Assembly: GCF_041154505.1 (NCBI RefSeq)
Contig: NZ_AP028672.1
Span: 5,000,501-5,064,500 of the forward strand
Reading direction: 5' to 3'
DNA length: 64,000 nucleotides
Source: Acidovorax sp. A79
GTDB lineage: Bacteria; Pseudomonadota; Gammaproteobacteria; Burkholderiales; Burkholderiaceae_C
Shown: in pieces, positions 1-64,000 of the stretch
How the letters are laid out: every line of letters starts with the position of its first letter
How positions within the stretch are numbered: position 1 is the stretch's first letter
Made by a program: the position numbers and the translations under genes
Notes under the pieces: generated by a model
The model's input: the letters and a program-made list of their open reading frames with translations, nothing else
Databases searched by the model: none
What the model was told of the DNA's origin: nothing

Positions 1-4
1 GAGG

Positions 5-50
5 GTGGCGCTTGATATTCAATGGATTCTAGCTATCAATAGTGTAGCTT
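5..50 (+). repeat. dispersed repeat copy A
   Basis: A GGCGCTT block is followed by about 20 variable bases and an AGCTATCAATAGTGTAG tail. The same layout recurs about eleven times in this window. This copy lies upstream of the collagen-like gene. The rest of 51-403 holds no gene that I can support. Confidence 0.5.
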
Positions 51-403
51 TCCGGCACTCTGCTCCCACTCCGGTGGCGGCTGCGTGTGCGTCGTCTTTG
101 CCCGTCCGGTGGCCGCTGTGGCGGGCACGCATCAACGCGCCACCGTTGAACCGCCGGGGCGGGGTTCAGGCAGGGTTTTGGGTGGTCATTGTGAGAAAAT
201 GTTTCACCCATGGGGCCAGGGCCTGCGACCGTGATTCGGAATGCAAGCGCCCACCTGCGCGGCCGGGCCGGTGGGCGAGGGCGCAAGCCTGCCACGGCCG
301 CCCTCCAGGCGGGGTGTGCGGCCCCGCTGTAGTGGCGTGCCCGCGCGGCCGCCATCCCCCGTCTCCGCAAGGCAAGAAATCACCGAAGAAAGAGCTTCCG
401 ACC

Positions 404-2440
404 ATGTCCTCCCCGCGCGTTCATGCCAGCCCGTTGTTCCTCAGCCTGCTTGCGGCCGCGATGTGGGGCCCTGCCGCGCAGGCGGCGGACGTCACGATCC
501 GGCCGGCGGCGGGCTCGGGGTTTGCCGTCAAGGACGCCAGCGGAACGCAGATCCGCTTTCGCGTGGATGAGGGCGGCGCCATCGCCGCACCGGGGATCGG
601 GGCTTCCCCGGCGGTGGCCAACCGGGTGTGCTACGGAGCGGCCGGCGTGCTCGGTCCGTGCCAGGCTTCGGCCGTGGGGGCCACGGGCGCCACCGGCCCC
701 ACGGGGCCGACCGGACCCCAGGGGCCCGCGGGGGCCACCGGCGCCGCCGGCGGTGCGGGGCCTCAGGGGCTTCAGGGGCCTGTGGGGGCCACGGGGCCCG
801 CAGGCGCGGCAGGAACCACGGGCACCGCAGGCCCCGCCGGTGCGACGGGGGCCCCCGGGGCGGCCGGCTCGTTTGCGGGCAGCTACATGGGTGCCTGGTC
901 CGCGGCCACGGCCTATGCCTCCGGCACGCTGGTCAGCCAGGGCGGCTCGACCTACCTGCAGGTATCAGCTTCGGACTCGATCAACGCCGACCCTTCCGTG
1001 AGCCCCGCCGTCTGGGCGCTGGTGGCGCAGGCAGGCGCGGCTGGCGCCACGGGAGCGACGGGCGCCACCGGCTCCGCCGGCGTCGCAGGGGCGGCTGGCG
1101 CGGCCGGGCCAGCGGGTGCGGCCGGTCCCGCGGGAGCCACGGGCCCGGCCGGGGCCACCGGCGCGACGGGGGCCACTGGCGCCACGGGCGACCTAACGGG
1201 GGCCGTCCAGTTCGCGCCCGCCGTGCAGCAGGCTGCCACCACGTCCAGCGCGCTCGTCAACCTCAAGCTGGTCGGTGCCGCCACGCTGGGTTCGGCCGGC
1301 AATACGCCACTGCTGTCGCTGTCTGCCAGCGGCCTGTACCTGGATGGACAAAACCACGACAAGGAGCGTGTGCGTGTGGACAACGACGGCGCCATCCTGT
1401 CGGTGGGCGACTTTTCCAACGGCATGGGGGGCGCGCCGGCCGAAGGCCCGGGCACGCGGTTCCTGTGGTATCCGCAAAAAGCGTCCCTGCGCGCCGGGCA
1501 GATCGACGGCACCCAGTGGGACGACGCCAACATCGGCATGTATTCCACGGCGTTCGGCTACAACGCCAGGGCTTCGGGCGACTATGGCTTCGCCGTGGGG
1601 CAGGGTACGGTGGCTTCCAACGGCAACTCCGTGGCCATGGGGCTGTACAACGTCGCCTCCGGCTTCGCGTCGGTGGCGCTGGGGATGGGCGCGCATACCA
1701 ACGCGCGGCAAGGCTCGTTCGTTTTTGCCGACCGTTCGTTTTCCACCTTCTGCGACGGCGGCGTGTCCTGCTCGCCAGAAACCTACTTCCGCGCGGGGGT
1801 GAACAATTCCTTCAATGTGCGGGCCGCGGGCGGCGTGAACCTGTATACGAATGCCGCGGCCACCACCGGCCTGCGCATGAGCTATCTGTCCACCGGCGGG
1901 TCCAATTTCTACGGCAGCTTTGTGTGGACCGACCGCTCCAGCGATACCGCGATCACCCCGTCGGGCACGAACCAGGCCATCTTCCGGTCCTCGGGCGGCT
2001 TCACGATCTACACCGACGCGGGCCTGGCGGCCGGGGTCACGGTGGGCGCGGGGGGCGGCTCGTGGTCCTCCGTCTCCGACCGCAATCTCAAGGAGAACTT
2101 TGCGGCGGTCGATGGTGAAGACGTGTTGCGGCGCCTGCGCGCGGTGCCGGTGACCACCTGGAACTACAAGACAGAAGGCCTTGCGGTGCGCCACATGGGG
2201 CCCATGGCGCAGGATTTTTCCGCCGCTTTCCGCCTGGGGGACAGCGATACGAAAATTGCCACCATCGATCCTGACGGCGTGGCGCTGGCGGGTGTCCAGG
2301 CGCTGGACAAGCGCACGGTGGCGCAGCAGCAAAGGATCGATGCGCTCCAGAAGGACCTGCAGGCCAAGGAGGAGGCACTGGCCGCCATGGCCCAGCGCCT
2401 GCAGCGGCTGGAAAAGCTTCTCTCCCAGGCCAGGCCCTGA
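404..2440 (+). CDS. secreted collagen-like protein with C-terminal S74 chaperone domain
   Basis: A 678-residue secreted structural protein, probably a trimeric fibre. The reading frame is open from base 5, but the ATG at 404 is chosen because it starts a clear signal peptide (about residues 1-27, ending AQA). After a short N-domain come Gly-X-Y collagen repeats (about 92-155), a small module resembling a carbohydrate-binding module (about 156-208, with aromatic residues and a PAVW motif), a second collagen stretch (about 211-262), YadA-head-like repeats rich in ASG and ALG, then a Peptidase_S74 domain from about 558 (SDRNLKEN) and a coiled-coil tail. S74 domains of phage tailspikes help trimer folding and can release themselves by cleavage at the serine. 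Whether this copy cleaves is unknown. It stands alone, with no secretion genes nearby. Confidence 0.85.
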   Translation: MSSPRVHASPLFLSLLAAAMWGPAAQAADVTIRPAAGSGFAVKDASGTQIRFRVDEGGAIAAPGIGASPAVANRVCYGAAGVLGPCQASAVGATGATGPTGPTGPQGPAGATGAAGGAGPQGLQGPVGATGPAGAAGTTGTAGPAGATGAPGAAGSFAGSYMGAWSAATAYASGTLVSQGGSTYLQVSASDSINADPSVSPAVWALVAQAGAAGATGATGATGSAGVAGAAGAAGPAGAAGPAGATGPAGATGATGATGATGDLTGAVQFAPAVQQAATTSSALVNLKLVGAATLGSAGNTPLLSLSASGLYLDGQNHDKERVRVDNDGAILSVGDFSNGMGGAPAEGPGTRFLWYPQKASLRAGQIDGTQWDDANIGMYSTAFGYNARASGDYGFAVGQGTVASNGNSVAMGLYNVASGFASVALGMGAHTNARQGSFVFADRSFSTFCDGGVSCSPETYFRAGVNNSFNVRAAGGVNLYTNAAATTGLRMSYLSTGGSNFYGSFVWTDRSSDTAITPSGTNQAIFRSSGGFTIYTDAGLAAGVTVGAGGGSWSSVSDRNLKENFAAVDGEDVLRRLRAVPVTTWNYKTEGLAVRHMGPMAQDFSAAFRLGDSDTKIATIDPDGVALAGVQALDKRTVAQQQRIDALQKDLQAKEEALAAMAQRLQRLEKLLSQARP

Positions 2441-2697
2441 GGCGCGGGCGCAGCGGTGCGGACCAGGGCGCAGCAATTTGATACCTTGTGTGCGGGGGAA
2501 CGGGCTGCCCGCTGACATCGCCACCCCGCCATGCGGGCCATACTGCGAAGCCATCGCAATGGGCCGCCGCCGGCGACCCCGTTGCCTCGCGCAAGGGAAC
2601 TGCGGGCGGCCTGGCCCGTCACACCACTTCTTGGGCTGGCGCCCGCTTGCGGGCAGGCGCGGCCGATGATGATCCATGACACAAAAGGAGTGCCGGT

Positions 2698-3339
2698 TTG
2701 AGCTTTCCTTCGACCACCCCCATTGATCCAGGCGCCCTGGGCGCGCCTTCCTCCCGCGGATTTCCCGGCGGGGCGCCGGCTCTGCGCCGCGCCCGGACTT
2801 TCGTGGCGGCCCTGGCGGCAGGAGCCGCGGCGCTGGCCTTGCCAGGTTGCTCGGCCACGGGTGCCAAGACCTTCGCCGTGCCGGAGAACTTCGGATCGGT
2901 GGCCACCTACTCGCGCCTGTTCGATGCCACCCCGCAGCAGACCTGCGAGGCCTCGCGCCGCGCGCTGCTGAGCCAGGGCTACATCATCTCCACCCACCAG
3001 ACGGAGCTGGTGGAAGGCAAGAAGAGCTTCCAGCCGGAGGCCGAGTCGCACCTGCAGATGGTGGTGCGCGTGGTGTGCCTGCCGGAGGCCAGCGATGGCA
3101 AGGTGAGCCTGGGGTTCGTGACCGCGCTGCAGGACACCTATGCGCTGCGCAAGACCAACAACTCCGCCAGCGTGGGCGTGGGCGCCATCGGCTCGGTCTC
3201 GCTGCCGTTTTCCGCCAGCAGCGAATCGCTGGTCAAGGTGGGGAGCGAGACCATCTCCAAGGACACGTTCTACGAGAGCTTCTTTGACCTCGTCAAACGG
3301 TACCTGGCGATCGACCAGGCCCAGGCGGCCGGAGGCTGA
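2698..3339 (+). CDS. DUF2242-type lipoprotein
   Basis: A predicted outer-membrane or periplasmic lipoprotein of 213 residues. The start is a TTG at 2698, supported by a strong AAAGGAG ribosome site at 2684-2690. The N-terminus has a long polar leader, a hydrophobic segment and a lipobox ending LPGC at about residue 51. The remainder has the look of the DUF2242 family, whose function is not established; this assignment is from memory of the family. The leader before the hydrophobic stretch is longer than usual, so a later start is possible but has no better ribosome site. No obvious operon partner. Confidence 0.75.
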   Translation: MSFPSTTPIDPGALGAPSSRGFPGGAPALRRARTFVAALAAGAAALALPGCSATGAKTFAVPENFGSVATYSRLFDATPQQTCEASRRALLSQGYIISTHQTELVEGKKSFQPEAESHLQMVVRVVCLPEASDGKVSLGFVTALQDTYALRKTNNSASVGVGAIGSVSLPFSASSESLVKVGSETISKDTFYESFFDLVKRYLAIDQAQAAGG

Positions 3340-3387
3340 GGCCCCTTGCGGGATGCGCGCGGGGCCCGGCGAAGCCGGGCGGCGGCC

Positions 3388-3927
3388 TCACTGCCCGCGC
3401 CAGCGCGCCACCTGCTCCCATCCCGCGGGCCAGTCGCCCAGGCCGCTGTCGGCATTCACATGGCCGAGCGCGCCCAGCACCACGTGTTCGGCGTTCCACG
3501 CGCCCGCGCACCGCGCCGAAAAACCGGGGGTGGAGTAGGGATCGCTGGTACTGCTCATCAGCATGAGCCTGTGCATTGTCGGCAGCGCGGCGGGCAGCGG
3601 GAAGAAGCCCCGGGCATCGGCGGGAAACGCCGGGCCCTCGGGGTCGGGCACGGCCACCAGCAGCAGGGCGTGCAGCGGCCGGTGGTGGCGTGCGGCCCAG
3701 TGCACCGCCACCAGGCAGCCCAGGCTGTGGGCGACCAGGATGGGGGGCTGCGCCGCCGCCGCGATGGCGTCGTCGAGCGCCTGTACCCACGCGTCGCACA
3801 CGGGGTGATCCCAGTCCGCCTGCTCCACGCGCGCCACGTCCGCGTGCCGGGTTTGCCACAATGACTGCCAATGCCCGGGGCCGGAGTTGTGGATGCCGGG
3901 AATGAGCAAAACAGGTCGCGTCGCCAT
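3388..3927 (-). CDS. RBBP9/YdeN-type serine hydrolase
   Basis: A small alpha/beta hydrolase of 179 residues of the RBBP9/YdeN family (intracellular serine hydrolases of unclear substrate). The N-terminus shows the family's LIPGIHNSGPGHW motif. The nucleophile elbow is HSLGC, and late Asp (DPYS) and His (LGHVN) residues fit the triad. The ATG at 3927 is chosen because AAGGA lies just upstream; an upstream in-frame start would add an 11-residue non-conserved leader. It is convergent with the lipoprotein gene. Confidence 0.85.
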   Translation of the reverse strand: MATRPVLLIPGIHNSGPGHWQSLWQTRHADVARVEQADWDHPVCDAWVQALDDAIAAAAQPPILVAHSLGCLVAVHWAARHHRPLHALLLVAVPDPEGPAFPADARGFFPLPAALPTMHRLMLMSSTSDPYSTPGFSARCAGAWNAEHVVLGALGHVNADSGLGDWPAGWEQVARWRGQ

Positions 3928-4058
3928 TGGTGTTCCTTGTCGTGAAAGCAGATCCATCACTGCCCCCCGACGATAGGAAAATCATGCCGCCGCGGCCAGC
4001 GGGCTTCATCGGAAAGCGCGCCCCCAAACCTTGAAAGCATCGCAAAGGAACCATCCCC

Positions 4059-4496
4059 GTGGAACTGGACAAGAAAGACCGGCAGATCCTCATGGCCCTG
4101 CAGGACGATGCGCGGCAGAGCCTGTCGGCGCTGGGCAAGAAGATCGGCCTGTCGCAGCCGGCGATGAGCGAGCGCGTGAAGAAGCTCGAGGACGCGGGGG
4201 TGATCTCGGGCTACGCGGCGCGCATCGACCTGGCCGCCGTGGGCCTGGGCCTGCAGGCCGTGGTGCGGGTGCGCACCACGCACGAGCACATCAAGCGCTA
4301 CGTGCAGCTGTTCCAGTCCATGCCCGAAGTGCTGGATGCCGTGCGCGTGACGGGCGAGGACTGCTTCGTGGTGCGTTGCGCCTTCGGCCAGCCCGCCGAC
4401 CTGGAGCGCGTGGTCGATGCGCTGGCGGCCCATGGCAGCGTGTCCACATCGCTGGTGCTGTCCCATCCCGTGCACAAGGCGGTGCCGCTGGCGTGA
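4059..4496 (+). CDS. Lrp/AsnC family transcriptional regulator
   Basis: A 145-residue Lrp/AsnC regulator. An N-terminal winged helix (about 1-60, with the recognition segment LSQPAMSERVKKLE) is followed by a RAM/AsnC effector domain (about 65-140). The family senses amino acids and forms octamers or dimers on DNA. The start is GTG at 4059 with AAAGGAA at 4044-4050. It faces away from the hydrolase gene across about 130 bases. It may control that gene or distant targets, and the effector cannot be read from the sequence. Confidence 0.9.
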   Translation: MELDKKDRQILMALQDDARQSLSALGKKIGLSQPAMSERVKKLEDAGVISGYAARIDLAAVGLGLQAVVRVRTTHEHIKRYVQLFQSMPEVLDAVRVTGEDCFVVRCAFGQPADLERVVDALAAHGSVSTSLVLSHPVHKAVPLA

Positions 4497-4523
4497 GGGG
4501 ACGTGCAAGACGGGACGGCTTGC

Positions 4524-4567
4524 GGCGCTTTCAGTATCAATCTAGGTTGCTATATAAAATATAGCAA
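4524..4567 (+). repeat. dispersed repeat copy B with perfect hairpin tail
   Basis: A GGCGCTTT block is followed by TTGCTATAT (4547-4555), AAA and ATATAGCAA (4559-4567), a perfect 9-base inverted repeat. It sits between two convergent genes, where it could also act as a bidirectional transcription end. The layout matches the other dispersed repeats. Confidence 0.55.
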
Positions 4568-4576
4568 ATCTTGCCT

Positions 4577-5119
4577 CTACGGCCGCGGCACCTCGTAGCG
4601 CAGCTCCGCGAAGATGCCGCCCAGCGTGGTCACGGACTTCAGGCGCAGCGTGGGCTGCACGATGGACCGCGGAAACAGCGGCGCGCCCGCGCCCAGCGTG
4701 ACCGGTGCGATCTGCACGATCAGCTCGTCCAGCAGGCCCGCGTCATGGAACTGCCCCACGAGTTCGCCGCCACCCACGATCCACACATTGCGCCCTGCTG
4801 CGGCCCGCGCCATGGCCTGGTGCACGGGCCGCACGTCGCCCTGCACAAAGCGCACGTCGGCACCGGGAATCGCGCGCAGCCTGCGCGAACTGAACACCCA
4901 CGTGGGCTGCGGGTAGGGCCAGGGCTGGCCCGCGTCGATGGCATTTCTGAGCATCCATTCGTAGGTGTGCGAGCCCATGGCCAGCGCGCCCACATCGCGG
5001 ATGAAAGCGGGGTAGCTGGAGCCCTCGATCTCGCCAAACTGCAGCAGCCAGCCGAGGTCGTGGTCGGGCGTGGCGAGGAAGCCGTCGAGGCTGGAGGCGC
5101 CATAGAACTGGGTGGTCAC
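4577..5119 (-). CDS. dihydrofolate reductase family protein (RibD C-domain)
   Basis: A 180-residue protein of the RibD C-terminal/dihydrofolate-reductase-like family. It has an N-terminal SLDGFLA motif, MGSHTYEWM in the middle, and a nucleotide-binding VGGGELVGQ loop at about 120. The family reduces pterin- or pyrimidine-like substrates with NADPH, but standalone members such as this are mostly uncharacterised. The start is GTG at 5119 with GGAAGGAA directly upstream. The in-frame ATG at 5242 would add 41 residues of non-conserved sequence and was rejected. Confidence 0.85.
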   Translation of the reverse strand: MTTQFYGASSLDGFLATPDHDLGWLLQFGEIEGSSYPAFIRDVGALAMGSHTYEWMLRNAIDAGQPWPYPQPTWVFSSRRLRAIPGADVRFVQGDVRPVHQAMARAAAGRNVWIVGGGELVGQFHDAGLLDELIVQIAPVTLGAGAPLFPRSIVQPTLRLKSVTTLGGIFAELRYEVPRP

Positions 5120-5280
5120 GCGGATTCCTTCCGGTCGGTGGGTGGCCCTGCACTGTAGTGCGCGCTGGTGACAGCGTACTGGCAGCAATGGTGCGTTGCG
5201 CGCGGCCTCGCGGGGCCCTTGAAACCCCGTTCGCGCGGGCACGCGAATAGCGCGAGGAGCCGATGGAGTGAATTTTTAGA

Positions 5281-5298
5281 AATTGTATTGAGACAATT
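5281..5298. promoter_or_regulatory. operator-like inverted repeat upstream of the catabolic operon
   Basis: AATTGT and ACAATT arms (perfect 6-base inverted repeat) flank a 6-base spacer ATTGAG. A TTGACA-like hexamer follows at 5310. A close relative of the sequence lies at 12287-12304, at the far end of the same gene cluster. An IclR site is plausible but inferred. Confidence 0.45.
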
Positions 5299-5369
5299 GA
5301 TAGTCGTATTTGACAATTAATGTCGAAGAATCGAGACTGCATGCACCGACACACAGAGCCCATGCAGCC

Positions 5370-6920
5370 ATGAAACGCCTGACCGACTACGCCAGCTACG
5401 CCGATGCCCAGAGCCACTTCGCGACCGAGCGCCTGTGGGATCTTTTCGATGGGGACCGCACTGCGTTCAACATCGCCCATGAGTGCGTGGACCGCCATGC
5501 CGGTGCGGGCCGCGATGCGGTGATCGTCTGCCGCGCCGATGGCGTGGACGAAACCATCACCTTCGACGAACTCTCGCGGGATTCGGCCCGTTTCGCACAC
5601 TTCCTCGAAGGCCGCGGCGTGCAGCGCGGCGACCGTGTGGCGATCATGCTGGAGCCCTCGCGGGCGTTCTACACGGCGATGTTCGGCGTGATAAAGCGGG
5701 GCGCCATCGCCGTGCCGCTGTTCACGCTGTTCGGCCCCGACGGCGTGCGCCTGCGGGTGGGCGACTGCAAGCCGAGCCTGCTCATTACCAACGAGGAAAA
5801 GCGCGGGGTCGTCGAGGGCCTGGGCACCACCGCGTTCGAGGTCTTCGATGACGCGCTGTGGCAGCAGCTGCTGGCGCTGCCTGCCACCTACGCCAGCACG
5901 TCGCGGGCCGACGACCTGGCCGTGTTCCAGTACACGTCCGGCACCACGCGGGAGCTGCCCGAGGCCGTGAAGCACACCCACAAGGCGCTGGTCACGCTGA
6001 TGGTGGCCGCGCTGTACGGCACGGGGCTGCGCCCCGGCGACCGCTTCATGTGCCCGTCGTCCCCCGCCTGGGGGCACGGCCTGTGGCATGGCACGCTGGC
6101 GCCGCTGGCGCTGGGCCTGACGATCGGCAGCTACAGCGGCCGGTTCAACGCCGAGCGGCTGCTGCAGGCGCTGTCGGCCCACCGCTTCAACAACATGTCG
6201 GCCGCCGCCACGCACTACCGCATGATGAAGAACTGCGGCAAGGCGGGTGACCACGCCTATCACTTCACGAAGCTGTCGTTCACCGGCGAGCCCATCGACG
6301 ACGACACGGCCGACTTCGTGCACGAGCGCTTTGGCCTGGAGGTGTGCAGCATGTACGGCACGACCGAGATCGGCGTGGTGCTGGTGAGCTACCCCGGCGC
6401 CAGCGACTTCCCGGTCAAGCGCGGCTCGCTCGGCAAGGCCGTGCCCGGCACCCGGGTCGAGGTGCACGACGCGCAGGGGCACATCTGCCCGCCGGGCACC
6501 ACGGGGCAGCTCATGGTCTTGCGGCGCGGCCAGTGGATACCCACCAAGGACCTGGGCCGCACCGACGAGGACGGCTATTTCTTCCACGGCGGCCGTGCCG
6601 ACGACGTGATCATTTCCGCGGGCTGGACCATGAGCGCGGTGGAGATCGAGAACGTCATCCTTATGCACGAGGACGTGCTCGAAGCTGCCGTGATCGGCGT
6701 GCCCGACGCACTGCGCGGGCAGGTCGTCAAGGCCTTCGTCGTGTCAGGCCGCGAGCGCAGCGAGGGCTTCATCGACGAGATCCAGAACCTTGTCAGGACC
6801 AAGCTCAGCCAGCACGAATACCCGCGCCACATCGCGTTCGTGGCGGAGCTGCCCAAGACCCCCGCCGGCAAGGTGCACCGCAAGGTCTTGCGGGAGCGCG
6901 AAGCGGTGGCCTGCGCCTGA
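5370..6920 (+). CDS. acyl-CoA synthetase (AMP-forming)
   Basis: A 516-residue ANL-superfamily ligase predicted to activate a carboxylic acid to its CoA ester through an acyl-adenylate. Visible motifs are the P-loop-like YTSGTTRELPEAVKHTHKA (about 192-210), YGTTE (about 330), the hinge DLGRTDEDGYFFHGGRADD and the C-terminal lysine region AGKVHRK. The P-loop departs from the usual TGxPKG, as discussed in the findings. ATG 5370 is preferred over an upstream in-frame start at 5310 because homology-like sequence begins there; the ribosome site is weak. It leads a four-gene rightward operon with the dehydratase, CoA transferase and Bug protein. The substrate is unknown. Confidence 0.88.
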   Translation: MKRLTDYASYADAQSHFATERLWDLFDGDRTAFNIAHECVDRHAGAGRDAVIVCRADGVDETITFDELSRDSARFAHFLEGRGVQRGDRVAIMLEPSRAFYTAMFGVIKRGAIAVPLFTLFGPDGVRLRVGDCKPSLLITNEEKRGVVEGLGTTAFEVFDDALWQQLLALPATYASTSRADDLAVFQYTSGTTRELPEAVKHTHKALVTLMVAALYGTGLRPGDRFMCPSSPAWGHGLWHGTLAPLALGLTIGSYSGRFNAERLLQALSAHRFNNMSAAATHYRMMKNCGKAGDHAYHFTKLSFTGEPIDDDTADFVHERFGLEVCSMYGTTEIGVVLVSYPGASDFPVKRGSLGKAVPGTRVEVHDAQGHICPPGTTGQLMVLRRGQWIPTKDLGRTDEDGYFFHGGRADDVIISAGWTMSAVEIENVILMHEDVLEAAVIGVPDALRGQVVKAFVVSGRERSEGFIDEIQNLVRTKLSQHEYPRHIAFVAELPKTPAGKVHRKVLREREAVACA

Positions 6921-7010
6921 GCACCCCGCCACCCGCGGTCCCTTCTTCCCTCCGTCTGTCCGTCCATCCATCCATTCATTCACCACCACCACCCCAAGGA
7001 GACTCCACCC

Positions 7011-8156
7011 ATGTCCATTGCCACCACCCCGCAGCGCAGCTTTCCCAAGATCACCGACAGCGGCCTCGATGAACTGCGCGAGCGCATCGGCATCAAGATC
7101 GGCCAGACCGCCGAGCCCTGGTGCCACGAGGCCACGCGCGACAACATCCGCCACTACGCGCACGGCATCGGCGACGACAACCCCCTGTGGTGCGACCCCG
7201 ACTACGCGGCCAGGAGCCACTACGGCGGCATCGTCGCGCTGCCCAGCTTCCTGTTCGCCACCAGCCGCATCGTGTCGGGCTATGTGGGCGGCCTGCCGGG
7301 CGTGCACGCCATGTGGTCGGGTGCGGACTGGACCTGGCACAAGCCCGTGCGCCGCAACGACGTGATCTCGACCGAGGCCTCGCTCAAGGACCTGATCGAG
7401 CACCAGACGCGTTTTGCCGGCCGGGCCATCCAGCAGATCTACCATGTGGACTTCTTCAACCAGGACGGCGACAAGGTGGCCGAGGCCGACAGCTGGTGCT
7501 TTCGCACCGAGCGCGACCATGCGCGGGAGCAGGGCAGCAAATACCAGAACGTGCGCGAACGCGGCCCGCGCCAGTACACCGACGAAGAGTTGAACGAGGC
7601 CTACAAGCTCTACCGCAACGAGGAAGTGCGCGGCGCCACGCCCCGCTACTGGGACGACGTGAACGTGGGCGACGAGCTGCCCACCATGTTCAAGGGGCCG
7701 ATGACCGTGACCGGCTTCATCGCCTACGCGCAGGGCTGGGGCGGCCTGTACATCCGCGCCAACAAGCTGGCCTGGAAGCTGATCGACGCGCACCCGGGCG
7801 TGGGCATCAAGAACCGCTTCGGCATCCCGGACGTGCCCGAGCGCGTGCACTGGGAAGAAGACTTCGCGCTCGAAGTGGGCGCGCCCGGCGCGTACGACTA
7901 CGGCCCCGAGCGCACCTCGTGGCTCACGCACCACCTCACCAACTGGATGGGCGACACGGGTTTCCTGCACAAGGCCAGCTGCAAGATCCGCCGCCACAAC
8001 CCCGAGGGCGACATGCTCTTCATCAAGGGCAAGGTCACGCGCAAGTTCGAGGAGGGCGGCAAGCACCTGATCGAGATCGCACAGGAGGCGCACAACCAGG
8101 ACGGCGAGCTGTCGGTGCTTGGCGGTGGCGTGGTGGTGTTGCCCCGCCGCGGGTGA
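7011..8156 (+). CDS. MaoC/FAS1-like double-hotdog dehydratase
   Basis: A 381-residue protein with two hotdog folds: an N-terminal FAS1-like dehydratase domain (about 20-165) and a C-terminal MaoC-like domain (about 220-375). Such proteins hydrate or dehydrate enoyl-/hydroxyacyl-CoA esters. The segment HYAHGIGDDNPLW matches the hydratase region of the family. ATG 7011 has AAGGAGA about eight bases upstream. It lies between an acyl-CoA ligase and a CoA transferase, so it probably acts on the same CoA-bound acid. Confidence 0.85.
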   Translation: MSIATTPQRSFPKITDSGLDELRERIGIKIGQTAEPWCHEATRDNIRHYAHGIGDDNPLWCDPDYAARSHYGGIVALPSFLFATSRIVSGYVGGLPGVHAMWSGADWTWHKPVRRNDVISTEASLKDLIEHQTRFAGRAIQQIYHVDFFNQDGDKVAEADSWCFRTERDHAREQGSKYQNVRERGPRQYTDEELNEAYKLYRNEEVRGATPRYWDDVNVGDELPTMFKGPMTVTGFIAYAQGWGGLYIRANKLAWKLIDAHPGVGIKNRFGIPDVPERVHWEEDFALEVGAPGAYDYGPERTSWLTHHLTNWMGDTGFLHKASCKIRRHNPEGDMLFIKGKVTRKFEEGGKHLIEIAQEAHNQDGELSVLGGGVVVLPRRG

Positions 8157-8164
8157 ATAGCAGC

Positions 8165-9367
8165 ATGACAAGCTTCAGCGCCCCGGCGCTGGAAGGCCTG
8201 CGGGTGGTGGACCTCACCCGCGTGCTCGCAGGCCCCCTATGCACCCAGATGCTCGCCGACAATGGCGCCCAGGTGGTCAAGATCGAGCCGCCAGGGGGCG
8301 ACGAGACCCGGCACCTCGGACCGCCATACGACGACATGGGCCACTCCGCGTACTTCGCCGCGCTGAACCGGGGCAAGAGGGCCATCAGCCTGGACCTGAG
8401 CCAGCCCGACGCGCACGAGGTGCTGCACCGCCTGCTGCGGGATGCCGATGTGCTGGTGGAGAACTTCCTGCCCGGCACCATGGAGAAATGGGGCCTGGGC
8501 TACGAAGACGTGCTGGCCGAACGCTACCCGCGCCTCATCTACTGCGCCATCTCGGGCTTTGGCCGCGACGGGCCGCTGGGCGGCCTGCCGGGCTACGACG
8601 CGGTGCTGCAGGCGCAGTGCGGCCTGATGAGCATCAACGGCGAATCGGCCACGGGCGCCACGCGCATGGGCATTCCCATCGTGGACCATCTGACGGGCTA
8701 TGTGGCGCTCACCGGCATCCTCATGGCCCTGTGCAGCCGGCACAAAAGCGGTGCCGGGCAGCGGGTGGAGGCCACGCTCTACGACACGGCGCTGAGCCTG
8801 CTGCTGCCGCATGCATCGAACTGGTTCGCGTCGAAGAAGGCCCCGGGCCTGCTGGGCAGCGCGCACCCCAACATCGCCCCGTACGACAAGTTCAGGGCGC
8901 GCGACGGGCATGTGTTCATCGGTATCCTCAACGATGGTCAATTCCGCCGTTTCAGCCAGCACATCGGTTGCCCGGGCCTGCCCGAGGATCCCCGGTTCCA
9001 CGCCAACGCAGACCGCATCGCGCACCGCCAGGCGCTCAAGGACATCATCGAGTCCGCGATTGCCACGCAAGACTGCGAGCCGCTGTGCGAGGCGCTGATG
9101 CGTGTGGGGGTGCCCGCCGGGGTGGTGAACGACGTGCCGCAGGCGTTGGCCCAGGCGCACTGCGCGCACCGCGAGATGGTCATCCGGCAGGGCGCGTTCA
9201 CGGCGCTGCGTGGCCCGGCGCGGCTGTACGGCACCCCGGCCCTGCCGGGAGCGCCGCCCCCGGCTTTCAGCCAGCATGCCGACGAGGTGCTGGCCGATCT
9301 CGGATTCAATGACGCCCAGAGGCGGGACCTGTATACCCGGGGTGTCGCGCGCACCCGCCCTCTCTGA
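8165..9367 (+). CDS. CaiB/BaiF family CoA transferase
   Basis: A 400-residue class III CoA transferase that moves CoA between carboxylic acids. The N-terminus reads LRVVDLTRVLAGP and KIEPPGGDETR, typical of the family; the candidate catalytic aspartate is in GIPIVDHLTGY (about residue 175). A start at 8165 leaves eight bases after the dehydratase stop, so the two genes are likely co-transcribed. Together with the ligase this gives two routes to the CoA ester. The substrate cannot be read from the sequence. Confidence 0.92.
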   Translation: MTSFSAPALEGLRVVDLTRVLAGPLCTQMLADNGAQVVKIEPPGGDETRHLGPPYDDMGHSAYFAALNRGKRAISLDLSQPDAHEVLHRLLRDADVLVENFLPGTMEKWGLGYEDVLAERYPRLIYCAISGFGRDGPLGGLPGYDAVLQAQCGLMSINGESATGATRMGIPIVDHLTGYVALTGILMALCSRHKSGAGQRVEATLYDTALSLLLPHASNWFASKKAPGLLGSAHPNIAPYDKFRARDGHVFIGILNDGQFRRFSQHIGCPGLPEDPRFHANADRIAHRQALKDIIESAIATQDCEPLCEALMRVGVPAGVVNDVPQALAQAHCAHREMVIRQGAFTALRGPARLYGTPALPGAPPPAFSQHADEVLADLGFNDAQRRDLYTRGVARTRPL

Positions 9368-9399
9368 TCTGCAGAGCACAAAAAATAAAGGAGACAAGC

Positions 9400-10380
9400 A
9401 TGCGAACCTTCGCTGCCATCATGACCGCTGCCAGTTTGCTGTGGGCGATGCCCGCTGCCCATGCGCAGGCCCAGGCCCAGCACCCCAGCTATCCCACCAA
9501 GCCCATCCGCATCATCGTGGCCTATGCCGCGGGGCAGGGCACCGATGTGGCCACCCGATTTTTGGGCGAGCAGCTCGGCCGGGAACTGGGCCAGCCCATC
9601 GTCGTCGAGAACAAGGCCGGTGCCGGTGGCAACCTGGGCACCGAGCTCGCGGCCCAGGCCCCAGGCGACGGCTACACCCTGACCATGGGCACCAACGCCA
9701 CCCATGTGCTCAACCAGTTTCTCTATGCGAAGCTGGCGTTCGACCCCGAGAAGGATTTCGAACCCATCGCCATGGTGGGCACGTTTCCCATGGTGCTGGC
9801 GGTGGGGGCCAATGCCCCCCACCATTCCGTGGCGGAACTGCTCGAATCCGTGAAACGCGCCCCCCGCTCGGCCGACATCGCGATGCCCAGCACCTCGGCG
9901 CGCCTGGTGGTCGAGTTCCTGAAGGAGCGCTCGTCGGCACTGCTGTTCGGCGTGCCCTACAAAGGCTCGGGCAACGCGGTGACCGATGTGCTGGGTGGCC
10001 AGCTGCCGGCGGTCATCGACACGCCCCTGGCGCTGCGGCCCCACATCGCGGCCGGCAAGCTGCGTGCCATTGGCGTCACGTCGGCAACCGCCAGCAATCT
10101 GGCGCCCGGCGTGAAGCCCATCGCGGAGCAGGGCCATCCGGGTTTCGAGTTCGTGGCGTGGAACGCGCTGTATGCGCCCAGGGGCACGCCGGCGGCGGTG
10201 ACCGGTGTTCTCAATGCGGCGGTCAACAAGGTGCTGGCCCGGCCCGAAGTGCGCCAGCGCCTGCTGGAACTGGGCTTCGAGCCCGCGGGGGGAACGGCCG
10301 CGGCCCTGATCGAGTTCGCCAGGAAGGAGCGCCAGCGCTGGGCGCCCATCATCAAGGCCGCGGGCATCCGCGCGGACTGA
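9400..10380 (+). CDS. Bug family tripartite tricarboxylate transporter substrate-binding protein
   Basis: A 326-residue periplasmic binding protein with a signal peptide (about 1-24, AHAQA). It shows Bug-family landmarks: YPTKPIRIIVAYAAGQGTD near the N-terminus, ENKAGAGGNLGTE, and a VPYKGSG motif. Bug proteins bind carboxylates for TctAB-type transporters, which are not in this window. Clustering with CoA-ester genes suggests that it presents their substrate. AAAGGAGA precedes the start. Confidence 0.93.
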   Translation: MRTFAAIMTAASLLWAMPAAHAQAQAQHPSYPTKPIRIIVAYAAGQGTDVATRFLGEQLGRELGQPIVVENKAGAGGNLGTELAAQAPGDGYTLTMGTNATHVLNQFLYAKLAFDPEKDFEPIAMVGTFPMVLAVGANAPHHSVAELLESVKRAPRSADIAMPSTSARLVVEFLKERSSALLFGVPYKGSGNAVTDVLGGQLPAVIDTPLALRPHIAAGKLRAIGVTSATASNLAPGVKPIAEQGHPGFEFVAWNALYAPRGTPAAVTGVLNAAVNKVLARPEVRQRLLELGFEPAGGTAAALIEFARKERQRWAPIIKAAGIRAD

Positions 10381-10393
10381 CGCAAGGCTCCGC

Positions 10394-10795
10394 TCAGGAG
10401 CCCGCCTGGAACGTGCCCGGGAAGAGATTCCCGGGCACTTCGATGGTGGCGGGCACATAGCGCAATTGGGCGCGCATCAGCGGGGTGCCCCCCGTCTGGC
10501 CGCGCTCCTCGCACCAGGCCTCGATGGCCACACACGCATCCTCGCCGCTGCTGGACACCAGGCGGCCCGTGAACGTCACACATTGGCCCAGCCGGGGCCG
10601 GGCCAGCAGCGTGACGTCGGACAGCCCCACCAGCTCGACCGGCGCTCCAAAATGCTGCCCCGGCAGCACGGCCCCCGCGAGGTCCATGGTGGCCAGCAGC
10701 CAGCCCGTGGGCACCTGGCCGCTGGCATCGATGTCCGCGGGCATGGTGATGGTCTTGAGCAGGGTCTGTGCCGCCGCGGTACCGGGCGCCGGCAT
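10394..10795 (-). CDS. acyl-CoA thioesterase-like hotdog protein
   Basis: A 133-residue single-hotdog protein resembling acyl-CoA thioesterases: a PADIDASGQVPTGWLLATMD segment leads into the hotdog helix, followed by a beta-rich half. The ATG at 10795 sits two bases after the stop of the IclR gene, so the pair is probably translated from one message. It may hydrolyse a CoA ester made by the neighbouring operon; substrate unknown. An upstream in-frame start at 11059 would lie inside the IclR gene and was rejected. Confidence 0.8.
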   Translation of the reverse strand: MPAPGTAAAQTLLKTITMPADIDASGQVPTGWLLATMDLAGAVLPGQHFGAPVELVGLSDVTLLARPRLGQCVTFTGRLVSSSGEDACVAIEAWCEERGQTGGTPLMRAQLRYVPATIEVPGNLFPGTFQAGS

Positions 10796-10797
10796 GG

Positions 10798-11610
10798 TCA
10801 GCTCCCGCCCAGCAGGCGAGACAGCTCGGCCGCCTCCCGCTGCATGACCTGGGCCAGCTGCTGCACCACGGCGGCACCCATCTGGCTGCTGAGCCCGACC
10901 ACCACCAGGGTATGGACCAGCCGTCCGCCCGGCGCGAAGACGGGCACGGCCACGACCGTGATGCCGGCCATGAAGTTGTCGCGGTCCAGGCTCCAGCCCC
11001 GGGACCGCGTGAGCTCGACCTCCTTCTTCCAGGTGGTGTACGTGGGGGCCTTGTCCCACACCACCCGGGCGAATTTCTCCTTGAGCGCGGGCCAGCTTTC
11101 GCCGCTGTAGGCCGCGATCAGCCGCCCCGTGGCGCTGACCAGCGTCTCGAACTGGCTGCCCACATCGGTGTGCACCCGAAACGGCTGGCTGGAGCGGGAC
11201 AGCGCCAGCACCATCACCGTCTGGCGCGATGTGATCTCCACCCCCATGGCCGTTACGCCGAACTGCGCGGCCAGGCGGTCGAGCACCGGCTGCACCAGCT
11301 GCGTGAAGCCGCCGCCCTCCAGCACGCTGCGGGCCAGGCTGATCATGCCGGTGCCCAGCGCGTAGCGCTTGGTCGACGGGTCGAGCGTGACCAGGTCTTC
11401 GGCCACCAGCACCCGCAGGATGTGCAGGCAGGTGCTGGGCACCAGGTGCAAGGCTTCGGCCACCGTCTTCAGCGTGAGCGGCTGCTTGTGCTCGCCCAGC
11501 AGCCGCAGGATGGCGATGGAGCGTGTCACGGCGGGCACGGGCCGCACGCGCACGCCTTTGGTCGGCTTGGTGTCGGCGGGGGGCGGGGCGGGCTTGGAAC
11601 GGGAGGCCAT
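10798..11610 (-). CDS. IclR family transcriptional regulator
   Basis: A 270-residue IclR regulator. The N-terminal winged helix is in residues about 20-85 (TRSIAILRLLGEH, LVPSTCLHILRVL), followed by an effector-binding domain. ATG 11610 gives the normal family length. A longer version from ATG 11817 overlaps the upstream thioesterase stop as ATGA and would add about 69 low-complexity residues; coupling makes it possible but it is less likely. The gene probably controls the divergent catabolic operon. Paired operator-like sites at 5281 and 12287 are candidates. Confidence 0.9.
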   Translation of the reverse strand: MASRSKPAPPPADTKPTKGVRVRPVPAVTRSIAILRLLGEHKQPLTLKTVAEALHLVPSTCLHILRVLVAEDLVTLDPSTKRYALGTGMISLARSVLEGGGFTQLVQPVLDRLAAQFGVTAMGVEITSRQTVMVLALSRSSQPFRVHTDVGSQFETLVSATGRLIAAYSGESWPALKEKFARVVWDKAPTYTTWKKEVELTRSRGWSLDRDNFMAGITVVAVPVFAPGGRLVHTLVVVGLSSQMGAAVVQQLAQVMQREAAELSRLLGGS

Positions 11611-11813
11611 GGGCGGGTTCTGGAGCTTCAAACCGGCAAGCGTAAACCCATTTGTCGCCGCGTCGGCTGCAGCGCCGTGGTGCGGCCGGGCGCCGAAGAG
11701 AGCCATCAGGCTGTGGTGGGCGGGAATGTCCAGGGCGCGCTCCTTGTCGGGGTACAAAGAAATTTCGGCCGCGGCGTGGCGGCGGGCAGATGCCGGTGCG
11801 GGGCTGGCCGGCT

Positions 11814-12224
11814 TCATTTCATGGCTTTCATGAGCGCATGGGCCGTCAGCACCAGGCTCGCGCCCGCGCGCAGCTCGCCGCGCATGAAGACCAGGCTGCC
11901 GGTGCGCTCAATCACCTCGGCCCGCGCCTCGACGAACTGGCCGGGCCGCACCGGGCTCACGAAATGGGAATCGAGCTGCAGCGTGACGCAGGGGCTGCGG
12001 CCGCAGGCTTCCCAGGCCACGGCGCTGAGGGCGTGGTCCATCAGGGTCATCAGCGCGCCGCCGTGGGCCGCCCCCGCGGGGTTGAGGTGCTGCGGTCCGA
12101 CCGCGAAGCCATAGGCCCAGCCATGGTCTTCCCGCTGGGCCCACAGCGGCCCCGCGTGCTGGATGAAGCCGGCCAGGCTGCGCGCCTTCCAGCCCGTGCC
12201 TGGGGGAGAGAGGGTATCGGGCAA
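11814..12224 (-). CDS. PaaI family thioesterase
   Basis: A 136-residue hotdog thioesterase of the PaaI/YbgC-like group, with the HGGALMTLMDHALS motif that carries the catalytic region and a DSHFVSPVRPGQ segment. The family hydrolyses aryl- or acyl-CoA esters. It is the first gene of a leftward unit with the IclR and second thioesterase genes, and the operator-like sequence at 12287 lies 60 bases upstream of its start. A role in draining stalled CoA intermediates is an inference. Confidence 0.9.
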   Translation of the reverse strand: MPDTLSPPGTGWKARSLAGFIQHAGPLWAQREDHGWAYGFAVGPQHLNPAGAAHGGALMTLMDHALSAVAWEACGRSPCVTLQLDSHFVSPVRPGQFVEARAEVIERTGSLVFMRGELRAGASLVLTAHALMKAMK

Positions 12225-12286
12225 TGTGAACTCCTCGCACCTGTCTGCAGGGCAGGTGTTGGATGTAAATTGTACTTTTGAAAAAT

Positions 12287-12304
12287 AATTGTATTAGTAC
12301 AAAA
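12287..12304. promoter_or_regulatory. operator-like sequence, second copy
   Basis: AATTGTATTAGTACAAAA shares its first nine bases with the site at 5281 and keeps TTGT/ACAA arms at the same spacing. A further AATTGTAC occurs at 12268. It lies upstream of the PaaI thioesterase gene, as expected for a shared regulator. Confidence 0.4.
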
Positions 12305-12412
12305 TGCCTTGGGCATGAAGCTGCCCGGCCTGCGTGCCCATCCGCAGGCCGGGCCATAAGCCCTGGAGCCGGCTGGTGGAATGGGCCGGGCCGCAGGAAC
12401 CGCCGGAGTCCC

Positions 12413-13303
12413 TCAGGGCAGCTGCACCGTGTCCGCCAGGTGCCCGTACACCGCCGCGATGCGCCGCAGGTGGCGCGACTCGGGGTGCGTGAGCAGCCAC
12501 AGCCCGTTGTCGCACTCGGGCAGCGAGCCGGTGAGCGGGCGCAGGTCGCCGCGGCCCTGGGCCAGGAAGGTGGGCAACACGCCCACGCCCGCGCCCCGGG
12601 CCACCAGTTCCATCACGGTGAGCAGGCTGTTGACGCGGTAGGTGGGTTGCGCCCTGGGGTACTGCTTCTTGCGCCAGCGCACCGAGGGGTGGCCGGGCAT
12701 GGAGTCGTCGGGCGCGACCCAGGCCGCGCGGCCCGCCTCCACGTCGGACAGTGCCAGCGGGTTCGAGGCTGCGGTGTACAGCGCCGAACGGATCATGCCC
12801 AGCTGCCGGCCCACCAGATGTTGCGGCGGGCGCCTGGTGGCGCGCACGGCGATGTCGGTGTCGCGCCGCGTGAGGCTCACCAGTTCATTACCTGCATGCA
12901 GCTCGTACACCAGGGCCGGGTGACGGGGCTGCAGCACCTGCAGGGCGGGGGCGATGAGGCCCTGCAGGATGGTGTCGGTGGTGGAGATGCGCACCGTGCC
13001 CGAGACCTGCTCGGGCTGCGCCTGCGTGGCGGTGCGGGCGGCCTCCAGCGCGGCTTCCACGCGCTCGGCCTGCTCGGCCAGGGCCTGGGCCAGCTCCGAG
13101 GCGCGGTAGCCCGCGCGCGAGCGCTCGAACAGCGGCTGGCCCAGCCCGCGCTCGATGCGCTGGATGGCGCGGAACACGGTGGACGCATCCACGCCCAGCC
13201 GCTCACCGGCCGCCGCCAGCGTGCCGGTGCGCACCATGGCCAGCAGCACCTCGAGCTCGGCGGCGCCCAGGCGGTATTGCGCTAGTGCAATGGATGTTTT
13301 CAT
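12413..13303 (-). CDS. LysR family transcriptional regulator
   Basis: A 296-residue LysR-type regulator. The winged helix lies at about 10-70 (LAAAGERLGVDASTVFRAIQRIE) and a substrate-binding domain follows. ATG 13303 is used; the open frame upstream runs into the divergent promoter. It is divergent from two glutathione transferase genes and very probably controls them. A perfect palindrome TTTGCGCAAA lies 15 bases upstream of its start. Confidence 0.92.
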   Translation of the reverse strand: MKTSIALAQYRLGAAELEVLLAMVRTGTLAAAGERLGVDASTVFRAIQRIERGLGQPLFERSRAGYRASELAQALAEQAERVEAALEAARTATQAQPEQVSGTVRISTTDTILQGLIAPALQVLQPRHPALVYELHAGNELVSLTRRDTDIAVRATRRPPQHLVGRQLGMIRSALYTAASNPLALSDVEAGRAAWVAPDDSMPGHPSVRWRKKQYPRAQPTYRVNSLLTVMELVARGAGVGVLPTFLAQGRGDLRPLTGSLPECDNGLWLLTHPESRHLRRIAAVYGHLADTVQLP

Positions 13304-13317
13304 GGATGCGTATTTTG

Positions 13318-13327
13318 TTTGCGCAAA
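13318..13327. promoter_or_regulatory. palindrome between divergent LysR and GST genes
   Basis: TTTGCGCAAA is a perfect 10-base palindrome in the 118-base divergent promoter. Its position suits a LysR autoregulatory site; binding is inferred only. Confidence 0.4.
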
Positions 13328-13421
13328 TGCAATCATAAATTCTGTCTGTCGCCCGTGCCACCGCTGTGTACAGCGGCGATGCTCCCAACCCCTTTTTTTG
13401 CACAGAAAGCCCGCCACTGCC

Positions 13422-14030
13422 ATGAAGCTCTACTACGCCCCCGGCGCCTGCTCGCTCGCCGTCCACATTGCGCTGCGCGAGGTCGGCGTCCCCTTCGACC
13501 TGACCAAGGTGGACCTGGCGCACCACACCACCGAGACGGGTGCCAGCTACCTCGACATCTCCCCGCGCGGCTATGTGCCCTTGCTGGAGCTGGACGACCA
13601 GTCGCGCCACACCGAAGGCGCGGCGCTGCTGCAGTACGTGGCCGACCTGGACCCGGCGCAGGCGCTGATCGGCAAGCCCGGCTCGCGCGAGCGCCTGGCC
13701 GTGCTGGAGTGGCTCACCTTCGTCAGCACCGAGCTGCACAAGGGCTTCAGCCCCTGGCTGTGGCACAAGGAAACGGCCGAGTCCACGCGGCAGGCGGCCA
13801 AGGCCAAGCTGGCCGCGCGTTTTGCGGAGCTGGATGCCGTGCTCTCGCGCAGCGACTTCCTGGCGGGCGCGTACAGCGTGGCCGATGCGTATGGCTTCAC
13901 CATCGTCAACTGGGCCCACCTGCTGGGCATGCCGCTCACGGCCTACCCGCATCTGCAGGCCTGGATGGCACGCGTGGCGGCCCGCCCGCAGGTGCAGGCC
14001 GCGCTGCGCGCCGAGGGGCTGGCACCGTGA
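13422..14030 (+). CDS. gstA: beta-class glutathione S-transferase
   Basis: A 202-residue glutathione transferase. The N-terminal thioredoxin-like domain begins MKLYYAPGACSLAVH and carries Cys10, the catalytic cysteine of beta-class bacterial enzymes. The helical C-domain (about 85-200) contains FLAGAYSVADAY, the usual N-capping box. The family conjugates glutathione to electrophiles. It overlaps the next transferase gene by four bases (GTGA) and is divergent from a LysR gene, suggesting an inducible pair. Confidence 0.92.
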   Translation: MKLYYAPGACSLAVHIALREVGVPFDLTKVDLAHHTTETGASYLDISPRGYVPLLELDDQSRHTEGAALLQYVADLDPAQALIGKPGSRERLAVLEWLTFVSTELHKGFSPWLWHKETAESTRQAAKAKLAARFAELDAVLSRSDFLAGAYSVADAYGFTIVNWAHLLGMPLTAYPHLQAWMARVAARPQVQAALRAEGLAP

Positions 14031-14740
14031 GCGCAGCAGCGGCTGGCGCGCCCGCTCTCACGCTGGTCTCGCACGCGCTGTGCCCGTATGTGCAGCGCGT
14101 GGCCATCGTGCTGCGCGAGAAGGGCCTGGCGTTCGAGCGCCGCACCATCGATCTCGCCCACAAGCCCGGCTGGTTCCTGGCCCTCTCGCCGCTGGGCAAG
14201 ACGCCGGTATTGCAGGTGCGCGGCCAGAGCCTGTTCGAGTCGGCGGTGATCTGCGAGTACCTGGACGAGGTCGCCATGCCCACACTGCACCCGCAAGACC
14301 CGCTGCAGCGCGCCCGCCACCGTGCGTGGATGGAGTTTGGCTCCACGGTGCTCAACACCATCGGCGCTTTTTACGCCGCGCCGGATGAAGCCGCGCTGCG
14401 GGCCCGCGCGCAGGAGCTGCGCGGCCGCTTCGTGCAGCTCGAAGAAGCGCTGGGTGCGTTCAGCGGCGCGGGGCCGTACTTTGCGGGGCCGGATTTCGGC
14501 ATGGTGGATGTGGTGTTCGGCCCCGTGTTCCGGTACTTCGACGTCATCGACACGTTGCCGGGCGTGGACGGCCTGGGTCTCTGGCAAGGCTTGCCACGTG
14601 TGCTGCGCTGGCGCACGGCGCTGGCCGCGCGCGCCTCGGTGCAGCAGGCCGTCAGTGCGGACTATGCCGGAGGGCTGCGCGTGTTCCTGCGGGCGCGCGG
14701 CTCGGCACTGTCGCGCCGCATGGACGCGGTGGCGGCGTAG
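14027..14740 (+). CDS. glutathione S-transferase family protein (CPYVQR type)
   Basis: A 237-residue glutathione-transferase-like protein. The N-domain carries CPYVQRVAIVLREKG, so it has an active-site cysteine as in omega-like or stringent-starvation-like members, and SPLGKTPVLQV before the conserved ES (FESAVICEYLDE). The start is GTG 14027, overlapping the stop of gstA, which implies coupled translation. It probably reduces or deglutathionylates products; the substrate is unknown. Confidence 0.88.
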   Translation: MSAAAAGAPALTLVSHALCPYVQRVAIVLREKGLAFERRTIDLAHKPGWFLALSPLGKTPVLQVRGQSLFESAVICEYLDEVAMPTLHPQDPLQRARHRAWMEFGSTVLNTIGAFYAAPDEAALRARAQELRGRFVQLEEALGAFSGAGPYFAGPDFGMVDVVFGPVFRYFDVIDTLPGVDGLGLWQGLPRVLRWRTALAARASVQQAVSADYAGGLRVFLRARGSALSRRMDAVAA

Positions 14741-14750
14741 CTGCCTCGAT

Positions 14751-15287
14751 TCAATCGGCCCAGGTGCCCGGCGCCAGCCCGTCGAGCGTGTAGGGCCCGA
14801 TGGCCGCGCGGATGAGCCGCAGCGTGGGGTGGCCCACGGCGGCCGTCATGCGCCGCACCTGGCGGTTGCGGCCCTCGCGGATGACGAGTTCGATCCACGC
14901 GGTGGGGATGGCCTTGCGCTCGCGGATGGGCGGGTTGCGCGCCCACACGGCAGGCGCGGGCTCCAGCAGGCGCGCGCGGGCGGGCAGGGTGGGGCCGTCG
15001 TTCAGCACCACGCCGCTGCGCAGCGCGGCCAGCGCGGCTTCGCCTGGGATGCCTTCCACCTGCACCCAGTAGGTCTTCTCCATCTTGAAGCGCGGGTCGG
15101 CAATGCGGGCCTGCAACGGCCCGTCGTTGGTCAGCAGCAGCAGCCCTTCGCTGTCGGCGTCCAGCCGCCCCGCCACATACACGCCGGGCAGGTCGATGTA
15201 GTCCTTCAGGCCCTGCCACTTGCCTTCGGCGGTGAACTGGCTCAGCACGCCATAGGGTTTGTTGAAGCGGATCAGGCGCGAGGTCAT
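14751..15287 (-). CDS. rluE: RsuA/RluE-type 23S rRNA pseudouridine synthase
   Basis: A 178-residue pseudouridine synthase without an S4 domain, like RluE, which modifies U2457 of 23S rRNA in E. coli. The catalytic aspartate lies in [17 protein letters not shown] (about 42-58), and [11 protein letters not shown] marks the second family motif. Length and missing S4 domain favour RluE over RsuA or RluB, but the exact target is by analogy. ATG 15287 is used. Confidence 0.88.
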
Positions 15288-15302
15288 GCGGGGAATTGTG
15301 TT

Positions 15303-15365
15303 TGAATGAAATTGGCCGCTGGCGCTTGTCCATCAAGCGCAATAAGCTATCAAAATAATAGCTAT
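15303..15365 (+). repeat. dispersed repeat copy C (fullest copy)
   Basis: GAATGAAATTGGCC, then GGCGCTTGTCCATCAAGCGC with complementary GCGCTTG and CAAGCGC arms, then AGCTATCAAAATAATAGC, a second small hairpin. It fills the gap between the pseudouridine synthase and the M23 peptidase; the TAG stop of the peptidase falls in the tail. This is the best reference copy for the family. Confidence 0.7.
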
Positions 15366-16288
15366 ACGGGGACGAACAGCGCCGGGTCCACCATGGTGCG
15401 GTTGAGCATCACGCCCCAGTGCAGGTGCGGGCCGGTCACGCGGCCGGTGGCGCCCACCTTGCAGAACGCGTCGCCCGCGTTCACCACGTCGCCCACGCGC
15501 ACATCCTTGCTGCTGAGGTGGGCGTACACGGTGAGCAGGCCCCGGCCGTGGTCGAGCCACACCGTGCCGCCGCTGAAGAAGTAGTCGCCCACGTCGATCA
15601 CCCGGCCCGGCAGCGGCGCCACGATGGGCGTGCCCGTGGGCGCGGCGATGTCCATGCCGCTGTGCGGGTTGCGCGGCTGGCCGTTGAACACGCGCCGCAG
15701 CCCGAACGAGCTGGAGCGCCGCCCCGGCACCGGCACGCGCATGCGCAGCGATGCCGGCGTCTGGCCCGCGGGTTGCTCGGTGAAGGTGGCCATCACCTGG
15801 GCTTGGTGCTCGCGCTCGCGCTCGTAGCGCGCCTGGTCCTCGGGCGAGAGGTCCACCGTGCGCGGCGACACCTGCAGGTGCTGCTCCTTGTACTGCTTGT
15901 GCGCCACGGTGTAGTGCACCAGCCGCGGGCTGCCGCCGCCTTCGGCCAGCACGGTGATGAACGCATCGCCGGGCGCGGCGGCCAGCGGGATGCCCACGAG
16001 GGCGGTCCATTCGATGGCATCGCCCACCACCCGCAGCGGCACATCCACATCGCCCTGGCGCACCTGCGCCACCGGCCGCGTGGCCGCGGGCCCGAGCGAC
16101 AGCCGCGCCACGCCCCCCGGCACCTGCAGCGCCTGGGGCCATACGGTGGGCGCGGGTGGCAAGGGCTTGGCGTGCAGCAGCCCCAGCATGGCGGGCTGCG
16201 CCAGAAGACCCGCCGCGCCCACCAGGGCGCTGCGACGGTTGATGGGGAGGGCGGGGTGGACGAGGGCAGGGCGGGCAGATTCAGACAC
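15362..16288 (-). CDS. M23 family metallopeptidase (LytM-like)
   Basis: A 308-residue periplasmic peptidoglycan endopeptidase or LytM factor. The C-terminal M23 domain shows the zinc ligands in HSGMDIAAP and the HLHWG motif; upstream is an EDQARYEREREHQ helical linker and a beta-rich N-domain. The start is a GTG at 16288 with a weak ribosome site. INRRSALVGAAGLLA near the N-terminus looks like a twin-arginine signal. All expected metal residues appear present, so an active enzyme is likely. The stop codon lies within a dispersed repeat. Confidence 0.88.
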   Translation of the reverse strand: MSESARPALVHPALPINRRSALVGAAGLLAQPAMLGLLHAKPLPPAPTVWPQALQVPGGVARLSLGPAATRPVAQVRQGDVDVPLRVVGDAIEWTALVGIPLAAAPGDAFITVLAEGGGSPRLVHYTVAHKQYKEQHLQVSPRTVDLSPEDQARYEREREHQAQVMATFTEQPAGQTPASLRMRVPVPGRRSSSFGLRRVFNGQPRNPHSGMDIAAPTGTPIVAPLPGRVIDVGDYFFSGGTVWLDHGRGLLTVYAHLSSKDVRVGDVVNAGDAFCKVGATGRVTGPHLHWGVMLNRTMVDPALFVPV

Positions 16289-16436
16289 GGCAGGGCAGGG
16301 ATAAAAAGCGCAGTGGTGTGTTTTTGGGGAGACGGTGCGATGCGGCCGCTGTCGCGACCCGCACCAGCGATTGTGCCCCCGGTGTTGGCGGCGTCCGCCT
16401 ACATTGCGCCGCCGGGCCGCCACCTACCATCGCGCC

Positions 16437-17735
16437 ATGCCGAAAGCCGCCCACCGCCGCCGCCCTTCCACCCTGCTCACGGTTTTTCTCACGGCCCTGG
16501 CCACGGGCGCGCTGGTGTTGCTGGCGCTCAACTTCACGGCCGGCGAGAAGAAGGTGCAGCAACAACTGCCGCGCCTGTACAGCACCGCCCACCCGCAGTT
16601 CGAACGCGCGCTGGGCAGCCTGCTGGGCCCGGGCATCGTGGGCGGCAATGCGGTGACCGAGCTGCTCAACGGCGACCAGATCTTCCCGCCCATGCTGGCG
16701 GCCATCCAGGCGGCGCAAAAAAGCGTCACGTTCGAGACGTACATCTACTGGTCGGGCGACATCGGCAAGCAGTTTGCCGACGCCCTGAGCGAGCGCGCCC
16801 GCGCCGGCGTGCCGGTGCATGTGCTGCTCGACTGGGTGGGCAGCGCCAAGATGGAAGAGAGCTACCTGGCCGAGATGAAGGAGGCGGGCGTGCAGATCGA
16901 GAAGTTCCACAAGCCCCACTGGTACAACCTGGCGCGCCTGAACAACCGCACCCACCGCAAGCTGCTGGTGGCGGACGGGCAGGTGGCGTTCACCGGCGGC
17001 GTGGGCATCGCGCCCGAGTGGACGGGCCACGCGCAAGACCCGGAGCACTGGCGCGACTCGCACTACCTGGTGCGCGGCCCCGCCGTGGCGCAGATGCAGG
17101 CCACATTTCTGGACAACTGGCTCAAGGTCACCGGCAAGGTGCTGCATGGCGAGGCGTACTTCCCGGCCATCGCGCCGGCGGGCACGCAAAAGGCGCAGAT
17201 GTTCTCCAGCTCGCCTTCGAGCGGCAGCGAGAGCATGCAGCTCATGTACCACCTGGCCATCACGGCGGCCGAGCGCAGCATCGACCTGTCGGTGGCGTAC
17301 TTCGTGCCCGATGAACTGACCCACAAGTTGCTGATGGACGCCCTGGCGCGCGGCGTGCGCGTGCGCCTGGTCACCCCCGGCGAACACACCGACACCGAGA
17401 CGGTGAAAGCCGCATCCCGCGCCACCTGGGGCGAGCTGCTGCAGGCCGGGGCCGAGATCTATGAGTACACGCCCACCATGTACCACTGCAAGGTCATGAT
17501 CGTGGACCAGCTGCTGGTGTCGGTGGGCTCCACCAATTTCGACAACCGCTCGTTCCGCCTGAACGACGAGGCCAACCTCAACGTGTACGACACGGCATTC
17601 GCCAGGCGCCAGACAGCGGTGTTTGAAGACGACATCCGGCGGTCACGCCGCGTGACGTACGAGGCCTGGCGGGACCGCCCGCTGCGGGAGAAGGCGCACG
17701 AGAAACTGACGGGCTGGCTGCGCTCGCAGCTGTAA
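16437..17735 (+). CDS. cardiolipin synthase-like phospholipase D protein
   Basis: A 432-residue phospholipase D superfamily protein. An N-terminal membrane segment (about 14-35) precedes two HxKx4D catalytic motifs: HRKLLVAD (about 181) and HCKVMIVD (about 352), each followed by family residues (FTGGVG and SVGSTNFDNRSF). This arrangement fits a ClsA/ClsB-type enzyme that makes cardiolipin from phosphatidylglycerol. It has one membrane helix rather than the two of ClsA. It is divergent from the M23 peptidase gene. Confidence 0.9.
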   Translation: MPKAAHRRRPSTLLTVFLTALATGALVLLALNFTAGEKKVQQQLPRLYSTAHPQFERALGSLLGPGIVGGNAVTELLNGDQIFPPMLAAIQAAQKSVTFETYIYWSGDIGKQFADALSERARAGVPVHVLLDWVGSAKMEESYLAEMKEAGVQIEKFHKPHWYNLARLNNRTHRKLLVADGQVAFTGGVGIAPEWTGHAQDPEHWRDSHYLVRGPAVAQMQATFLDNWLKVTGKVLHGEAYFPAIAPAGTQKAQMFSSSPSSGSESMQLMYHLAITAAERSIDLSVAYFVPDELTHKLLMDALARGVRVRLVTPGEHTDTETVKAASRATWGELLQAGAEIYEYTPTMYHCKVMIVDQLLVSVGSTNFDNRSFRLNDEANLNVYDTAFARRQTAVFEDDIRRSRRVTYEAWRDRPLREKAHEKLTGWLRSQL

Positions 17736-17741
17736 CGGTGC

Positions 17742-17805
17742 TTGAATGAAATAGGGCGCCAGCGCTCCTGGTGAAAGCGCCGCCTGCTATCAAAAGTGTA
17801 GTTTT
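17742..17805 (+). repeat. dispersed repeat copy D
   Basis: TTGAATGAAATAGGGCGCCAGCGCT, a middle GAAAGCGC, then CTGCTATCAAAAGTGTAG. It starts seven bases after the stop of the cardiolipin synthase gene and points the same way as copy C. Confidence 0.65.
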
Positions 17806-17866
17806 CTGCTTTGGATGCGGGGTGGGCGGGGGCGCCCCACGCCGGCATTGCCCCCTGTCCCACCGC

Positions 17867-18115
17867 TCAGTGCGTCACAAACTCGTACGTCACCGCTTCG
17901 CTGTCCACCATGTCGAGGATGTCGTCCAGCACGTCCTCGTCGTCGGTGCTGGCCCACAGGTCTTCGGGGTCGGCCGCAAACAGCGGTTCGATGGCGATGT
18001 CCATGTACTTGCCATCGGGCAGCTTGATGACGGGCGTGCCCTCGGAGGTATCGGCCAGCTCCCAGTCATCGGGCACGGTCATTTCGAGTTGGATGGTGAC
18101 GTTGAGTTTTTTCAT
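17867..18115 (-). CDS. small acidic hypothetical protein
   Basis: An 82-residue, strongly acidic protein (many Asp and Glu in DPEDLWASTDDEDVLDDILD) with no signal peptide or membrane segment. The ATG at 18115 is preceded by AAGGA. I do not recognise the family. The start PDDWELADTSEGTPVIKLPDG looks like a conserved small domain. It is flanked by two dispersed repeats and convergent with the cardiolipin synthase gene. Confidence 0.75.
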   Translation of the reverse strand: MKKLNVTIQLEMTVPDDWELADTSEGTPVIKLPDGKYMDIAIEPLFAADPEDLWASTDDEDVLDDILDMVDSEAVTYEFVTH

Positions 18116-18160
18116 GGCGAGTCCTTGTTGCTGAACCGGGCAGGGTAACCGAGTTTGACA

Positions 18161-18217
18161 AGAAATGGGCGTGTAGCGCTTGTTGGACAAGCGCAATATG
18201 CTATAAAAAATAGAGCA
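18161..18217 (+). repeat. dispersed repeat copy E
   Basis: AGAAATGGGC, TAGCGCTTGTTGGACAAGCGC with complementary arms, then ATGCTATAAAAAATAGAGCAT. It follows the layout of copy C. Confidence 0.65.
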
Positions 18218-18515
18218 TTGGCCGTGGACGGAGACTGGGCGTGCCGGCCCCTGCGCGGTGCGGGCCTGCATGGCACGCCGCTTGCAACGCTGGGGGGTTG
18301 TGCAAACGCTGCCGTCAACGCGCGTCCATGCACGCGTGCACTGCCCGTCCTGCGCCGCTGGCACCACCCCGGATGAATGCCCCTGGCTTTTGCCCGCGGG
18401 CCTGCTGTAATGTTTGCGGCGACGGGGTGTGCCGGCCGCTGCGGCCCGCGTGGCCGGTGCACCGTGCTGCCACACCCTTCGCCAAGCCACCTTTCACCCA
18501 CTGGAGAACCTCGAA
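18218..18515. other. non-coding stretch upstream of binding-protein gene
   Basis: About 300 bases without a supportable gene. Open frames here lack ribosome sites and read as shadows. It presumably holds the promoter for the gene at 18516; I see no convincing -35/-10 pair. Confidence 0.4.
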
Positions 18516-19298
18516 ATGATCCCCAAGAAAATCCTCGCCCTTGCCGCAGCCGCCGTGGTGGCCAGCCTTGCCTTCAGCCAGGCTGCGCAGGCCGGCCCCC
18601 GGCTCGACAAGATCATGGAGGCCAAGGTCATCCGCGTGGGCACGCCCGGCGACTACCGCCCGTTTGCCATCAAGACCGACGCGGGCTACTCGGGCCATGA
18701 CATCGACGTGATCGAGACCATGGCCAAGGAGCTGGGTGTGAAGATCGAATACGTGCCCACCACCTGGCCCAACCTGGTGAAGGACCTGCAGGGCGACAGG
18801 TTCGATGTGGCGCTGGGCGGCATCACGCGCAACGTCAACCGCATGCGCATCTTTGACATACTGCCCGGCTACGCACCCTTCGGCAAGGTGGCCCTGGTGC
18901 GCGCGGCCGACAAGGCCAAATACACCAGCGTGGACGCGATGAACCAGCCCACCGTGCGTGTCATCAAGAACCCCGGGGGCACCAACGAAACCTATGTGCT
19001 GGCCAACCTGAAAACAGCCCAGGTCAGCACGCACGACAAGAACGCCGAGATCCCCGCGTTGATCGCCGAGGGCAAGGGCGACGTGATGATCACCGAGACG
19101 TACGAGGCCCTGCACTATGCCAAGGCCGACCCGCGCCTGCACGCCGCGTTCGTGGATGCACCGCTCACGCCCAAGAACTACCTGGGCTTCATGCTGCCCA
19201 CCGACGATGCCGACTATGTGCGCGTGATGGGCTTCGTGTGGGGCCTGGTGGACAGCCGGGGCGCCATCAAGCAAGCCGCCGACAAGTGGCTGAAGTGA
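18516..19298 (+). CDS. family 3 periplasmic solute-binding protein
   Basis: A 260-residue periplasmic binding protein with a signal peptide (about 1-25, AAQA). The mature part starts LDKIMEAKVIRVGTPGDYRPF, the family 3 (SBP_bac_3) opening, and carries ALGGITRN near the middle. Members bind amino acids for ABC importers; some relatives are cyclohexadienyl dehydratases (PheC), which this also resembles. No permease or ATPase is adjacent, so an enzymatic or sensory role cannot be excluded. Confidence 0.88.
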   Translation: MIPKKILALAAAAVVASLAFSQAAQAGPRLDKIMEAKVIRVGTPGDYRPFAIKTDAGYSGHDIDVIETMAKELGVKIEYVPTTWPNLVKDLQGDRFDVALGGITRNVNRMRIFDILPGYAPFGKVALVRAADKAKYTSVDAMNQPTVRVIKNPGGTNETYVLANLKTAQVSTHDKNAEIPALIAEGKGDVMITETYEALHYAKADPRLHAAFVDAPLTPKNYLGFMLPTDDADYVRVMGFVWGLVDSRGAIKQAADKWLK

Positions 19299-19420
19299 AG
19301 TGATGTGATGTGAATTGAGGGGAAGGGCTGGGGCGGCGGGCGCGTGGCGCGGCACCGCCTGCCGGTGCGCTGCCGTTCACCTTGCTGCCGGGCCGTGTGC
19401 ATGGCCCGGCCGGCACCGAT

Positions 19421-19885
19421 TTACTCCGCCGGAATCTCCGGCTCCACCAGCAGCGCCAGCAGCTGCAGCGACTCCTGCCAGCCCAGGTAGCACGCCTCGG
19501 CGGGGATCACGGCCGGAATGCCCGCCTGCACGATGGACACCTCGGTGCCCACGATCACTTTTTTCAGCTGGATGGTGGTGCGCATCTCGCCCGGCAGGTT
19601 GGGGTCGTCGAACCGGTCGGTGTGCACGATGCGCTCGCCCGGCACCAGCTCCACATACTCGCCACCAAACGCATGCGTCTGGCCGTTGCTGAAGTTGGTG
19701 AACTGCATGCGGTAGGTGCCGCCCACGCGGGCATCCAGGCTCAGCACCCGGCCGGTGAACCCATGGGGCGGCAGCCACTTGCACATGGCGTCGGGGTCCA
19801 GGAACGCGCGGTAGATGCGCTCGGCCGGTGCGCGCAGCACGCGGTGCAGGGTGACGGTGCCTGTGGGGGTGGTGTTGGTGGTCAT
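19421..19885 (-). CDS. SRPBCC (AHSA1-like) family protein
   Basis: A 154-residue START-like protein of the AHSA1 subgroup. Typical signs are LHRVLRAPAERIYRAFLDPDAMCKWLPP at the N-terminus (quoted here only as the region 11-38), GGTYRMQF, and VDTDRF-like strands. The family forms a deep hydrophobic cavity; most bacterial members have no known ligand. The gene is isolated and convergent with the binding-protein gene. Confidence 0.88.
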   Translation of the reverse strand: MTTNTTPTGTVTLHRVLRAPAERIYRAFLDPDAMCKWLPPHGFTGRVLSLDARVGGTYRMQFTNFSNGQTHAFGGEYVELVPGERIVHTDRFDDPNLPGEMRTTIQLKKVIVGTEVSIVQAGIPAVIPAEACYLGWQESLQLLALLVEPEIPAE

Positions 19886-20033
19886 GCTGGGGTCTCCTTG
19901 GGGGTGGACATCAGGGTGGATGAAGGCGTGAGCCGCTCAACCATATCGCTCATTCAACGTGTTCACACCCTGACGACGAACGGGCCCGCGCGTTTTCGAC
20001 AAGCCGCCGCTGCCACCGCGGTTTTTTTTCGTT

Positions 20034-20351
20034 TCAGGCGGAAACCGTGCGGGCCCCAAAACTCTCGCTGCCCTGGGCCCAGGCCAGCAGCCGGTCGATG
20101 TTGGGGTGCTTGCCCGGGAAGGCCTGCGCGTCGGCCACATGCTCGGCGTACCACTCCAGCCCCAGGGTGGCGGCCGCGGGCGTGATGCGGCCGCCATACA
20201 GCGCCGCCAGCGCGGCATACACGGCCAGCGAACCCGTCTGGCCGGGCTTGTTCTCGATGGTGGCCAGCACCTGGCCGCCCGCGCCCAGCAGGTGCAGGGC
20301 GGCGAGGTGGCTTGTGGAAGGAAGCTGCTGAAGGCGGTTTGCGAAATTCAT
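20034..20351 (-). CDS. DUF2322-like small protein
   Basis: A 105-residue cytosolic protein. The segments IENKPGQTGSLAVY and FPGKHPNIDRLL fit my memory of DUF2322, a small conserved family of unknown function. ATG 20351 is used; the open frame continues upstream without a conserved look. No membrane segment. It is separated from the ArsR operon by a promoter region reading the other way. Confidence 0.75.
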   Translation of the reverse strand: MNFANRLQQLPSTSHLAALHLLGAGGQVLATIENKPGQTGSLAVYAALAALYGGRITPAAATLGLEWYAEHVADAQAFPGKHPNIDRLLAWAQGSESFGARTVSA

Positions 20352-20500
20352 GGGCAAGGACAAAGGGTGGGTGCCACGGGCGGATTCCCCGGCCCGCAGC
20401 GAATGGATGGATCGTGTGGGCCCGCATTGTCGTGCCACCCGGTGGGCCGCACAAACGATCCCGTGTCCCGCGCAGCGCGCCTGAATCTTTTTACGAAGGA

Positions 20501-20555
20501 TTGACCAATTCATAGCCGTTTGGTTATTATTCGTCATCCATAACCAATGAGTTAT
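20501..20555 (+). promoter_or_regulatory. promoter with overlapping inverted repeats for the ArsR operon
   Basis: TTGACC (20501-20506) and TATTAT (20525-20530), 18 bases apart, make a plausible sigma-70 promoter. TTGGTTAT (20520-20527) and ATAACCAA (20540-20547) form a perfect inverted repeat over the -10, and ATAAC/GTTAT arms follow at 20540-20555. The GTG start is at 20561. Autorepression by the ArsR protein is the natural reading. Confidence 0.6.
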
Positions 20556-20560
20556 ATCCT

Positions 20561-20884
20561 GTGAAATCCCCTGAAGACCTGACCTTCGCGGCGTTGTCGG
20601 ACCCCACGCGCCGTTCCATCTTCCAGCAGCTGTCCCGGGAGGGGCAGCAGACCGTGAATGTGCTGACGGGGCATTCCCACATTTCGCAACCTGCGGTGTC
20701 CAAGCACCTGGCCGTGCTCAAGCGCGCGGGGCTGGTGGAAGACCGCCGTGCCGGGCGCGAAACCTACTACCAGGTGCGGCGCGAAGGGTTGGCGCCCCTG
20801 GTGGACTGGATGAGCGTCTATGCCGGCTTCTGGAACCAGCGCCTGGATGACCTGGAGAACCTGCTCGGACGCATGGACCAATGA
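20561..20884 (+). CDS. ArsR family winged-helix regulator
   Basis: A 107-residue ArsR-type regulator. It begins LTFAALSDPTRRSIFQQLS and has the recognition segment ISQPAVSKHLAVLKRAGLVEDRRAGRE (about 45-71). It lacks the CxC metal motif of arsenic sensors and matches the subgroup that partners SRPBCC/AHSA1 genes. The start is GTG 20561. Its stop overlaps a 35-codon open frame by ATGA, and the SRPBCC gene follows 96 bases on. Regulation by its own operator is likely. Confidence 0.9.
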   Translation: MKSPEDLTFAALSDPTRRSIFQQLSREGQQTVNVLTGHSHISQPAVSKHLAVLKRAGLVEDRRAGRETYYQVRREGLAPLVDWMSVYAGFWNQRLDDLENLLGRMDQ

Positions 20885-20980
20885 CTGCGCAACTCCACTC
20901 CAGCAAAGACACCATGCAGAACCGCCATCACCGTTCCAGCCCCGAGGCTGCCGTCGCGCTCACCTTGCAGGCGGCGCGCC

Positions 20981-21454
20981 ATGGCTGACGCAACCCGATC
21001 CCATGGCCCCGCCCCCACGGCGCAAGGCACCCGGTCCCTGGTGTTCGAGCGGCAGCTACCCCACCCGCGCGAGAAGGTCTGGCGCGCGATCACCCAGTCC
21101 TGGCTGATGCAGGAGTGGCTCATGCCAAACGACTTCGTGGCCGAGGTGGGGCACCGCTTCACGGTGCGCGCGCAGCCGCTGCCGGGCTGGTCGGGCGTGA
21201 CGCACTGCGAGGTGACCCTGGTGGAGGAGCCCAGCCAGCTCGCCTACCGCTGGGGCAACGGCACCGAGTCGGCCAATGGGCTCATCACCCACATCACCTG
21301 GACCTTGCAGGAGCACGGCGGCGGCACGCTGCTGCGCATGGAGCAGGCGGGTTTCCGGCCCAACGATGGCATCAGCTTCGAGCGCATGGGCGGCTTGTGG
21401 CCGCGCATTCTGGAGCGCCTGGAGCAGGTGGTGCACAGCCGCGAAGGCCCCTAA
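20981..21454 (+). CDS. SRPBCC (AHSA1-like) family protein
   Basis: A 157-residue START-like protein with an AHSA1 signature (FERQLPHPREKVWRAIT, LMQEWLMPNDF). It is paired with an ArsR regulator, a very common bacterial arrangement. The ligand is unknown. It resembles the protein encoded at 19421 in fold but is clearly a different subgroup. A flavodoxin-like gene follows 61 bases downstream, so a three-gene unit is possible. Confidence 0.9.
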   Translation: MADATRSHGPAPTAQGTRSLVFERQLPHPREKVWRAITQSWLMQEWLMPNDFVAEVGHRFTVRAQPLPGWSGVTHCEVTLVEEPSQLAYRWGNGTESANGLITHITWTLQEHGGGTLLRMEQAGFRPNDGISFERMGGLWPRILERLEQVVHSREGP

Positions 21455-21515
21455 CGCCAGCCTGCCACGGCCTAGCCAACCTCCCTCATATCCCTCACCC
21501 ACAGTTTCTCAACCC

Positions 21516-22160
21516 ATGAACTCAAGCATGAACATGACCCTGACGACGCCCACTCTCCAACCCACCCGCGCCCCTGGTGTGCGCATTGCCATCGTCTTTC
21601 ACAGCGGCTATGGCCACACGGCCCGGCAGGCGCAGGCCGTGAAAGAAGGCGTGGCGCAGGTGGAGGGCACCGAGCCCCTCCTGATGACGGTGGAAGAAGC
21701 GCCCTCACGGTGGAATGACCTCGCGTCCGCCGACGCCATCATCTTCGGCGCGCCCACCTATGTCGCCAGCGCCTCGTCGCAGTTCAAGGCCTTCCAGGAA
21801 GCCACGTCCAACGTGGTCATGGCCAAAGGCCTCGGCTGGAAGGACAAGATCGCCGCGGGCTTCACCAACTCGGGCTCGCGCTCGGGGGACAAGCTTTCCA
21901 CCCTGATGCAGATGGCCCTGTTCGCCGCGCAGCACGGCATGCACTGGGTGAACCTGGCGCTGCCCCCGGGCAACTGCTCGTCCACCGGGTCGGAGGAAGA
22001 CCTGAACCGCCTGGGCTTCTGGCTGGGCGCCGCGGCGCAGTCCAACACCGACCAGGGTGCCGACGTGGTGCCGCCGGAGGCAGACCTGGCCACGGCCCGG
22101 TACCTGGGGGAACGCGTGGCCCACACCACGCTGCAGTTTGTGCGGGGGCGTGTGCACTGA
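21516..22160 (+). CDS. flavodoxin family protein (WrbA-like NAD(P)H:quinone oxidoreductase)
   Basis: A 214-residue flavodoxin-fold protein. FHSGYGHTARQAQAVKEG is the FMN phosphate loop (about 26-43), and GAPTYVASASSQFK and TNSGSRSGDK are the other FMN loops. Length and loops fit WrbA-like quinone reductases, which make two-electron reductions that avoid semiquinone. ATG 21516 is used; another ATG at 21528 is equally possible. Probably co-regulated with the ArsR/SRPBCC genes. Confidence 0.88.
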   Translation: MNSSMNMTLTTPTLQPTRAPGVRIAIVFHSGYGHTARQAQAVKEGVAQVEGTEPLLMTVEEAPSRWNDLASADAIIFGAPTYVASASSQFKAFQEATSNVVMAKGLGWKDKIAAGFTNSGSRSGDKLSTLMQMALFAAQHGMHWVNLALPPGNCSSTGSEEDLNRLGFWLGAAAQSNTDQGADVVPPEADLATARYLGERVAHTTLQFVRGRVH

Positions 22161-22200
22161 GGCTGGCTTGTGGCCTTCTGGCCAGCGCGCTGAGATTTCA

Positions 22201-22253
22201 GTGAAATGGGCTGCTGGCGCTGGATGGATAAGCGCTGGCAGCTATCAAAACTG
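22201..22253 (+). repeat. dispersed repeat copy F
   Basis: GTGAAATGGGCTGCTGGCGCT, GGATGGATAAGCGCTGGCAGCTATCAAAACTG. It lies 40 bases after the flavodoxin gene and lacks the final ATAG arm seen in copy C. Confidence 0.65.
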
Positions 22254-22311
22254 AAGCGCAATCGATTCCAGGAAGAAAGACGCACCGGCCCCTGCGCGCG
22301 CGGGCACCGGT

Positions 22312-22641
22312 TCAGGCCTGCCACACCCCAAACCCCGCCGAGCGCAGGTCGATGCCGATCTCGATCTCCCGGTCCACCGCGTCTTCGTAGCTCATGGGGT
22401 TGAAGCCTTCGTACAGGTCGGGCAGCAGGCGCAGGCCGTACTGCTGTACAAACCGGTTCGCCTGGATGCCTGCCTTGTGCTTGTCGAACCGCACGTCCGG
22501 GTCCAGGCCCGTCATGCCCACGTACACGCAGGGTTTGCCGTCGATGTAGCCGGGGTTGTTCTTGCGAAAGCGGGGCTCGTTCAGCACGTCCTTCGAAAGC
22601 TCGACGACATAGACGTGGTGGTGGAGTTTGCGGCGGGGCAT
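22312..22641 (-). CDS. GIY-YIG-like small protein
   Basis: A 109-residue protein resembling a minimal GIY-YIG nuclease domain: VYVVEL stands for GIY, CVYVGMTG for YIG, then RFDKHKAG with Arg and His, and a late Glu (DREIEIG). Such orphan domains occur in many bacteria, with nuclease activity mostly untested. ATG 22641 is chosen; the upstream in-frame start at 22755 adds non-conserved sequence. It could also be an inactive structural relative. Confidence 0.72.
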   Translation of the reverse strand: MPRRKLHHHVYVVELSKDVLNEPRFRKNNPGYIDGKPCVYVGMTGLDPDVRFDKHKAGIQANRFVQQYGLRLLPDLYEGFNPMSYEDAVDREIEIGIDLRSAGFGVWQA

Positions 22642-22789
22642 GGAGCGACAGGAGGAAAAAAGAACCACCGGCGCAGCGGGAACACGCGCAGGCAGCGCCG
22701 GCAAGCGTAGCAAAACCCGGCGCATTGCTGGCGCGGATGCTCCGGCACTGCCCAATTTCGCGCCTTTTTAAAACCAAAAAGAATATTAA

Positions 22790-22819
22790 TTCAAATTCAA
22801 ATGCGAATTGATATATACT
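22790..22819 (+). promoter_or_regulatory. probable promoter for the RRM gene cluster
   Basis: TTCAAA (22790-22795) and TATACT (22814-22819) are 18 bases apart in an unusually AT-rich patch. The transcript would have a leader of about 180 bases before the first gene, as in cold-inducible genes. This is inference from sequence only. Confidence 0.45.
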
Positions 22820-22998
22820 GAGTGGGTTGCAGTCACGGCCCTTGACGCGTGCCGTCACCGCAACGCCTGCTCTGTGGCGGCCATCCGCCCCAGGCCAGCC
22901 GCCTTTTGCGACCTTTGTCGCCCAGTGGATCTGTAGAGCTGCAGCCCACCGAGTCCCTCGATGCTCACGCAGGTCGATTTCCAAGCCTGCGATCCTGA

Positions 22999-23238
22999 AT
23001 GAACCAGATTTCAAAGACCGCCATTTCCATGGGCCAGTACGTCGTTTCGCCCGCGACACACCCGACCGACTGCGGCCGCTTCCGCGCCTCCTTCTCGGTC
23101 CATCGTTCCCAAGGCAACGGCAGCTACTGCCGTGTCTTCCGTTTCGACAAAGCCTTTGCCTCGCGCGAAGCCGCCCGGCTCTTTGCCGTTACCCAGGGCT
23201 GGCTGCAAACGTGCATGCCGCATCCCCCCGTGTGCTGA
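22999..23238 (+). CDS. hypothetical protein upstream of RRM gene
   Basis: A 79-residue protein of unknown function. It has SFSVHRSQGNGSYCRVFRFDKAF and ASREAARLFAVTQGWLQ segments that look like a compact alpha/beta domain. The ribosome site is weak; a second ATG at 23029 is possible. It lies 121 bases before the RNA-binding protein gene in the same orientation, behind one promoter, so joint cold or stress regulation is plausible but unproven. Confidence 0.6.
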   Translation: MNQISKTAISMGQYVVSPATHPTDCGRFRASFSVHRSQGNGSYCRVFRFDKAFASREAARLFAVTQGWLQTCMPHPPVC

Positions 23239-23359
23239 TGGATGGCCTGCCCACCGCAGACCCCATCCACGCTTCCCGTTGTGGCGGACATCCGGTCCGC
23301 ACACCCTTGTCCCAACGGTGCGCCCTGCGTTGCGCGCCCTCCTTCAGAAAGGCTCCTCC

Positions 23360-23710
23360 ATGAGCACCAAGATCTACGTGGGCAACCTGCCCTATTCCGT
23401 GACCGATTCCAGCCTGGAAAGCAACTTTGCCGAGTTTGGCCGGGTTTCCTCCGCCAAGGTCATGATGGACCGCGAAACCGGCCGCTCCAAGGGCTTCGGC
23501 TTTGTGGAAATGGCGTCCGCCGAAGTCGCCCAGGCCGCCATCACCGCGCTGCACGGCATGTCCGTCGATGGGCGCGCGATTGTCGTGAACCTCGCCCGCC
23601 CCCGCGAAGAGGGTGGCGGCTCGGGTGGCTACAGCGCGGGCGGCTACAGTGCCAGCAAACGCTCGGACATCGGCTACGGCACGGGTGGCTACGGCGGCGG
23701 GCGCTACTGA
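23360..23710 (+). CDS. RNA recognition motif (RRM) protein, glycine-rich tail
   Basis: A 116-residue single-RRM RNA-binding protein. RNP2 is KIYVGNLPY (4-12) and RNP1 is KGFGFVEM (about 45-52), both with the stacking aromatics. The tail (about 83-116) is rich in Gly, Tyr and Ser. Such proteins are cold- or stress-induced in cyanobacteria and proteobacteria and bind single-stranded RNA. A strong terminator follows directly. Confidence 0.93.
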   Translation: MSTKIYVGNLPYSVTDSSLESNFAEFGRVSSAKVMMDRETGRSKGFGFVEMASAEVAQAAITALHGMSVDGRAIVVNLARPREEGGGSGGYSAGGYSASKRSDIGYGTGGYGGGRY

Positions 23711-23730
23711 ACCCGGCAGCTTCCTCTGAA

Positions 23731-23759
23731 AAACCGGCTCCGCGGAGCCGGTTTTTTTT
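23731..23759 (+). terminator. rho-independent terminator after RRM gene
   Basis: AACCGGCTC and GAGCCGGTT arms around a CGCG centre are followed by a run of T. It lies 20 bases after the stop codon. Confidence 0.9.
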
Positions 23760-23883
23760 CGTCCCGGCCCAGCGGCATGGAGCCATCCACACAGCGGCGC
23801 GGGCCACCTTGCGCGCGCGGTGCACTGGGGCAGAATCCAGCCAGAAGCGAGTTGAAGAACGGCAAACCAGGAAAGCACATCAC

Positions 23884-24048
23884 ATGAAATCCATCCATTG
23901 GTTCTCGCTGGCTGCGCTCGTCCTGGGGCTGGCGCTGCTCTTCCTGGGGTCTTCAACCGCAGGCGGGGTCGTCCTGGGGCTTGCCTTCGCCGTGGAGCTC
24001 ATTTACTCCGCATTGACGGGAAAACAGATGAACGATGGCACCCATTGA
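23884..24048 (+). CDS. small two-helix membrane protein
   Basis: A 54-residue protein made almost entirely of two hydrophobic segments (about 6-22 and 26-44) with a short polar tail ending KQMNDGTH. ATG 23884 follows a purine-rich stretch. I do not recognise a family. It lies alone between the RRM terminator and a convergent gene. Confidence 0.6.
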   Translation: MKSIHWFSLAALVLGLALLFLGSSTAGGVVLGLAFAVELIYSALTGKQMNDGTH

Positions 24049-24126
24049 TGTCCGCAAGGGGCGCGGAAGCGGCGCCGTCCGTGAAGAAAAAAATGGCCGG
24101 CCAACCTAGGCCCGCCTGGAGGCCTC

Positions 24127-24444
24127 CTACGGAGGGCTTCCCAAAGCGCCTAGCAGGCGTGCGCTCACCTCTGATGCATCAAGCGTGGCGAACTGCATGT
24201 TGTGCTGATCGGTCAGCGGGCCGTGGCCGGGTTCCATGCCACCGGCAGCGCTGTAGCCCATGGCCTTGAACTTCCAGACCCCGCCGACCAGCTTGAGCGA
24301 ACCCACATGCGCGCCATCGGCGGTGTGCACTGACACCACCCCGGCGTTGAGCGGCAACAACTGCAAGGGGCCCGCCACCGGGCCGGCCGGCACGTGGGCG
24401 AAGGTGGGAGTGAACGTGGCCGACAAGGGCTGGGTGTGAGGCAT
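24127..24444 (-). CDS. hypothetical protein
   Basis: A 105-residue cytosolic protein without recognised domain. The C-terminal half has WKFKAMGYSAAGGMEPGHGP and LTDQHN segments that resemble a conserved hypothetical family common in Comamonadaceae (from memory). No signal or membrane segment. The 185 bases upstream of it, to 24628, show nothing I can interpret. Confidence 0.6.
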   Translation of the reverse strand: MPHTQPLSATFTPTFAHVPAGPVAGPLQLLPLNAGVVSVHTADGAHVGSLKLVGGVWKFKAMGYSAAGGMEPGHGPLTDQHNMQFATLDASEVSARLLGALGSPP

Positions 24445-24628
24445 GGCGGTGTTTGTACCGTAAAAGCGCGGCGCCCACCGCCTGGTGCCGTGCGGGGAAT
24501 CGGCAGGCAGAAGTCTGTCTACGGCCAGAAGCTGCCGGTGGTGAATCGTGAAAGCGGACGCTCAATGAACTGAGCTAGCGGCCCGCAGAATGTTGGTTCG
24601 CTTGAGTGGTGGGTTAGACGCTGAAACG

Positions 24629-24901
24629 CTACTTTGTCTTCCGTTTTTGCTGACCAAATGGCCACCAACCTAGCAAAAAAAGTGGAAGGGACAGAAGTAC
24701 CTTTAGTGCGGCATAGTCCGTTGCATCCAAGGTGGGGGCAGCGGCGGGCCCAACGATACCGCCTTGCTGAACATATTGCTCTCGATATTTCAGTAGCTCA
24801 TCAGAGTTACATGCTGCAGGGCAACTGCATGCGATGCATTCCAAGGCTGCAGGGCTGTTCGATGCCCCGCAGGATAAGCAAGACCATTGATATTCAGGCA
24901 T
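24629..24901 (-). CDS. zinc-ribbon protein with C-terminal membrane segment
   Basis: A 90-residue protein. The N-terminus has two CxxC pairs (CLSCGA and CIACSC), as in RanBP2-type zinc fingers, then a polar stretch and a C-terminal hydrophobic segment (about 68-82, VLLSLPLFLLGWWPF) before a basic tail. The base composition is visibly lower in GC than the neighbouring genes. A membrane-tethered ribbon is likely; function unknown. Confidence 0.65.
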   Translation of the reverse strand: MPEYQWSCLSCGASNSPAALECIACSCPAACNSDELLKYREQYVQQGGIVGPAAAPTLDATDYAALKVLLSLPLFLLGWWPFGQQKRKTK

Positions 24902-25011
24902 AGCTTCAACCCAATGTAGGTCGCGCCAATTCGCCGACCATATCTTTCGGTAGTTTGGCTCATAACGGCCAGGATCGGACCTTCAATGCGTCAACCCAAT
25001 TTTTCAGTCCA

Positions 25012-25911
25012 ATGCGCCCCTTGACATATTTCTCTCTCGTATCAAACGGTTCACTAGTGCGGCACGGAGAACAAGATGTGATGGTTCCTTGGTGGAGCTT
25101 TACGAAGACAGTTCTAGCGGCAGCGTCTCTGTCACTGGTGCGTGATGGGATTGTTCGACTCGATGACGTAGTCCTTGAAGGTCCGTTCACGTTGCGTCAG
25201 CTGCTGAGACATGAAGCCGGGCTGGCTGACTACGGTGAACTTGTCGAGTACCACGCTGCCGTTGCTCGCGGCGATGCGCCCTGGCAGGCGGATGAAATGT
25301 TGCAACGCCTCGATGCCACGAGGTTGCGTTATGCCCCTGGAATGGGGTGGCAGTATTCGAACGTCGGCTACTTGTACGTAGCGAGACTTATCGAGCGTGC
25401 GACAGGTCTCGCACTTGAGGAAGCGCTTATGCAACAAGCGTTGGCGCCCTTGGGCCTGCTGAGAGTTCGTAGCGCAAAGACGCCAGCTGACTTGGAAGGC
25501 GTGTGCATGGGGGCCATTTCGACTTATGACCCGAGATGGGTTTATCACGGCTTGCTTGTTGGCTCTCTCTCCGACGCTGCCCTCTTTCTAGACCGCCTGA
25601 TGGCTGGACACCTTCTGCCTGATTTGCTGGTGCAGGAGATGCAAGCTGCACGCGCCCTTGGCGGACCTCTTCCTGGGCGCCCATGGAAGTCGCCGGCATA
25701 CGGCCTCGGGCTGATGCAAGGCGTGTTGCATACGGGGCCGACATTGTGTGGGCACACCGGTGCTGGGCCGGGCAGCGTGGTGGCCGTCTATCGCAGAGCC
25801 AACGGTTCTAACACGGCGACTTGTGCTGTCTTTCACGCAGGTTCCGACGAAGGCCTTGCAGAGGAGGAGGTCGTCAAGCGGTTGTCGGCGTCCCTGAAGT
25901 CTGGTGATTGA
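25012..25911 (+). CDS. serine hydrolase, class C beta-lactamase family
   Basis: A 299-residue serine hydrolase of the penicillin-binding-protein/AmpC family. SFTK (near residue 30) is the SxxK nucleophile motif, YSN (about 107) the second motif and HTGAGPG replaces KTG as in many esterase-like members. It lacks a signal peptide, so it may be a cytosolic esterase or amidase rather than a lactamase. ATG 25012 is used; a TTG at 24955 would add 19 residues. Codon use is less GC-rich than its neighbours, hinting at transfer. Confidence 0.85.
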   Translation: MRPLTYFSLVSNGSLVRHGEQDVMVPWWSFTKTVLAAASLSLVRDGIVRLDDVVLEGPFTLRQLLRHEAGLADYGELVEYHAAVARGDAPWQADEMLQRLDATRLRYAPGMGWQYSNVGYLYVARLIERATGLALEEALMQQALAPLGLLRVRSAKTPADLEGVCMGAISTYDPRWVYHGLLVGSLSDAALFLDRLMAGHLLPDLLVQEMQAARALGGPLPGRPWKSPAYGLGLMQGVLHTGPTLCGHTGAGPGSVVAVYRRANGSNTATCAVFHAGSDEGLAEEEVVKRLSASLKSGD

Positions 25912-25995
25912 CGATGCGTGTCCTCTTAGCGTCTGCTTTCAAAAAGCGAATATGACAGCGTTGGGCCCCAAGCTGTCATCAGTCCAAAAGCAAAA

Positions 25996-26030
25996 GGCCA
26001 GCAGACCTCACAGTCTGCTGGCCCTTCTTT
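25996..26030. terminator. bidirectional terminator between serine hydrolase and glnS
   Basis: GGCCAGCAGAC and GTCTGCTGGCC form a perfect 11-base stem with a CTCACA loop, followed by CTTCTTT and preceded by CAAAA. It sits between convergent genes. Confidence 0.88.
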
Positions 26031-26043
26031 GTTCACAGAGAAA

Positions 26044-27879
26044 TCACTTCCCCCAGGAATCCTTCAACCCCACCGCCAAGTTAAACACCGGCTTCCCCGC
26101 CGCATGGTCCACCCGGTCCGCCACAAAATACCCATGCCGCTCGAACTGGAACTTGTCGTCTGGCCGTGCATTGGCCAATGACGGCTCCACGATGGCTGTC
26201 ACCACCTTCAGGCTGTTCGGGTTCAGGCTTTCGATGAAGTCCTTGCCGCCTGCGTCGGGCTGGGCGTCCAGGAACAGGCGGTCGTACATGCGCACTTCGG
26301 CGTTCACGCCGTCGGCCACGCCCACCCAGGTGATGGCGGCCTTGACCTTCACGCTGTCGGCGCCGGGGGTGCCGCTCTTGGTGTCGGGCACCACGGTGGC
26401 CAGCACTTCGGTGATGTTGCCGGCGGCATCCTTGGTGCACCCGGTGCATTCGATGACGTAGCCGCCCTTCAGGCGCACCTTGTTGCCCGGGAACAGGCGC
26501 TTGTAGCCCTTGGGGGGCACTTCTTCAAAGTCTTCGCGTTCGATCCAGACTTCCTTGCCGATGGTGAAGTGGCGCTCGGGGCTTTCCACGCCTTCAGGGG
26601 GGTGGGGCAGGGAGGGCAGGGTGCAGGGCTCCAGGTGGCCCGCGCCCATGACGTCGTCCCAGTTGGTGAGCACCAGCTTGACGGGGTTGAGCACGGCCAT
26701 GCCGCGGAAGGCCTTGAGCTCCAGGTCTTCGCGAAGGCAGCCTTCCAGGGTGCTGTAGTCGATCCAGCTGTCGCTCTTGGTCACGCCGATGCGTTCGGCA
26801 AAGGTCTGGATGGCCTCGGGCGTGTAGCCCCGGCGGCGCAGGCCCACGATGGTGGGCATGCGCGGGTCATCCCAGCCGCTGACCTTGTGGTCGTACACCA
26901 GCTGCGCGAGCTTGCGCTTGCTGGTGATGACGTAGGTGAGGTTCAGGCGCGCGAATTCGTACTGGCGGGGGGGCGGGCTGGCCAGCAGGCCGCCTTCGGT
27001 CAGGCGCTCCAGCAGCCAGTCGTAGAACGGGCGCTGGTCTTCGAATTCCAGCGTGCACAGGCTGTGGGTGATTTGCTCCAGCGCATCCTCGATGGGGTGC
27101 GCGTAGGTGTACATCGGGTAGATGCACCAGGTGTCGCCGGTGTTGTGGTGCGTGGCGCGGCGGATGCGGTAGATGGCCGGGTCGCGCATGTTGATGTTGG
27201 GGCTGGCCATGTCGATCTTGGCGCGCAGCACCATGGAGCCGTCTTCGTGCAGGCCGGCCTTCATCTCGCGGAACTTGGCCAGGTTTTCGGCCGGGGTGCG
27301 GCTGCGAAAGGGGCTGTCGGTGCCGGGCTTGCTGAAGTCGCCGCGGTTGATGCGGATCTGCTCGACGGTCTGTTCGTCCACGTAGGCGTGGCCGGCCTCG
27401 ATCAGGTACTCCGCCGCGCGGTACATGAAGTCGAAATAGTCGCTCGCCTGGTAGGGCGGGGCGCTGGGGTGGCCGTTCCAGTCAAAACCCAGCCATTTCA
27501 CCGCGTCGATGATGCTGTTGACGTATTCGGTGTCTTCTTTTTCGGGGTTGGTGTCGTCAAAGCGCAGGTGGCACACGCCGCCGTAGTCGCGCGCCAGGCC
27601 GAAGTTGATGCAGATGCTCTTGGCGTGGCCCACGTGCAGGTAGCCGTTGGGTTCGGGCGGGAAGCGGGTGCGGATCCTGGCGGGGTCGGGCTGGCCGATG
27701 GCGTGGTGGGCGGCGTCGCCCGGGCTGCCGCCCCAGCGGCGGGAGGCGTAGGTGCCTTTTTCCAGGTCGTTTTCGATGACCTGGCGCAGGAAGTTGCTGG
27801 GCTTGGCGGTTTCCAGGGATGCTGCGGGGGCAGCGCCGGGGGTGCCGGCGGCAGGATTGGCGGGGTTTGGGGTGCTCAT
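26044..27879 (-). CDS. glnS: glutamine--tRNA ligase
   Basis: A 611-residue class I synthetase that charges tRNA-Gln. The HIGH motif is in PPEPNGYLHVGHAKS (about 77-91), and the KMSKS counterpart is VITSKRKL (about 302). The C-terminal anticodon-binding beta barrels follow. It has about 30 extra N-terminal residues (alanine- and proline-rich) compared with the E. coli enzyme. The assignment is firm; glutamyl synthetases lack the VDRVDHA-like C-terminal ending seen here. Confidence 0.96.
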   Translation of the reverse strand: MSTPNPANPAAGTPGAAPAASLETAKPSNFLRQVIENDLEKGTYASRRWGGSPGDAAHHAIGQPDPARIRTRFPPEPNGYLHVGHAKSICINFGLARDYGGVCHLRFDDTNPEKEDTEYVNSIIDAVKWLGFDWNGHPSAPPYQASDYFDFMYRAAEYLIEAGHAYVDEQTVEQIRINRGDFSKPGTDSPFRSRTPAENLAKFREMKAGLHEDGSMVLRAKIDMASPNINMRDPAIYRIRRATHHNTGDTWCIYPMYTYAHPIEDALEQITHSLCTLEFEDQRPFYDWLLERLTEGGLLASPPPRQYEFARLNLTYVITSKRKLAQLVYDHKVSGWDDPRMPTIVGLRRRGYTPEAIQTFAERIGVTKSDSWIDYSTLEGCLREDLELKAFRGMAVLNPVKLVLTNWDDVMGAGHLEPCTLPSLPHPPEGVESPERHFTIGKEVWIEREDFEEVPPKGYKRLFPGNKVRLKGGYVIECTGCTKDAAGNITEVLATVVPDTKSGTPGADSVKVKAAITWVGVADGVNAEVRMYDRLFLDAQPDAGGKDFIESLNPNSLKVVTAIVEPSLANARPDDKFQFERHGYFVADRVDHAAGKPVFNLAVGLKDSWGK

Positions 27880-28051
27880 TGGGTCATTTTAGGCGCCGGT
27901 TTCGTGAAGGTTTACGCATGGAAACAGGCGCGTATACGTCCAGACACAACGTAAAGACAGTTTTATGCCATCCTTTCGGCTACTTGGTGCGTTATGTACC
28001 GGTGAGGTGAGTCCATTTGGCTGGCTGCCCTCGCTCAAACAGGAGATTTCC

Positions 28052-28402
28052 ATGACGAAAACCCGTTCTATCTATGCCATGGCCGCCTCGGCTGGCGTGG
28101 CGCTGGCATTGCTGGCCGGCACGGGCGCAGCCCAGGCCCGCGGCGACGTGAATTGGTCGGTTGGTATCGGCGTGCCCGGCGTGGTGGTGGGGGCCAGCAA
28201 TGGCTACTACGCACCCGCCCCGGTGTACGTGGCCCCGCCGCCCGTGTACTACGCGCCACCCCGGCCCGTGTACTACACGCCGCCCCCAGCGTATTACGCC
28301 CCGCCACCCGTGGTGTACTACGGTGACCGTGGGTACCGCCACCATCGACACCATGACCACGGCTATCGTGGCCATGGACACAATCGCCATTGGGACCGTT
28401 GA
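28052..28402 (+). CDS. secreted tyrosine/proline-rich protein
   Basis: A 116-residue exported protein. A signal peptide (about 1-30, ending QARG) is followed by a short beta segment, then repeats of APPPVYY and PPPAYY type, and a histidine/arginine-rich tail. Such low-complexity envelope proteins are common in Burkholderiales, with no known role. ATG 28052 has AGGAGA nearby. A strong terminator follows. Confidence 0.8.
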   Translation: MTKTRSIYAMAASAGVALALLAGTGAAQARGDVNWSVGIGVPGVVVGASNGYYAPAPVYVAPPPVYYAPPRPVYYTPPPAYYAPPPVVYYGDRGYRHHRHHDHGYRGHGHNRHWDR

Positions 28403-28500
28403 TCGGCGACGGGCCCGCGGGCCCGTCTGCTGATTGTTGCAACCAACCTCTTGGGCGCCAGTCGCTCACAGGCAGCGTCTTTGCACAGGCTGCCTTTTAC

Positions 28501-28523
28501 AGCGGCCCTTCGGGGCCGCTTTT
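28501..28523 (+). terminator. terminator after tyrosine/proline-rich gene
   Basis: AGCGGCCC and GGGCCGCT arms enclose a stable TTCG loop, followed by TTT. It is about 100 bases after the stop. Confidence 0.75.
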
Positions 28524-28622
28524 CTCGTGGGGCGTACCTGAAGGGGCCGGCGCGTGCGGGCCGCCGCATAATCGCGCACTCTGGCCCGCCAGCGTGGCAG
28601 GCGCCTAGCCCCGGAGTGCTGC

Positions 28623-29102
28623 ATGTCTGTGAAGAAAAAAACCGTTTTTGTCCTGAATGGCCCCAACCTGAACCTGCTGGGCACGCGTGAACCCGCCGTG
28701 TATGGCGCAGCCACGCTGGCCGACGTGGAAAAGCTCTGTGCCGACGCGTGTGATCGCCACGGCTTCGCGTTGCGGTTCCATCAAAGCAACCACGAAGGCG
28801 CGCTGGTGGACTGGATTCACGAGGCCGGCCGCTTGCACGCGGCGGGCGAACTGGCGGGCGTGGTCATCAACGCCGGGGCCTACACCCACACCAGCATCGC
28901 CCTGCACGATGCCACCAAGGGCACGGGCATCACGCTGATCGAGCTGCATATCAGCAATGTGCACGCGCGCGAGGCCTACCGCCACCATTCGTACATGGCG
29001 GCGGCGGCCAAGGCGGTGATGTGCGGTTTTGGCGTGCTGGGCTACGGCCTGGCCATCGACGGCCTGGCGCAGTTGCTGGCGCAGCAGCCGCCCGCGGCCT
29101 GA
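28623..29102 (+). CDS. aroQ: type II 3-dehydroquinate dehydratase
   Basis: A 159-residue enzyme of the shikimate pathway. [19 protein letters not shown] is the N-terminal signature with the active-site tyrosine and arginine; [28 protein letters not shown] and HISNVHARE carry the other active-site residues. The family acts as a dodecamer in the cytosol. All expected residues are present. An arfB gene follows 76 bases on. Confidence 0.96.
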
Positions 29103-29178
29103 GCCGCCGGGAAGTTCACTCTTCTTCTGCTGTTCCCGCGTTAACCGCACATTCCGGCTCCGGTACGACAGGGCAAAC

Positions 29179-29601
29179 ATGGCGCCACGACCGCTTGAGG
29201 TGCGCGAGGACGAGGTGGAGATCACCGCCATGCGTGCCCAGGGCGCGGGCGGACAGAACGTCAACAAGGTTTCCAGCGCGGTGCACCTGCGCTTTGACGT
29301 GGGCGCCTCCTCACTGCCCGGGGACGTGAAGGAGCGCCTGCTGGCCCTGCGCGACACCCGCATCACACAGGAAGGCGTGGTGGTCATCAAGGCCCAGCAG
29401 TACCGCAGCCAGGACCAAAACCGCAATGATGCGCTGGAGCGCTTGAACGCGCTGGTCAACAGCGTCGCGGTGCCGCCCCGCGTGCGGCGCGCCACCAAGC
29501 CTACCTATGGCTCCAAACAGCGGCGCCTGGAGGGCAAGACCCAGCGCGGCGAGACCAAGGCGCTGCGGGGCAGGGTGCGCGGTGGGGGGGATGGTTCGTG
29601 A
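29179..29601 (+). CDS. arfB: alternative ribosome-rescue factor ArfB (YaeJ)
   Basis: A 140-residue peptidyl-tRNA hydrolase that frees ribosomes stalled on messages without stop codons. The GGQ motif is in AQGAGGQNVNKVSSAVHL (about 20-37), and the basic tail needed to enter the empty mRNA channel is clear (KQRRLEGKTQRGETK). Length matches ArfB and not full release factors. ATG 29179 is used; the frame upstream overlaps aroQ and was rejected. Confidence 0.95.
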   Translation: MAPRPLEVREDEVEITAMRAQGAGGQNVNKVSSAVHLRFDVGASSLPGDVKERLLALRDTRITQEGVVVIKAQQYRSQDQNRNDALERLNALVNSVAVPPRVRRATKPTYGSKQRRLEGKTQRGETKALRGRVRGGGDGS

Positions 29602-29711
29602 GCGGAGTCTCGCCGCATTGGCACCATGGGTAGAACAATCTGTCTGGCGTACAGGGCTTGGTAGCGGGGCCCATCGGTCCTACATTCAAGGCATTACCGG
29701 ATGGAGTTGCC

Positions 29712-30548
29712 ATGTCTGCCACAGCCCAAACCCCCGCCACTGCCGCGCCCCACGGCGCCATTCCCGCGCTGTTCGTGTCGCACGGGGCACCCTTGTTTGC
29801 CATCGACGCCGGCACCACGGGCCCTGCGCTCACCCAGTGGGGCGAAAGCCTGAAGGGGCAATATCCCGGCCTGCGCGGCGTGGTGATCATGTCGCCGCAC
29901 TGGATGGCGCGCTCCCTGCAGGTCATGACCGGGCCGCAGCCCGCCACCTGGCACGACTTTGGCGGTTTTCCACCCGCGCTGTACCAGCTGCAGTATCCCG
30001 CCAGCGGCTCCCCCGCGCTGGCGCAGGAGGTGCTGGGCCTGCTGCAGGCCGCGGGCATGGCCGCGCAGGGCGACGCGGCCCGTCCGTTTGACCACGGGGC
30101 CTGGGTGCCGCTGATGCACCTGTTTCCCGAGGCCGACCTGCCCGTGGTGCAGGTGGCGCTGCCCGTGGGCGCCGGCCCGGCCGAGGTGTATGCACTGGGC
30201 GCTGCGTTGCGCGGCCTGCGCAGCCAGGGCGTGCTGGTGGTCGGCTCGGGCAGCATGACGCACAACCTGGCCGAGTTCTTTGGCGGTGCCCGCGAGCCCG
30301 CGCCGTACGTGCTGGAGTTCAGCCGGTGGATCGAAGCAGCGCTGGCGCGCGGCGACGTCAGCGCGCTGCTCAACTACCGCAGCCAGGCCCCGCATGCCAG
30401 CCGCGCGCACCCGACCGAAGACCACTTCCTGCCCATCTTTTTTGCGCTGGGCGCCGCGGGCGACGACCTGCATGCCCACTACCTGAGCCGCGAGGTGATG
30501 TACAGCATGCTGTCGATGGACGCGTTCGCCCTGGAACCGGCGCATTGA
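29712..30548 (+). CDS. LigB/DODA-type extradiol dioxygenase
   Basis: A 278-residue class III extradiol ring-cleavage dioxygenase related to YgiD (4,5-DOPA dioxygenase). Zinc or iron ligand candidates are VSHGAP (about 24), SPHW (about 63), and the later DHGAWVPL and STMTHN-like GSMTHNL motifs. Such proteins cleave catechols such as DOPA or act as aromatic dioxygenases. ATG 29712 is chosen; an earlier in-frame GTG would add 18 residues. No aromatic pathway partner is next to it. Confidence 0.9.
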   Translation: MSATAQTPATAAPHGAIPALFVSHGAPLFAIDAGTTGPALTQWGESLKGQYPGLRGVVIMSPHWMARSLQVMTGPQPATWHDFGGFPPALYQLQYPASGSPALAQEVLGLLQAAGMAAQGDAARPFDHGAWVPLMHLFPEADLPVVQVALPVGAGPAEVYALGAALRGLRSQGVLVVGSGSMTHNLAEFFGGAREPAPYVLEFSRWIEAALARGDVSALLNYRSQAPHASRAHPTEDHFLPIFFALGAAGDDLHAHYLSREVMYSMLSMDAFALEPAH

Positions 30549-30600
30549 CCCGCAGGTTTTTTCATCCGTTCTCCATAAAAACTGCCCGAGGCGCCTGTCC

Positions 30601-31272
30601 ATGCTCAACCTACCGCTCACCTTCTTGCAGCGCCCTGCTGCCGCCACCGCGCCCCGCCCCTGGTTGCTGGTGCTGATGCATGGGGTGGGCAGCAACGAAC
30701 AGGACCTGTTCAGCCTGGCGCCCCATGTTCCCGAGCGCTTTCATGTGCTGAGCCTGCGTGCACCGTTTCGCATGGGGCCGGGCTCGCATGCGTGGTTCGA
30801 CTTTTCCATCGAGCCCAGCGGGGAACGCACCATCAACGAAGCGCAGGAGGCCGAAAGCCGCGCGCTGGTCGCCAAGGCCATCGAATCTGCCGCCGAGCAG
30901 CTGGGCATTCCGCCCGAACGCGTGGTGGTGGGGGGCTTCAGCCAGGGCGGCATCATGGCGCTGTCGCTGCTGCTCACCCGGCCAGCGCTCATGCAGGCGG
31001 CGATGGTCTGGCACAGCCGCCTGCTGGCGCAGGTGGTGCCCCTGGCGGCGCCGCCCGATGCCCTGCGCGGCAAACAGCTGTGGCTGAGCCACGGCACGCA
31101 CGACAACGTGATCCCGCTGGCCCATGCACAGGCCATCGCCCACCACATGGCGCCCTTGCCGGTGACGGTGGCGTACCACGAGTTCCCCAGCGCGCACGAG
31201 ATCCGGCCCTCCGAGGTGGCGGCCACGGTGGCGTGGCTGGAGTCGCTGTCCACCACCCCCACGGCGTTTTAA
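30601..31272 (+). CDS. phospholipase/carboxylesterase family hydrolase
   Basis: A 223-residue alpha/beta hydrolase. The nucleophile is in GGFSQGGIMALSL (about 115-127), the aspartate in HGTHDNVIPLAHA and the histidine near SAHEIRP. It matches the Abhydrolase_2 (carboxylesterase/thioesterase YpfH-like) family with an oxyanion segment LMHGVGSNEQD. It lies 52 bases after the dioxygenase gene, same strand. Substrate unknown. Confidence 0.9.
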   Translation: MLNLPLTFLQRPAAATAPRPWLLVLMHGVGSNEQDLFSLAPHVPERFHVLSLRAPFRMGPGSHAWFDFSIEPSGERTINEAQEAESRALVAKAIESAAEQLGIPPERVVVGGFSQGGIMALSLLLTRPALMQAAMVWHSRLLAQVVPLAAPPDALRGKQLWLSHGTHDNVIPLAHAQAIAHHMAPLPVTVAYHEFPSAHEIRPSEVAATVAWLESLSTTPTAF

Positions 31273-31421
31273 GCGCGGGTTTCGGCGCGCGGCCTACATC
31301 GCGTTACCGGCGCGGTGGCCCGCGGGTTTCCAATCAAGCCCATCCCCACGTGGGATGGACAGGGAACGCCCGGCGCCGAAGCCGCTCGGACAAGGGTTGT
31401 TCCTGTTTTGAAGGAGACCCG

Positions 31422-32321
31422 ATGCCCGATCAAGAGACTGCCGAGTTCCGCCCAACGCCGGAGCGCACATCCTCCTCCCCCTGGGTCATTGCCGCCGTGC
31501 TGGCCTGCGCGGTGGCCGCCGCAGCTGCCTGGTGGTTCTGGCTGCGCAAGGCAGAGCCGCCGGTTGCGCCGCCCCCCGTGGCGGCCGCGCCCGAAGCGCC
31601 CGTGGCTCCACCGCCCCTGCCCGAAGCCTCGGGGCCGCAGAACCCGGTCGATGCACTGGCCCCGGCGGAAACGCCCCTGCCCGCGCTGGCCGAATCTGAC
31701 GCGCGCGTCGTCGAGCTGCTGTCTGGACTGGTGGGGCGCGACAAGCTCGCATCGTTCCTGATCACCGACGGCTTTGTCCGCCGCCTGGTGGCCACGGTGG
31801 ACAACCTGGGCCGCGCCCAGGCCCCCTCGCGCATGTGGCCCGTGCAACCCATGCCGCAGCGGTTTGCGGTGGACGGCACAGGCGAAGCGCCCACCACCGT
31901 CGCGGCCGCCAATGCCGCGCGCTACAGCGCTTTTCTGGCCTTTGCCGAGGCCGTGCCGATGGAGTCCGCCGTGGCCTTGTATGCGCGGCTGTATCCGCTG
32001 TTCCAGCAGGCGTACGAAGAACTGGGCTACCCCAGGCGCTACTTCAACGACCGCCTGGTGGCCGTGCTGGACCACCTGCTGCTGGCGCCCGAACCCCAGG
32101 GCCCGCTGCGCGTGAAGCTCACGCCGGTGAATACCGATGTGCCGAACCTGCGCCCCTGGGTGCGCTACGAATTCGTGGACCCGGCGCTGGAATCGCTGTC
32201 CAGCGGACAGAAGATCCTGGTGCGCATGGGGCCCGCCAACGAGGCCCGCGCCAAGGCGCTGATCCGCGATCTGCGCAAGCGCGTGGCGACCGGCGAGATC
32301 GCACGCAAACCCGCGCAGTGA
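31422..32321 (+). CDS. DUF3014 membrane-anchored protein
   Basis: A 299-residue protein with one N-terminal membrane helix (about 20-43, VIAAVLACAVAAAAAWWFW), a proline/alanine-rich spacer (about 50-90) and a conserved globular domain (about 95-290) that matches DUF3014 from memory. The topology suggests a periplasmic domain. AAGGAGA precedes ATG 31422. Function is not established in the family. It is separated from the esterase by about 150 bases. Confidence 0.85.
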   Translation: MPDQETAEFRPTPERTSSSPWVIAAVLACAVAAAAAWWFWLRKAEPPVAPPPVAAAPEAPVAPPPLPEASGPQNPVDALAPAETPLPALAESDARVVELLSGLVGRDKLASFLITDGFVRRLVATVDNLGRAQAPSRMWPVQPMPQRFAVDGTGEAPTTVAAANAARYSAFLAFAEAVPMESAVALYARLYPLFQQAYEELGYPRRYFNDRLVAVLDHLLLAPEPQGPLRVKLTPVNTDVPNLRPWVRYEFVDPALESLSSGQKILVRMGPANEARAKALIRDLRKRVATGEIARKPAQ

Positions 32322-32367
32322 GGGGGCGGCGGGACCACCCGGCCCGTTGCCGGGTCGTGGGGGCCGA

Positions 32368-33612
32368 TCAGGCGGCTGCCGGGCGCGGCCCGTGCCGCAG
32401 GGTCAGCAGGGTGCCCAGCGTGAGCGCCGCCAGCGCAAACGCCGGCCCGCCCAGCGCGCCCACATGGTCCACCATCAGGCCGCCGAAGATGGCGCCGCTG
32501 GCAATGGCGATCTGGAACGCCGCCACCAGCAGCCCGCCCGCGCCCTCGGCCTGGTCGGGCGCGGCCCGCACGATCCAGGTCTGGAAGCCCACCGGGAAGG
32601 CGCCGAACGCAAAACCCCACAGCGTGACGGCCACGGCCGTGATGGCCGCCGACTGCCCGGCCACCAGCAGCACGGCGGCCAGCGCGGCGATGACGGCACC
32701 GCCGGCCACGATGGCCTGGCGCTCGCTGCGCCCGGCGATCCAGCCGCCCACGAAGTTGCCGAAGAAACCGCCCACGCCGTAGCCCAGCAACACCGCCGTG
32801 ATGGTGGCCACCGACAGGTGGGTGACCTGCTCCATCAGCGGGCGGATGTAGGTAAAGCCTGCGAAGTGCCCCGAGATGACCAGCAGCACGGCCAGCAGCG
32901 CCACGCGCACGGGCGGGCGGCGCAGCAGCTCGCCCAGCACCTTGAGGTTGGGGTTGTCGCGCGGGGGCAAGGCGGGCAGGGCCGCGAGCTGCACGGCCAG
33001 CGTGATCAGGCTGATGCCCCCCGCCGCGATGAAGGCGCTGCGCCAGCCCCACAGGTCGCCCATCCACGCGCCGATGGGCGCCGCGCAGACCGTGGCCACC
33101 GACACCCCGGTGAGGATGAAGGACATGGCCCGCGCGAACAGCGAGGCGGGCACCAGCCGCATGGCCAGCGCGGCCGACATGGACCAGAAGCCGCCCAGCG
33201 CCACGCCCAGCAGCACCCGCGCCACCAGCAGCGTGGCCAGGCTCCCGGCCAAGGCCGACATCGCGTTGGACAGCACCAGCAGCAGCGTGAAGGCGATCAT
33301 CACCAAGCGCCGGTCGATGCGGCGCGTGAGCAGCGGCAGCGACGGGGCGGCCACGGCGGCCACCAGCGCCGTCACGGTGACGGCCTGGCCCGCGGCGCCA
33401 TCGCTCACGCGCAGGTCGCTGGCCATGGCGGTGAGCAGGCTGGCGGGCAAGAATTCGGCCGTGACCAGTCCGAAGACACCCAGCGCCATGGAGGCCACGG
33501 CGGCCCAGCGTGCCTCGGTGGGCTCGGGGGTGGAATGCGGGGCTGGGTTGGCATCGGCCACGGCGCCCACCGGGGCGTCGAGACAGGCAGAGCAGGAAGG
33601 AGCAGAAGACAC
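32368..33612 (-). CDS. MFS transporter (drug/sugar efflux type)
   Basis: A 414-residue major facilitator permease with twelve predicted helices. A conserved loop (LPLLTRRIDRRLV) follows the second helix, and a proline-containing fifth helix (FILTGVSVATVCAAPIGAW) matches the AraJ/YdhP arabinose-efflux-like DHA1 group. It is divergent from an AraC regulator 75 bases away, the usual layout for a regulated pump. Substrate unknown. Residues 1-37 are a polar leader. Confidence 0.9.
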   Translation of the reverse strand: MSSAPSCSACLDAPVGAVADANPAPHSTPEPTEARWAAVASMALGVFGLVTAEFLPASLLTAMASDLRVSDGAAGQAVTVTALVAAVAAPSLPLLTRRIDRRLVMIAFTLLLVLSNAMSALAGSLATLLVARVLLGVALGGFWSMSAALAMRLVPASLFARAMSFILTGVSVATVCAAPIGAWMGDLWGWRSAFIAAGGISLITLAVQLAALPALPPRDNPNLKVLGELLRRPPVRVALLAVLLVISGHFAGFTYIRPLMEQVTHLSVATITAVLLGYGVGGFFGNFVGGWIAGRSERQAIVAGGAVIAALAAVLLVAGQSAAITAVAVTLWGFAFGAFPVGFQTWIVRAAPDQAEGAGGLLVAAFQIAIASGAIFGGLMVDHVGALGGPAFALAALTLGTLLTLRHGPRPAAA

Positions 33613-33686
33613 GGGAAAGGCCTTGGGATGGATGGAAAGCCATCGTAGGGATAAGATGGCGGCGTTTCCATGCCGTAAAAGCCGAG

Positions 33687-34700
33687 ATGCTTGACTTTTT
33701 GTCCAAACCCTTCAACCAGATCCCCCAGCAGCCGTTCGCTGAGCCGCCGGACCTGCTGACCCAGATCCTGCTCGGCCTGCGCCTGGACGGCGTGGAGTAT
33801 GGCCGCTGCGTGCTGCAGCCGCCGTGGGCCATCGCCTTCCCGGCGCAGCGCTCGGCCCGTTTCCACTTCGTGGGCCATGGCGGAGCCTGGCTGCGCACGC
33901 CGGGTACCGACTGGCAGCGCCTGAACCCAGGCGACGCGGTGCTGCTGCCGCACGGCAGCTTCCACGTGCTGGCCAGCTCGCCCGACGTGCCGCCAGTGGA
34001 CATCGATTCGTTGGCGCGCAAGCCCGTGTCCGAGAACATCTACCTGGTGGACGGCCGCGATGCGGGCCACGCGCCCCTGGGGGCCCCCGTCGCGCCACCT
34101 CCGCCGCTGGCCCCCGACGTGCTGTTCAGCGGCGCGCTGCGCTTCAACCTCGACCCGCTGCACCCGCTGATGGCCATGATGCCGGCGGTGATGATGGCCG
34201 GCGACCTGGCCCGGCGCGACACCACCGTGCCGGTGCTGCTCGACGCCATGGAGCGCGAGGTGGAGCAGGACCGCATGGGCGCCTGCGCGATCCTCGCGCG
34301 CCTGGCCGATGCGCTGGCCGCCAGCATCATCCGCGCCTGGGTGGAGTGCAGCTGCAACAACCCCACGGGCTGGATCGCCGCCGTGCGCTGCCCGCGCATC
34401 GGCAAGGTGATCGCCGCCATCCACGCCGACCCCGAGCGCGACTGGAACGTGCCGCTGCTGGCCGACCTGATGGGCGCCTCGCGCTCGAGCTTTTCCGAAT
34501 CGTTCACGCGCACCATGGGCGAGAGCCCGGCGCGCTACGTGGCCAAGGTCAAGATGTCGCAGGCGCGCCGCTGGATCGCGCGCGACGGCATGCGCGTGGC
34601 CGTGGCGGCCCACCGGCTGGGCTACGAGTCGGAGGCCTCGTTCAGCCGGGCGTACAAGCGCATCATTGGCCACCCGCCGAGCACTGCGCGGGCGGAGTGA
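33687..34700 (+). CDS. AraC family transcriptional regulator (cupin_6 type)
   Basis: A 337-residue AraC-type regulator. The N-terminal effector domain (about 10-210) is the AraC_binding/cupin_6 type with HFVGHGGAWLRT and GDAVLLPHG; the C-terminal two-helix-turn-helix domain (about 235-335) carries LADLMGASRSSFSESFTR and RLGYESEASFSRAYKR. ATG 33687 is used. It probably activates the divergent MFS gene. Confidence 0.92.
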   Translation: MLDFLSKPFNQIPQQPFAEPPDLLTQILLGLRLDGVEYGRCVLQPPWAIAFPAQRSARFHFVGHGGAWLRTPGTDWQRLNPGDAVLLPHGSFHVLASSPDVPPVDIDSLARKPVSENIYLVDGRDAGHAPLGAPVAPPPPLAPDVLFSGALRFNLDPLHPLMAMMPAVMMAGDLARRDTTVPVLLDAMEREVEQDRMGACAILARLADALAASIIRAWVECSCNNPTGWIAAVRCPRIGKVIAAIHADPERDWNVPLLADLMGASRSSFSESFTRTMGESPARYVAKVKMSQARRWIARDGMRVAVAAHRLGYESEASFSRAYKRIIGHPPSTARAE

Positions 34701-34712
34701 AAAAAAGGGGCC

Positions 34713-35180
34713 CTACGCCCGGGGCAGCGGCAGCGCCGTCTTGTAGCGCACCTGCTTGAGCGCGAAGCTCGAGCGGATCTTTTCCACTCCGGTGATGGGG
34801 GCGAGGCGCTCCAGGATGAAGCGCTCCAGCGCCCCGATGTCGGGCACGGCCACGCGGATCAGGTAGTCGCTGTCGCCGCTCATCAGGTAGCACTCCATCA
34901 CCTCGTCGTGCTCGGCGATGCGCTGCTCGAAGTCGCCCAGCGCCTCCTTGCTCTGCGTCTTCAGGCTGATGCTGATGAACACGTTGAGCCCCAGGCCCAG
35001 GGCGGCCGCGCTGGCCAGTGCCACGTATCGGCTGATGACGCCCGCGGCCTCCAGCGCCTTCACGCGCGCAAGGCACGGCGAGGGCGAGAGGTGCACGCGC
35101 CGCGCCAGCTCCACGTTGGACAGGGAACCGTCGGCCTGCAGCTCGGCCAGAATGCGCAAATCCAGGGTATCCAGCTTCAT
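34713..35180 (-). CDS. Lrp/AsnC family transcriptional regulator
   Basis: A 155-residue Lrp-type regulator. It starts [17 protein letters not shown] and has the recognition helix [17 protein letters not shown], followed by a RAM domain with [16 protein letters not shown] [17 protein letters not shown] 35180 is used; the upstream in-frame start adds 40 poor residues. It is divergent from a pyruvate-dehydrogenase-E1-like gene, which it probably controls. The same pairing of an Lrp gene and an E1 homologue is known for mdeR and mdeB of Pseudomonas putida. Confidence 0.9.
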
Positions 35181-35281
35181 GTGCTGCAGTGTAGGCTGTT
35201 GGCCGCATGAAATGCTGTGATGGGCGCTTTGGTGGGCTACAACGGCATCCCATTCGGGGCGGCAATGGCTACAGTTGCGGC

Positions 35282-37951
35282 ATGAACGCCCCCACCGCAC
35301 ACCACCACCTGCTCACGCCGGCATCGGCCGCACCGTTGGCCGATACGGACCCCGAAGAAACCGCCGAGTGGCGCGACGCCTTCCTGGCGCTGGTCGCCAC
35401 CGAAGGCCCGGAGCGGGCGCGGCACATGCTGCAGGAACTGGTGCGCCTGGCGCGCGCGCAGCGCATCGGCTGGCAGCCGGACCTGAACACGCCGTATGTG
35501 AACACCGTGGCGGTGCAGGACCAGCCCGTCTTCCCCGGCGACCTCGCCATCGAGGAGCGCGTGGCTTCCATCGTGCGCTGGAACGCGCTGGCGATGGTGG
35601 TGCGCGCCAACCAGGCCTATGGCGAACTGGGCGGCCACATCGCCAGCTACGCCAGCGCGGCCGATCTTTTCGAGAGCGGCTTCAACCACTTCTTCCGCGC
35701 CCGTGAAGGCCTGGGCGAGGGGCAGCACCGGGGCGACTTGGTGTTCTTCCAGCCGCACAGCGCGCCGGGCGTGTATGCGCGGGCGTTCCTCGAAGGCCGC
35801 CTGTCCGAGCAGGACCTGAAACACTACCGCCAGGAGCTCACGGCGCCGGGCGCGGGTGCGCAGGGCCTGTCGAGCTACCCGCACCCCTGGCTGATGCCGG
35901 ACTTCTGGCAGTTCCCCACGGGGTCGATGGGCATCGGTCCCATCAGCAGCATTTATCACGCGCGCTTCATGCGCTACCTCACGCACCGCAACCTGCTCGA
36001 CTGCTCGGCGCGCAAGGTCTGGGGCGTGTTCGGCGATGGCGAGATGGACGAGCCCGAGAGCATGAGCGCGCTGACCCTGGCCGCGCGCGAGGGCCTCGAC
36101 AACCTGGTCTGGGTGGTCAACTGCAACCTGCAGCGGCTGGACGGCCCGGTGCGCGGCAACGGCCGCATCATCGACGAGCTGGAGCGCCTGTTCGCCGGTG
36201 CGGGCTGGAACGTGGTCAAGCTCGTGTGGGGCAGCGACTGGGACGGCCTGTTCGCCCGCGACCTGACCGGTGCGCTGGTGCGCACGCTCGAAGGCACGGT
36301 GGACGGCCAGATGCAGACCTTTGCCGCCAAGGACGGGCGCTTCAACCGCGACAACTTCTTCGGCCAGAACCCCGAGCTGGCGGCCCTGGCCCAGGGCATG
36401 ACGGACGAGCAGATCGATCGCTTGAAGCGCGGCGGGCACGACTTGGTGAAGATCCACGCCGCGTATGCCGCCGCCGCGCGCCACCAGGGCCAGCCCACGG
36501 TGATTTTGGCGCACACCAAGAAGGGCTACGGCATGGGCACGGCCGGCCAGGGCAAGATGACCACGCACAGCCAGAAGAAGCTCGACGAGACGGACCTCAT
36601 CGAGTTCCGCAACCGCTTCAACCTGCCCCTGTCCGACGAGCAGGCCACCAGCCTCGCGTTCTTCAAGCCCGCCGAAGACAGCCCCGAGATGCGCTACCTG
36701 CGCGGCCACCGCCAGAACCTGGGCGGCTACCTGCCGCGCCGCGACACCACCTGCGACGCGCTGCCCGTGCCGGCCATCGCCAGCTACGCGCAGTTCGCGT
36801 TGCAGCCGCAGGCCAAGGAGATGAGCACCACCATGGCCTTCGTGCGCATGCTGGGCAGCTTGCTCAAGGACGCCACGCTGGGCCCGCGCATCGTGCCCAT
36901 CGTGGCCGACGAGGCGCGCACCTTCGGCATGGCCAACCTGTTCAAGCAAGTCGGCATCTACAGCAGCGTGGGCCAGCGCTATGCGCCCGAGGACATCGGC
37001 TCGGTGCTGAGCTACCGCGAGGCGCTGGACGGCCAGATTCTGGAAGAAGGCATCAGCGAGGCCGGCGCCATCGCCAGCTGGACGGCCGCGGCCACCAGCT
37101 ACAGCGTGCACGGCCTGGCCATGCTGCCGTTCTACATCTACTACTCGATGTTCGGCTTCCAGCGCGTGGGCGACGCCATCTGGGCCGCCGCAGACCAGCG
37201 TGCGCGCGGCTTCCTGCTGGGCGCCACCTCGGGCCGCACCACGCTGGGCGGCGAGGGCCTGCAGCACCAGGACGGCTCCAGCCACCTGGTAGCCGCCACC
37301 ATCCCCAACTGCAAGGCCTACGACCCGGCCTACGCGGGCGAGATGGCCGTGATCATCGACGCCGGCATGCGCGAGATGGTGACCGAGCAGCGCGACGTCT
37401 TCTACTACGTGACGCTGATGAACGAGAACTACGCCCAGCCCGACCTGCCTGCCGATGCGGCAGAAGGTGTGCTGCGAGGTTGCTATGTTTTCAGGAGCTA
37501 TCCGCGCTTGATGGACGGCCGTGAAGGGCCAATTTCATCCAAAAGCGTCACCCTGATGGGCTCCGGCGCCATCCTGACCGAGGTGGTCAAGGCCGCCGAA
37601 CTGCTGGCAGGCGAGGGTGTGGACGTGACCGTGCTCAGCGTGACCAGCTGGAGCGAGCTGGCCCGCGACGGCGTGGCCTGCGAACAGCGTGCGCTGGAGG
37701 GGGAGGCGCGGCCCGGCGTGGCGTGGCTGACGCAGCAACTGGCGGGCACACGCGGCCCGGTGATTGCCGCCACCGACTATGTGCGCGCCGTGCCGGAGAC
37801 CGTGCGCGCGTTCGTGCCGCAAGGCCGTCGCTTCGTCACATTGGGAACGGACGGTTTTGGGCGCAGCGATACGCGGGCGGCGCTGCGGGCGTTTTTTGGG
37901 GTGGACGCGGCGGCGGTGGCGCGCGCAGCCCGGTTTGCATTGGCGGGGTAG
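35282..37951 (+). CDS. homodimeric pyruvate dehydrogenase E1-like subunit (AceE/MdeB type)
   Basis: An 889-residue thiamine-diphosphate enzyme of the AceE family, which decarboxylates a 2-oxo acid and passes the acyl group to an E2 lipoyl domain. The thiamine motif [14 protein letters not shown] with [14 protein letters not shown] (about 253-285) is intact, as is [10 protein letters not shown] at the C-terminus. No E2 or E3 gene is next to it, unlike housekeeping aceE, and it faces an Lrp gene. It may serve 2-oxobutyrate or pyruvate. A dispersed repeat is read in frame at about residues 733-753, adding about a dozen residues relative to E. coli AceE, recalled from memory. Confidence 0.9.
37480..37540 (-). 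repeat. dispersed repeat copy G, inside the E1 coding sequence
   Basis: Read on the minus strand this is GGATGAAATTGGCC, then GTCCATCAAGCGC and GGATAGCTCCTGAAAACATAGCAA, matching copy C in order and spacing. In the gene frame it encodes part of the segment from FRSYPR to GREGPISS. Confidence 0.6.
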
Positions 37952-37981
37952 GGTGTGTGGACGGCGCCGCCACCTGGCCAC

Positions 37982-38003
37982 CGCCACTTTGTGGCGCTTT
38001 CTT
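37982..38003 (+). terminator. probable terminator after E1-like gene
   Basis: CGCCAC and GTGGCG arms around TTT, followed by CTTTCTT, 30 bases after the stop codon. The stem is short. Confidence 0.5.
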
Positions 38004-38039
38004 CACTGGCGGCGGTGGGGCGCATGACGCGGGGAACGG

Positions 38040-38873
38040 TCATGCACGTGCCACAGCGGGCCGCTTGAAAAACGCGTCCAGCACCGGCATCAGCGCCGGA
38101 AACTCCTGCGCGAACCGGTCCCGGTTCACAAAGTAGGCCTCGCAGGCCACGGCAAAGAATTCGGACTGCGATGTGGCCCCGTAGGCGTCCAGCCAGGGGC
38201 GTTCCGCGCCGAAGCGCTCGGCCAGGATCACGCGTTCTCGGAACTGTTCGTACGCGGGCTCCCAGGCGGCCCACCAGGCTTCGTAGGCCGCGCGCCCTGT
38301 GCGCGTGCCCATGAAGCCTGCGGGCAATGGCGGGCAGCCGTTGGGCTCGCCGCTGCGCATGTCGAGCTTGTGAACGAACTCGTGCACCACCACGTTGTGG
38401 CCGCGCTCAGTGTTCTCACGCCCGTTGGAGGCGTGTGCCCAGCTGAGCATGATGGGGCCGCGGTCCATGGCCTCGCCCAGCAGCACCTGCGTATGTTCAT
38501 GCACCACACCGGCTTCGTCCACCGTCTTGCGGCGCGCCACGGCCTCGCCGGGGTGCAGCACGATGCCCACGAAATCGTCGTACCAGTCCAGCGCCTGGGC
38601 CGGGTCGCCCCAGTGCAGCAGGGGCAGGCAGGCCTGGGCCGCGATGTCGATGGCCATGGCATCGGTCACCACCAGGCCGTGCGCGCCGTGGAATTCCTTG
38701 TGGTGCAGGAAGAGGGCGCTGAGCGCGCGCAGCTTGGACTGGTCGTGCAGCGAGAGCGCCGCCAGGAACGGGTAGCGCTGCAGGGTCTGGAGCCACAGCG
38801 TGGCCGAGATGTCGGGCACGGGGGACACGGTGGCGCGGACACGGCTCCAGAGCCGGTGGAGGAGAGGGGGCAT
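38040..38873 (-). CDS. mtfA: M90 zinc metallopeptidase MtfA
   Basis: A 277-residue cytosolic zinc peptidase of the MtfA (DgsA anti-repressor) family. The HEFVHKLD motif (about 165-172) gives HExxH, with a downstream glutamate in SEFFAVACEAYF. In E. coli MtfA titrates the glucose regulator Mlc and has aminopeptidase activity; no Mlc gene is in view. It is the last gene of a leftward run of six, 36 bases after lpxH. Confidence 0.92.
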   Translation of the reverse strand: MPPLLHRLWSRVRATVSPVPDISATLWLQTLQRYPFLAALSLHDQSKLRALSALFLHHKEFHGAHGLVVTDAMAIDIAAQACLPLLHWGDPAQALDWYDDFVGIVLHPGEAVARRKTVDEAGVVHEHTQVLLGEAMDRGPIMLSWAHASNGRENTERGHNVVVHEFVHKLDMRSGEPNGCPPLPAGFMGTRTGRAAYEAWWAAWEPAYEQFRERVILAERFGAERPWLDAYGATSQSEFFAVACEAYFVNRDRFAQEFPALMPVLDAFFKRPAVARA

Positions 38874-38909
38874 GGCGATCAGGCGGCGGGAGGTGAAGCC
38901 CCGCGCAGT

Positions 38910-39701
38910 TCAGGATCGCTGGTACTTGGGGGCCAGGGGCAGCCGTTCCAAGCCCACGCGGGACAAACGCAGTATTTCCGCGCGGGGCGGCAATGCGGCC
39001 GCGTCCCAGTCGCTGAGCACCACACGCCGCAAGCCGGGGGCCAGTGCGTGGTCGGCGGGACGGTGGGTGTGGCCGTGAATGAGCGTATGTGCCTGGGCCG
39101 CCTGCAGCCAGGCGATGGCAGCCGGGCCGTCCACGTCGGCATAGATGGCGCCCGATTGTTTGCGCGCCTCGCTCTCCTGGCGGATGCCGCGTGCCTGCGC
39201 GCGGCGCGTCGCCAGGGGCTGCGCCAGAAACTGCTGCTGCCACCCGGCACTGCGGGCCTGCACGCGAAAGCGCTGGTAGTCCACATCGTCCAGGCACAGC
39301 AGGTCGCCATGGCTCAGCACGAAGCGCTGGCCGTCAAACACCAGGACCGTCGGGTCCGCCAGGCCGGTGATGCCACACTGCGCAAGGAACGCAGGGCCCG
39401 CCAGGAAGTCGCGGTTGCCGTGCATGAAGTACACGGGCAGGCGCTGCGACGCCGCGCGCAGGGCCGCGCAGCCCTGGGCCTCGAAGCTGCCGGTTTCGCC
39501 GATGGCGTCGTCCCCCACCCAGACCTCGAACAGATCGCCCAGGATGAAGAGGGCATCCGCTTCGGTGCCGGCCAGGTAGTCCTGCCAGGCGGCCACGGTG
39601 GCAGGCTCGCTGGCCTGCAGGTGCAGGTCGGAAATGAAATCGACCGTGCGCCAGTGCGCGGGAGCGGCAAGCTCCTCGAACCGGGGCACGGTCGTCGTCA
39701 C
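38910..39701 (-). CDS. lpxH: UDP-2,3-diacylglucosamine diphosphatase
   Basis: A 263-residue calcineurin-like phosphoesterase that makes lipid X in lipid A synthesis at the inner membrane surface. Metal-binding motifs are FISDLHLQ (about 17-24), LGDLFEVWVGDD (about 55-66), MHGNRD (about 93-98), LSHGDLLCLDD and HGHTHRP (about 212-218). All are present in order. It sits 27 bases after a cyclophilin gene, an arrangement also seen in other betaproteobacteria. Confidence 0.95.
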   Translation of the reverse strand: MTTTVPRFEELAAPAHWRTVDFISDLHLQASEPATVAAWQDYLAGTEADALFILGDLFEVWVGDDAIGETGSFEAQGCAALRAASQRLPVYFMHGNRDFLAGPAFLAQCGITGLADPTVLVFDGQRFVLSHGDLLCLDDVDYQRFRVQARSAGWQQQFLAQPLATRRAQARGIRQESEARKQSGAIYADVDGPAAIAWLQAAQAHTLIHGHTHRPADHALAPGLRRVVLSDWDAAALPPRAEILRLSRVGLERLPLAPKYQRS

Positions 39702-39728
39702 GGAGACGGAGGTCAGATCAACGCGAGA

Positions 39729-40235
39729 TCAGAGTGCGACAGCCTTCTCGATGATCACGTCTTCCTTCGGCACATCGTCGTGGAAGCCCTTGCGGCCCGT
39801 CTTCACGGCCTTGATCTTGTCGACCACGTCGGCGCCGCCAACCACCTTGCCGAACACGGCATAGCCCCAGCCCTGGGCCGAGGGAGCGGTGTGGTTCAGG
39901 AAGCCGTTGTCGGCCACGTTGATGAAGAACTGGGCGGTGGCCGAGTGCGGGTCGCTGGTGCGGGCCATGGCCACGGTGTAGTTGGCGTTCTTCAGGCCGT
40001 TGTTGGCTTCGTTCTCGATGGGCGCGTCGGTGCCCTTTTGTGTCATGCCGGGCTCGAAGCCGCCGCCTTGCACCATGAAGCCGGGGATCACACGGTGGAA
40101 GATGGTGTTGTTGTAGTGGCCCTTGTTCACGTAGGCCAGGAAGTTCTCGACCGACTTGGGCGCCTTGGCGGCGTCGAGTTCGAGGGTGATGACGCCGTAG
40201 CCGGCGATGTGCAGTTCGACTTGGGGGTTGCTCAT
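39729..40235 (-). CDS. ppiB: cytosolic peptidyl-prolyl cis-trans isomerase (cyclophilin)
   Basis: A 168-residue cyclophilin without signal peptide, like PpiB. Active-site signs are [16 protein letters not shown] (about 47-62) with the catalytic Arg, and [10 protein letters not shown]. The C-terminal extension is short. It lies 36 bases after a second, exported cyclophilin gene and is clearly related to it, so a duplication followed by loss or gain of an export signal is likely. Confidence 0.94.
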
Positions 40236-40271
40236 GGCAAGGGTTCTTTCAATCAGTCAATCAAAAATGGG

Positions 40272-40853
40272 TTACTTCACCAGGGTGGCGGAGTTGATGG
40301 TGACGGGGGCGGTGGGCACGTTCTGGTGCGGGCCCTTGTTGCCGGTGGCCACGGCCTTGATCTTGTCGACCACCTCGGTGCCGCTCACCACCTTGCCGAA
40401 CACGGCATAGCCATGGCCGTCGGGGCTGGGAGCATTGAGCATCGCGTTGTCCTTCACGTTGATGAAGAACTGCGACGTGGCCGAGTTGGGGTTGCCTGAG
40501 CGCGCCATGGCGATGGTGTAGTTGTCGTTCTTGAGGCCGTTGCCGGCTTCCAGCGGAATCGGGGCCTTGGTGGGCTTGGGAATCAGGTCGGCCGTGTAGC
40601 CGCCGCCCTGGATCATGAAGCCGTCGATCACGCGGTGGAACACGGTGCCGTCGTAGTACTTGTCCTGCACGTAGGCCAGGAAGTTCTCGACCGTCTTGGG
40701 TGCCTTGGCGGGATCGAGCTGCACCACGATGTCGCCCATCGAGGTGGACAGCTTGACCTTGGGGGCATCTTGCGCCTGCACGGGTGCTGCAGAAAAGATA
40801 GCTGCCAGCGCAATGCTGGAAAGTGCCAGGGTCGAATTTCTTCTGGAAATCAT
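40272..40853 (-). CDS. ppiA: periplasmic peptidyl-prolyl cis-trans isomerase (cyclophilin)
   Basis: A 193-residue cyclophilin with a signal peptide (about 1-28, ending PVQAQ). The active-site segment is VFHRVIDGFMIQGGGY, and SATSQFFINV follows. It is exported by prediction and would help fold envelope proteins. Its ATG overlaps the stop of the L,D-transpeptidase gene by four bases (ATGA), so translation is coupled. The signal-peptide codons match a dispersed repeat (40791-40842), an unusual origin. Confidence 0.94.
   Translation of the reverse strand: MISRRNSTLALSSIALAAIFSAAPVQAQDAPKVKLSTSMGDIVVQLDPAKAPKTVENFLAYVQDKYYDGTVFHRVIDGFMIQGGGYTADLIPKPTKAPIPLEAGNGLKNDNYTIAMARSGNPNSATSQFFINVKDNAMLNAPSPDGHGYAVFGKVVSGTEVVDKIKAVATGNKGPHQNVPTAPVTINSATLVK
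40791..40842 (-). repeat. dispersed repeat copy H, across a signal peptide
   Basis: On the plus strand AGAAAAGATAGCTGCCAGCGC, then AAGTGCCAGG and TCGAATTTC, in the same order as the reverse complement of copy C. The match is weaker in the middle. The frame gives the hydrophobic core of the ppiA signal peptide. Confidence 0.45.
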
Positions 40854-42145
40854 CCAATCACTCCTTCAAAAAATATCTGCCATTGTTGGCCCCGCCGCGC
40901 CCAGTACTGGCGCTTGACGGGGCCCGTGCGGGCGCCTGCGGCGACTTCGCCGAACGTTACCACCATGGTGTCGGCGGAATCTGTCCAGCGCAGGTAAGAC
41001 TTGTCCTTGAGGTGTAGTTCCCTGCCCCGCAATGCGCGGGTCTCGGCCTGGAGCACCTGGGACCACTCTTGCAGCGGTTTCTTGCGGTAGCTCTGGAAGT
41101 CCGGCGCGTAGAAACCCATCAGGCGGCTCATGTCGCCCTCGGTCTTGGCGCTGCGCCAGGCGTTGAGCACCGCGTCGAAGGATTTGCGGTCCGCCTGTAC
41201 CGCGTGCGGTGCCACCCACTGCAGCTGGCGCGTGATGACCACGGGCGTGGAGCGGGGCTCCACCGTGCGCAGGATGCGTTCGAGGTCGGGATTGGCCAGC
41301 ACCAGGCAGCCATCGGTGGCCAGGGGCGCGCGGGCAAACTGGTCGGGCGGCGTGCCGTGCAGCCAGATGCCGCCACCGGTCTTGCCCCGGCTCTGGTCCA
41401 GGGGGTTGGGGTAGTTGATGGGCAGCGCGCCCGCGCCGTAGAAGTCCTTGAGCGTGGCGGGGTCCAGCCGGCTGGTGATGAAGTAGACGCCCAGCGGGGT
41501 GCGCTGGTCGCCTTCCAGGTTCTTCTCGATGCCCAGCTTGCCGACAGAAGCGTAGTAGTCGGCGACCAGCTGCAGGCCCTTGGGGGTGTTCTCGAACAGG
41601 TACAGGCGCGAACGCGAGGCATCCACCGCGATGGCATGGCGGGAGCGGGGCGAGAGCTCCAGGAACTGCGCCGGGATGCTGTGCGCCGGGGGGCGGCTGC
41701 GCTGGGCATCCACGCGCTGGCGCGATTCGTTGCGCAGTTCTTCCAGCGTGGCAGCCGTCTGGATGCTGCGGGCCGAGTCGGGCTCGGGCACATCGCCCAG
41801 GCGGCGGATCGGCCGCGTGCGCGCCATCAACAGGTCGCCCACCACCAGTTGCGCCAGCTGGAAGTTGGGATAGTCGCGCGCCAGGGCCTCGGCCTGCGCC
41901 AGCGCCTCGCGGTGGCGGCCCTCGGCGATGAGCTGGTACACCACCATGAGGCGTGCCTCCGCCTGGCCATCGCGCAGGGCGGGTGCCGTGGAGCCCGCGG
42001 CTTGCATGGGCCGGACCGAGGTGACGGCCGCCGCGCCCCGGGACTTGGCGCTCTGGGGCAGCACCGGGGCTGCGTGCAGGAGCGCCGCCAGGCAAAGGGC
42101 GCCCGCCACGGCCGGGCGGCTTCGTGCGGACAACGCCACAAGCAT
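40850..42145 (-). CDS. L,D-transpeptidase with C-terminal NTF2-like domain
   Basis: A 431-residue exported L,D-transpeptidase (YkuD fold). After a signal peptide and a small TPR-like region (about 50-110), the catalytic domain covers about 165-310: IWLHGTPP and the nucleophile in TDGCLVLANPD. A C-terminal segment (about 330-430) resembles the NTF2/SnoaL-like 'Cds6' domain found in some transpeptidases. The enzyme links peptidoglycan stems or anchors proteins to them. The next gene starts inside its stop codon. Confidence 0.9.
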   Translation of the reverse strand: MLVALSARSRPAVAGALCLAALLHAAPVLPQSAKSRGAAAVTSVRPMQAAGSTAPALRDGQAEARLMVVYQLIAEGRHREALAQAEALARDYPNFQLAQLVVGDLLMARTRPIRRLGDVPEPDSARSIQTAATLEELRNESRQRVDAQRSRPPAHSIPAQFLELSPRSRHAIAVDASRSRLYLFENTPKGLQLVADYYASVGKLGIEKNLEGDQRTPLGVYFITSRLDPATLKDFYGAGALPINYPNPLDQSRGKTGGGIWLHGTPPDQFARAPLATDGCLVLANPDLERILRTVEPRSTPVVITRQLQWVAPHAVQADRKSFDAVLNAWRSAKTEGDMSRLMGFYAPDFQSYRKKPLQEWSQVLQAETRALRGRELHLKDKSYLRWTDSADTMVVTFGEVAAGARTGPVKRQYWARRGQQWQIFFEGVIG

Positions 42146-42239
42146 GTGCGAAATCGTTTCAGGTCAGGTCAGGGCAGGGAGGCAGAAACAGCGCGCGCCG
42201 CCGCCATCGCAGGGCCGGCTGCGCCGCGCTTCGTCACGG

Positions 42240-43322
42240 TCAGCCGCCGGTGGATTCGCGGACGATGGTCCAGCGGCCGTTGTGGTTCACCATGTCCAGC
42301 GTCTTGCGGCTGGCGACATTGAGCGCATCGGCCGTGTAGGCCTGGCGGAAACGGGCCGTGGCCTTGTCGCCGTTGACCGCGACCGAGATGTCGGAGATCT
42401 GCACGCTGATCCTGGATTTTCCGACGATGCGCGCTTCACGCTCCTTTTCCCAGGCGGCACGGGTCTGGCGGCCGGGAGGATCGAATGACTTGTCGTAGGC
42501 GCCGAGGTAGGCGGCCATGTCCTTGGCGGACCAGGCGGCGGCCCAGGCCTGCACGGCCGCGGTAACGGCGGCCTGCAGGGACGCATCGCCGGCAGCGGCG
42601 GCGGGCGACGCGGCAACGGCCGGAGCGGGGGATGCCGCGGCAGCGGGTGCGGGCGCTGGCGCAGCAGGCGCCGGTGAAGGGGCTGCCACGGGCGCTGCGG
42701 CGGCGGGTGCCGTTGCGGCGGGCCGCTGCGTGGCCGCCACGGCTGGCGCCGGCGCGGGGGCCGCGGCCCCGGGGCGAGCGGGCTTGCCGGCGGCGGCTTC
42801 CGCAGTGAACAGCTCGCGGATCAGCGCCAGCTTGGGCTTGACGGAGCTGGCGTTGGCCGCATCCAGCTGCAGCGCCTTGTTGTAGGCCTGGCTGGCCAGC
42901 TTGGCATAGATGTCGCCCAGGTTCTCATGGGCGGTGGCGTAGCTCGGATTGGTGCGGATCGCCATTTCGAGCGCCGTGCGGGCCTTGTCCAGCTGGTTCT
43001 GGCTGGCATACAGCACCGCCAGATTGTTGTAGGGCTCGGGCAGCTCGGGATACTCTTCCGTGAGCTTGGTGAACGTGGTGATCGCATCGCCGGGCTTGCC
43101 CGAGTCCGCCTGCGCCACGCCGCGCAAGAAGCGCAGCTGTGGGTCGCGCGGGGCGGCGGCAAGGCGCTGGTCGGCCTTCACCAGGGCTTCGGCCGGCTTG
43201 CCGGCCTTGATCAGCTGGGTGATTTCCGCATAGTCGTCCGCATGGGCCGCACCGGTGCCCAGCAGCGCGGTCAGTGCCAGCAGGCGCAGCAGGTGGGGGA
43301 GGGTGCGTCGGACTTGCTTCAT
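42240..43322 (-). CDS. exported TPR protein with C-terminal NTF2-like domain
   Basis: A 360-residue exported protein. A signal peptide (about 1-27) is followed by about three TPR units (about 30-165; PELPEPYNNLAVLYASQ and YATAHENLGDIYAKLA), a long Ala/Pro linker (about 175-255) and a C-terminal domain (about 260-360) that resembles that of the neighbouring L,D-transpeptidase. It heads the leftward run with the transpeptidase, two cyclophilins, lpxH and mtfA, 94 bases before the transpeptidase. A scaffold role in wall remodelling is a guess. Confidence 0.85.
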   Translation of the reverse strand: MKQVRRTLPHLLRLLALTALLGTGAAHADDYAEITQLIKAGKPAEALVKADQRLAAAPRDPQLRFLRGVAQADSGKPGDAITTFTKLTEEYPELPEPYNNLAVLYASQNQLDKARTALEMAIRTNPSYATAHENLGDIYAKLASQAYNKALQLDAANASSVKPKLALIRELFTAEAAAGKPARPGAAAPAPAPAVAATQRPAATAPAAAAPVAAPSPAPAAPAPAPAAAASPAPAVAASPAAAAGDASLQAAVTAAVQAWAAAWSAKDMAAYLGAYDKSFDPPGRQTRAAWEKEREARIVGKSRISVQISDISVAVNGDKATARFRQAYTADALNVASRKTLDMVNHNGRWTIVRESTGG

Positions 43323-43536
43323 GGGGGATTCAAGGGTGTTGGGCAGCGTCTGTCCCGGGCGGGGGCTTATACTGCGGCGGATTGTAGCTGAGGGGGTTGT
43401 CATGACGGTGCGCTGTTGCCGCGGGTGATTTCGCTGGAGGCCCCTTGCTGGGCCAACTCCCTCCAGGGGCCTTTGCCCCCTGCTGCCGGGTGAACCTTTT
43501 TCACCCAACCACCCCATCCCCCGTGACTGAAATCCC

Positions 43537-44919
43537 ATGAGTTTGCGCATCTACAACACGCTGTCGCGTGCATTGGAGGAGTTTTCCCCGCTCGAACCTG
43601 GCCATGTGCGCATGTACGTGTGCGGCATGACCATCTATGACCTGTGCCACATCGGCCACGCCCGCATGATGATGGCGTTCGATGTCGTGCAGCGCTGGCT
43701 GAAAAGCAGTGGCTACCGCGTCACCTATGTGCGCAACATCACGGACATTGACGACAAGATCATCAAGCGCGCGCTGGAGCGGGGCATCACCATCCGTGCC
43801 CTCACGGACGAGATGATCGCCGCCATGCACACCGACATCGCGGCGCTGGGCATCGAGCCCCCGTCGCTGGAGCCGCGCGCCACCGAATACGTGCCCCAGA
43901 TGCTTTCGCTGATCGGCACGCTGGAAGGCAAGGGCCTGGCCTACCGCGCCGGCAATGGCGACGTGAACTACTCCGTGCGCAAGTTCGACGGCTACGGCAA
44001 GCTCTCGGGCAAGTCGCTCGACGAATTGCGCGCGGGTGAGCGCGTGGCCGTGCTCGATGGCAAGGAAGACCCGCTCGATTTCGTGTTGTGGAAAGCCTCC
44101 AAGCCCGAGGAGCCACCCGAGGCCAAGTGGGACAGCGAATTCGGCTCGGGCCGCCCCGGCTGGCACATCGAGTGCTCGGCCATGTGCGGCGCCACGCTGG
44201 GCGAGACCTTCGACATCCACGGCGGCGGCATGGACCTGCAGTTCCCGCACCACGAGAACGAGATCGCCCAGAGCGAAGGCGCCAATGGCAAGCCCCTGGC
44301 GCGCTTCTGGGTGCACAACGGCTTCGTGCGCGTGGACAACGAGAAGATGAGCAAGTCGCTGGGCAACTTCTTCACCATCCGCGACGTGCTGGCGAAGTAC
44401 GACGCCGAGACGGTGCGGTTTTTCATCGTGCGGGCCCACTACCGCAGCGCCCTGAACTACAGCGATGCCCACCTGGACGACGCGCGCCAGGCCTTGAAGC
44501 GCCTGTACACCGCCCTGAACCTCGTGGCGCCCGCCGAGGTGGCGGCCATTGACTGGGCGGCGCCGCATGCCGCCCGCTTCAAGGCCGCGATGGACGAGGA
44601 CTTCGGCACCCCCGAAGCCATGGCCGTGCTGTTCGACCTGGCCGGCGAGGTCAACAAGACCCGCTCTGCCGAACTGGCGGGGCTGCTCAAGGCGCTGGGC
44701 GGTTGCCTGGGGGTGCTGCAGGGCGACCCCAAGGCCTTCCTGCAGGCCGGGGCGGGCGGTATGGACGAAGCCGAAATCCAGGCCCGGATCGCCGCGCGCG
44801 CCGCTGCCAAGGCGGGCAAGGATTTCGCCGAGGCCGACCGCATCCGCAATGCATTGCTGGCCCAGGGCATCGTGCTCAAGGACTCCGCCGCTGGCACCAC
44901 CTGGGAAGCCGCGCAGTGA
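43537..44919 (+). CDS. cysS: cysteine--tRNA ligase
   Basis: A 460-residue class I synthetase. The zinc-binding cysteine and HIGH motif are in [16 protein letters not shown] (about 28-43), and the signature KMSKSLGNF lies at about 269-277. GWHIECSAM and the HHENE segment give further zinc ligands. Domain order and length match E. coli CysRS. The gene starts an order cysS - glycosylase - accA - tilS that I recall as conserved in Burkholderiales. Confidence 0.97.
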
Positions 44920-44933
44920 TCGTTGTGTTTGTC

Positions 44934-44993
44934 ATGGAAAACGCCTGCTGGGCGGATGGGACGCCCGGTGGCAGCTTCTAAAAAGATAGCATC
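44934..44993 (+). repeat. dispersed repeat copy I, weak, at the glycosylase start
   Basis: CATGGAAAACGCC, a GGATGGGACGCCC middle and GGCAGCTTCTAAAAAGATAGCAT tail. The tail fits the family well and the 5' half poorly. It lies over the first codons of the glycosylase gene. Confidence 0.35.
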
Positions 44994-45639
44994 CGAAGTG
45001 CTCGTGGCCGAGCCGGCGCTGGCCACGCCCGACTACTGGGCGGAGGCCTGCAAGCACCTGGTCAAGAAGGACCGGGTGATGAAGCGCCTGATTCCCCAGT
45101 TTGGCGACGCGGCGCTGCAGACACGCGGCGATGCGTTCACCACGCTCGCGCGCTCCATCGTGGGCCAGCAGATCTCGGTGAAGGCCGCGCAGACCGTGTG
45201 GGAGCGCTTTGCCGCGATGCCCCGCAGCATGAAGCCCGCCAGCGTGCTCAAGCTCAAGATCGACGACATGCGGGCCGCGGGCCTGTCTGCGCGCAAGGTC
45301 GACTACCTGGTGGACCTGGCGATGCACTTCGAGGGCGGCAAGCTGCACGTGAAGGACTGGGCCGCGATGGATGACGAGGCCATCATTGCCGAACTGGTGG
45401 CCATCCGCGGCATCGGCCGCTGGACGGCCGAGATGTTCCTCATCTTCTACATGATGCGCCCCAACGTGCTGCCGCTGGACGACGTGGGGCTGATCACCGG
45501 CATCAGCCAGAATTACTTTTCGGGCGATCCGGTCAGCCGCAGCGATGCCCGCGAAGTGGCCGAGGCCTGGAAGCCCTGGTGCAGCGTGGCGACTTGGTAT
45601 ATTTGGCGATCGCTGGATCCGCTTCCCGTGGCGTACTGA
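44956..45639 (+). CDS. DNA-3-methyladenine glycosylase (HhH-GPD family)
   Basis: A 227-residue base-excision repair enzyme of the AlkA-like helix-hairpin-helix family that removes alkylated purines. The HhH motif is in [16 protein letters not shown] and the catalytic aspartate follows in LPLDDVGL (about 174-181). No iron-sulphur cluster cysteines are present. ATG 44956 is likely, though a TTG at 44923 is possible. The first residues are encoded by a dispersed-repeat-like sequence. It lies between cysS and accA. Confidence 0.9.
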
Positions 45640-45865
45640 GCGAGATGCCCCTGGGTACCCTTGCGCCGCGTGCCCGGGAGCGCCGCCAGCGCGGCGGCCC
45701 TCCTCGTGGGGCGCGCCCGTTTCGTGGGCTGTAGGTGGTGCGCAGCGCCCGGGACAGCGGACTTTTTATTTGTTGGACAAGCGTCATACCAAACTCGTAA
45801 CGCGTCGGTTACAGTGCGTGCCATTCGTGGCGCCCGCACCCCGGCGCGCCCCAAGGAGAACAACG

Positions 45866-46843
45866 TTGGCGAAAAAGACCTTTCTGGATTTCGAGCAGCC
45901 GATTGCCGAACTCGAATCCAAAATCGAAGAACTGCGCTACGTGCAGACCGAGAGTGCCGTCGATATCTCGGAAGAGATCGACCAGCTGAGCAAGAAAAGC
46001 CAGCAGCTCACCAAGGACATCTACAGCGAGCTGTCGCCCTGGCAGATCACCAAGATCGCCCGCCACCCCGAGCGCCCCTACACGCTCGACTACGTGCGCG
46101 ACATCTTCACCGACTTCGTGGAGCTGCACGGCGATCGCCACTACGCGGACGACCTGTCCATCGTGGGGGGGCTGGCACGCTTCAACGGCCATGCCTGCAT
46201 GGTGCTGGGCCACCAGAAGGGGCGCGACACCAAGGAGCGCGCGATGCGCAACTTCGGCATGAGCAAGCCCGAGGGCTACCGCAAGGCCCTGCGCCTCATG
46301 AAGACGGCCGAGAAATTCAAGCTGCCCGTGTTCACCTTTGTGGACACGCCCGGCGCCTACCCTGGCATCGATGCCGAGGAACGCGGCCAGTCCGAGGCCA
46401 TCGGCCGGAACATCTTCGAGATGGCGCAACTCGAAGTGCCCATCATCACCACCATCATCGGCGAGGGCGGCTCCGGCGGCGCGCTGGCGATCAGCGTGGC
46501 TGACCAGGTGGTGATGCTGCAGTACGCCATCTACTCCGTGATCAGCCCCGAAGGCTGCGCCTCCATCCTCTGGAAAACCAGCGAAAAAGCGCAGGAAGCC
46601 GCCGATGCCCTGGGCATCACCGCCCACCGCCTGAAAGCGCTGGGCCTGGTGGACAAGATCGTCAGCGAGCCCGTGGGCGGCGCCCACCGCGACCACAAGC
46701 AGATGGCGGCCTTCCTCAAGCGCGCGCTGGGCGATGCGTTCCGCCAGGTGGCGGACCTGAAGACGAAGGACCTGCTGGACCGCCGCTATGACCGCCTGCA
46801 AAGCTACGGCCGGTTCAGCGACACCAAGGCGGAGAGCCGCTGA
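45866..46843 (+). CDS. accA: acetyl-CoA carboxylase carboxyltransferase subunit alpha
   Basis: A 325-residue subunit that, with AccD, transfers the carboxyl from biotin to acetyl-CoA in fatty acid synthesis. It begins [18 protein letters not shown] and shows [11 protein letters not shown] and [11 protein letters not shown], typical of AccA. The start is a TTG at 45866 supported by AAGGAG at 45853-45858; no ATG nearby would keep the conserved N-terminus. A strong inverted repeat follows the stop. Confidence 0.96.
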
Positions 46844-46870
46844 CGGTTCCGGGGACGCTTTCCTGCCCAC

Positions 46871-46898
46871 CACCAACGGCCCTGCGGGGCCGTTGGTG
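46871..46898 (+). terminator. strong hairpin after accA
   Basis: CACCAACGGCCC and GGGCCGTTGGTG form a perfect 12-base stem with a TGCG loop, but the T tract is poor (CTTCTGG). It may be a terminator or an mRNA-stabilising end. Confidence 0.6.
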
Positions 46899-47039
46899 CT
46901 TCTGGCCAGGGTTCTCCGCCCTTGCCGTGGCCGGGAGGCGCCGATAATCGGCCGCCATGTGCCGCCGCCCCCTTGTTGCCCTTGTTGTTGTTGACGCCGC
47001 CACAGGTTCCTGGCCCTTGCCCTGGCGCCACGGGGAGGC

Positions 47040-48011
47040 ATGGACATGACCTTGTCCTTCGACGCGGCCATGCAGGCCTTCGAGCCTGCGCTGCCCCTGG
47101 CGGTCGGATTCAGCGGCGGTGCGGATTCCACGGCGCTGCTGCTGGCATGCGCCCGGCGCTGGCCTGGCCAGGTGCGGGCGATCCACGTGCACCATGGCTT
47201 GCAGCCAGCGGCTGACGGTTTTGCGCGGCACTGCGAAGACCTGTGCCAAGCCCTGGATGTGCCGCTGGCGGTGCAGCGCCCGGACGCCCGCCACGCGCCG
47301 GGGCAAAGCCCGGAAGACGCTGCACGGCAGGCAAGGTACAAGGCATTTGAGGCGGTAGCGCTTGCCAGTAAAGCGCATAATGCTATTAAATCAATAGCAA
47401 TCGCGCAACACGCGGATGACCAGGTCGAAACGCTCGTGCTGGCCCTGTCGCGCGGGGCCGGTGTGGCCGGGCTGGCGGCGATGCCCGCCCGCTGGCGCCG
47501 CGCGGGCATTGACTGGTACCGCCCCCTGCTGCGGGTGGCCGGGGCTGACGTGCGCCAGTGGCTGCGGGCACAGGGGCAGGGGTGGGTGGAAGACCCGACC
47601 AATGCCGATGAGCGCTTCACGCGCAACCGCATCCGCGCGAGGATCTTGCCCGTGCTGGAGGCCGCATTCCCTGCGTTTCGCGACACCTTTGCGCGGTCCG
47701 CCCAGCATGCGGCGCAGGCGGACGAACTGCTGGAAGAACTTGCACTGCAGGACCTGGCCATCGTGGGCGCACCGCCGCGCATCCGGGCCTTGCAGGGCCT
47801 GAGCCGCGCCCGGCAGGCCAATGTGCTGCGCCACTGGCTGCGCGTCGAGCACCACACCACGGCGGCCGCGGCGCAATTGAATGAACTGCTCGACCAGGTG
47901 CAGTCGTGCACCACACGCGGCCACCGCATCCACATCAAGGTCGGGCATGGTTTTGCCGTCCGGTCCGGGCCGGAACTCGATTGGTACAGTCCAGAGGTGT
48001 TGGCCCCCTGA
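47040..48011 (+). CDS. tilS: tRNA(Ile)-lysidine synthase
   Basis: A 323-residue PP-loop ATPase that converts C34 of tRNA-Ile(CAU) to lysidine. The motif GFSGGADSTALLL is at about 22-34 and HADDQVETLVLALSRGAG at about 122-139. The C-terminal domain is short, so it is a small-type TilS. Residues about 104-121 are encoded by a dispersed repeat. ATG 47040 is used. The conserved ATP- and tRNA-binding residues look intact. Confidence 0.92.
   Translation: MDMTLSFDAAMQAFEPALPLAVGFSGGADSTALLLACARRWPGQVRAIHVHHGLQPAADGFARHCEDLCQALDVPLAVQRPDARHAPGQSPEDAARQARYKAFEAVALASKAHNAIKSIAIAQHADDQVETLVLALSRGAGVAGLAAMPARWRRAGIDWYRPLLRVAGADVRQWLRAQGQGWVEDPTNADERFTRNRIRARILPVLEAAFPAFRDTFARSAQHAAQADELLEELALQDLAIVGAPPRIRALQGLSRARQANVLRHWLRVEHHTTAAAAQLNELLDQVQSCTTRGHRIHIKVGHGFAVRSGPELDWYSPEVLAP
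47346..47400 (+). repeat. dispersed repeat copy J, inside tilS
   Basis: TTTGAGGCGG, TAGCGCTTGCCAGTAAAGCGC and ATGCTATTAAATCAATAGCA, closely following copies C and E. It is read in frame and lies just before the HADDQ motif. Confidence 0.65.
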
Positions 48012-48041
48012 CCGCACGAACCACGGCGGCGCGCCGGGGCA

Positions 48042-48842
48042 GTGTCCTTCAGTGTGGTCGAAACTCGAAGCCTGCGGGCGGTGAGTTTCGAGGAAAAGCT
48101 CGAAATGGCGAGCCTGGGCAGCAAGTTGCCGAAGATCCGCTGGGTGGAGCTCGCGGGCAAATACAACAAAAGTGAGGTCCATGCGCGGGCTGTCCAGCTT
48201 CACGCCCTGGTGCATCGACGTCAACGAAGAAGCCAGGTCCGCACGCGGATCACTTTTGAGAAAGACAAAAAAATGGAACAAGCCGTCGTATCCGGCATCA
48301 CATTCAACCGCGACGAAGCCAAGATCTCCGTGCTGGGCGTGCCCGACAAGCCGGGCATCGCCCACCAGATCCTGGGCGCCGTGGCCGATGCCAACATCGA
48401 GGTCGACGTGATCATCCAGAACGTGGGCAAGGACGGCAAGACCAACTTCAGCTTCACCGTGCACCGCAACGATTGCGCGCGCACCGTCGAGCTGCTCAAG
48501 GAGAAAGTGGTGTCCGTGCTGGGCGCGCAGGAGGTCGTGGGCGACACCAGCTGCTGCAAGGTGAGCATCGTCGGCAGCGGCATGCGCAGCCACGTGGGCG
48601 TGGCGAGCAAGATGTTCCGCACGCTGCGCGAGGAGGGCATCAACATCCAGATGATCTCTACCTCCGAGATCAAGACCTCCGTCGTGATCGACGAGGAGTA
48701 CGTCGAACTGGCCGTGCGCAGCCTGCACAAGGCGTTCGAGCTGGACCAGCAAGCCGCCTCACCCGCCAGAAGCGCCCCGGAAATGGGGCATAATAGCGGG
48801 ATTGGAAACGTGACCGAGTGGCCGAAGGTGCTCCCCTGCTAA
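48042..48842 (+). pseudogene. lysC: truncated, frameshifted lysC (aspartate kinase) remnant with ACT domains
   Basis: Only the C-terminal part of aspartate kinase is present. The frame starts near VSFEEKLEMASLGSKL, which lies past the middle of the normal kinase domain. The N-terminal 160 or so residues, including the KFGG nucleotide motif, are missing; tilS ends just upstream. LSSFTPWCIDVNEEARS appears in another frame at about 48190-48240, so there are two compensating frameshifts. From ATG 48273 onward (MEQAVVSGITF) the two ACT domains look intact, like the beta subunits of some aspartate kinases. The frame reads through to a stop in the tRNA anticodon loop. Function is doubtful; a full lysC must exist elsewhere. 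Confidence 0.75.
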
Positions 48843-48896
48843 GGGAGTATGGGGTGTAGAGCCTCATCGAGGGTTCGAATCCCTCCGTTTCCGCCA
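48804..48896 (+). tRNA. tRNA-Ser(GCT)
   Basis: A type II tRNA with acceptor stem GGAAACG/CGTTTCC, an encoded CCA end at 48894-48896, the T-arm with GGTTCGAATCC, a long variable arm and anticodon GCT at 48838-48840 in a CTGCTAA loop closed by CTCCC/GGGAG. It reads AGC and AGT serine codons. The lysC remnant overlaps its 5' half. The mobile element begins just beyond it. Confidence 0.97.
48870..48896 (+). other. candidate integration site (attL) at the tRNA 3' end
   Basis: The T-arm and acceptor end of tRNA-Ser are the usual target of tyrosine integrases, and an integrase gene starts 190 bases downstream pointing inward. The matching right copy would lie outside this window, so the boundary is inferred. 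Confidence 0.45.
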
Positions 48897-48901
48897 GAGC
48901 T

Positions 48902-48934
48902 AAAAAAACCCGCCCTAAACCAGCGGGTTTTTTT
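48902..48934 (+). terminator. terminator after tRNA-Ser
   Basis: AAAAAAACCCGC and GCGGGTTTTTTT arms around CCTAAACCA make a classical terminator with T run. Confidence 0.9.
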
Positions 48935-49086
48935 ACGTCTGTGCTCTGCGTTGACCCCATATAAAACAACGTGGTACGCTTCGATCCATGTTGTTTTATA
49001 CAGTGTTTTCGCAGCGAGCAGTCAACCGGTTGCCGCGCTCAATTCAAATTTTTTGGGTCTACATGATGGCCTACAGAAATTGAGCC

Positions 49087-50307
49087 ATGCCGAAGCGAAT
49101 CCTTGAGATGACAGCGCTGGAGGTTTCCAGGCTGCGCGTGGAAGGCTCGCACGCTGTGGGTGGGGTCAGCGGCTTGTATCTTCGGATTGAAGGCGGGTCG
49201 CGCACCTGGGTGCTGCGGTATGTGCACATGCGCCAGCGTAGGCGCATGGGCCTGGGCAGCTATCCCGGTGTGACGCTGGCTGCAGCACGCGAGGCAGCGC
49301 GCGCAGCGCTGGGGCAGCGTGATGCAGGCATCGACCCCATCAAGTCGCGCCAGGATGAACGGGAGGCCGCCCGCCTGGCAGCCGCCCAGCGGCTGGAGTT
49401 CGACAAGGCGGCTGATGCGTTCATCACTGAACACGAAAGCACTTGGCGCAACGCCAAGCACGCGCAGCAGTGGCGCAACACCCTCGCCACCTACGCGTCA
49501 CCGCATTTTGGTCGGCTGTCGGTCTCAGAGATTGAACAGTCCCACGTCCTGCGCGCGCTCGCGCCCATCTGGAAAACCAAGACTGAAACCGCTACGCGAG
49601 TGCGCGGGCGAATTGAACAGGTGCTGGATTGGGCTACCGCCCACGGCCACCGCACCGGCCCCAATCCTGCGCGCTGGCGCGGACAGCTGGAGCACATCCT
49701 GGCCAACCCGGAAAAGGTTGCCCCGGTCAAACACCGAGCCGCAGTGCCCGTGGCCGATCTGCCCGCCGTGTATCAGCAGATTGCCGCTGTTGATGGTCAA
49801 AGCGCCCGCGCTCTGTGTTTTCTGATCCTGACCGCTGTTCGCTCGGGCGAGGTGCGCGGCATGTTGTGGAGCGAGGTCGATCTAGACGCAGGCCTGTGGG
49901 TTATTCCCGCTGCGCGGATGAAGGCCAACCGGGAGCATCGCGTGCCCTTGTCTCGCCAAGCTGTTGCGCTGCTGCGCATTCAGGGGGCCGCGCGCGAGGA
50001 GCTGGTGGAACAGGTGTTTCCCAGCAACCGCAAAGGCCCGCTGTCAGACATGGCATTCACCGCCCTGATGCGCCGCCACAAGCTGGCAGCCGTGCCCCAC
50101 GGTTTCCGCTCAACGTTCCGGGACTGGGCGGGCGAAACCACACACCACCCGCGCGATGCCGTGGAGCTATGCCTAGCCCACACGATTGACACGAAAACCG
50201 AAGCCGCCTACCGGCGCGCCGATATGCTGGATAAGCGGACCGTCATTATGCAGAACTGGGGGGATTATTGTGCTCCTTTTGATAATCCTGCCCCAGGTCC
50301 AGACTAA
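49087..50307 (+). CDS. int: tyrosine recombinase/integrase
   Basis: A 406-residue P4/phage-type integrase that inserts the element at tRNA-Ser. The N-terminal DUF4102-like arm-binding region (about 1-90) has GLYLRIEGGSRTWVLRY; the catalytic domain shows Arg (SGEVRGMLWSEV, about 257), HGFRSTFRDW (about 338) with HxxR, and the nucleophile Tyr in EAAYRRAD (about 379). All catalytic residues appear present. It overlaps the next, opposite gene by 62 bases. Confidence 0.94.
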   Translation: MPKRILEMTALEVSRLRVEGSHAVGGVSGLYLRIEGGSRTWVLRYVHMRQRRRMGLGSYPGVTLAAAREAARAALGQRDAGIDPIKSRQDEREAARLAAAQRLEFDKAADAFITEHESTWRNAKHAQQWRNTLATYASPHFGRLSVSEIEQSHVLRALAPIWKTKTETATRVRGRIEQVLDWATAHGHRTGPNPARWRGQLEHILANPEKVAPVKHRAAVPVADLPAVYQQIAAVDGQSARALCFLILTAVRSGEVRGMLWSEVDLDAGLWVIPAARMKANREHRVPLSRQAVALLRIQGAAREELVEQVFPSNRKGPLSDMAFTALMRRHKLAAVPHGFRSTFRDWAGETTHHPRDAVELCLAHTIDTKTEAAYRRADMLDKRTVIMQNWGDYCAPFDNPAPGPD

Positions 50308-50725
50308 ACCTGAATTTCATCAATTCTGTCCTCAAACTGTCAATCTGGGCGCCTAGTCTTTCACAAGCATCGACGATCAATCTTGATCGATCTTCTGTTA
50401 TTTTCTTGAAATTTCCGCTTCCATCAAAAATATTCACTAAATCATAAACTACATGCACGTGCTCGCCAATATCCGAAATCACACCAATTTTTTGACCCTG
50501 GATAGTCTTATATGCACCAATTTCAAATATTGCCCTATGCCCGCTAAGCAAATATTCGCCGGCATCGCTGCGTAGCGTGCGCCTTAGAGCCTGTTCCCGG
50601 ACAATACCGATCCTCGTCAATAAATCACTTAGTACGAGAAACAAGTAAGTGGCCGAACGTATTGTCTCACCTGCATCGTCATCAAATCTTGCAACAGACT
50701 CGCCAAATGCAGCTCGATCTGTCAT
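50246..50725 (-). CDS. unknown cytosolic protein, AT-rich cargo
   Basis: A 159-residue soluble protein without recognised domain, largely helical with conserved-looking blocks (SATYLFLVLSDLLTRIG, GEHVHVVYDLVNIFDG). Its ATG overlaps the stop of a small membrane-protein gene by ATGA, so the two are coupled. Base composition is far less GC-rich than the chromosome. It ends inside the integrase gene. The pair sits at the entry of the element, where accessory cargo is common. Confidence 0.65.
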   Translation of the reverse strand: MTDRAAFGESVARFDDDAGETIRSATYLFLVLSDLLTRIGIVREQALRRTLRSDAGEYLLSGHRAIFEIGAYKTIQGQKIGVISDIGEHVHVVYDLVNIFDGSGNFKKITEDRSRLIVDACERLGAQIDSLRTELMKFRFSLDLGQDYQKEHNNPPSSA

Positions 50726-50931
50726 GAATGCGACAGACAAGCCACGAGCATGGCCCCGGTCGCGGATAGATATCCACTCGCTGTTGCATTGTCATTATCA
50801 AGCAGTGCCCTAAAAATATACACTGACATAAATGATATAAAAAACACCAATACCAACGACAATCTAACTGCAATTTTGTGATTTTGAGTTTTTTTGAGTA
50901 CCATTGCAGACATTACACGTTGCTTTTTCAT
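50722..50931 (-). CDS. small two-helix membrane protein, coupled to the previous gene
   Basis: A 69-residue protein with a basic N-terminus, one strong hydrophobic helix (about 24-44) and a second weaker one (about 53-66). ATG 50931 has a good GGAGGG ribosome site six bases upstream. Its stop overlaps the start of the 159-residue protein, so the products may form a membrane complex. No family recognised. Confidence 0.6.
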   Translation of the reverse strand: MKKQRVMSAMVLKKTQNHKIAVRLSLVLVFFISFMSVYIFRALLDNDNATASGYLSATGAMLVACLSHS

Positions 50932-50983
50932 TTGCCCTCCATACGAAATTTTTCACAGCCCTGTCGCTCATGCCTTCATCCCT

Positions 50984-51058
50984 GCATCCACTCCAGCACC
51001 TCGGACAACAGCCAAAACAGCTTAGCGCCCATCTTGCATGGATGCGGAACGCCACGCT
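50984..51058 (-). pseudogene. AlpA-like regulator relic
   Basis: The minus strand encodes GVPHPCKMGAKLFWLLSEVLEWMQG and a stop here in one frame, similar to PRKMGAKLFWLVAEVVEWLQG of the intact AlpA-like gene at 52737. A stop codon lies directly upstream in the same frame, so only the tail of a gene survives. Confidence 0.55.
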
Positions 51059-51138
51059 ACTCGCTCCATGCGCCGACATGATCGAAAGCGTGAAGGCATC
51101 ATGTAGGACTGGTTCAACTATTGCACAGAGGGGCACAC

Positions 51139-51468
51139 GTGAGTTCAGATGAACAGTTCGACAGAACAATGGAGAAGTTTTGCAGCAAGAACGGTATTCA
51201 AGCCTTGCTGCAAATGGTTGAACGCGGCGACTTCGTAGGCGAACAGGAAGTTAAGGCACGTGCGTTTCTGTCAAAAAAGGCGGAGGAAGCGGTGACTCGC
51301 TACCAGCTCAGCCCGGAATATTCGGTGCTACGCCAAGCGAATGCGGCAGAGCGGTCCAACAAACTCAGTGCAGAGGCAAATGCCAAGGCCCATCGTGCGT
51401 ACGTCATGTCAGCGATTGCGGTCGTCGTTTCGTTGGTGGCCCTTGTCATTCAGCTGGTCAAGGGCTGA
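51139..51468 (+). CDS. helical protein with C-terminal membrane anchor
   Basis: A 109-residue protein: a long charged helical region (about 10-85, with EEAVTRYQLSPEYSVLRQANAAERSNK as an example, shown only in part) and a C-terminal hydrophobic segment (about 88-106). GTG 51139 follows AGAGGGG; a TTG at 51121 is an alternative start. No recognised domain. Part of the accessory cargo between integrase and the Rha gene. Confidence 0.6.
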   Translation: MSSDEQFDRTMEKFCSKNGIQALLQMVERGDFVGEQEVKARAFLSKKAEEAVTRYQLSPEYSVLRQANAAERSNKLSAEANAKAHRAYVMSAIAVVVSLVALVIQLVKG

Positions 51469-51525
51469 ACGATTGCTGGCAGAGTTAGCTAGCAACGCGC
51501 CTCTCCCACAACCATGTAAGTAGCC

Positions 51526-51577
51526 AAAATGGCCCTAGCGCTTACGCCTTAAGAGCTGGAAGCTATCAATTCAGTAG
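51526..51577 (+). repeat. dispersed repeat copy K, at the end of the Rha gene
   Basis: AAAATGGCCCTAGCGCTTACGCCTTAAGAGC, then AAGCTATCAATTCAGTAG. The last Rha codons and its stop lie in the tail. This is the only copy seen inside the mobile element. Confidence 0.5.
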
Positions 51578-52267
51578 TCCACGCGCATCATGCGCCATGC
51601 GCTGTGCCAGCCGCTGATTGCAGGCAGCTGCCAGTTCCACCAGCTCCCGGTTGGTGGGCGACGTGCCCGGCTCCAGCATCTGACGTGGCAGCTCGGCCAA
51701 GCGTAGCAATAGCGCGTCGTGCGGCACCGCAATCACCTGGGTCTGACCCGAAGCCGACAGACAAAATAGCCAGCGTGCACCACGCCAGTCGGCGTCATCG
51801 CCCGCCATCACCGCAGTGAACACAGTTCGAGCGGCCCGCTCAGCAACTGCGGCGGCTTGGGCGTAGGCCACGTTCATTCGTTCAGGCGCGTGCTTTCCCT
51901 CAGCAATTACCGCTTCCATCTCGTTGAATGCGTCGATATAGGCGAGCTTGAAGGCCAATGCCTTCTTGCCAGTGAAGCCCATGGTCAACAGGGTGAAACC
52001 ATCTCGGGTTAGACGGTAGGCGGGCAACGTGCGGCCGGTACTGTCGGTGAACTCACTCAGCCGAAAATTCGGCTCAGCGAAATCGGCCGGAAGGTCCGCC
52101 AAAAGATTGGCAATCTTTTCCAGTACATGCTTGTGCTGCTTTCGGAAGTAGCGGGCCACATCCGTACTCAAGGCCATTGGCCTCCCATCAACAATGAAAA
52201 TTTCGGGCAACGACGCAGCTGCGCGCGGACCTGACAACGCTGCAATTTCTCGACCACCTCGCGCCAT
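51566..52267 (-). CDS. rha: Rha family phage regulatory protein
   Basis: A 233-residue protein of the phage Rha family (pRha). The N-terminal region reads SLPEIFIVDGRPMALSTDVARYFRKQHKHVLEKI, the family signature (residues about 19-52), and is followed by YRLTRDGFTLLTMGFTGKKAL. Rha proteins modulate lysogeny in other phages. ATG 52267 has AAAGGAGG directly upstream. It is divergent from an Arc-type gene across an operator-rich gap. Confidence 0.88.
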   Translation of the reverse strand: MARGGREIAALSGPRAAASLPEIFIVDGRPMALSTDVARYFRKQHKHVLEKIANLLADLPADFAEPNFRLSEFTDSTGRTLPAYRLTRDGFTLLTMGFTGKKALAFKLAYIDAFNEMEAVIAEGKHAPERMNVAYAQAAAVAERAARTVFTAVMAGDDADWRGARWLFCLSASGQTQVIAVPHDALLLRLAELPRQMLEPGTSPTNRELVELAAACNQRLAQRMAHDARGLLN

Positions 52268-52294
52268 ACGACCTCCTTTGAAACAAATGATTTG

Positions 52295-52347
52295 TAGCAC
52301 GGTGCTAATACTATCACCGTGCTATTACAAAGCGCAAGTACCGTGCT
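52295..52347. promoter_or_regulatory. divergent operator region between Rha and Arc genes
   Basis: TAGCACGGTG (52295-52304) and CACCGTGCTA (52315-52324) form a perfect 10-base inverted repeat with a 10-base spacer. A further ACCGTGCT half-site lies at 52340-52347. The half-sites suit a ribbon-helix-helix protein such as the adjacent Arc-like one. Confidence 0.65.
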
Positions 52348-52360
52348 GCACAATTGCGAG

Positions 52361-52759
52361 ATGGCCCGCACCGATCCGCAGTTGAACTTCCGCATCCCAG
52401 TCGATCTTCGTGATCAGCTTGAGGGAGCGGCAAAAGCAAACAATCGCTCTTTGACAGGCGAATTGATAGCCCGCCTTGAAGCATCTTTCCGGATGTCGGC
52501 CGGAGACCTTGGCTACGCGTGCGAGGAAATGGTGCAGACGTCGATAGAGAAGGATGGCGGAACACGGGAAGATGCAATCGAGAGGCTCATTGCCAGGGGC
52601 TATGCGTCAGAGACTGGGATTCCAGTCCTCATCTTCTATGCAGCCCCAGGGATGACAGTTGAAGAACTGAGAATTGCGCTGAAAGAAGTAGAAGCTGTGG
52701 CTCCAAAAGATTCGCAAGTCTTCCTGGAAAGAACCTCTAAGAAGAGGAATGGGAGCTAG
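52361..52759 (+). CDS. Arc-type ribbon-helix-helix DNA-binding protein
   Basis: A 132-residue protein. The N-terminal segment ARTDPQLNFRIPVDLRDQLEGAA with NNRSLTGELIARLEASF is a ribbon-helix-helix domain like phage Arc; the C-terminal half is unrecognised and may be an effector or oligomer domain. ATG 52361 is used. It is divergent from the Rha gene and probably binds the inverted repeats between them. Confidence 0.85.
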   Translation: MARTDPQLNFRIPVDLRDQLEGAAKANNRSLTGELIARLEASFRMSAGDLGYACEEMVQTSIEKDGGTREDAIERLIARGYASETGIPVLIFYAAPGMTVEELRIALKEVEAVAPKDSQVFLERTSKKRNGS

Positions 52760-52967
52760 TCGCCGCCGCGCACTCTCCAGCATCTTCTCGCCACGCCCTC
52801 GGACACCCCTGCAACCACTCCACCACCTCCGCCACCAGCCAAAACAGCTTCGCCCCCATCTTGCGGGGCGGCGGAAATCCACGCTGCTCTATCAACGCCC
52901 GCAGCGTGTTCTCCACGATGCCCAGCTCTTCCAGCAGCTGGGCCTTGTTCATGATGATCTGGCCCAT
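52737..52967 (-). CDS. AlpA-like regulator/excisionase
   Basis: A 76-residue MerR-fold protein of the AlpA type: NKAQLLEELGIVENTLRALIEQ is the helix-turn-helix and FPPPRKMGAKLFWLVAEVVEWLQG the wing and helix. Such proteins act as excisionases or activators of element integrases. It is the last gene of the leftward replication operon. ATG 52967 follows GGAGGG. It overlaps the end of the Arc gene. Confidence 0.82.
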   Translation of the reverse strand: MGQIIMNKAQLLEELGIVENTLRALIEQRGFPPPRKMGAKLFWLVAEVVEWLQGCPRAWREDAGECAAATSSHSSS

Positions 52968-52970
52968 GTG

Positions 52971-53261
52971 TCAGCCCTCCGGGTTGATGATCTGAAAGCC
53001 CAGGCCCACCGCCAGCCCGTGCTCCACCTTCGCCCCGCGCGACTTCTCCCAGCCGGGCAGCAAGTACACCGCATCGCACGTCACCAGCCGCGCAATGTCC
53101 ATGCGCATGCAGTCCAGCCACCGGGCCTTGGGGTCCGCGTTGATTTCGGCGGGGTTCTCCACATGGTGGCCCTGGGCGCGCAGCGCGGCGGCTGCTGCGT
53201 GAAAGGCGGGAAAGTTCAGGTCAGGGTAGCCCGTCATGGGGCCTGCAACGTAGATACGCAT
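52971..53261 (-). CDS. DUF4406 (nucleoside 2-deoxyribosyltransferase-like) protein
   Basis: A 96-residue protein of the DUF4406 group. RIYVAGPMTGYPDLNFPAF at the N-terminus is the Rossmann-like signature; later DAVYLLPGWEKSRGA carries the usual acidic residue and GW. The family is common in phages and may act on nucleotides, but activity is untested. It sits in the leftward operon between two small genes. Confidence 0.88.
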   Translation of the reverse strand: MRIYVAGPMTGYPDLNFPAFHAAAAALRAQGHHVENPAEINADPKARWLDCMRMDIARLVTCDAVYLLPGWEKSRGAKVEHGLAVGLGFQIINPEG

Positions 53262-53270
53262 GGCGCCCTC

Positions 53271-53486
53271 CTATCGGCTCACCCGCCGGCCCATCACCAG
53301 GCTGGGCGGTTGATTGGCCGCGCTGCGGTGCTGCAGCTCGGGGCAGGTGTACGGCTTGCCCGTCTTCCAGCTCATGCTGATGGGCTGCGCTGTGCTGTAG
53401 TCCACGCGCTCTGCCTGCCTGATCTGAGACCAGCGCGATGGCTCCACGGGGTGCGCCAGTGCCGGTGCGTTTTTCGGCTTTGCCAT
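53271..53486 (-). CDS. small hypothetical phage protein
   Basis: A 71-residue basic protein without recognised domain (SMSWKTGKPYTCPELQHRS in the middle). It lies in the leftward operon, nine bases before the DUF4406 gene. Codon use fits a real gene. Confidence 0.6.
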   Translation of the reverse strand: MAKPKNAPALAHPVEPSRWSQIRQAERVDYSTAQPISMSWKTGKPYTCPELQHRSAANQPPSLVMGRRVSR

Positions 53487-53489
53487 GGC

Positions 53490-53711
53490 TCAGGCCTCCG
53501 CGCGTTCTTCGATACGTTCCACGCGCAGCACGTTCTTGCCGCTGGCAATGTGTGCATGCGCCTCGGCCTGCTCGGCGGTGGCGGCCTTCACGCGGATGGT
53601 CGGCAGCAGCCTGGCGTCGGCCAGGTCTTCCACGTCAGATGGCGTGATGCCCTGGGGCACCAATGTGGCCCGGTAGCTGCGCAGGGGCTGGACGTTGTGA
53701 ATGGGGTGCAT
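53490..53711 (-). CDS. small hypothetical phage protein
   Basis: A 73-residue protein ending ERIEERAEA, with a mixed alpha/beta centre (PSDVEDLADARLLPTIRVKAAT). ATG 53711 follows AGAGAGGAAA. No recognised family. It is in the leftward operon. Confidence 0.6.
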   Translation of the reverse strand: MHPIHNVQPLRSYRATLVPQGITPSDVEDLADARLLPTIRVKAATAEQAEAHAHIASGKNVLRVERIEERAEA

Positions 53712-53737
53712 GTCTTCGATTTCCTCTCTGTGGTCTG

Positions 53738-53956
53738 TCAGGCCACCAGCTGCAGCTGGGCCTGGGCGGGGTTGTTGATCGGCGCTGCGGGCTGACGGCG
53801 GCGGCGGCGCGGCCTGGCGGCATCGGCCAGGCGCTGGCGCTCCGCGTCGAACACGGCGCGCAGGTGTTCCGGCGTGGTGCCCGCCTGAGGCACGTAGCCG
53901 CCGTGCAGCGGGCGCTGGTAGCAATGCACGCGTGGCTCGGTTCGCTTGGCGTTCAT
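53738..53956 (-). CDS. small basic hypothetical protein
   Basis: A 72-residue protein with an arginine-rich stretch (RPRRRRRQP) and an N-terminal YQRPLHGGYVPQAG segment. It overlaps the previous gene by four bases at its start, typical of coupled operon genes. Function unknown. Confidence 0.6.
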   Translation of the reverse strand: MNAKRTEPRVHCYQRPLHGGYVPQAGTTPEHLRAVFDAERQRLADAARPRRRRRQPAAPINNPAQAQLQLVA

Positions 53957-54240
53957 GGGTTGCACTCCTTTCGGTCGGTGGTGGTGGTTTGGAAAAGGTC
54001 GGCGCGCGTGATGCGCACGGTGGAAAGCGCGGCCAGCAGGTCGGGCAGCAGCTCGGCCGGTGTCTCCAGCACCTCGCGTTTCATCTCGTCGCGGGCGGCC
54101 TGGCCGTCGTCCATGTCGTCGCAGCGGCGGCGCGCGGCCAGCAGCACCTGGGCCTGCAGCGGGGTGGGCTTGCGGCCCGTTTCGGCCATGCCGCTGCGCG
54201 CCTCGGTGGCGGCGGTGTGCTTTGGTGCCTGTTTTTTCAT
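53953..54240 (-). CDS. small helical hypothetical protein
   Basis: A 95-residue, mostly helical protein (LQAQVLLAARRRCDDMDDGQ in the middle). Its ATG overlaps the stop of the replication gene (TGATG). No domain recognised. It may assist replication as a small accessory protein, which is inference from position only. Confidence 0.55.
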   Translation of the reverse strand: MKKQAPKHTAATEARSGMAETGRKPTPLQAQVLLAARRRCDDMDDGQAARDEMKREVLETPAELLPDLLAALSTVRITRADLFQTTTTDRKECNP

Positions 54241-55796
54241 CAGTGCCACGCCTCGGTGGACTGCATGGCGCGTAATGCACGGAACTGGGCCACTGTTTCA
54301 GGGGTGCACCAGTCCTCTTTGAAGTGGCAGCTGGGGGGCACTGCCTCCCGGATCAGCTCGCCCGTGATGCGGGCCGTACAGTTATTGAAACCAGTCCAAG
54401 CGCGCGGCAAAGCCGCGCGGGCCGTGGCTGTGCCGTCGCCCTGCGCTTGTCCTGCTGCAGCTGTGGAATCCGCCGCATGCGCGGCATGGGTGGCAATAGC
54501 CACCTCATCCACCACAGGCGTCCAGGCAATGCGGCGGCTCACCAGCCAGCGCCCGCACATGCGCCCGCGCTGCGGCTGCAGGCCCACGATGCGGCCCACT
54601 TTCACTTCCTCGCCGTACTTGTTCACCTGGCCCGCCTCGGGCGTGCGGTGGGCTGTGCGCAGGTGCCACTGCTTGCGGGGCAATGCGTGGCCGCCCATCG
54701 CCTCCATGAAGATGCGCCAGTCCGCCCGAATCTCCCCGTGCCGGTGGCAGGCGCTGAAAGCCCGCACCGTGGCCCGGTCGCCCTCCTGCGCAAACAGATC
54801 CAGCTGGTCGGCCGACACGCGGCGCAGCTCGCGCCACACCGTCACGCTGGGCATGCCGATGGTCTGAAACTGCCGGATGCCCCAGTGCGCCGCCCAGGCG
54901 TCCACGCGCTGATGGCCAGTCGCTGACTCCTTCACGTCCCGTTCGTCGGTGTGGCCGAAGTCCATGGCGATCTGCTGGCCGTTCACCACATCCTGGTGCT
55001 CAGCCAGGGCAAGGTGGCCCACGCTCTTGGCGATGTACTTCGCCACATAGCCAGCCGCGCCGCCCTTCACCATGCGCTTGATGTTCACGCGGTTCTCAGC
55101 CGCGCCCCGCTCGTCGCCGTCCTCGCTCAGCCAGTAGTGGCGCACCTTGTCTTCCACTGCCTGTGCGCTCGCTTCATCCTCCACCCAAATCAGCGCATGC
55201 CAGTGCGGCGTGGCGTCGTGGTGCGGCTCCGCCACGCGCAGGCCGTACATGCGCACGCCCTTGCGCCCCAGCGCGGAGCGGAACTTGGCCCACTTGTCGC
55301 GCAGCCACCGCTGGCCGTCACGCGGCGTGGCGCCGCGATACTTCTTGTTGGGGATCGGACGGCCACCGCTGCCCAGCTTCACCGGGTGAAACCTGCTGGG
55401 CAGCGTCAGCGTCAGGAACAGGCCCACATGCGCGCGCGCGTCGGCGTATTCTTCCGCGCCCCTGATGCGCGTCATCAGCTCGCCACCGCGCACGATAGGG
55501 TTGGCTGTGCCCAGCCGGGCCAGCTCGCGCAGCGTGTACACCTGCCCGGCCTCATTGCGGAACAGCTTGCGGCCCAGGGTTTCGGCATTGCGCTTCACCT
55601 GCGCCTTGCGGCGCGCCAGCCCGTCGCGGCTGATGTAGCCGCCCAGCCGCAGGTGCACACGCCCCATGCCAATGTTGCCGCCCTCAACCACACGCGCCAC
55701 ATGCACGCGCAGGCGCTTGCGCCACCACGCGGCGTCCTGTGCCCGCTTGATGGCGGGCTCGCCGTGATGGGCTTGTCTTCCACGATGCCCGCGCAC
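54240..55796 (-). CDS. phage replication initiator GpA-like (HUH endonuclease), C-terminal part
   Basis: A 518-residue part of a P2 gpA-like rolling-circle initiator. The HUH motif is PHWHALIW (about 195-202), and the twin tyrosines are in GYVAKYIAK (Tyr x3 Tyr), as in P2 A protein. GLFLTLTLPSRFH gives the first conserved block. The start of the protein is in another frame (55595-56215), so a one-base change has split the gene near 55740-55796. This part holds the whole catalytic core and might still work if translated. Confidence 0.82.
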   Translation of the reverse strand: MRGHRGRQAHHGEPAIKRAQDAAWWRKRLRVHVARVVEGGNIGMGRVHLRLGGYISRDGLARRKAQVKRNAETLGRKLFRNEAGQVYTLRELARLGTANPIVRGGELMTRIRGAEEYADARAHVGLFLTLTLPSRFHPVKLGSGGRPIPNKKYRGATPRDGQRWLRDKWAKFRSALGRKGVRMYGLRVAEPHHDATPHWHALIWVEDEASAQAVEDKVRHYWLSEDGDERGAAENRVNIKRMVKGGAAGYVAKYIAKSVGHLALAEHQDVVNGQQIAMDFGHTDERDVKESATGHQRVDAWAAHWGIRQFQTIGMPSVTVWRELRRVSADQLDLFAQEGDRATVRAFSACHRHGEIRADWRIFMEAMGGHALPRKQWHLRTAHRTPEAGQVNKYGEEVKVGRIVGLQPQRGRMCGRWLVSRRIAWTPVVDEVAIATHAAHAADSTAAAGQAQGDGTATARAALPRAWTGFNNCTARITGELIREAVPPSCHFKEDWCTPETVAQFRALRAMQSTEAWH

Positions 55797-56215
55797 CGCA
55801 CCAGCAGCCTAATGCTGTCCACGCGCTCTACCAGGCTGGCGCCCTGGCCAATGGCCAGCGCATCCAGCTCGTCGGCCTCGCCTGCCAGCTTGTTGGCCAT
55901 CTCGCAGATTTCGTGGTCGTCAAGGTTCCACATGGCCGCGGCGCCAAAGCGGTCTTCGTACTGGGCGATCGCCTGCAGCATGTCCCACGCCTGCGCCCAC
56001 TCGGGCGGCTCCTGCAGCCATTCCCGATCCGTCTTGTTCACAGCCAGCATGGGCGGCGCCGTGGGCGCCAGTCGCTCGCGCACTGCAGCCTGCCAGCTGG
56101 CAGGCGCACACCGGATCACGCGTTCCAGGTGCCCACGCGCCATGTGCAGCGTGGGCTTGTTCGCGTTCCATTCCTTCAGGCTGCCGTTGGGCAGCTTGCG
56201 CGGTATCGTTGGCAT
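55595..56215 (-). pseudogene. replication initiator, N-terminal part in a shifted frame
   Basis: MPTIPRKLPNGSLKEWNANK begins the GpA N-terminal region at 56215, with sensible residues to about AGIVEDKP near 55770. After this the frame degrades, while the other frame picks up GEPAIKRAQDAAWWRKRL, the natural continuation. A one-base deletion or a programmed shift explains this; I see no classical slippery site. Confidence 0.75.
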
Positions 56216-56219
56216 GGCT

Positions 56220-56588
56220 TTACACCCGGGCTGCAAGGGCAGTCAGGCCACCCAGGTGCTTCTTGGCATCGCGCACCACGCTGCGCAGCTCCTCGCGCTC
56301 AGGCGGCGGCAGCTCTTGCCAGTTGCGGTCGGCCAGCGTGTAGAGGTGTTCCACGTCCGCACCAATGCCGGCAATCATCAGCAGCGACACGCGCCACATC
56401 ACCGGCAGCCTGCGCCACTCCCGCGATGCCGCGTCGCAAAAGCGCCCGTTGCTCGCGCTCTGCGTCATCTCGTCGCGCAGCTTCATCAGCTGCGCCAGCA
56501 CGTCCGCCGGCGGCGGCACAGGCTTGGCCGCAGGTGGCGCTGATGGCTGCAGCAGGTCCATGTCAGGCGCAACCAGTCTCAGATGCAT
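56220..56588 (-). CDS. hypothetical phage protein
   Basis: A 122-residue helical protein ending HLGGLTALAARV, with a central WRVSLLMIAGIGADVEHLYTL segment. It begins at 56588 after AGAAGGGG, or at the second ATG (56561). No family recognised. It stands between the replication gene and a 58-residue gene that overlaps its start. Confidence 0.65.
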   Translation of the reverse strand: MHLRLVAPDMDLLQPSAPPAAKPVPPPADVLAQLMKLRDEMTQSASNGRFCDAASREWRRLPVMWRVSLLMIAGIGADVEHLYTLADRNWQELPPPEREELRSVVRDAKKHLGGLTALAARV

Positions 56589-56755
56589 GTGCGCCCCTTC
56601 TTCACGGGGGCGATGCCAAATCCGCAGCGGCCCCCGGCCAGGCGCTCTGCCAGGTCAAACGCCTGCCGCGTGGCCGCCTGCCGGTCAGCGGCCAGCAGGT
56701 GCTGGGTCATGCGCTTGCCGTTGGCCGCGCGGTAGGTCATGGCGTAAAGGCTCAT
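56579..56755 (-). CDS. small hypothetical protein of 58 residues
   Basis: An open frame from ATG 56755 encodes MSLYAMTYRAANGKRMTQHL and a cysteine-containing tail (GGRCGFGIAP). It overlaps the next gene by ten bases, as operon genes do here. Codon use (third-position G/C) supports it. Function unknown. Confidence 0.5.
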   Translation of the reverse strand: MSLYAMTYRAANGKRMTQHLLAADRQAATRQAFDLAERLAGGRCGFGIAPVKKGRTCI

Positions 56756-56848
56756 TGCGTCCTCTCAGGTTTTTTGGGCAACAGAAGTCCCCGCCTGGCG
56801 TTGCCGCCTTGCAAAAAATCGGGGTAGGGGGGTGGGTGCCGCTGCTAT

Positions 56849-57280
56849 TCAGCGGCTGGGGCGCTGTCTAGGACGTGTCGCGCCGCCTGCGAAAAGGTCG
56901 CCCGTCACGGGCAGGGTGAACCGGGCTTCATGCGCCGCCTCGCCAGCGTTGTCCAGCACCACGCGCACCATGTCGCGGCGCACGTGCGACGAAAGGGGAA
57001 TCGACACCGCCGGGTTGGGCGTGGCCCCAGGGTTCAGCAGCCGCACGATCTCGGCCGAAACCACAAACGTGCAGCCGCACTCCACATTCGTGCACTGGTA
57101 GATGGTTTCAAACAGCGTCTTGGTCACATGCTGGCTGGTGCGTATTTCGGCCTGGGCCTCGCACATGGGGCACGGCCTGCGCGTGCCCTCAAAGCGCAGC
57201 TTGCGCCCCTGGTGGCTGGTGCGCTGTCGCGCCGGCCTGGCCGCCTGCAGCGCTTCGTGCTCTGCGTTGGTGTGCAACAT
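56849..57280 (-). CDS. Ogr/Delta-like zinc-finger transcription activator
   Basis: A 143-residue protein with a CPMC ... CTNVECGCTF zinc site (about 38-73), the Ogr/Delta fold of P2-type phages. Ogr proteins switch on late phage genes together with host RNA polymerase. ATG 57280 follows AGGGGGA. It is upstream of the replication gene in the leftward operon. Late genes for it to control are not in view. Confidence 0.78.
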   Translation of the reverse strand: MLHTNAEHEALQAARPARQRTSHQGRKLRFEGTRRPCPMCEAQAEIRTSQHVTKTLFETIYQCTNVECGCTFVVSAEIVRLLNPGATPNPAVSIPLSSHVRRDMVRVVLDNAGEAAHEARFTLPVTGDLFAGGATRPRQRPSR

Positions 57281-57344
57281 GCTTTTCCCCCTGGTCATCG
57301 TGCTGGCGCTTTTCAGCGGCTCTTGAGCGGCTATTTGCTGCCCC

Positions 57345-57812
57345 TCACTGCGTCGCCGTGCCAGCGCCGCGTTCGGCCAGATAGCCTTCCAGCCCGCGCA
57401 GGTAGATGCGGCGCATGAAGCTGGCCGCGCTGCGGTCCTCGCTGGCGGCCAGCTCGCGCGCCTGCGACAGCTCCTCGGGCCACAGGCGCATGCCCGTCTG
57501 CTCCATCTTCTTCCTTGGCTCGGCGCCACAGGCTCGGCCAGGCGGCCCGCCGCGCGGTTGGCTGCCACCAGGGCCTTGAAGCTGTGCGGGGTGTTCTTTG
57601 CGGTCTGCATCATGTTCTTCTTGGGTGTTGTCAATCGCCAGCTTCGGGCCCGGCTTGATGCCCGTCATTTCGTAGACGCTGCGGTCTATCTGGGTGCTGA
57701 TTAGCAGCTCAAGCACCGCGGTGGTGGTGGGCAGCCTGTACGCCTGCCGCAGCAGCTCCAGGTGGTGCTCCATTTCGGCGGAGACTTCCACCAGCATTTC
57801 TGTGGTCTGCAT
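57345..57812 (-). CDS. RHH-like protein, probably frameshifted
   Basis: A 155-residue frame with an N-terminal MLVEVSAEMEHHLELLRQAYR part and a C-terminal MEQTGMRLWPEELSQARELA ribbon-helix-helix-like part. Between them (about 57525-57634) codon third positions are poor, and a competing frame from ATG 57634 looks better, so two genes may be fused by an indel. AAGGAAG lies just before the ATG of the C-terminal part. Confidence 0.5.
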   Translation of the reverse strand: MQTTEMLVEVSAEMEHHLELLRQAYRLPTTTAVLELLISTQIDRSVYEMTGIKPGPKLAIDNTQEEHDADRKEHPAQLQGPGGSQPRGGPPGRACGAEPRKKMEQTGMRLWPEELSQARELAASEDRSAASFMRRIYLRGLEGYLAERGAGTATQ

Positions 57813-57829
57813 GAACGCATTCCATGGCG

Positions 57830-58051
57830 TCAGCAACGCGCTGCGTTGCCCACGGTGGCCGCCTGCGCCATGCTGCCCAGGCCCAGCTTCTGCAGTTCCT
57901 TCTCTGCGGCCAGCAGCGCCATGTTCTGGATCAGCGTGGCCTTCTGCACGCCCAGGCGGTCCGCCAGCACGGCCAGCAAGACATCGTCGGCCTTCTTGAA
58001 GCGCACGGTGTGCCGGTAGACGCGGCGCTGTTCCTTGTTGTCGTATGCCAT
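57830..58051 (-). CDS. small RHH-type protein
   Basis: A 73-residue protein with VRFKKADDVLLAVLADRLGVQKATLIQNMALL, shown as residues about 16-47, resembling a ribbon-helix-helix regulator. It heads the leftward operon (ATG 58051) and is divergent from the gene at 58113. It may regulate the operon. Confidence 0.65.
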   Translation of the reverse strand: MAYDNKEQRRVYRHTVRFKKADDVLLAVLADRLGVQKATLIQNMALLAAEKELQKLGLGSMAQAATVGNAARC

Positions 58052-58112
58052 GTATAACTTTCTGCTTCTTAGCGAGTTACGATGCTGCGCACTGATTCAC
58101 CAGAGGGAACAT

Positions 58113-58379
58113 ATGCGCCACACCACAGAAGAACTTCTCTTGGCTGCCACCGTGCGTGAGCAAGCCCTCAAATTGCGCGAAGCGTCTTTCACAGCAGCGC
58201 GCGATAAGAAGTTCACAGACCCAAACCAGCTGTTGATCGACTTGCAAGAGACACAGGAATACCGGGAATGGGAAATCGACTGGGTGCGTACGAACCCTTT
58301 GGATAGGTACGTGCACAAGGTGCTGGCTCGCCTGGACAAAATTGCCGACATGGTCAAGCGTCACCAAGTTGGGCGATAA
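58113..58379 (+). CDS. hypothetical helical protein
   Basis: An 88-residue, charged helical protein (HTTEELLLAATVREQALKL and IADMVKRHQVGR at the ends). ATG 58113 follows AGAGGGA. No family recognised. It points away from the leftward operon. Confidence 0.6.
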   Translation: MRHTTEELLLAATVREQALKLREASFTAARDKKFTDPNQLLIDLQETQEYREWEIDWVRTNPLDRYVHKVLARLDKIADMVKRHQVGR

Positions 58380-58583
58380 GGGCTCGGCGTGTGCGCTCTT
58401 GGCGCTCCTGCTCAGTGCACACAGCCCTCGCCACAGCCTGTGTGCAGCTCGCGCAGGGCGTTGCATCTCCATTTGCGAGCTGGTCATCCGGGTAGCCTGG
58501 TATCGGTTGAGGCTGTCCTGTGCACGCGCCGCCTTTTGAGCAAGGCAACGGAAGGCGGCGTTACACCGCCCCAGCGATAGGGA

Positions 58584-59032
58584 TCAGCCATGCGAAGCCC
58601 CTCCAGAAGCCTTCGGCCCCTTTCCAATCACCGCGTGCCTTGCTTGCAGGCCGCAGCGTGTACATGGCCGAAGCGCCTCTGGGATGAGCGCAAGGGCGGG
58701 CGCGTAGTCCACAGTGTTCACAAAGGCCCCCACGTCCGCACCCGCAGCGTGCAAGGCACCGTATTGCAGGATGCCCACTCCCGTCACATCAATGCGCACC
58801 TGCGCCGTGGGCTCAATGGCTCGCAAGCATGCAATCAGCACCTGTGCGTCGTGCACCCAGCGCTCTACCGGCAAGGCGCTGTCGTCTTGCGCGGGCGTGA
58901 TGTGAACGGACACCTTGCCAAATGCGCCTGGCGCAGGGCTATCGCCCACCAGTGCCGCCAGCGCATCCGTGAGCCGCGCCTTGCAGCATCGAACCCGCTC
59001 CAGTTGCGCACGGGTTTGTCTTGATCTGCCAT
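58584..59032 (-). pseudogene. frameshifted hypothetical gene X1
   Basis: ATG 59032 (AGGAG eight bases upstream) begins MADQDKPVRNWSGFDA, then the frame breaks at about 58985. The next frame continues KARLTDALAALVGDSPAPG to the stop at 58584, with a sensible alpha/beta body and two cysteine pairs (CTRCG). The parallel copy at 59513 has GCCTGC where this one has GCTGC, so one C was lost. Function unknown. Confidence 0.6.
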
Positions 59033-59089
59033 TGCCAAAACTCCTGTCCGCCATGCGCGGCGATGAGTACCATCGCGCTAGACGGCGTA
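58954..59089. repeat. direct repeat, copy 1 (about 136 bases)
   Basis: The 5' end of gene X1 plus its upstream region is repeated at 59513-59649 with a few differences. The shared part includes GTACCATCGCG and GACGGCGTA upstream of the start codon. Confidence 0.8.
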
Positions 59090-59107
59090 TTGATGAAAGA
59101 ACTTGCC

Positions 59108-59641
59108 ATGGGACAAGCCAAAAAGCGGGGAAACCAGTCAGACCGGATCGCGCAAGCTCAGGCGCGTGAGCGGGCTAACCTTCCACCCAGCGTGAAATGC
59201 AACACCTGCAAGGCCGAGCTGACGGAAATCCACGCGATGGACACCCGAGGCATGGCTGGCATCGAAGTGGCAGGCGCTGCCCACTGCGGCGCCTGCAACA
59301 TGGAAACCTGGGTTCTCAAGGGATCGCCGGAGGCCGTTGAACGCGCCTTCGCTGCCCTGGGGGGGTCTACACCACGAACGGCGGCCCAGGCTGATTCAAG
59401 GGACTGCCCGGTTTTGCTTGGAAGGGTCAGCATTACCCAGGGTTTCGGCTCGCCGGTAGGCCGGCTGGCGGGGGCGGGTGCACAGGCTCTCGCGTCGCCG
59501 GCGCTCTGGATCGCCGCCAGCGCATCCGTGAGCCGAGCCTTGCAGGCATCGAACCCGCTCCAGTTGCGCACTGTTTGTCTTGATCTGCCATTGCCAAAAC
59601 CTCCTACCCGCCATGCGTGGCGGTGTGTACCATCGCGTTAG
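59108..59641 (+). CDS. zinc-ribbon-like hypothetical protein, 3' end altered
   Basis: An open frame of 177 codons. The first 90 residues look genuine: MGQAKKRGNQSDRIAQAQAR, CNTCKAE and CGACN zinc-like pairs. Beyond about 59370 it runs antisense through the second copy of gene X and is probably fusion sequence. In-frame ATGs also lie at 59066 and 59093. The upstream part is divergent from gene X1. Confidence 0.55.
   Translation: MGQAKKRGNQSDRIAQAQARERANLPPSVKCNTCKAELTEIHAMDTRGMAGIEVAGAAHCGACNMETWVLKGSPEAVERAFAALGGSTPRTAAQADSRDCPVLLGRVSITQGFGSPVGRLAGAGAQALASPALWIAASASVSRALQASNPLQLRTVCLDLPLPKPPTRHAWRCVPSR
59158..59591 (-). pseudogene. frameshifted, partial hypothetical gene X2
   Basis: ATG 59591 with AGGAGG upstream gives MADQDK, then a base is missing (AAACAGTG here, AAACCCGTG in copy 1). 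The other frame continues RNWSGFDACKARLTDALAA as in X1 and then diverges (IQSAGDARACAPAP). Only the N-terminal part is shared, so this is a duplicated fragment or a decayed relative. Confidence 0.55.
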
Positions 59642-59649
59642 ACGGCGTA
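59513..59649. repeat. direct repeat, copy 2 (about 137 bases)
   Basis: This is the second copy of the X gene 5' region, in the same orientation as copy 1 and ending just before the CI operator. The two copies lie about 560 bases apart, enough for recombination to delete the gene between them. Confidence 0.8.
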
Positions 59650-59660
59650 ACCTGTTAGTG

Positions 59661-59688
59661 CGCCAAATCATAACGCCAAATTTGGCGT
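59661..59688 (+). promoter_or_regulatory. repressor operator cluster
   Basis: A half-site CGCCAAAT (59661-59668) is followed by ACGCCAAATTTGGCGT (59673-59688), a perfect 16-base palindrome 11 bases before the repressor start codon. The core recurs inside the gene at 59862-59875. A CI-type repressor binding its own operator is the simplest reading. Confidence 0.75.
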
Positions 59689-59698
59689 AATTCAATAC

Positions 59699-60380
59699 AT
59701 GAACGAAAAAAATGGCGGCGTCTCGACGCGCCTTGTGGAAGAACGGGAGAGGCTCAAACTGTCTCAGGCTACGCTTGCCGAGATGGGGGAACCAAGCTGC
59801 GCACATTGCAGAACTGGGAAAGCGCCAAAAACTTTCCCAGCAGTGAATTTTTGGCTGACGCCGCCAAATTTGGCGTAGATGTGCAATACGTTCTAACTGG
59901 TCGGCGCACCTCTGGGAACCTTTCAGGCCCAGCTCCCGCACCAGCAGGTGACCCGACACCATCCGCATCCCTCTGTTCAGCGCCACCGGCAGCATGGGCA
60001 AGGGCAACGACCTCGTCACCGAAGACGTGCTGATGGGGGAAATAGCTGTTTCGCGCCACTGGTTGGCGCTTAACGTGCCGCGGTCCCGGCCCGAGGCACT
60101 GCAACTGGTGCACGCCTACGGCGACAGCATGCTGGGCACCCTGAATTCAGGCGACTTCGCCATCGTGGATACCGACTGCCAAGTGGCCGACATTGACGGC
60201 GTGTATGTGCTGCAGGCCAACGGCCAGCTGTTCATCAAGCGCGTGACACGCCGCATGGACGGCGCTCATGTCATAACCAGCGATAACCCGAGTGTGCGCA
60301 CGGTGGACGTGCTGGATGGCACGCAGCCTGTTCGCATCTGCGGGCGGGTGGTTTACGGGTGGAACGGGCGCCGTTTTTAG
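59699..60380 (+). pseudogene. LexA/CI-type phage repressor, split by two frameshifts
   Basis: ATG 59699 starts a helix-turn-helix protein (RLVEERERLKLSQATLAEMG), shifts frame in a five-G run at 59788-59792 and continues GTKLRTLQNWESAKNFPSS, then shifts again near 59950 into a third frame with IRIPLFSATGSMGKGND. The C-terminal S24 peptidase-like domain is intact from 59994: GDSMLGTLNSGDFAIVD with the serine and GQLFIKRV with the lysine. As written no full repressor is made. Sequencing errors in homopolymers would give the same picture. Confidence 0.8.
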
Positions 60381-60508
60381 TCACTAAACTGCGGCCGCCG
60401 CGTTGGTCGCGGATAGCTTTTTTGAGGACTGAATTGATCGCTCTCAGTATTCATGATATTTTTCTGGACGTTGAGCTATCGAATTAATAATGATGTGGGA
60501 GGGAGTAT

Positions 60509-61462
60509 ATGCGAAACGGAAGAATTAGGAAAAATCTCGAAAAATACATTGAAAAATCTAGATTTTCAAATGTTGCCAAATCTGTGAGGCGGTTGTTTTT
60601 TAATCACCTTGACAAATCCATGAAAGAGAGAGGGCATTTTCATGTGGATCAAATGTACGGCAGTGGAAGCGGCGTGCTGATTCGCTTTGAGGGCATTTTT
60701 TTTCTTCTCACTGCACGACATGTAATATTGAATAATATTCCTGGAGAATTTCAGAATGAGTCTCCATTTTGGATAAGCGCAAAATTTCAAGGTCAATGGG
60801 ATTCCCTCCATAGTTTTCTTTTTCCAAAATTTATTTGGAACATCGGAGAGCTGATTAAAGATACACTAGATCCAACAGATGCATCGGATGTGTGCCTTGT
60901 TGAGCTCTTTCATCCACAACAATATCATCAGCCAGATCATTTTATTGAGATTCGCGACCGTCACAGTGTGCTTACACGAGAAGAGCATTTTGAGGGGCAG
61001 TTTTTGCTTGTTTCCGGGTACCCATTTGAGCAGAATGAATTTCATTTCGATCCGATTGGTGAATACACTCATTCCACGTCGTTAAATCGCCATACAATTC
61101 CTGGAATATTTTCTCCCGAAAAGCCCTTTGGTTTCATTTCCTTTGATGCTGTTGATGCGGATATACAGCATGAGAATGTTACCGGAATGAGTGGCGGTGT
61201 TGTATGCAATGTGCAACCCAAGGCTAATCAGGTGAAACTTGCCGGCATACCTGTTTCTGCAGGGGATAATAAGTGTCGTTTCATTCCAGCCTATGTATTT
61301 ATAGATGCGATATTGAATTACAAAAATTCGAGCTGCAGGGTGGTGGATCCAATTTCAGCGGCTGAAGTTAATCTGGATGATATTTTAAAACTGCATCTTG
61401 ATTACCTGCATAACTTTGGTCCTGAAAATCTCCGAGGATCTCCGGAGGGATCGAGCAGTTGA
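60509..61462 (+). CDS. trypsin-like protease-fold protein, AT-rich cargo
   Basis: A 317-residue protein that looks like a trypsin-fold serine protease: GSGVLIRFEGIFFLLTARHV supplies the histidine (about 70), DASDVCLVEL the aspartate (about 128) and TGMSGGVV the serine (about 230). A basic helical N-terminus (about 1-35) precedes it. The ribosome site GGGAGGGAG is strong. Base composition is far more AT-rich than everything around it, so it is a recent acquisition. It lies next to Vsr, a DUF3883 protein and a DNA methyltransferase, hence a possible defence effector. Confidence 0.78.
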   Translation: MRNGRIRKNLEKYIEKSRFSNVAKSVRRLFFNHLDKSMKERGHFHVDQMYGSGSGVLIRFEGIFFLLTARHVILNNIPGEFQNESPFWISAKFQGQWDSLHSFLFPKFIWNIGELIKDTLDPTDASDVCLVELFHPQQYHQPDHFIEIRDRHSVLTREEHFEGQFLLVSGYPFEQNEFHFDPIGEYTHSTSLNRHTIPGIFSPEKPFGFISFDAVDADIQHENVTGMSGGVVCNVQPKANQVKLAGIPVSAGDNKCRFIPAYVFIDAILNYKNSSCRVVDPISAAEVNLDDILKLHLDYLHNFGPENLRGSPEGSSS

Positions 61463-61502
61463 ATCACTCGCCAAATGCGCAGCAACTTGAAGACTGCGGT
61501 GC

Positions 61503-61976
61503 ATGGTGGACGTAGTTACACCAGAAGCCCGAAGTGCAATGATGGCGGGCATCAAAGGCAAAAACACCAAGCCTGAAATGCTGGTGCGCAAGGCCTTGTT
61601 TGCCGCTGGCTATCGCTTTCGCCTGCACCGGAAGGACCTCCCTGGCAACCCCGACATCGTGCTGCCCGGCCGCAAGGTGGCCATCTTTGTGCATGGCTGC
61701 TTCTGGCACGCGCACCAGGGCTGCAGGCTGGCGAAGCTGCCTGCTACCCGGCCCGACTTCTGGCGCGAAAAGCTGGGCCGCAATGTGGCGCGTGACGCTG
61801 CAGCAGTGAGCGCACTGCGCCTTCAGGGCTGGCGCGTGCTGGTGGTCTGGGAATGCTTCATTCGGCAGCAGCGAGAGCTGCCAGCCCTTGGCGCTGCCAT
61901 ATCAGACTGGATAGGCAAAGGCGCCGAAGCTGGTGAGCTGGCGGCCCCCGCCGTCAGGGCCGCCCCTTCTGCGTGA
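61503..61976 (+). CDS. vsr: very short patch repair endonuclease
   Basis: A 157-residue Vsr endonuclease that nicks beside T:G mismatches created by deamination of 5-methylcytosine. MAGIKGKNTKPEMLVRKALF, HRKDLPGNPDIVLP with the catalytic aspartate, and FVHGCFWHAH with the zinc-site residues are all present. It partners C5-cytosine methyltransferases, one of which lies 1.1 kb downstream on the other strand. ATG 61503 is used. Confidence 0.95.
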   Translation: MVDVVTPEARSAMMAGIKGKNTKPEMLVRKALFAAGYRFRLHRKDLPGNPDIVLPGRKVAIFVHGCFWHAHQGCRLAKLPATRPDFWREKLGRNVARDAAAVSALRLQGWRVLVVWECFIRQQRELPALGAAISDWIGKGAEAGELAAPAVRAAPSA

Positions 61977-61979
61977 GCG

Positions 61980-63097
61980 CTATTCGTCCGCGGGCAGGGC
62001 GATCTGAATTTCGGCAGGCTCAAAGTCAAAGTAGTCCGGCTCGAACGAGAGCGAGTCCACGTTCACCCCGGCGGGCACATTGGCCAGCGAATCCATTACC
62101 GCCTGCAGCCGGGCCTTCACGTCGCGGGCCACACGCATTTCTGCAGCCTCCTCGGTCACGTTGTACAGCCTGTAGATGTCATACGGCACACCGCTGCCCA
62201 GGGCATGGCGCACTTCTGCGGTGGACAGGTACAGCCGGGTGGAGAACGGGCCCGACGTGCTCTTTGCATCGGCGTGGCGCAGCTCTCCGGTGGCCATGGT
62301 CAGGCTGAAGTCGTAGGGGATATGGCGTTGATCTGCGATGTCCACTCATGCGTGGCTACTCCGTGCGGTGCCTTCGTTTCCAGGTAGTGCTTCAGCAGCT
62401 CTTCACCCAGTTGCCCGTTTCTGGCGGCGGCCTCCTTGGTGGACTTGAACGCCTCCGGGCTGATGCCCTGGCGCGGCAGCAGCTTGTTGACGCGGGCAAT
62501 GGCCTTTGCGTCCCCGCTGCCGATCTCTTCAAGCAGCACCGGGTCAAGCCAGTTGCGGATGGGGTGCTGGGCTACCGGCTGCGCTTCTTCAATGGCTGCC
62601 TGCAGCGCATCTTCTCCCAGTGCGGCCATCGAATCGTCCGCGCTGGGCAGCATCTTGCTGAACACCTTGTGCAGGCCTGCGTCCTGCGGGTTCCTTGCGG
62701 CCACCAGTACCACCTTCACCGAGTCGGGCAGGGCATCGCCGCCAAACTCCATCACGGCAAAGTCGCCTTCCACAAACTGGCCGTACCGGTTGGGCTCTTC
62801 GTCCGGGTCGTGCACAAATTCGCCATTCAGGCGAAGGTTCTTGGCGTCGATCTTCACCTTGCGCGCAAGCGAATGCGCTGGCGCCAGGCCCGGCCCAAAG
62901 AACACCAGGTCCACGTGCGCCGCCTTCTTTGGCAGCGGTTCCAGCAGGCTCTTGAGAGCAGGGAAGAAGCCTTCGCCCTGCATCACCTTGGTGTCAAGGT
63001 TGAAGCCCTTCTGCTTGGACTGCTGGTGGCTATTGAAGTGGGTCTTGAAGAACGAAAGGTCAGAGTTCTTGAGCTTCTTGAGTGCCAGTTTGCGCAA
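61980..63097 (-). pseudogene. DUF3883 putative restriction endonuclease, frameshifted
   Basis: The first frame (63097 to 62300) encodes about 260 residues ending GVATHEWTSQINAISP, and the second (62345 to 61980) continues YDFSLTMATGELRHADAKST. Joined, they make a roughly 370-residue protein with a C-terminal DUF3883 domain whose YDF and DAKST look like a PD-(D/E)xK core. One C missing from the run in ATATCCCCTAC explains the shift. The gene overlaps the methyltransferase gene by 38 bases, so it is probably its cognate endonuclease. Activity as written is doubtful. Confidence 0.72.
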
Positions 63098-64000
63098 CTT
63101 TGTTCTCCACGATCAGACTGAATAGATGGGTCGCGATGGCCTTGGCCAGCAGCGCGGGCACGGCGTTGCCAATCTGCTTGAACGCCGGGTTCATGGAGCC
63201 AGACAGCACAAACCCGTCCGGGAAGGACTGCAGCCGCGCAGCCTCGCGCACGGATATCGTGCGCGCCTGGGCGCTGTCGTAATGGATGTGCGAGTACCCG
63301 TCCTTGCCCAGGTGGGCCATCAGCGTGCGGGCGGGTGCGTCCGACTCCATCTTGCGCCACTTGTTCGGGAACTTGGCGGCATCGTAGGGCGGCACGGTGG
63401 CGTTCCAGATTTCCTGGTATTCCTTCGACTTTTCGCCCAGGGCCTTGCCCGTTTTGGCGCGCCGCTCGGCAATGCGCTCCTCAAACAGCGCCACGGCGTG
63501 CTGGTGCGCCTCGGGGTACTGGTCGCCGGGGTTCATGCGCTGAAAGATCGCGTAGTCGCGCGGCAGGTACCGGATCACGTGGTCCTTGATGCCTTCGTCG
63601 TTCTCAAAGCCGGGCCACGCACGCATGCTCTTGGCATAGGCATTGAGCTTGCTCTTGGGGTAGGGCGCCACGGTGTCAAAACGCCGGGCACCTTTCTTGA
63701 GCTTGCCTTCCAGGTGCTCGGTGATGACGGGCAGGTCCTGCAGCGCGTCGCGGGCTGTCACCGCGGGCAGGCACTTTGCCTTGTCGGCCTTGGGCGGGTC
63801 GATGAAGAACGCGTGTTCATCAAACATGCCCCGCTTCACCGTCTGCAACGCCACCTGCCGGGTGCCTTCGTAGCCCTTGGGCATGTTGATCCAGTGCGTG
63901 GGGTTCGGAAAGCTGATGCGGTCTACCGCACACGCAGCCACCGCCACCAGAAACATCCGCTCCCGCATCTGCGGCACGCCGAAGTACACGGAATTGAGCA
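63060..64000 (-). CDS. C5-cytosine DNA methyltransferase (N-terminus beyond the window)
   Basis: The C-terminal 310 or so residues of a Dcm-type enzyme. YFGVPQMRERMFLVAV is motif VIII, and ARTISVREAARLQSFPDGF with GNAVPALLAKAIATHL are motifs IX and X. The catalytic PC motif would lie before the window end. It is transcribed leftward into the DUF3883 gene. With Vsr nearby this forms a restriction-modification set. The frame is open to base 64000. Confidence 0.92.
   Translation of the reverse strand, partial: LNSVYFGVPQMRERMFLVAVAACAVDRISFPNPTHWINMPKGYEGTRQVALQTVKRGMFDEHAFFIDPPKADKAKCLPAVTARDALQDLPVITEHLEGKLKKGARRFDTVAPYPKSKLNAYAKSMRAWPGFENDEGIKDHVIRYLPRDYAIFQRMNPGDQYPEAHQHAVALFEERIAERRAKTGKALGEKSKEYQEIWNATVPPYDAAKFPNKWRKMESDAPARTLMAHLGKDGYSHIHYDSAQARTISVREAARLQSFPDGFVLSGSMNPAFKQIGNAVPALLAKAIATHLFSLIVENKVAQTGTQEAQEL

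Follow-up and report, generated by a model that had tools for sequence, protein, structure and literature searches.

A DNA element of about 66 bp is dispersed through the genome of Acidovorax sp. A79. In our study, it was tentatively interpreted as an element likely read as double-stranded DNA by a putative sequence-specific protein and kept in place in the dialect of its host, not by ongoing transposition. The copies are likely recognition marks for such a protein, because their places are kept in two related species and their middle part is genus-specific. The putative reader and the core of the element would change together. The analysed stretch (the window) comprised 64,000 nucleotides of contig NZ_AP028672.1, from position 5,000,501 to 5,064,500.

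Structure and copy number of the repeat

The initial annotation of the window had reported a dispersed repeat in at least eleven copies; the repeat was found to be real and far more numerous. A weight matrix (at least 18 bits) detected 114 copies in 864 kb versus none in five Markov shuffles, the excess over shuffled sequence that the annotation had made its test, and the genome total is about 775 copies by extrapolation from these 864 kb. The pattern GCGCTTN7AAGCGC (at most one mismatch) was found 448 times in the genome itself as against 47 times for the reversed control, and the core with GCTAT (at most two mismatches) 267 times versus 0 in the control. In the unit, a 22-bp core separates a left box (AAATNGGCC-CTAGC) from a right box (GCTAT-N7-ATAGC). 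Its GC content is about 40–50% in most copies, and in the column profile A/T tracts flanked the core centre at a distance of about 21 bp on both sides. The copies are single and spread over the whole chromosome.

The initial annotation had proposed a covariance model. One trained on 29 copies from other parts of the genome detected copies C, D, E, F, J, and K with E values from 1.3e-16 to 1.2e-8 (Table 1). Copies H (E 2.3e-4; 41 bits with the matrix), G (E 7.7e-4; 53 bits), and I (E 7.9e-3; 25 bits) were weaker, and in copy B the model detected the right box only (4549–4565, E 1.2). The coordinates first given agreed within a few bases, except that copy B reaches further left. The fidelity described as varying was indeed low, no pair among 96 copies being more than 82% identical. 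The core of copy C, together with the last left-box bases, contains the palindrome GCGCTT-N7-AAGCGC. Copy H also overlaps an uncalled ORF (40272–40853, − strand) at its first codons. An Rfam search returned tRNA only.

Table 1. Positions of the repeat copies and of the parts of copy C in the window.
Feature	Position	Strand	Description
Copy A	31..48	+	right box alone (GCTAT-N7-GTAGC); model columns 46-63, E 0.31
Copy B	4503..4568	+	weak full copy with intact right box; matrix 31.6 bits
Copy C	15300..15365	+	clearest copy in the window (E 1.3e-16); orthologs in the same position
Copy C, left box	15309..15323	+	AAATTGGCCGCTGGC; consensus AAATNGGCCNCTAGC
Copy C, core (22 bp)	15324..15345	+	Acidovorax-type dialect
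Copy C, right box	15346..15362	+	GCTAT-N7-ATAGC; most constrained part
Copy D	17740..17805	+	convergent genes either side
Copy E	18154..18219	+	divergent genes either side, as called
Copy F	22195..22260	+	convergent genes either side
Copy G	37479..37544	-	in frame in aceE (pyruvate dehydrogenase E1, 35282-37951 +)
Copy H	40783..40848	-	directly 3' of YkuD-domain gene (40850-42109 -)
Copy I	44928..44993	+	weak; tandem genes either side
Copy J	47336..47401	+	convergent genes either side
Copy K	51516..51581	+	convergent genes either side; within phage-like island

Constraint and stability of position

The bases of the intergenic copies were compared in two sets of pairs, in which 32 of 46 and 32 of 51 pairs were usable, the others having no anchors or differing in length by more than 40 bp. 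GCTAT was changed at 0/120 and 0/125 positions and the arms at 13/288 and 13/300, followed by the flanks at 133/586 (23%) and 145/601. The 7-bp loop evolved as fast as the flanks (39/168 and 38/175). A separate comparison of right-box constraint likewise used 32 of 46 pairs. Within the genus, GCT was invariant in 217 of 217 copies, the later counts omitting genome G033. The right box was also found without the full unit (15 matches of at least 17 bits versus 0 in three shuffles), whereas the core without the full unit was in no excess (1 versus 1.3 in shuffles). The column profile was nearly alike in G000, G021, and G010, with one of the 66 columns differing at p < 1e-3. No pair of copies 85% alike was found within any of four genomes. 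In either orientation, 54 of 210 copies were at most one base from one ancestral loop, where 14.6 were expected; the 210 copies are not independent because G021 and G033 have most of them in common. Since so many copies are near the ancestral loop and the loop evolves fast, the copies may first have spread by copying in an ancestor.

G021 and G033, which are about 92% identical, had every anchored copy in common (33/33 and 34/34), although at two shared sites a gap of more than 1 kb in the other genome means that the matched copy may be another one. The refuting test set in the initial annotation, insertion differences between close strains, came out against mobility, with none at the 33 and 34 anchored sites of this pair, and the repeat is not actively moving. 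At locus D, the element was present or absent by species, and G024, G003, G017, G032, and G006 contained gaps of 24–31 bp with no element. Counts varied within one genus (485 versus 15 in g40). G031 and G004 were nearly element-free, with 4 and 7 model matches among the at most 150 candidates that the whole-genome model searches scored per genome. G031 (and G004 in the aceE tree) was placed among element-rich relatives in two trees of one gene each and of poor resolution, and along branches of this kind decay would seemingly take too long to remove every copy, which speaks against the preferred reading.

The initial annotation had offered mobilisation by a RAYT as one option, which was abandoned. 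Among 35 further genomes of the genus, 33 have a Y1_Tnp gene, which neither is linked to the elements nor tracks their presence. It adjoins gltB in the 20 loci examined, the element touching the gene in 3 of them, and it also occurs in G001 and G030, both without the element by the core pattern (3 and 1 model matches among the candidates scored). The RAYT as mobiliser was rejected on this occurrence in element-free genomes and on the lack of linkage. In the column profile, no GTAG/CGTC foot tetranucleotide was fixed beside the stem; RTAG occurred at columns 59–62, within the right box.

Gene context

The copies were mostly intergenic, and their density peaked directly after stop codons. Convergent gaps contained 54 copies versus 27.8 expected, a twofold excess. 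In tandem gene pairs, 36 copies were sense and 42 antisense, and the orientation is random relative to genes. A total of 58 of 210 copies were called inside a CDS, partly through calling errors, because gene calling relied on a home-made codon scorer. In the deposited (incomplete) annotation of three plasmid stretches, 14 of 14 copies were intergenic or overlapped a gene end by at most 30 bp. With coding GC as a proxy for islands, windows below 0.58 contained 1.4 copies per 100 kb and those at 0.62–0.72 contained 13.5–15; copies were thus scarce in low-GC, island-like windows. Against random placement by intergenic length, the copies were spaced more evenly; against one copy per gap they were not in six regions combined, though they were in region R2 taken singly (P 0.009). 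A role of the right end as a ribosome-binding site was rejected, GGAG variants being present in 1 of 7 copies that precede a start versus 16 of 161 others.

Dialects in other genera and at the aceE site

In other genera, both boxes and their spacing were kept, and the cores were of the same length, unrelated, and mostly non-palindromic. The cores were largely uniform within one genome and are here called dialects. The strict right-box pattern occurred in 229, 119, 100, and 136 copies in G158, G095, G124, and G172, which contained 0 or 1 copy of the Acidovorax-type core pattern. The 12 sampled cores of G124 were 92% identical to CCAATAGAATATCGCGGGAGCA. The figure was 84% each for the cores of G091 (10 copies) and G095 (8 copies), and those of G184 were loose (65% to the consensus). 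This sample comprised 40 stretches from five genomes, picked by us from lists of exact right-box matches and oriented by the better left-box match, a choice that favours the dialect reading. Since sites in other genera were selected by their right box, its sharing there is not independent evidence.

At the orthologous aceE site (copy G), the core was the host's own dialect in G124 (29.4 bits with its own dialect, next best 1.1) and in G095 (27.7 bits, next best 14.5). This match covers two genera of non-Acidovorax type; G158, G107, and G100, which have unlike aceE cores, lie outside the genome-wide dialect sample. In the dialect-A genera G063, G070, G064, and G154, the aceE core scored 15–18 bits with A, and in G147 it departed from the dialect of the genome. 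Of 27 aceE copies of the same genus, 16 scored at least 10 bits with dialect A, 8 were lower, and 3 were without the element. Tyr735 of aceE, encoded in the right box, was TAT in 26 of 26 sequences, alone among 28 conserved Tyr columns.

RNA readings

The initial annotation had also proposed structured RNA ends. This was not supported, as the core arms were without compensatory changes, the orientation was random, and the T tract was unlinked to the direction of transcription. Neither the GCGCTT/AAGCGC arms nor the right box showed coupling. The outer stem showed weak coupling (pairs 20–22 with 42–44, p 0.007–0.03), and in stem 1 there were 70 double-changed cells versus 52.8 shuffled. The repeat is not a conserved RNA hairpin. 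A directional terminator was rejected because the T-tract state was independent of the direction of transcription, and a strand-specific RNA because G-U and A-C states were equal in sense and antisense copies. In the first 24 of 96 copies, the Acidovorax-type element was more stably folded than shuffled sequences (mean z −2.2 and −2.3 per strand), whereas other dialects folded little better than shuffles on both strands (mean z −0.3 to −1.8), most strongly in G216 (4 copies).

Discussion

DNA uptake sequences (DUS) are 12 bp long, and uptake sequences are spaced more evenly than expected by chance. Those of the Neisseriaceae have very many copies, lineage variants conserved within species, a short core required in all and some copies in dyads, and lie in permissive intergenic and coding sites (PMC3630211). 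On the best reading of our comparison, the repeat would resemble such dialects more than mobile REPs. It shares with DUS the high copy number, lineage dialects uniform within a genome, and intergenic as well as coding copies, and it favours the core genome and is scarce in island-like windows. It is much longer than the 12-bp DUS, with two fixed boxes and a variable core of 22 bp within 66 bp, and has no known ComP-like reader. That these are self-recognition marks of the Comamonadaceae, exceptionally long ones that would form a third uptake-sequence system alongside those of the Neisseriaceae and Pasteurellaceae, is a speculative proposal that we consider unlikely. On this view, the 22-bp dialect word would sit between the two fixed boxes, and biased exchange would rewrite it in step at hundreds of sites, including aceE.

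The REP-like reading of the initial annotation held in that the copies are numerous, lie mostly between genes, and favour gene 3′ ends, and fell for the RAYT link and insertion differences. Like REPs and REPINs, the repeat forms hundreds of short palindromic intergenic copies; unlike them, it lacks a GTAG/CGTC tag next to the palindrome, does not as a rule flank a RAYT, and has no young copies and no insertion differences in the compared pair, and its palindrome is mostly not retained in other dialects. A REP- or MITE-like repeat amplified in each lineage by a transposase in trans (RAYT or other), whose dialects would be lineage master copies and whose older copies would be replaced by new waves or gene conversion, is rather unlikely, though it deserves the most weight among the rivals. 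It accounts for the many copies of lineage-specific cores per genome, the presence or absence at locus D with short element-free gaps, and the unequal counts within g40, and the 65 bits common to the copies over 66 columns would be hard to attain without copying. However, it does not fit the identical occupancy of the anchored sites, the absence of near-identical copies, the strong constraint on the right box, or a RAYT-like gene that occurs where elements do not, and the differing dialects at the one aceE site would require repeated insertion or conversion there.

REPs of E. coli have been proposed as sites for a nucleoid-organising protein or topoisomerase. Sites of this kind near gene ends, without dialect-matched exchange, would agree with the palindromic and orientation-free right box, the 3′-end preference, the chromosome-wide copies, and the spacing of the A/T tracts from the core centre. 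This possibility is distinctly unlikely, as it does not by itself explain the genus-specific cores and the copies are strongly depleted in low-GC windows. We regard as improbable that the copies are transcription terminators or 3′-UTR hairpins whose sequence is shared by chance: the convergent-gap excess, the peak just past stop codons, and the folding of the Acidovorax-type element speak for them, but T-tract and wobble states are both unlinked to transcription direction, the other dialects hardly fold, and a copy is kept within aceE.

Fragments of the motif are already in print. Among motif pairs given as unexplained, PMC5217627 lists GCTTAT(N)5AAGCG in Acidovorax ebreus (114 copies; 44 convergent, 4 divergent, and 59 co-oriented) and ATAGCT(N)22CAAAAG in Polaromonas naphthalenivorans (125 copies). 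The former is part of the present core and has the same gene context; the latter has a 22-bp spacing beside ATAGC, like the present element, and judging by its sequence may be another dialect. The section of that paper on motifs is without the 66-bp unit, boxes, constraint, or dialects, and the literature searched yielded no design of two boxes with a dialect core. None of six names of the present bacterial group was found in the searched part of the REP/RAYT paper PMC3733652. The BRE repeats of Betaproteobacteria, including Acidovorax and Polaromonas, are mostly intergenic, as is the present element, about 90 bp long, on average 69% GC in Bordetella, sometimes tandem, and in at most 29 copies (PMC3110155). 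Unlike BRE, the present element is about 66 bp long, about 40–50% GC, single, and in hundreds of copies.

A repeat of some 775 extrapolated copies, fixed between two species and constrained base by base, does not fit the usual account of small mobile repeats, and neither does a genus word that varies from one genus to another even where the coding site is orthologous. Should each dialect have its matching reader protein, as we tentatively prefer, the element would give access to the ways in which a bacterium labels or arranges its DNA and in which hundreds of scattered sites change jointly. Copy C was not found in phage records. The dialect words gave one partial Delftia match and one viral match in plasmids and viral contigs, and the Acidovorax-type core was found in 25 stretches of viral contigs.

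Copy Number and Structure of the Element

The initial annotation placed a dispersed repeat at eleven sites of the window, and all eleven copies (A-K) were found to contain part of the element or more. The search used a covariance model built from 29 copies in other parts of the same genome and a weight matrix of 66 columns (cut-off 18 bits). Copies C, D, E, F, J, and K matched the covariance model at about E 1e-8 or better, copies G, H, and I were weak matches, and in copies A and B chiefly the right box was detected. An excess over shuffled sequence was confirmed, with 114 matrix matches of at least 18 bits in 864 kb of the genome versus 0 in five shuffles; extrapolation of this count gives ~775 copies per 5.87 Mb. 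The core pattern, with at most two mismatches, occurred 267 times versus 0 for the control.

In this genome the palindrome GCGCTT-N7-AAGCGC consisted of the core and the end of the left box, and columns 47-49 (GCT) were invariant in 217 copies. The two orientations of the palindrome loop were equally frequent among 210 copies (96 vs. 97, with 17 ties). At the site of copy C the loop, read by eye, was GTCCATC in five genomes (G000, G060, G009, G012, G019) and GATGNRT in four (G022, G014, G010, G027), so the palindrome apex has probably flipped between species at this single site.

Boxes of the element and genes of the phage-related region in the window
Feature	Position	Pattern	Context
Left box	columns 10-24	AAAT-N-GGCC-N-CTAGC	66-column matrix
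Core	columns 25-46		66-column matrix
Right box	columns 47-63	GCTAT-N7-ATAGC	66-column matrix
Phage integrase	49087-50307		P2-like prophage/island, window
GPA replication protein	54240-55796		P2-like prophage/island, window
Vsr endonuclease	61542-61976		P2-like prophage/island, window
pRha; Ogr/Delta zinc finger	within 48804-62000		P2-like prophage/island, window

Base-Level Constraint and RNA Structure

Substitutions were counted in intergenic orthologous copies. GCTAT was changed at 0/120 and 0/125 sites and the palindrome arms at 13/288 and 13/300, whereas the loop (39/168 and 38/175) and the flanks (133/586 and 145/601) were changed at 22-24%. The right box persists on its own whereas the core does not; because it is also under the strongest constraint, the right box ranks first in function. 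Structured RNA ends had been offered as one option for the repeat, and this was not borne out: no coupling was detected in either the palindrome arms (GCGCTT/AAGCGC) or the right box. Weak coupling was present in three outer pairs (p 0.007 to 0.03), and neither the A/T-tract state nor the wobble state was associated with transcription direction. Judged from these alignments, the element is not a conserved RNA structure.

Stability of Sites and Genomic Placement

Mobilization by a RAYT transposase had also been suggested. No insertion differences were found between the close genomes G021 and G033, where the copies anchored on both flanks were common to both (33/33 and 34/34; 13 and 17 further copies could not be anchored). 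Turnover of sites was seen at larger evolutionary distance: five species contained a gap of 24-31 bp without the element at the site of copy D. At the gltB locus the gaps were 190-203 bp in 17/20 (21 bp of gene ends included), GCTAT was kept in 14/20 by eye, and the palindrome was eroded in many. Since no copies at least 85% alike were found within one genome and the column profile was almost identical across three species, the element does not resemble a family with recent bursts.

A Y1_Tnp (RAYT-like) gene, which looks domesticated, adjoins gltB in all 20 loci examined, one from each of 20 species of the genus (L201-L220). Upstream of gltB in most of them, the element remnant is followed by a conserved stretch around TATCAAATTTGATATGTCCC, possibly a distinct site of gltB regulation. 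An inverted-end segment was inserted at CTAG within the element at the copy D site of G014 (L305), where its other end was bordered by a second CTAG, and an insertion of ~1.1 kb lay within the element at the copy C site of G010 (L342); the element seems to act as a landing site for insertions.

Placement relative to called genes was examined in five regions of three genomes. Among 210 copies, 152 were intergenic and 58 were inside called CDS. Compared with the expectation from intergenic length, 54 copies vs. 27.8 lay between convergent genes, 20 vs. 39.8 between divergent genes, and 78 vs. 84.3 between tandem genes, the last being 36 sense and 42 antisense. By the deposited annotation of three stretches from named Diaphorobacter, Comamonas, and Acidovorax plasmids, 14/14 copies were intergenic or overlapped a gene end by at most 30 bp, and several occupied the whole gap from the stop to the next gene. 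Ordinary windows contained 13.5-15 copies per 100 kb, windows with coding GC 0.58-0.62 contained 13 copies in 20, and those below 0.58 contained 1 copy in 9. The scarcity at low coding GC is consistent with long residence in the core genome.

Dialects in Other Genera

The Acidovorax-type core (dialect A) matched 43/200 genomes of the family and 35/141 genera; among the matches listed were Acidovorax, Simplicispira, Giesbergeria, Comamonas, Diaphorobacter, Ottowia, Extensimonas, Ramlibacter, and Polaromonas. The genera of G158, G172, G095, and G124 were devoid of this core, with the right box common (229, 136, 119, and 100 copies of the strict pattern; control 0-1). G031, G004, and G001 contained 6, 1, and 2 copies of that pattern. 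The large genomes G031 (7.5 Mb) and G004 (7.1 Mb), with 4 and 7 model matches respectively, are nested among element carriers in gene trees, which would imply that nearly all copies disappeared along a short branch.

Forty short stretches were picked by eye from five genomes without the Acidovorax-type core, and each was placed in the orientation with the closer match to the left box (7 to 14 of 15 positions, shifts of at most 3). The spacing was retained and the cores differed from the Acidovorax type. The core word was CCAATAGAATATCGCGGGAGCA in G124 (12 copies, 92% identical to the consensus), CGGCGTATTTATTGCCTAAGCA in G091 (10 copies, 84%), and CCATGTAAATACTGCTCAAGCA in G095 (8 copies, 84%). 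The core of G216 (4 copies) was closely related to the G091 word, and G184 (6 copies) contained a loose set (65%). Folding of these stretches was scarcely above shuffles.

The Element in aceE

Copy G lies in frame within the pyruvate dehydrogenase E1 gene (aceE). The element was present in 24 of the 27 readable same-genus orthologs (28 loci fetched) and absent in G004, G031, and G015. The Tyr735 codon was TAT in 26/26, the sole such column among 28 conserved Tyr columns, most of the others having TAC predominant. In other genera (26 of 30 loci read), most genomes with the right box had 25-26 residues in the loop encoded at this site, and most of those that lacked it had 16-17. The aceE core was the host's own word in G124 (29.4 bits) and G095 (27.7 bits), whose aceE copies were kept out of the word definition, and dialect A in four dialect-A genera; we take this as a core changed in place. 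Repeated conversion at this single site could also produce such agreement. The aceE core of G147 differed from its genome's dialect, and two further G095 copies next to aceE contained almost the same word as the G095 set.

Proposed Mechanism and Earlier Reports

Placement, constraint, dialects, and the aceE case were shown. Because the right box is symmetric and the constraint acts at base level without structure, we infer that a putative protein reads the element as a mark. The word shared across copies might arise by co-change with this putative reader, by biased exchange like that of uptake sequences, or by conversion between copies. The closest known behavior is that of DNA uptake sequence (DUS) dialects, where uptake is controlled by a species word together with a short core common to the dialects (PMC3630211).

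Within partial literature coverage, PMC5217627 was the sole paper found with fragments of the motif; it lists, without an explanation, the core pair for Acidovorax ebreus and, for Polaromonas naphthalenivorans, a pair spaced by 22 bp. Neither the complete unit nor its dialects were found described within that coverage, and searches of PMC3733652 and PMC12306157 gave no names of this bacterial group. The BRE repeat (PMC3110155) is distinct from the element.

Other Observations

Copy H (40783-40848, minus strand) falls within the opening codons of an ORF that was not called (40272-40853, minus strand), where by eye it would encode a signal-peptide-like stretch, conserved in G010. Window positions 48804-62000 contained a P2-like prophage or island adjoining tRNA-Ser. 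A Comamonas odontotermitis plasmid (L458) contained 10 elements in 40 kb together with the core-type genes argB and slmA; this density and gene content suggest a chromid.
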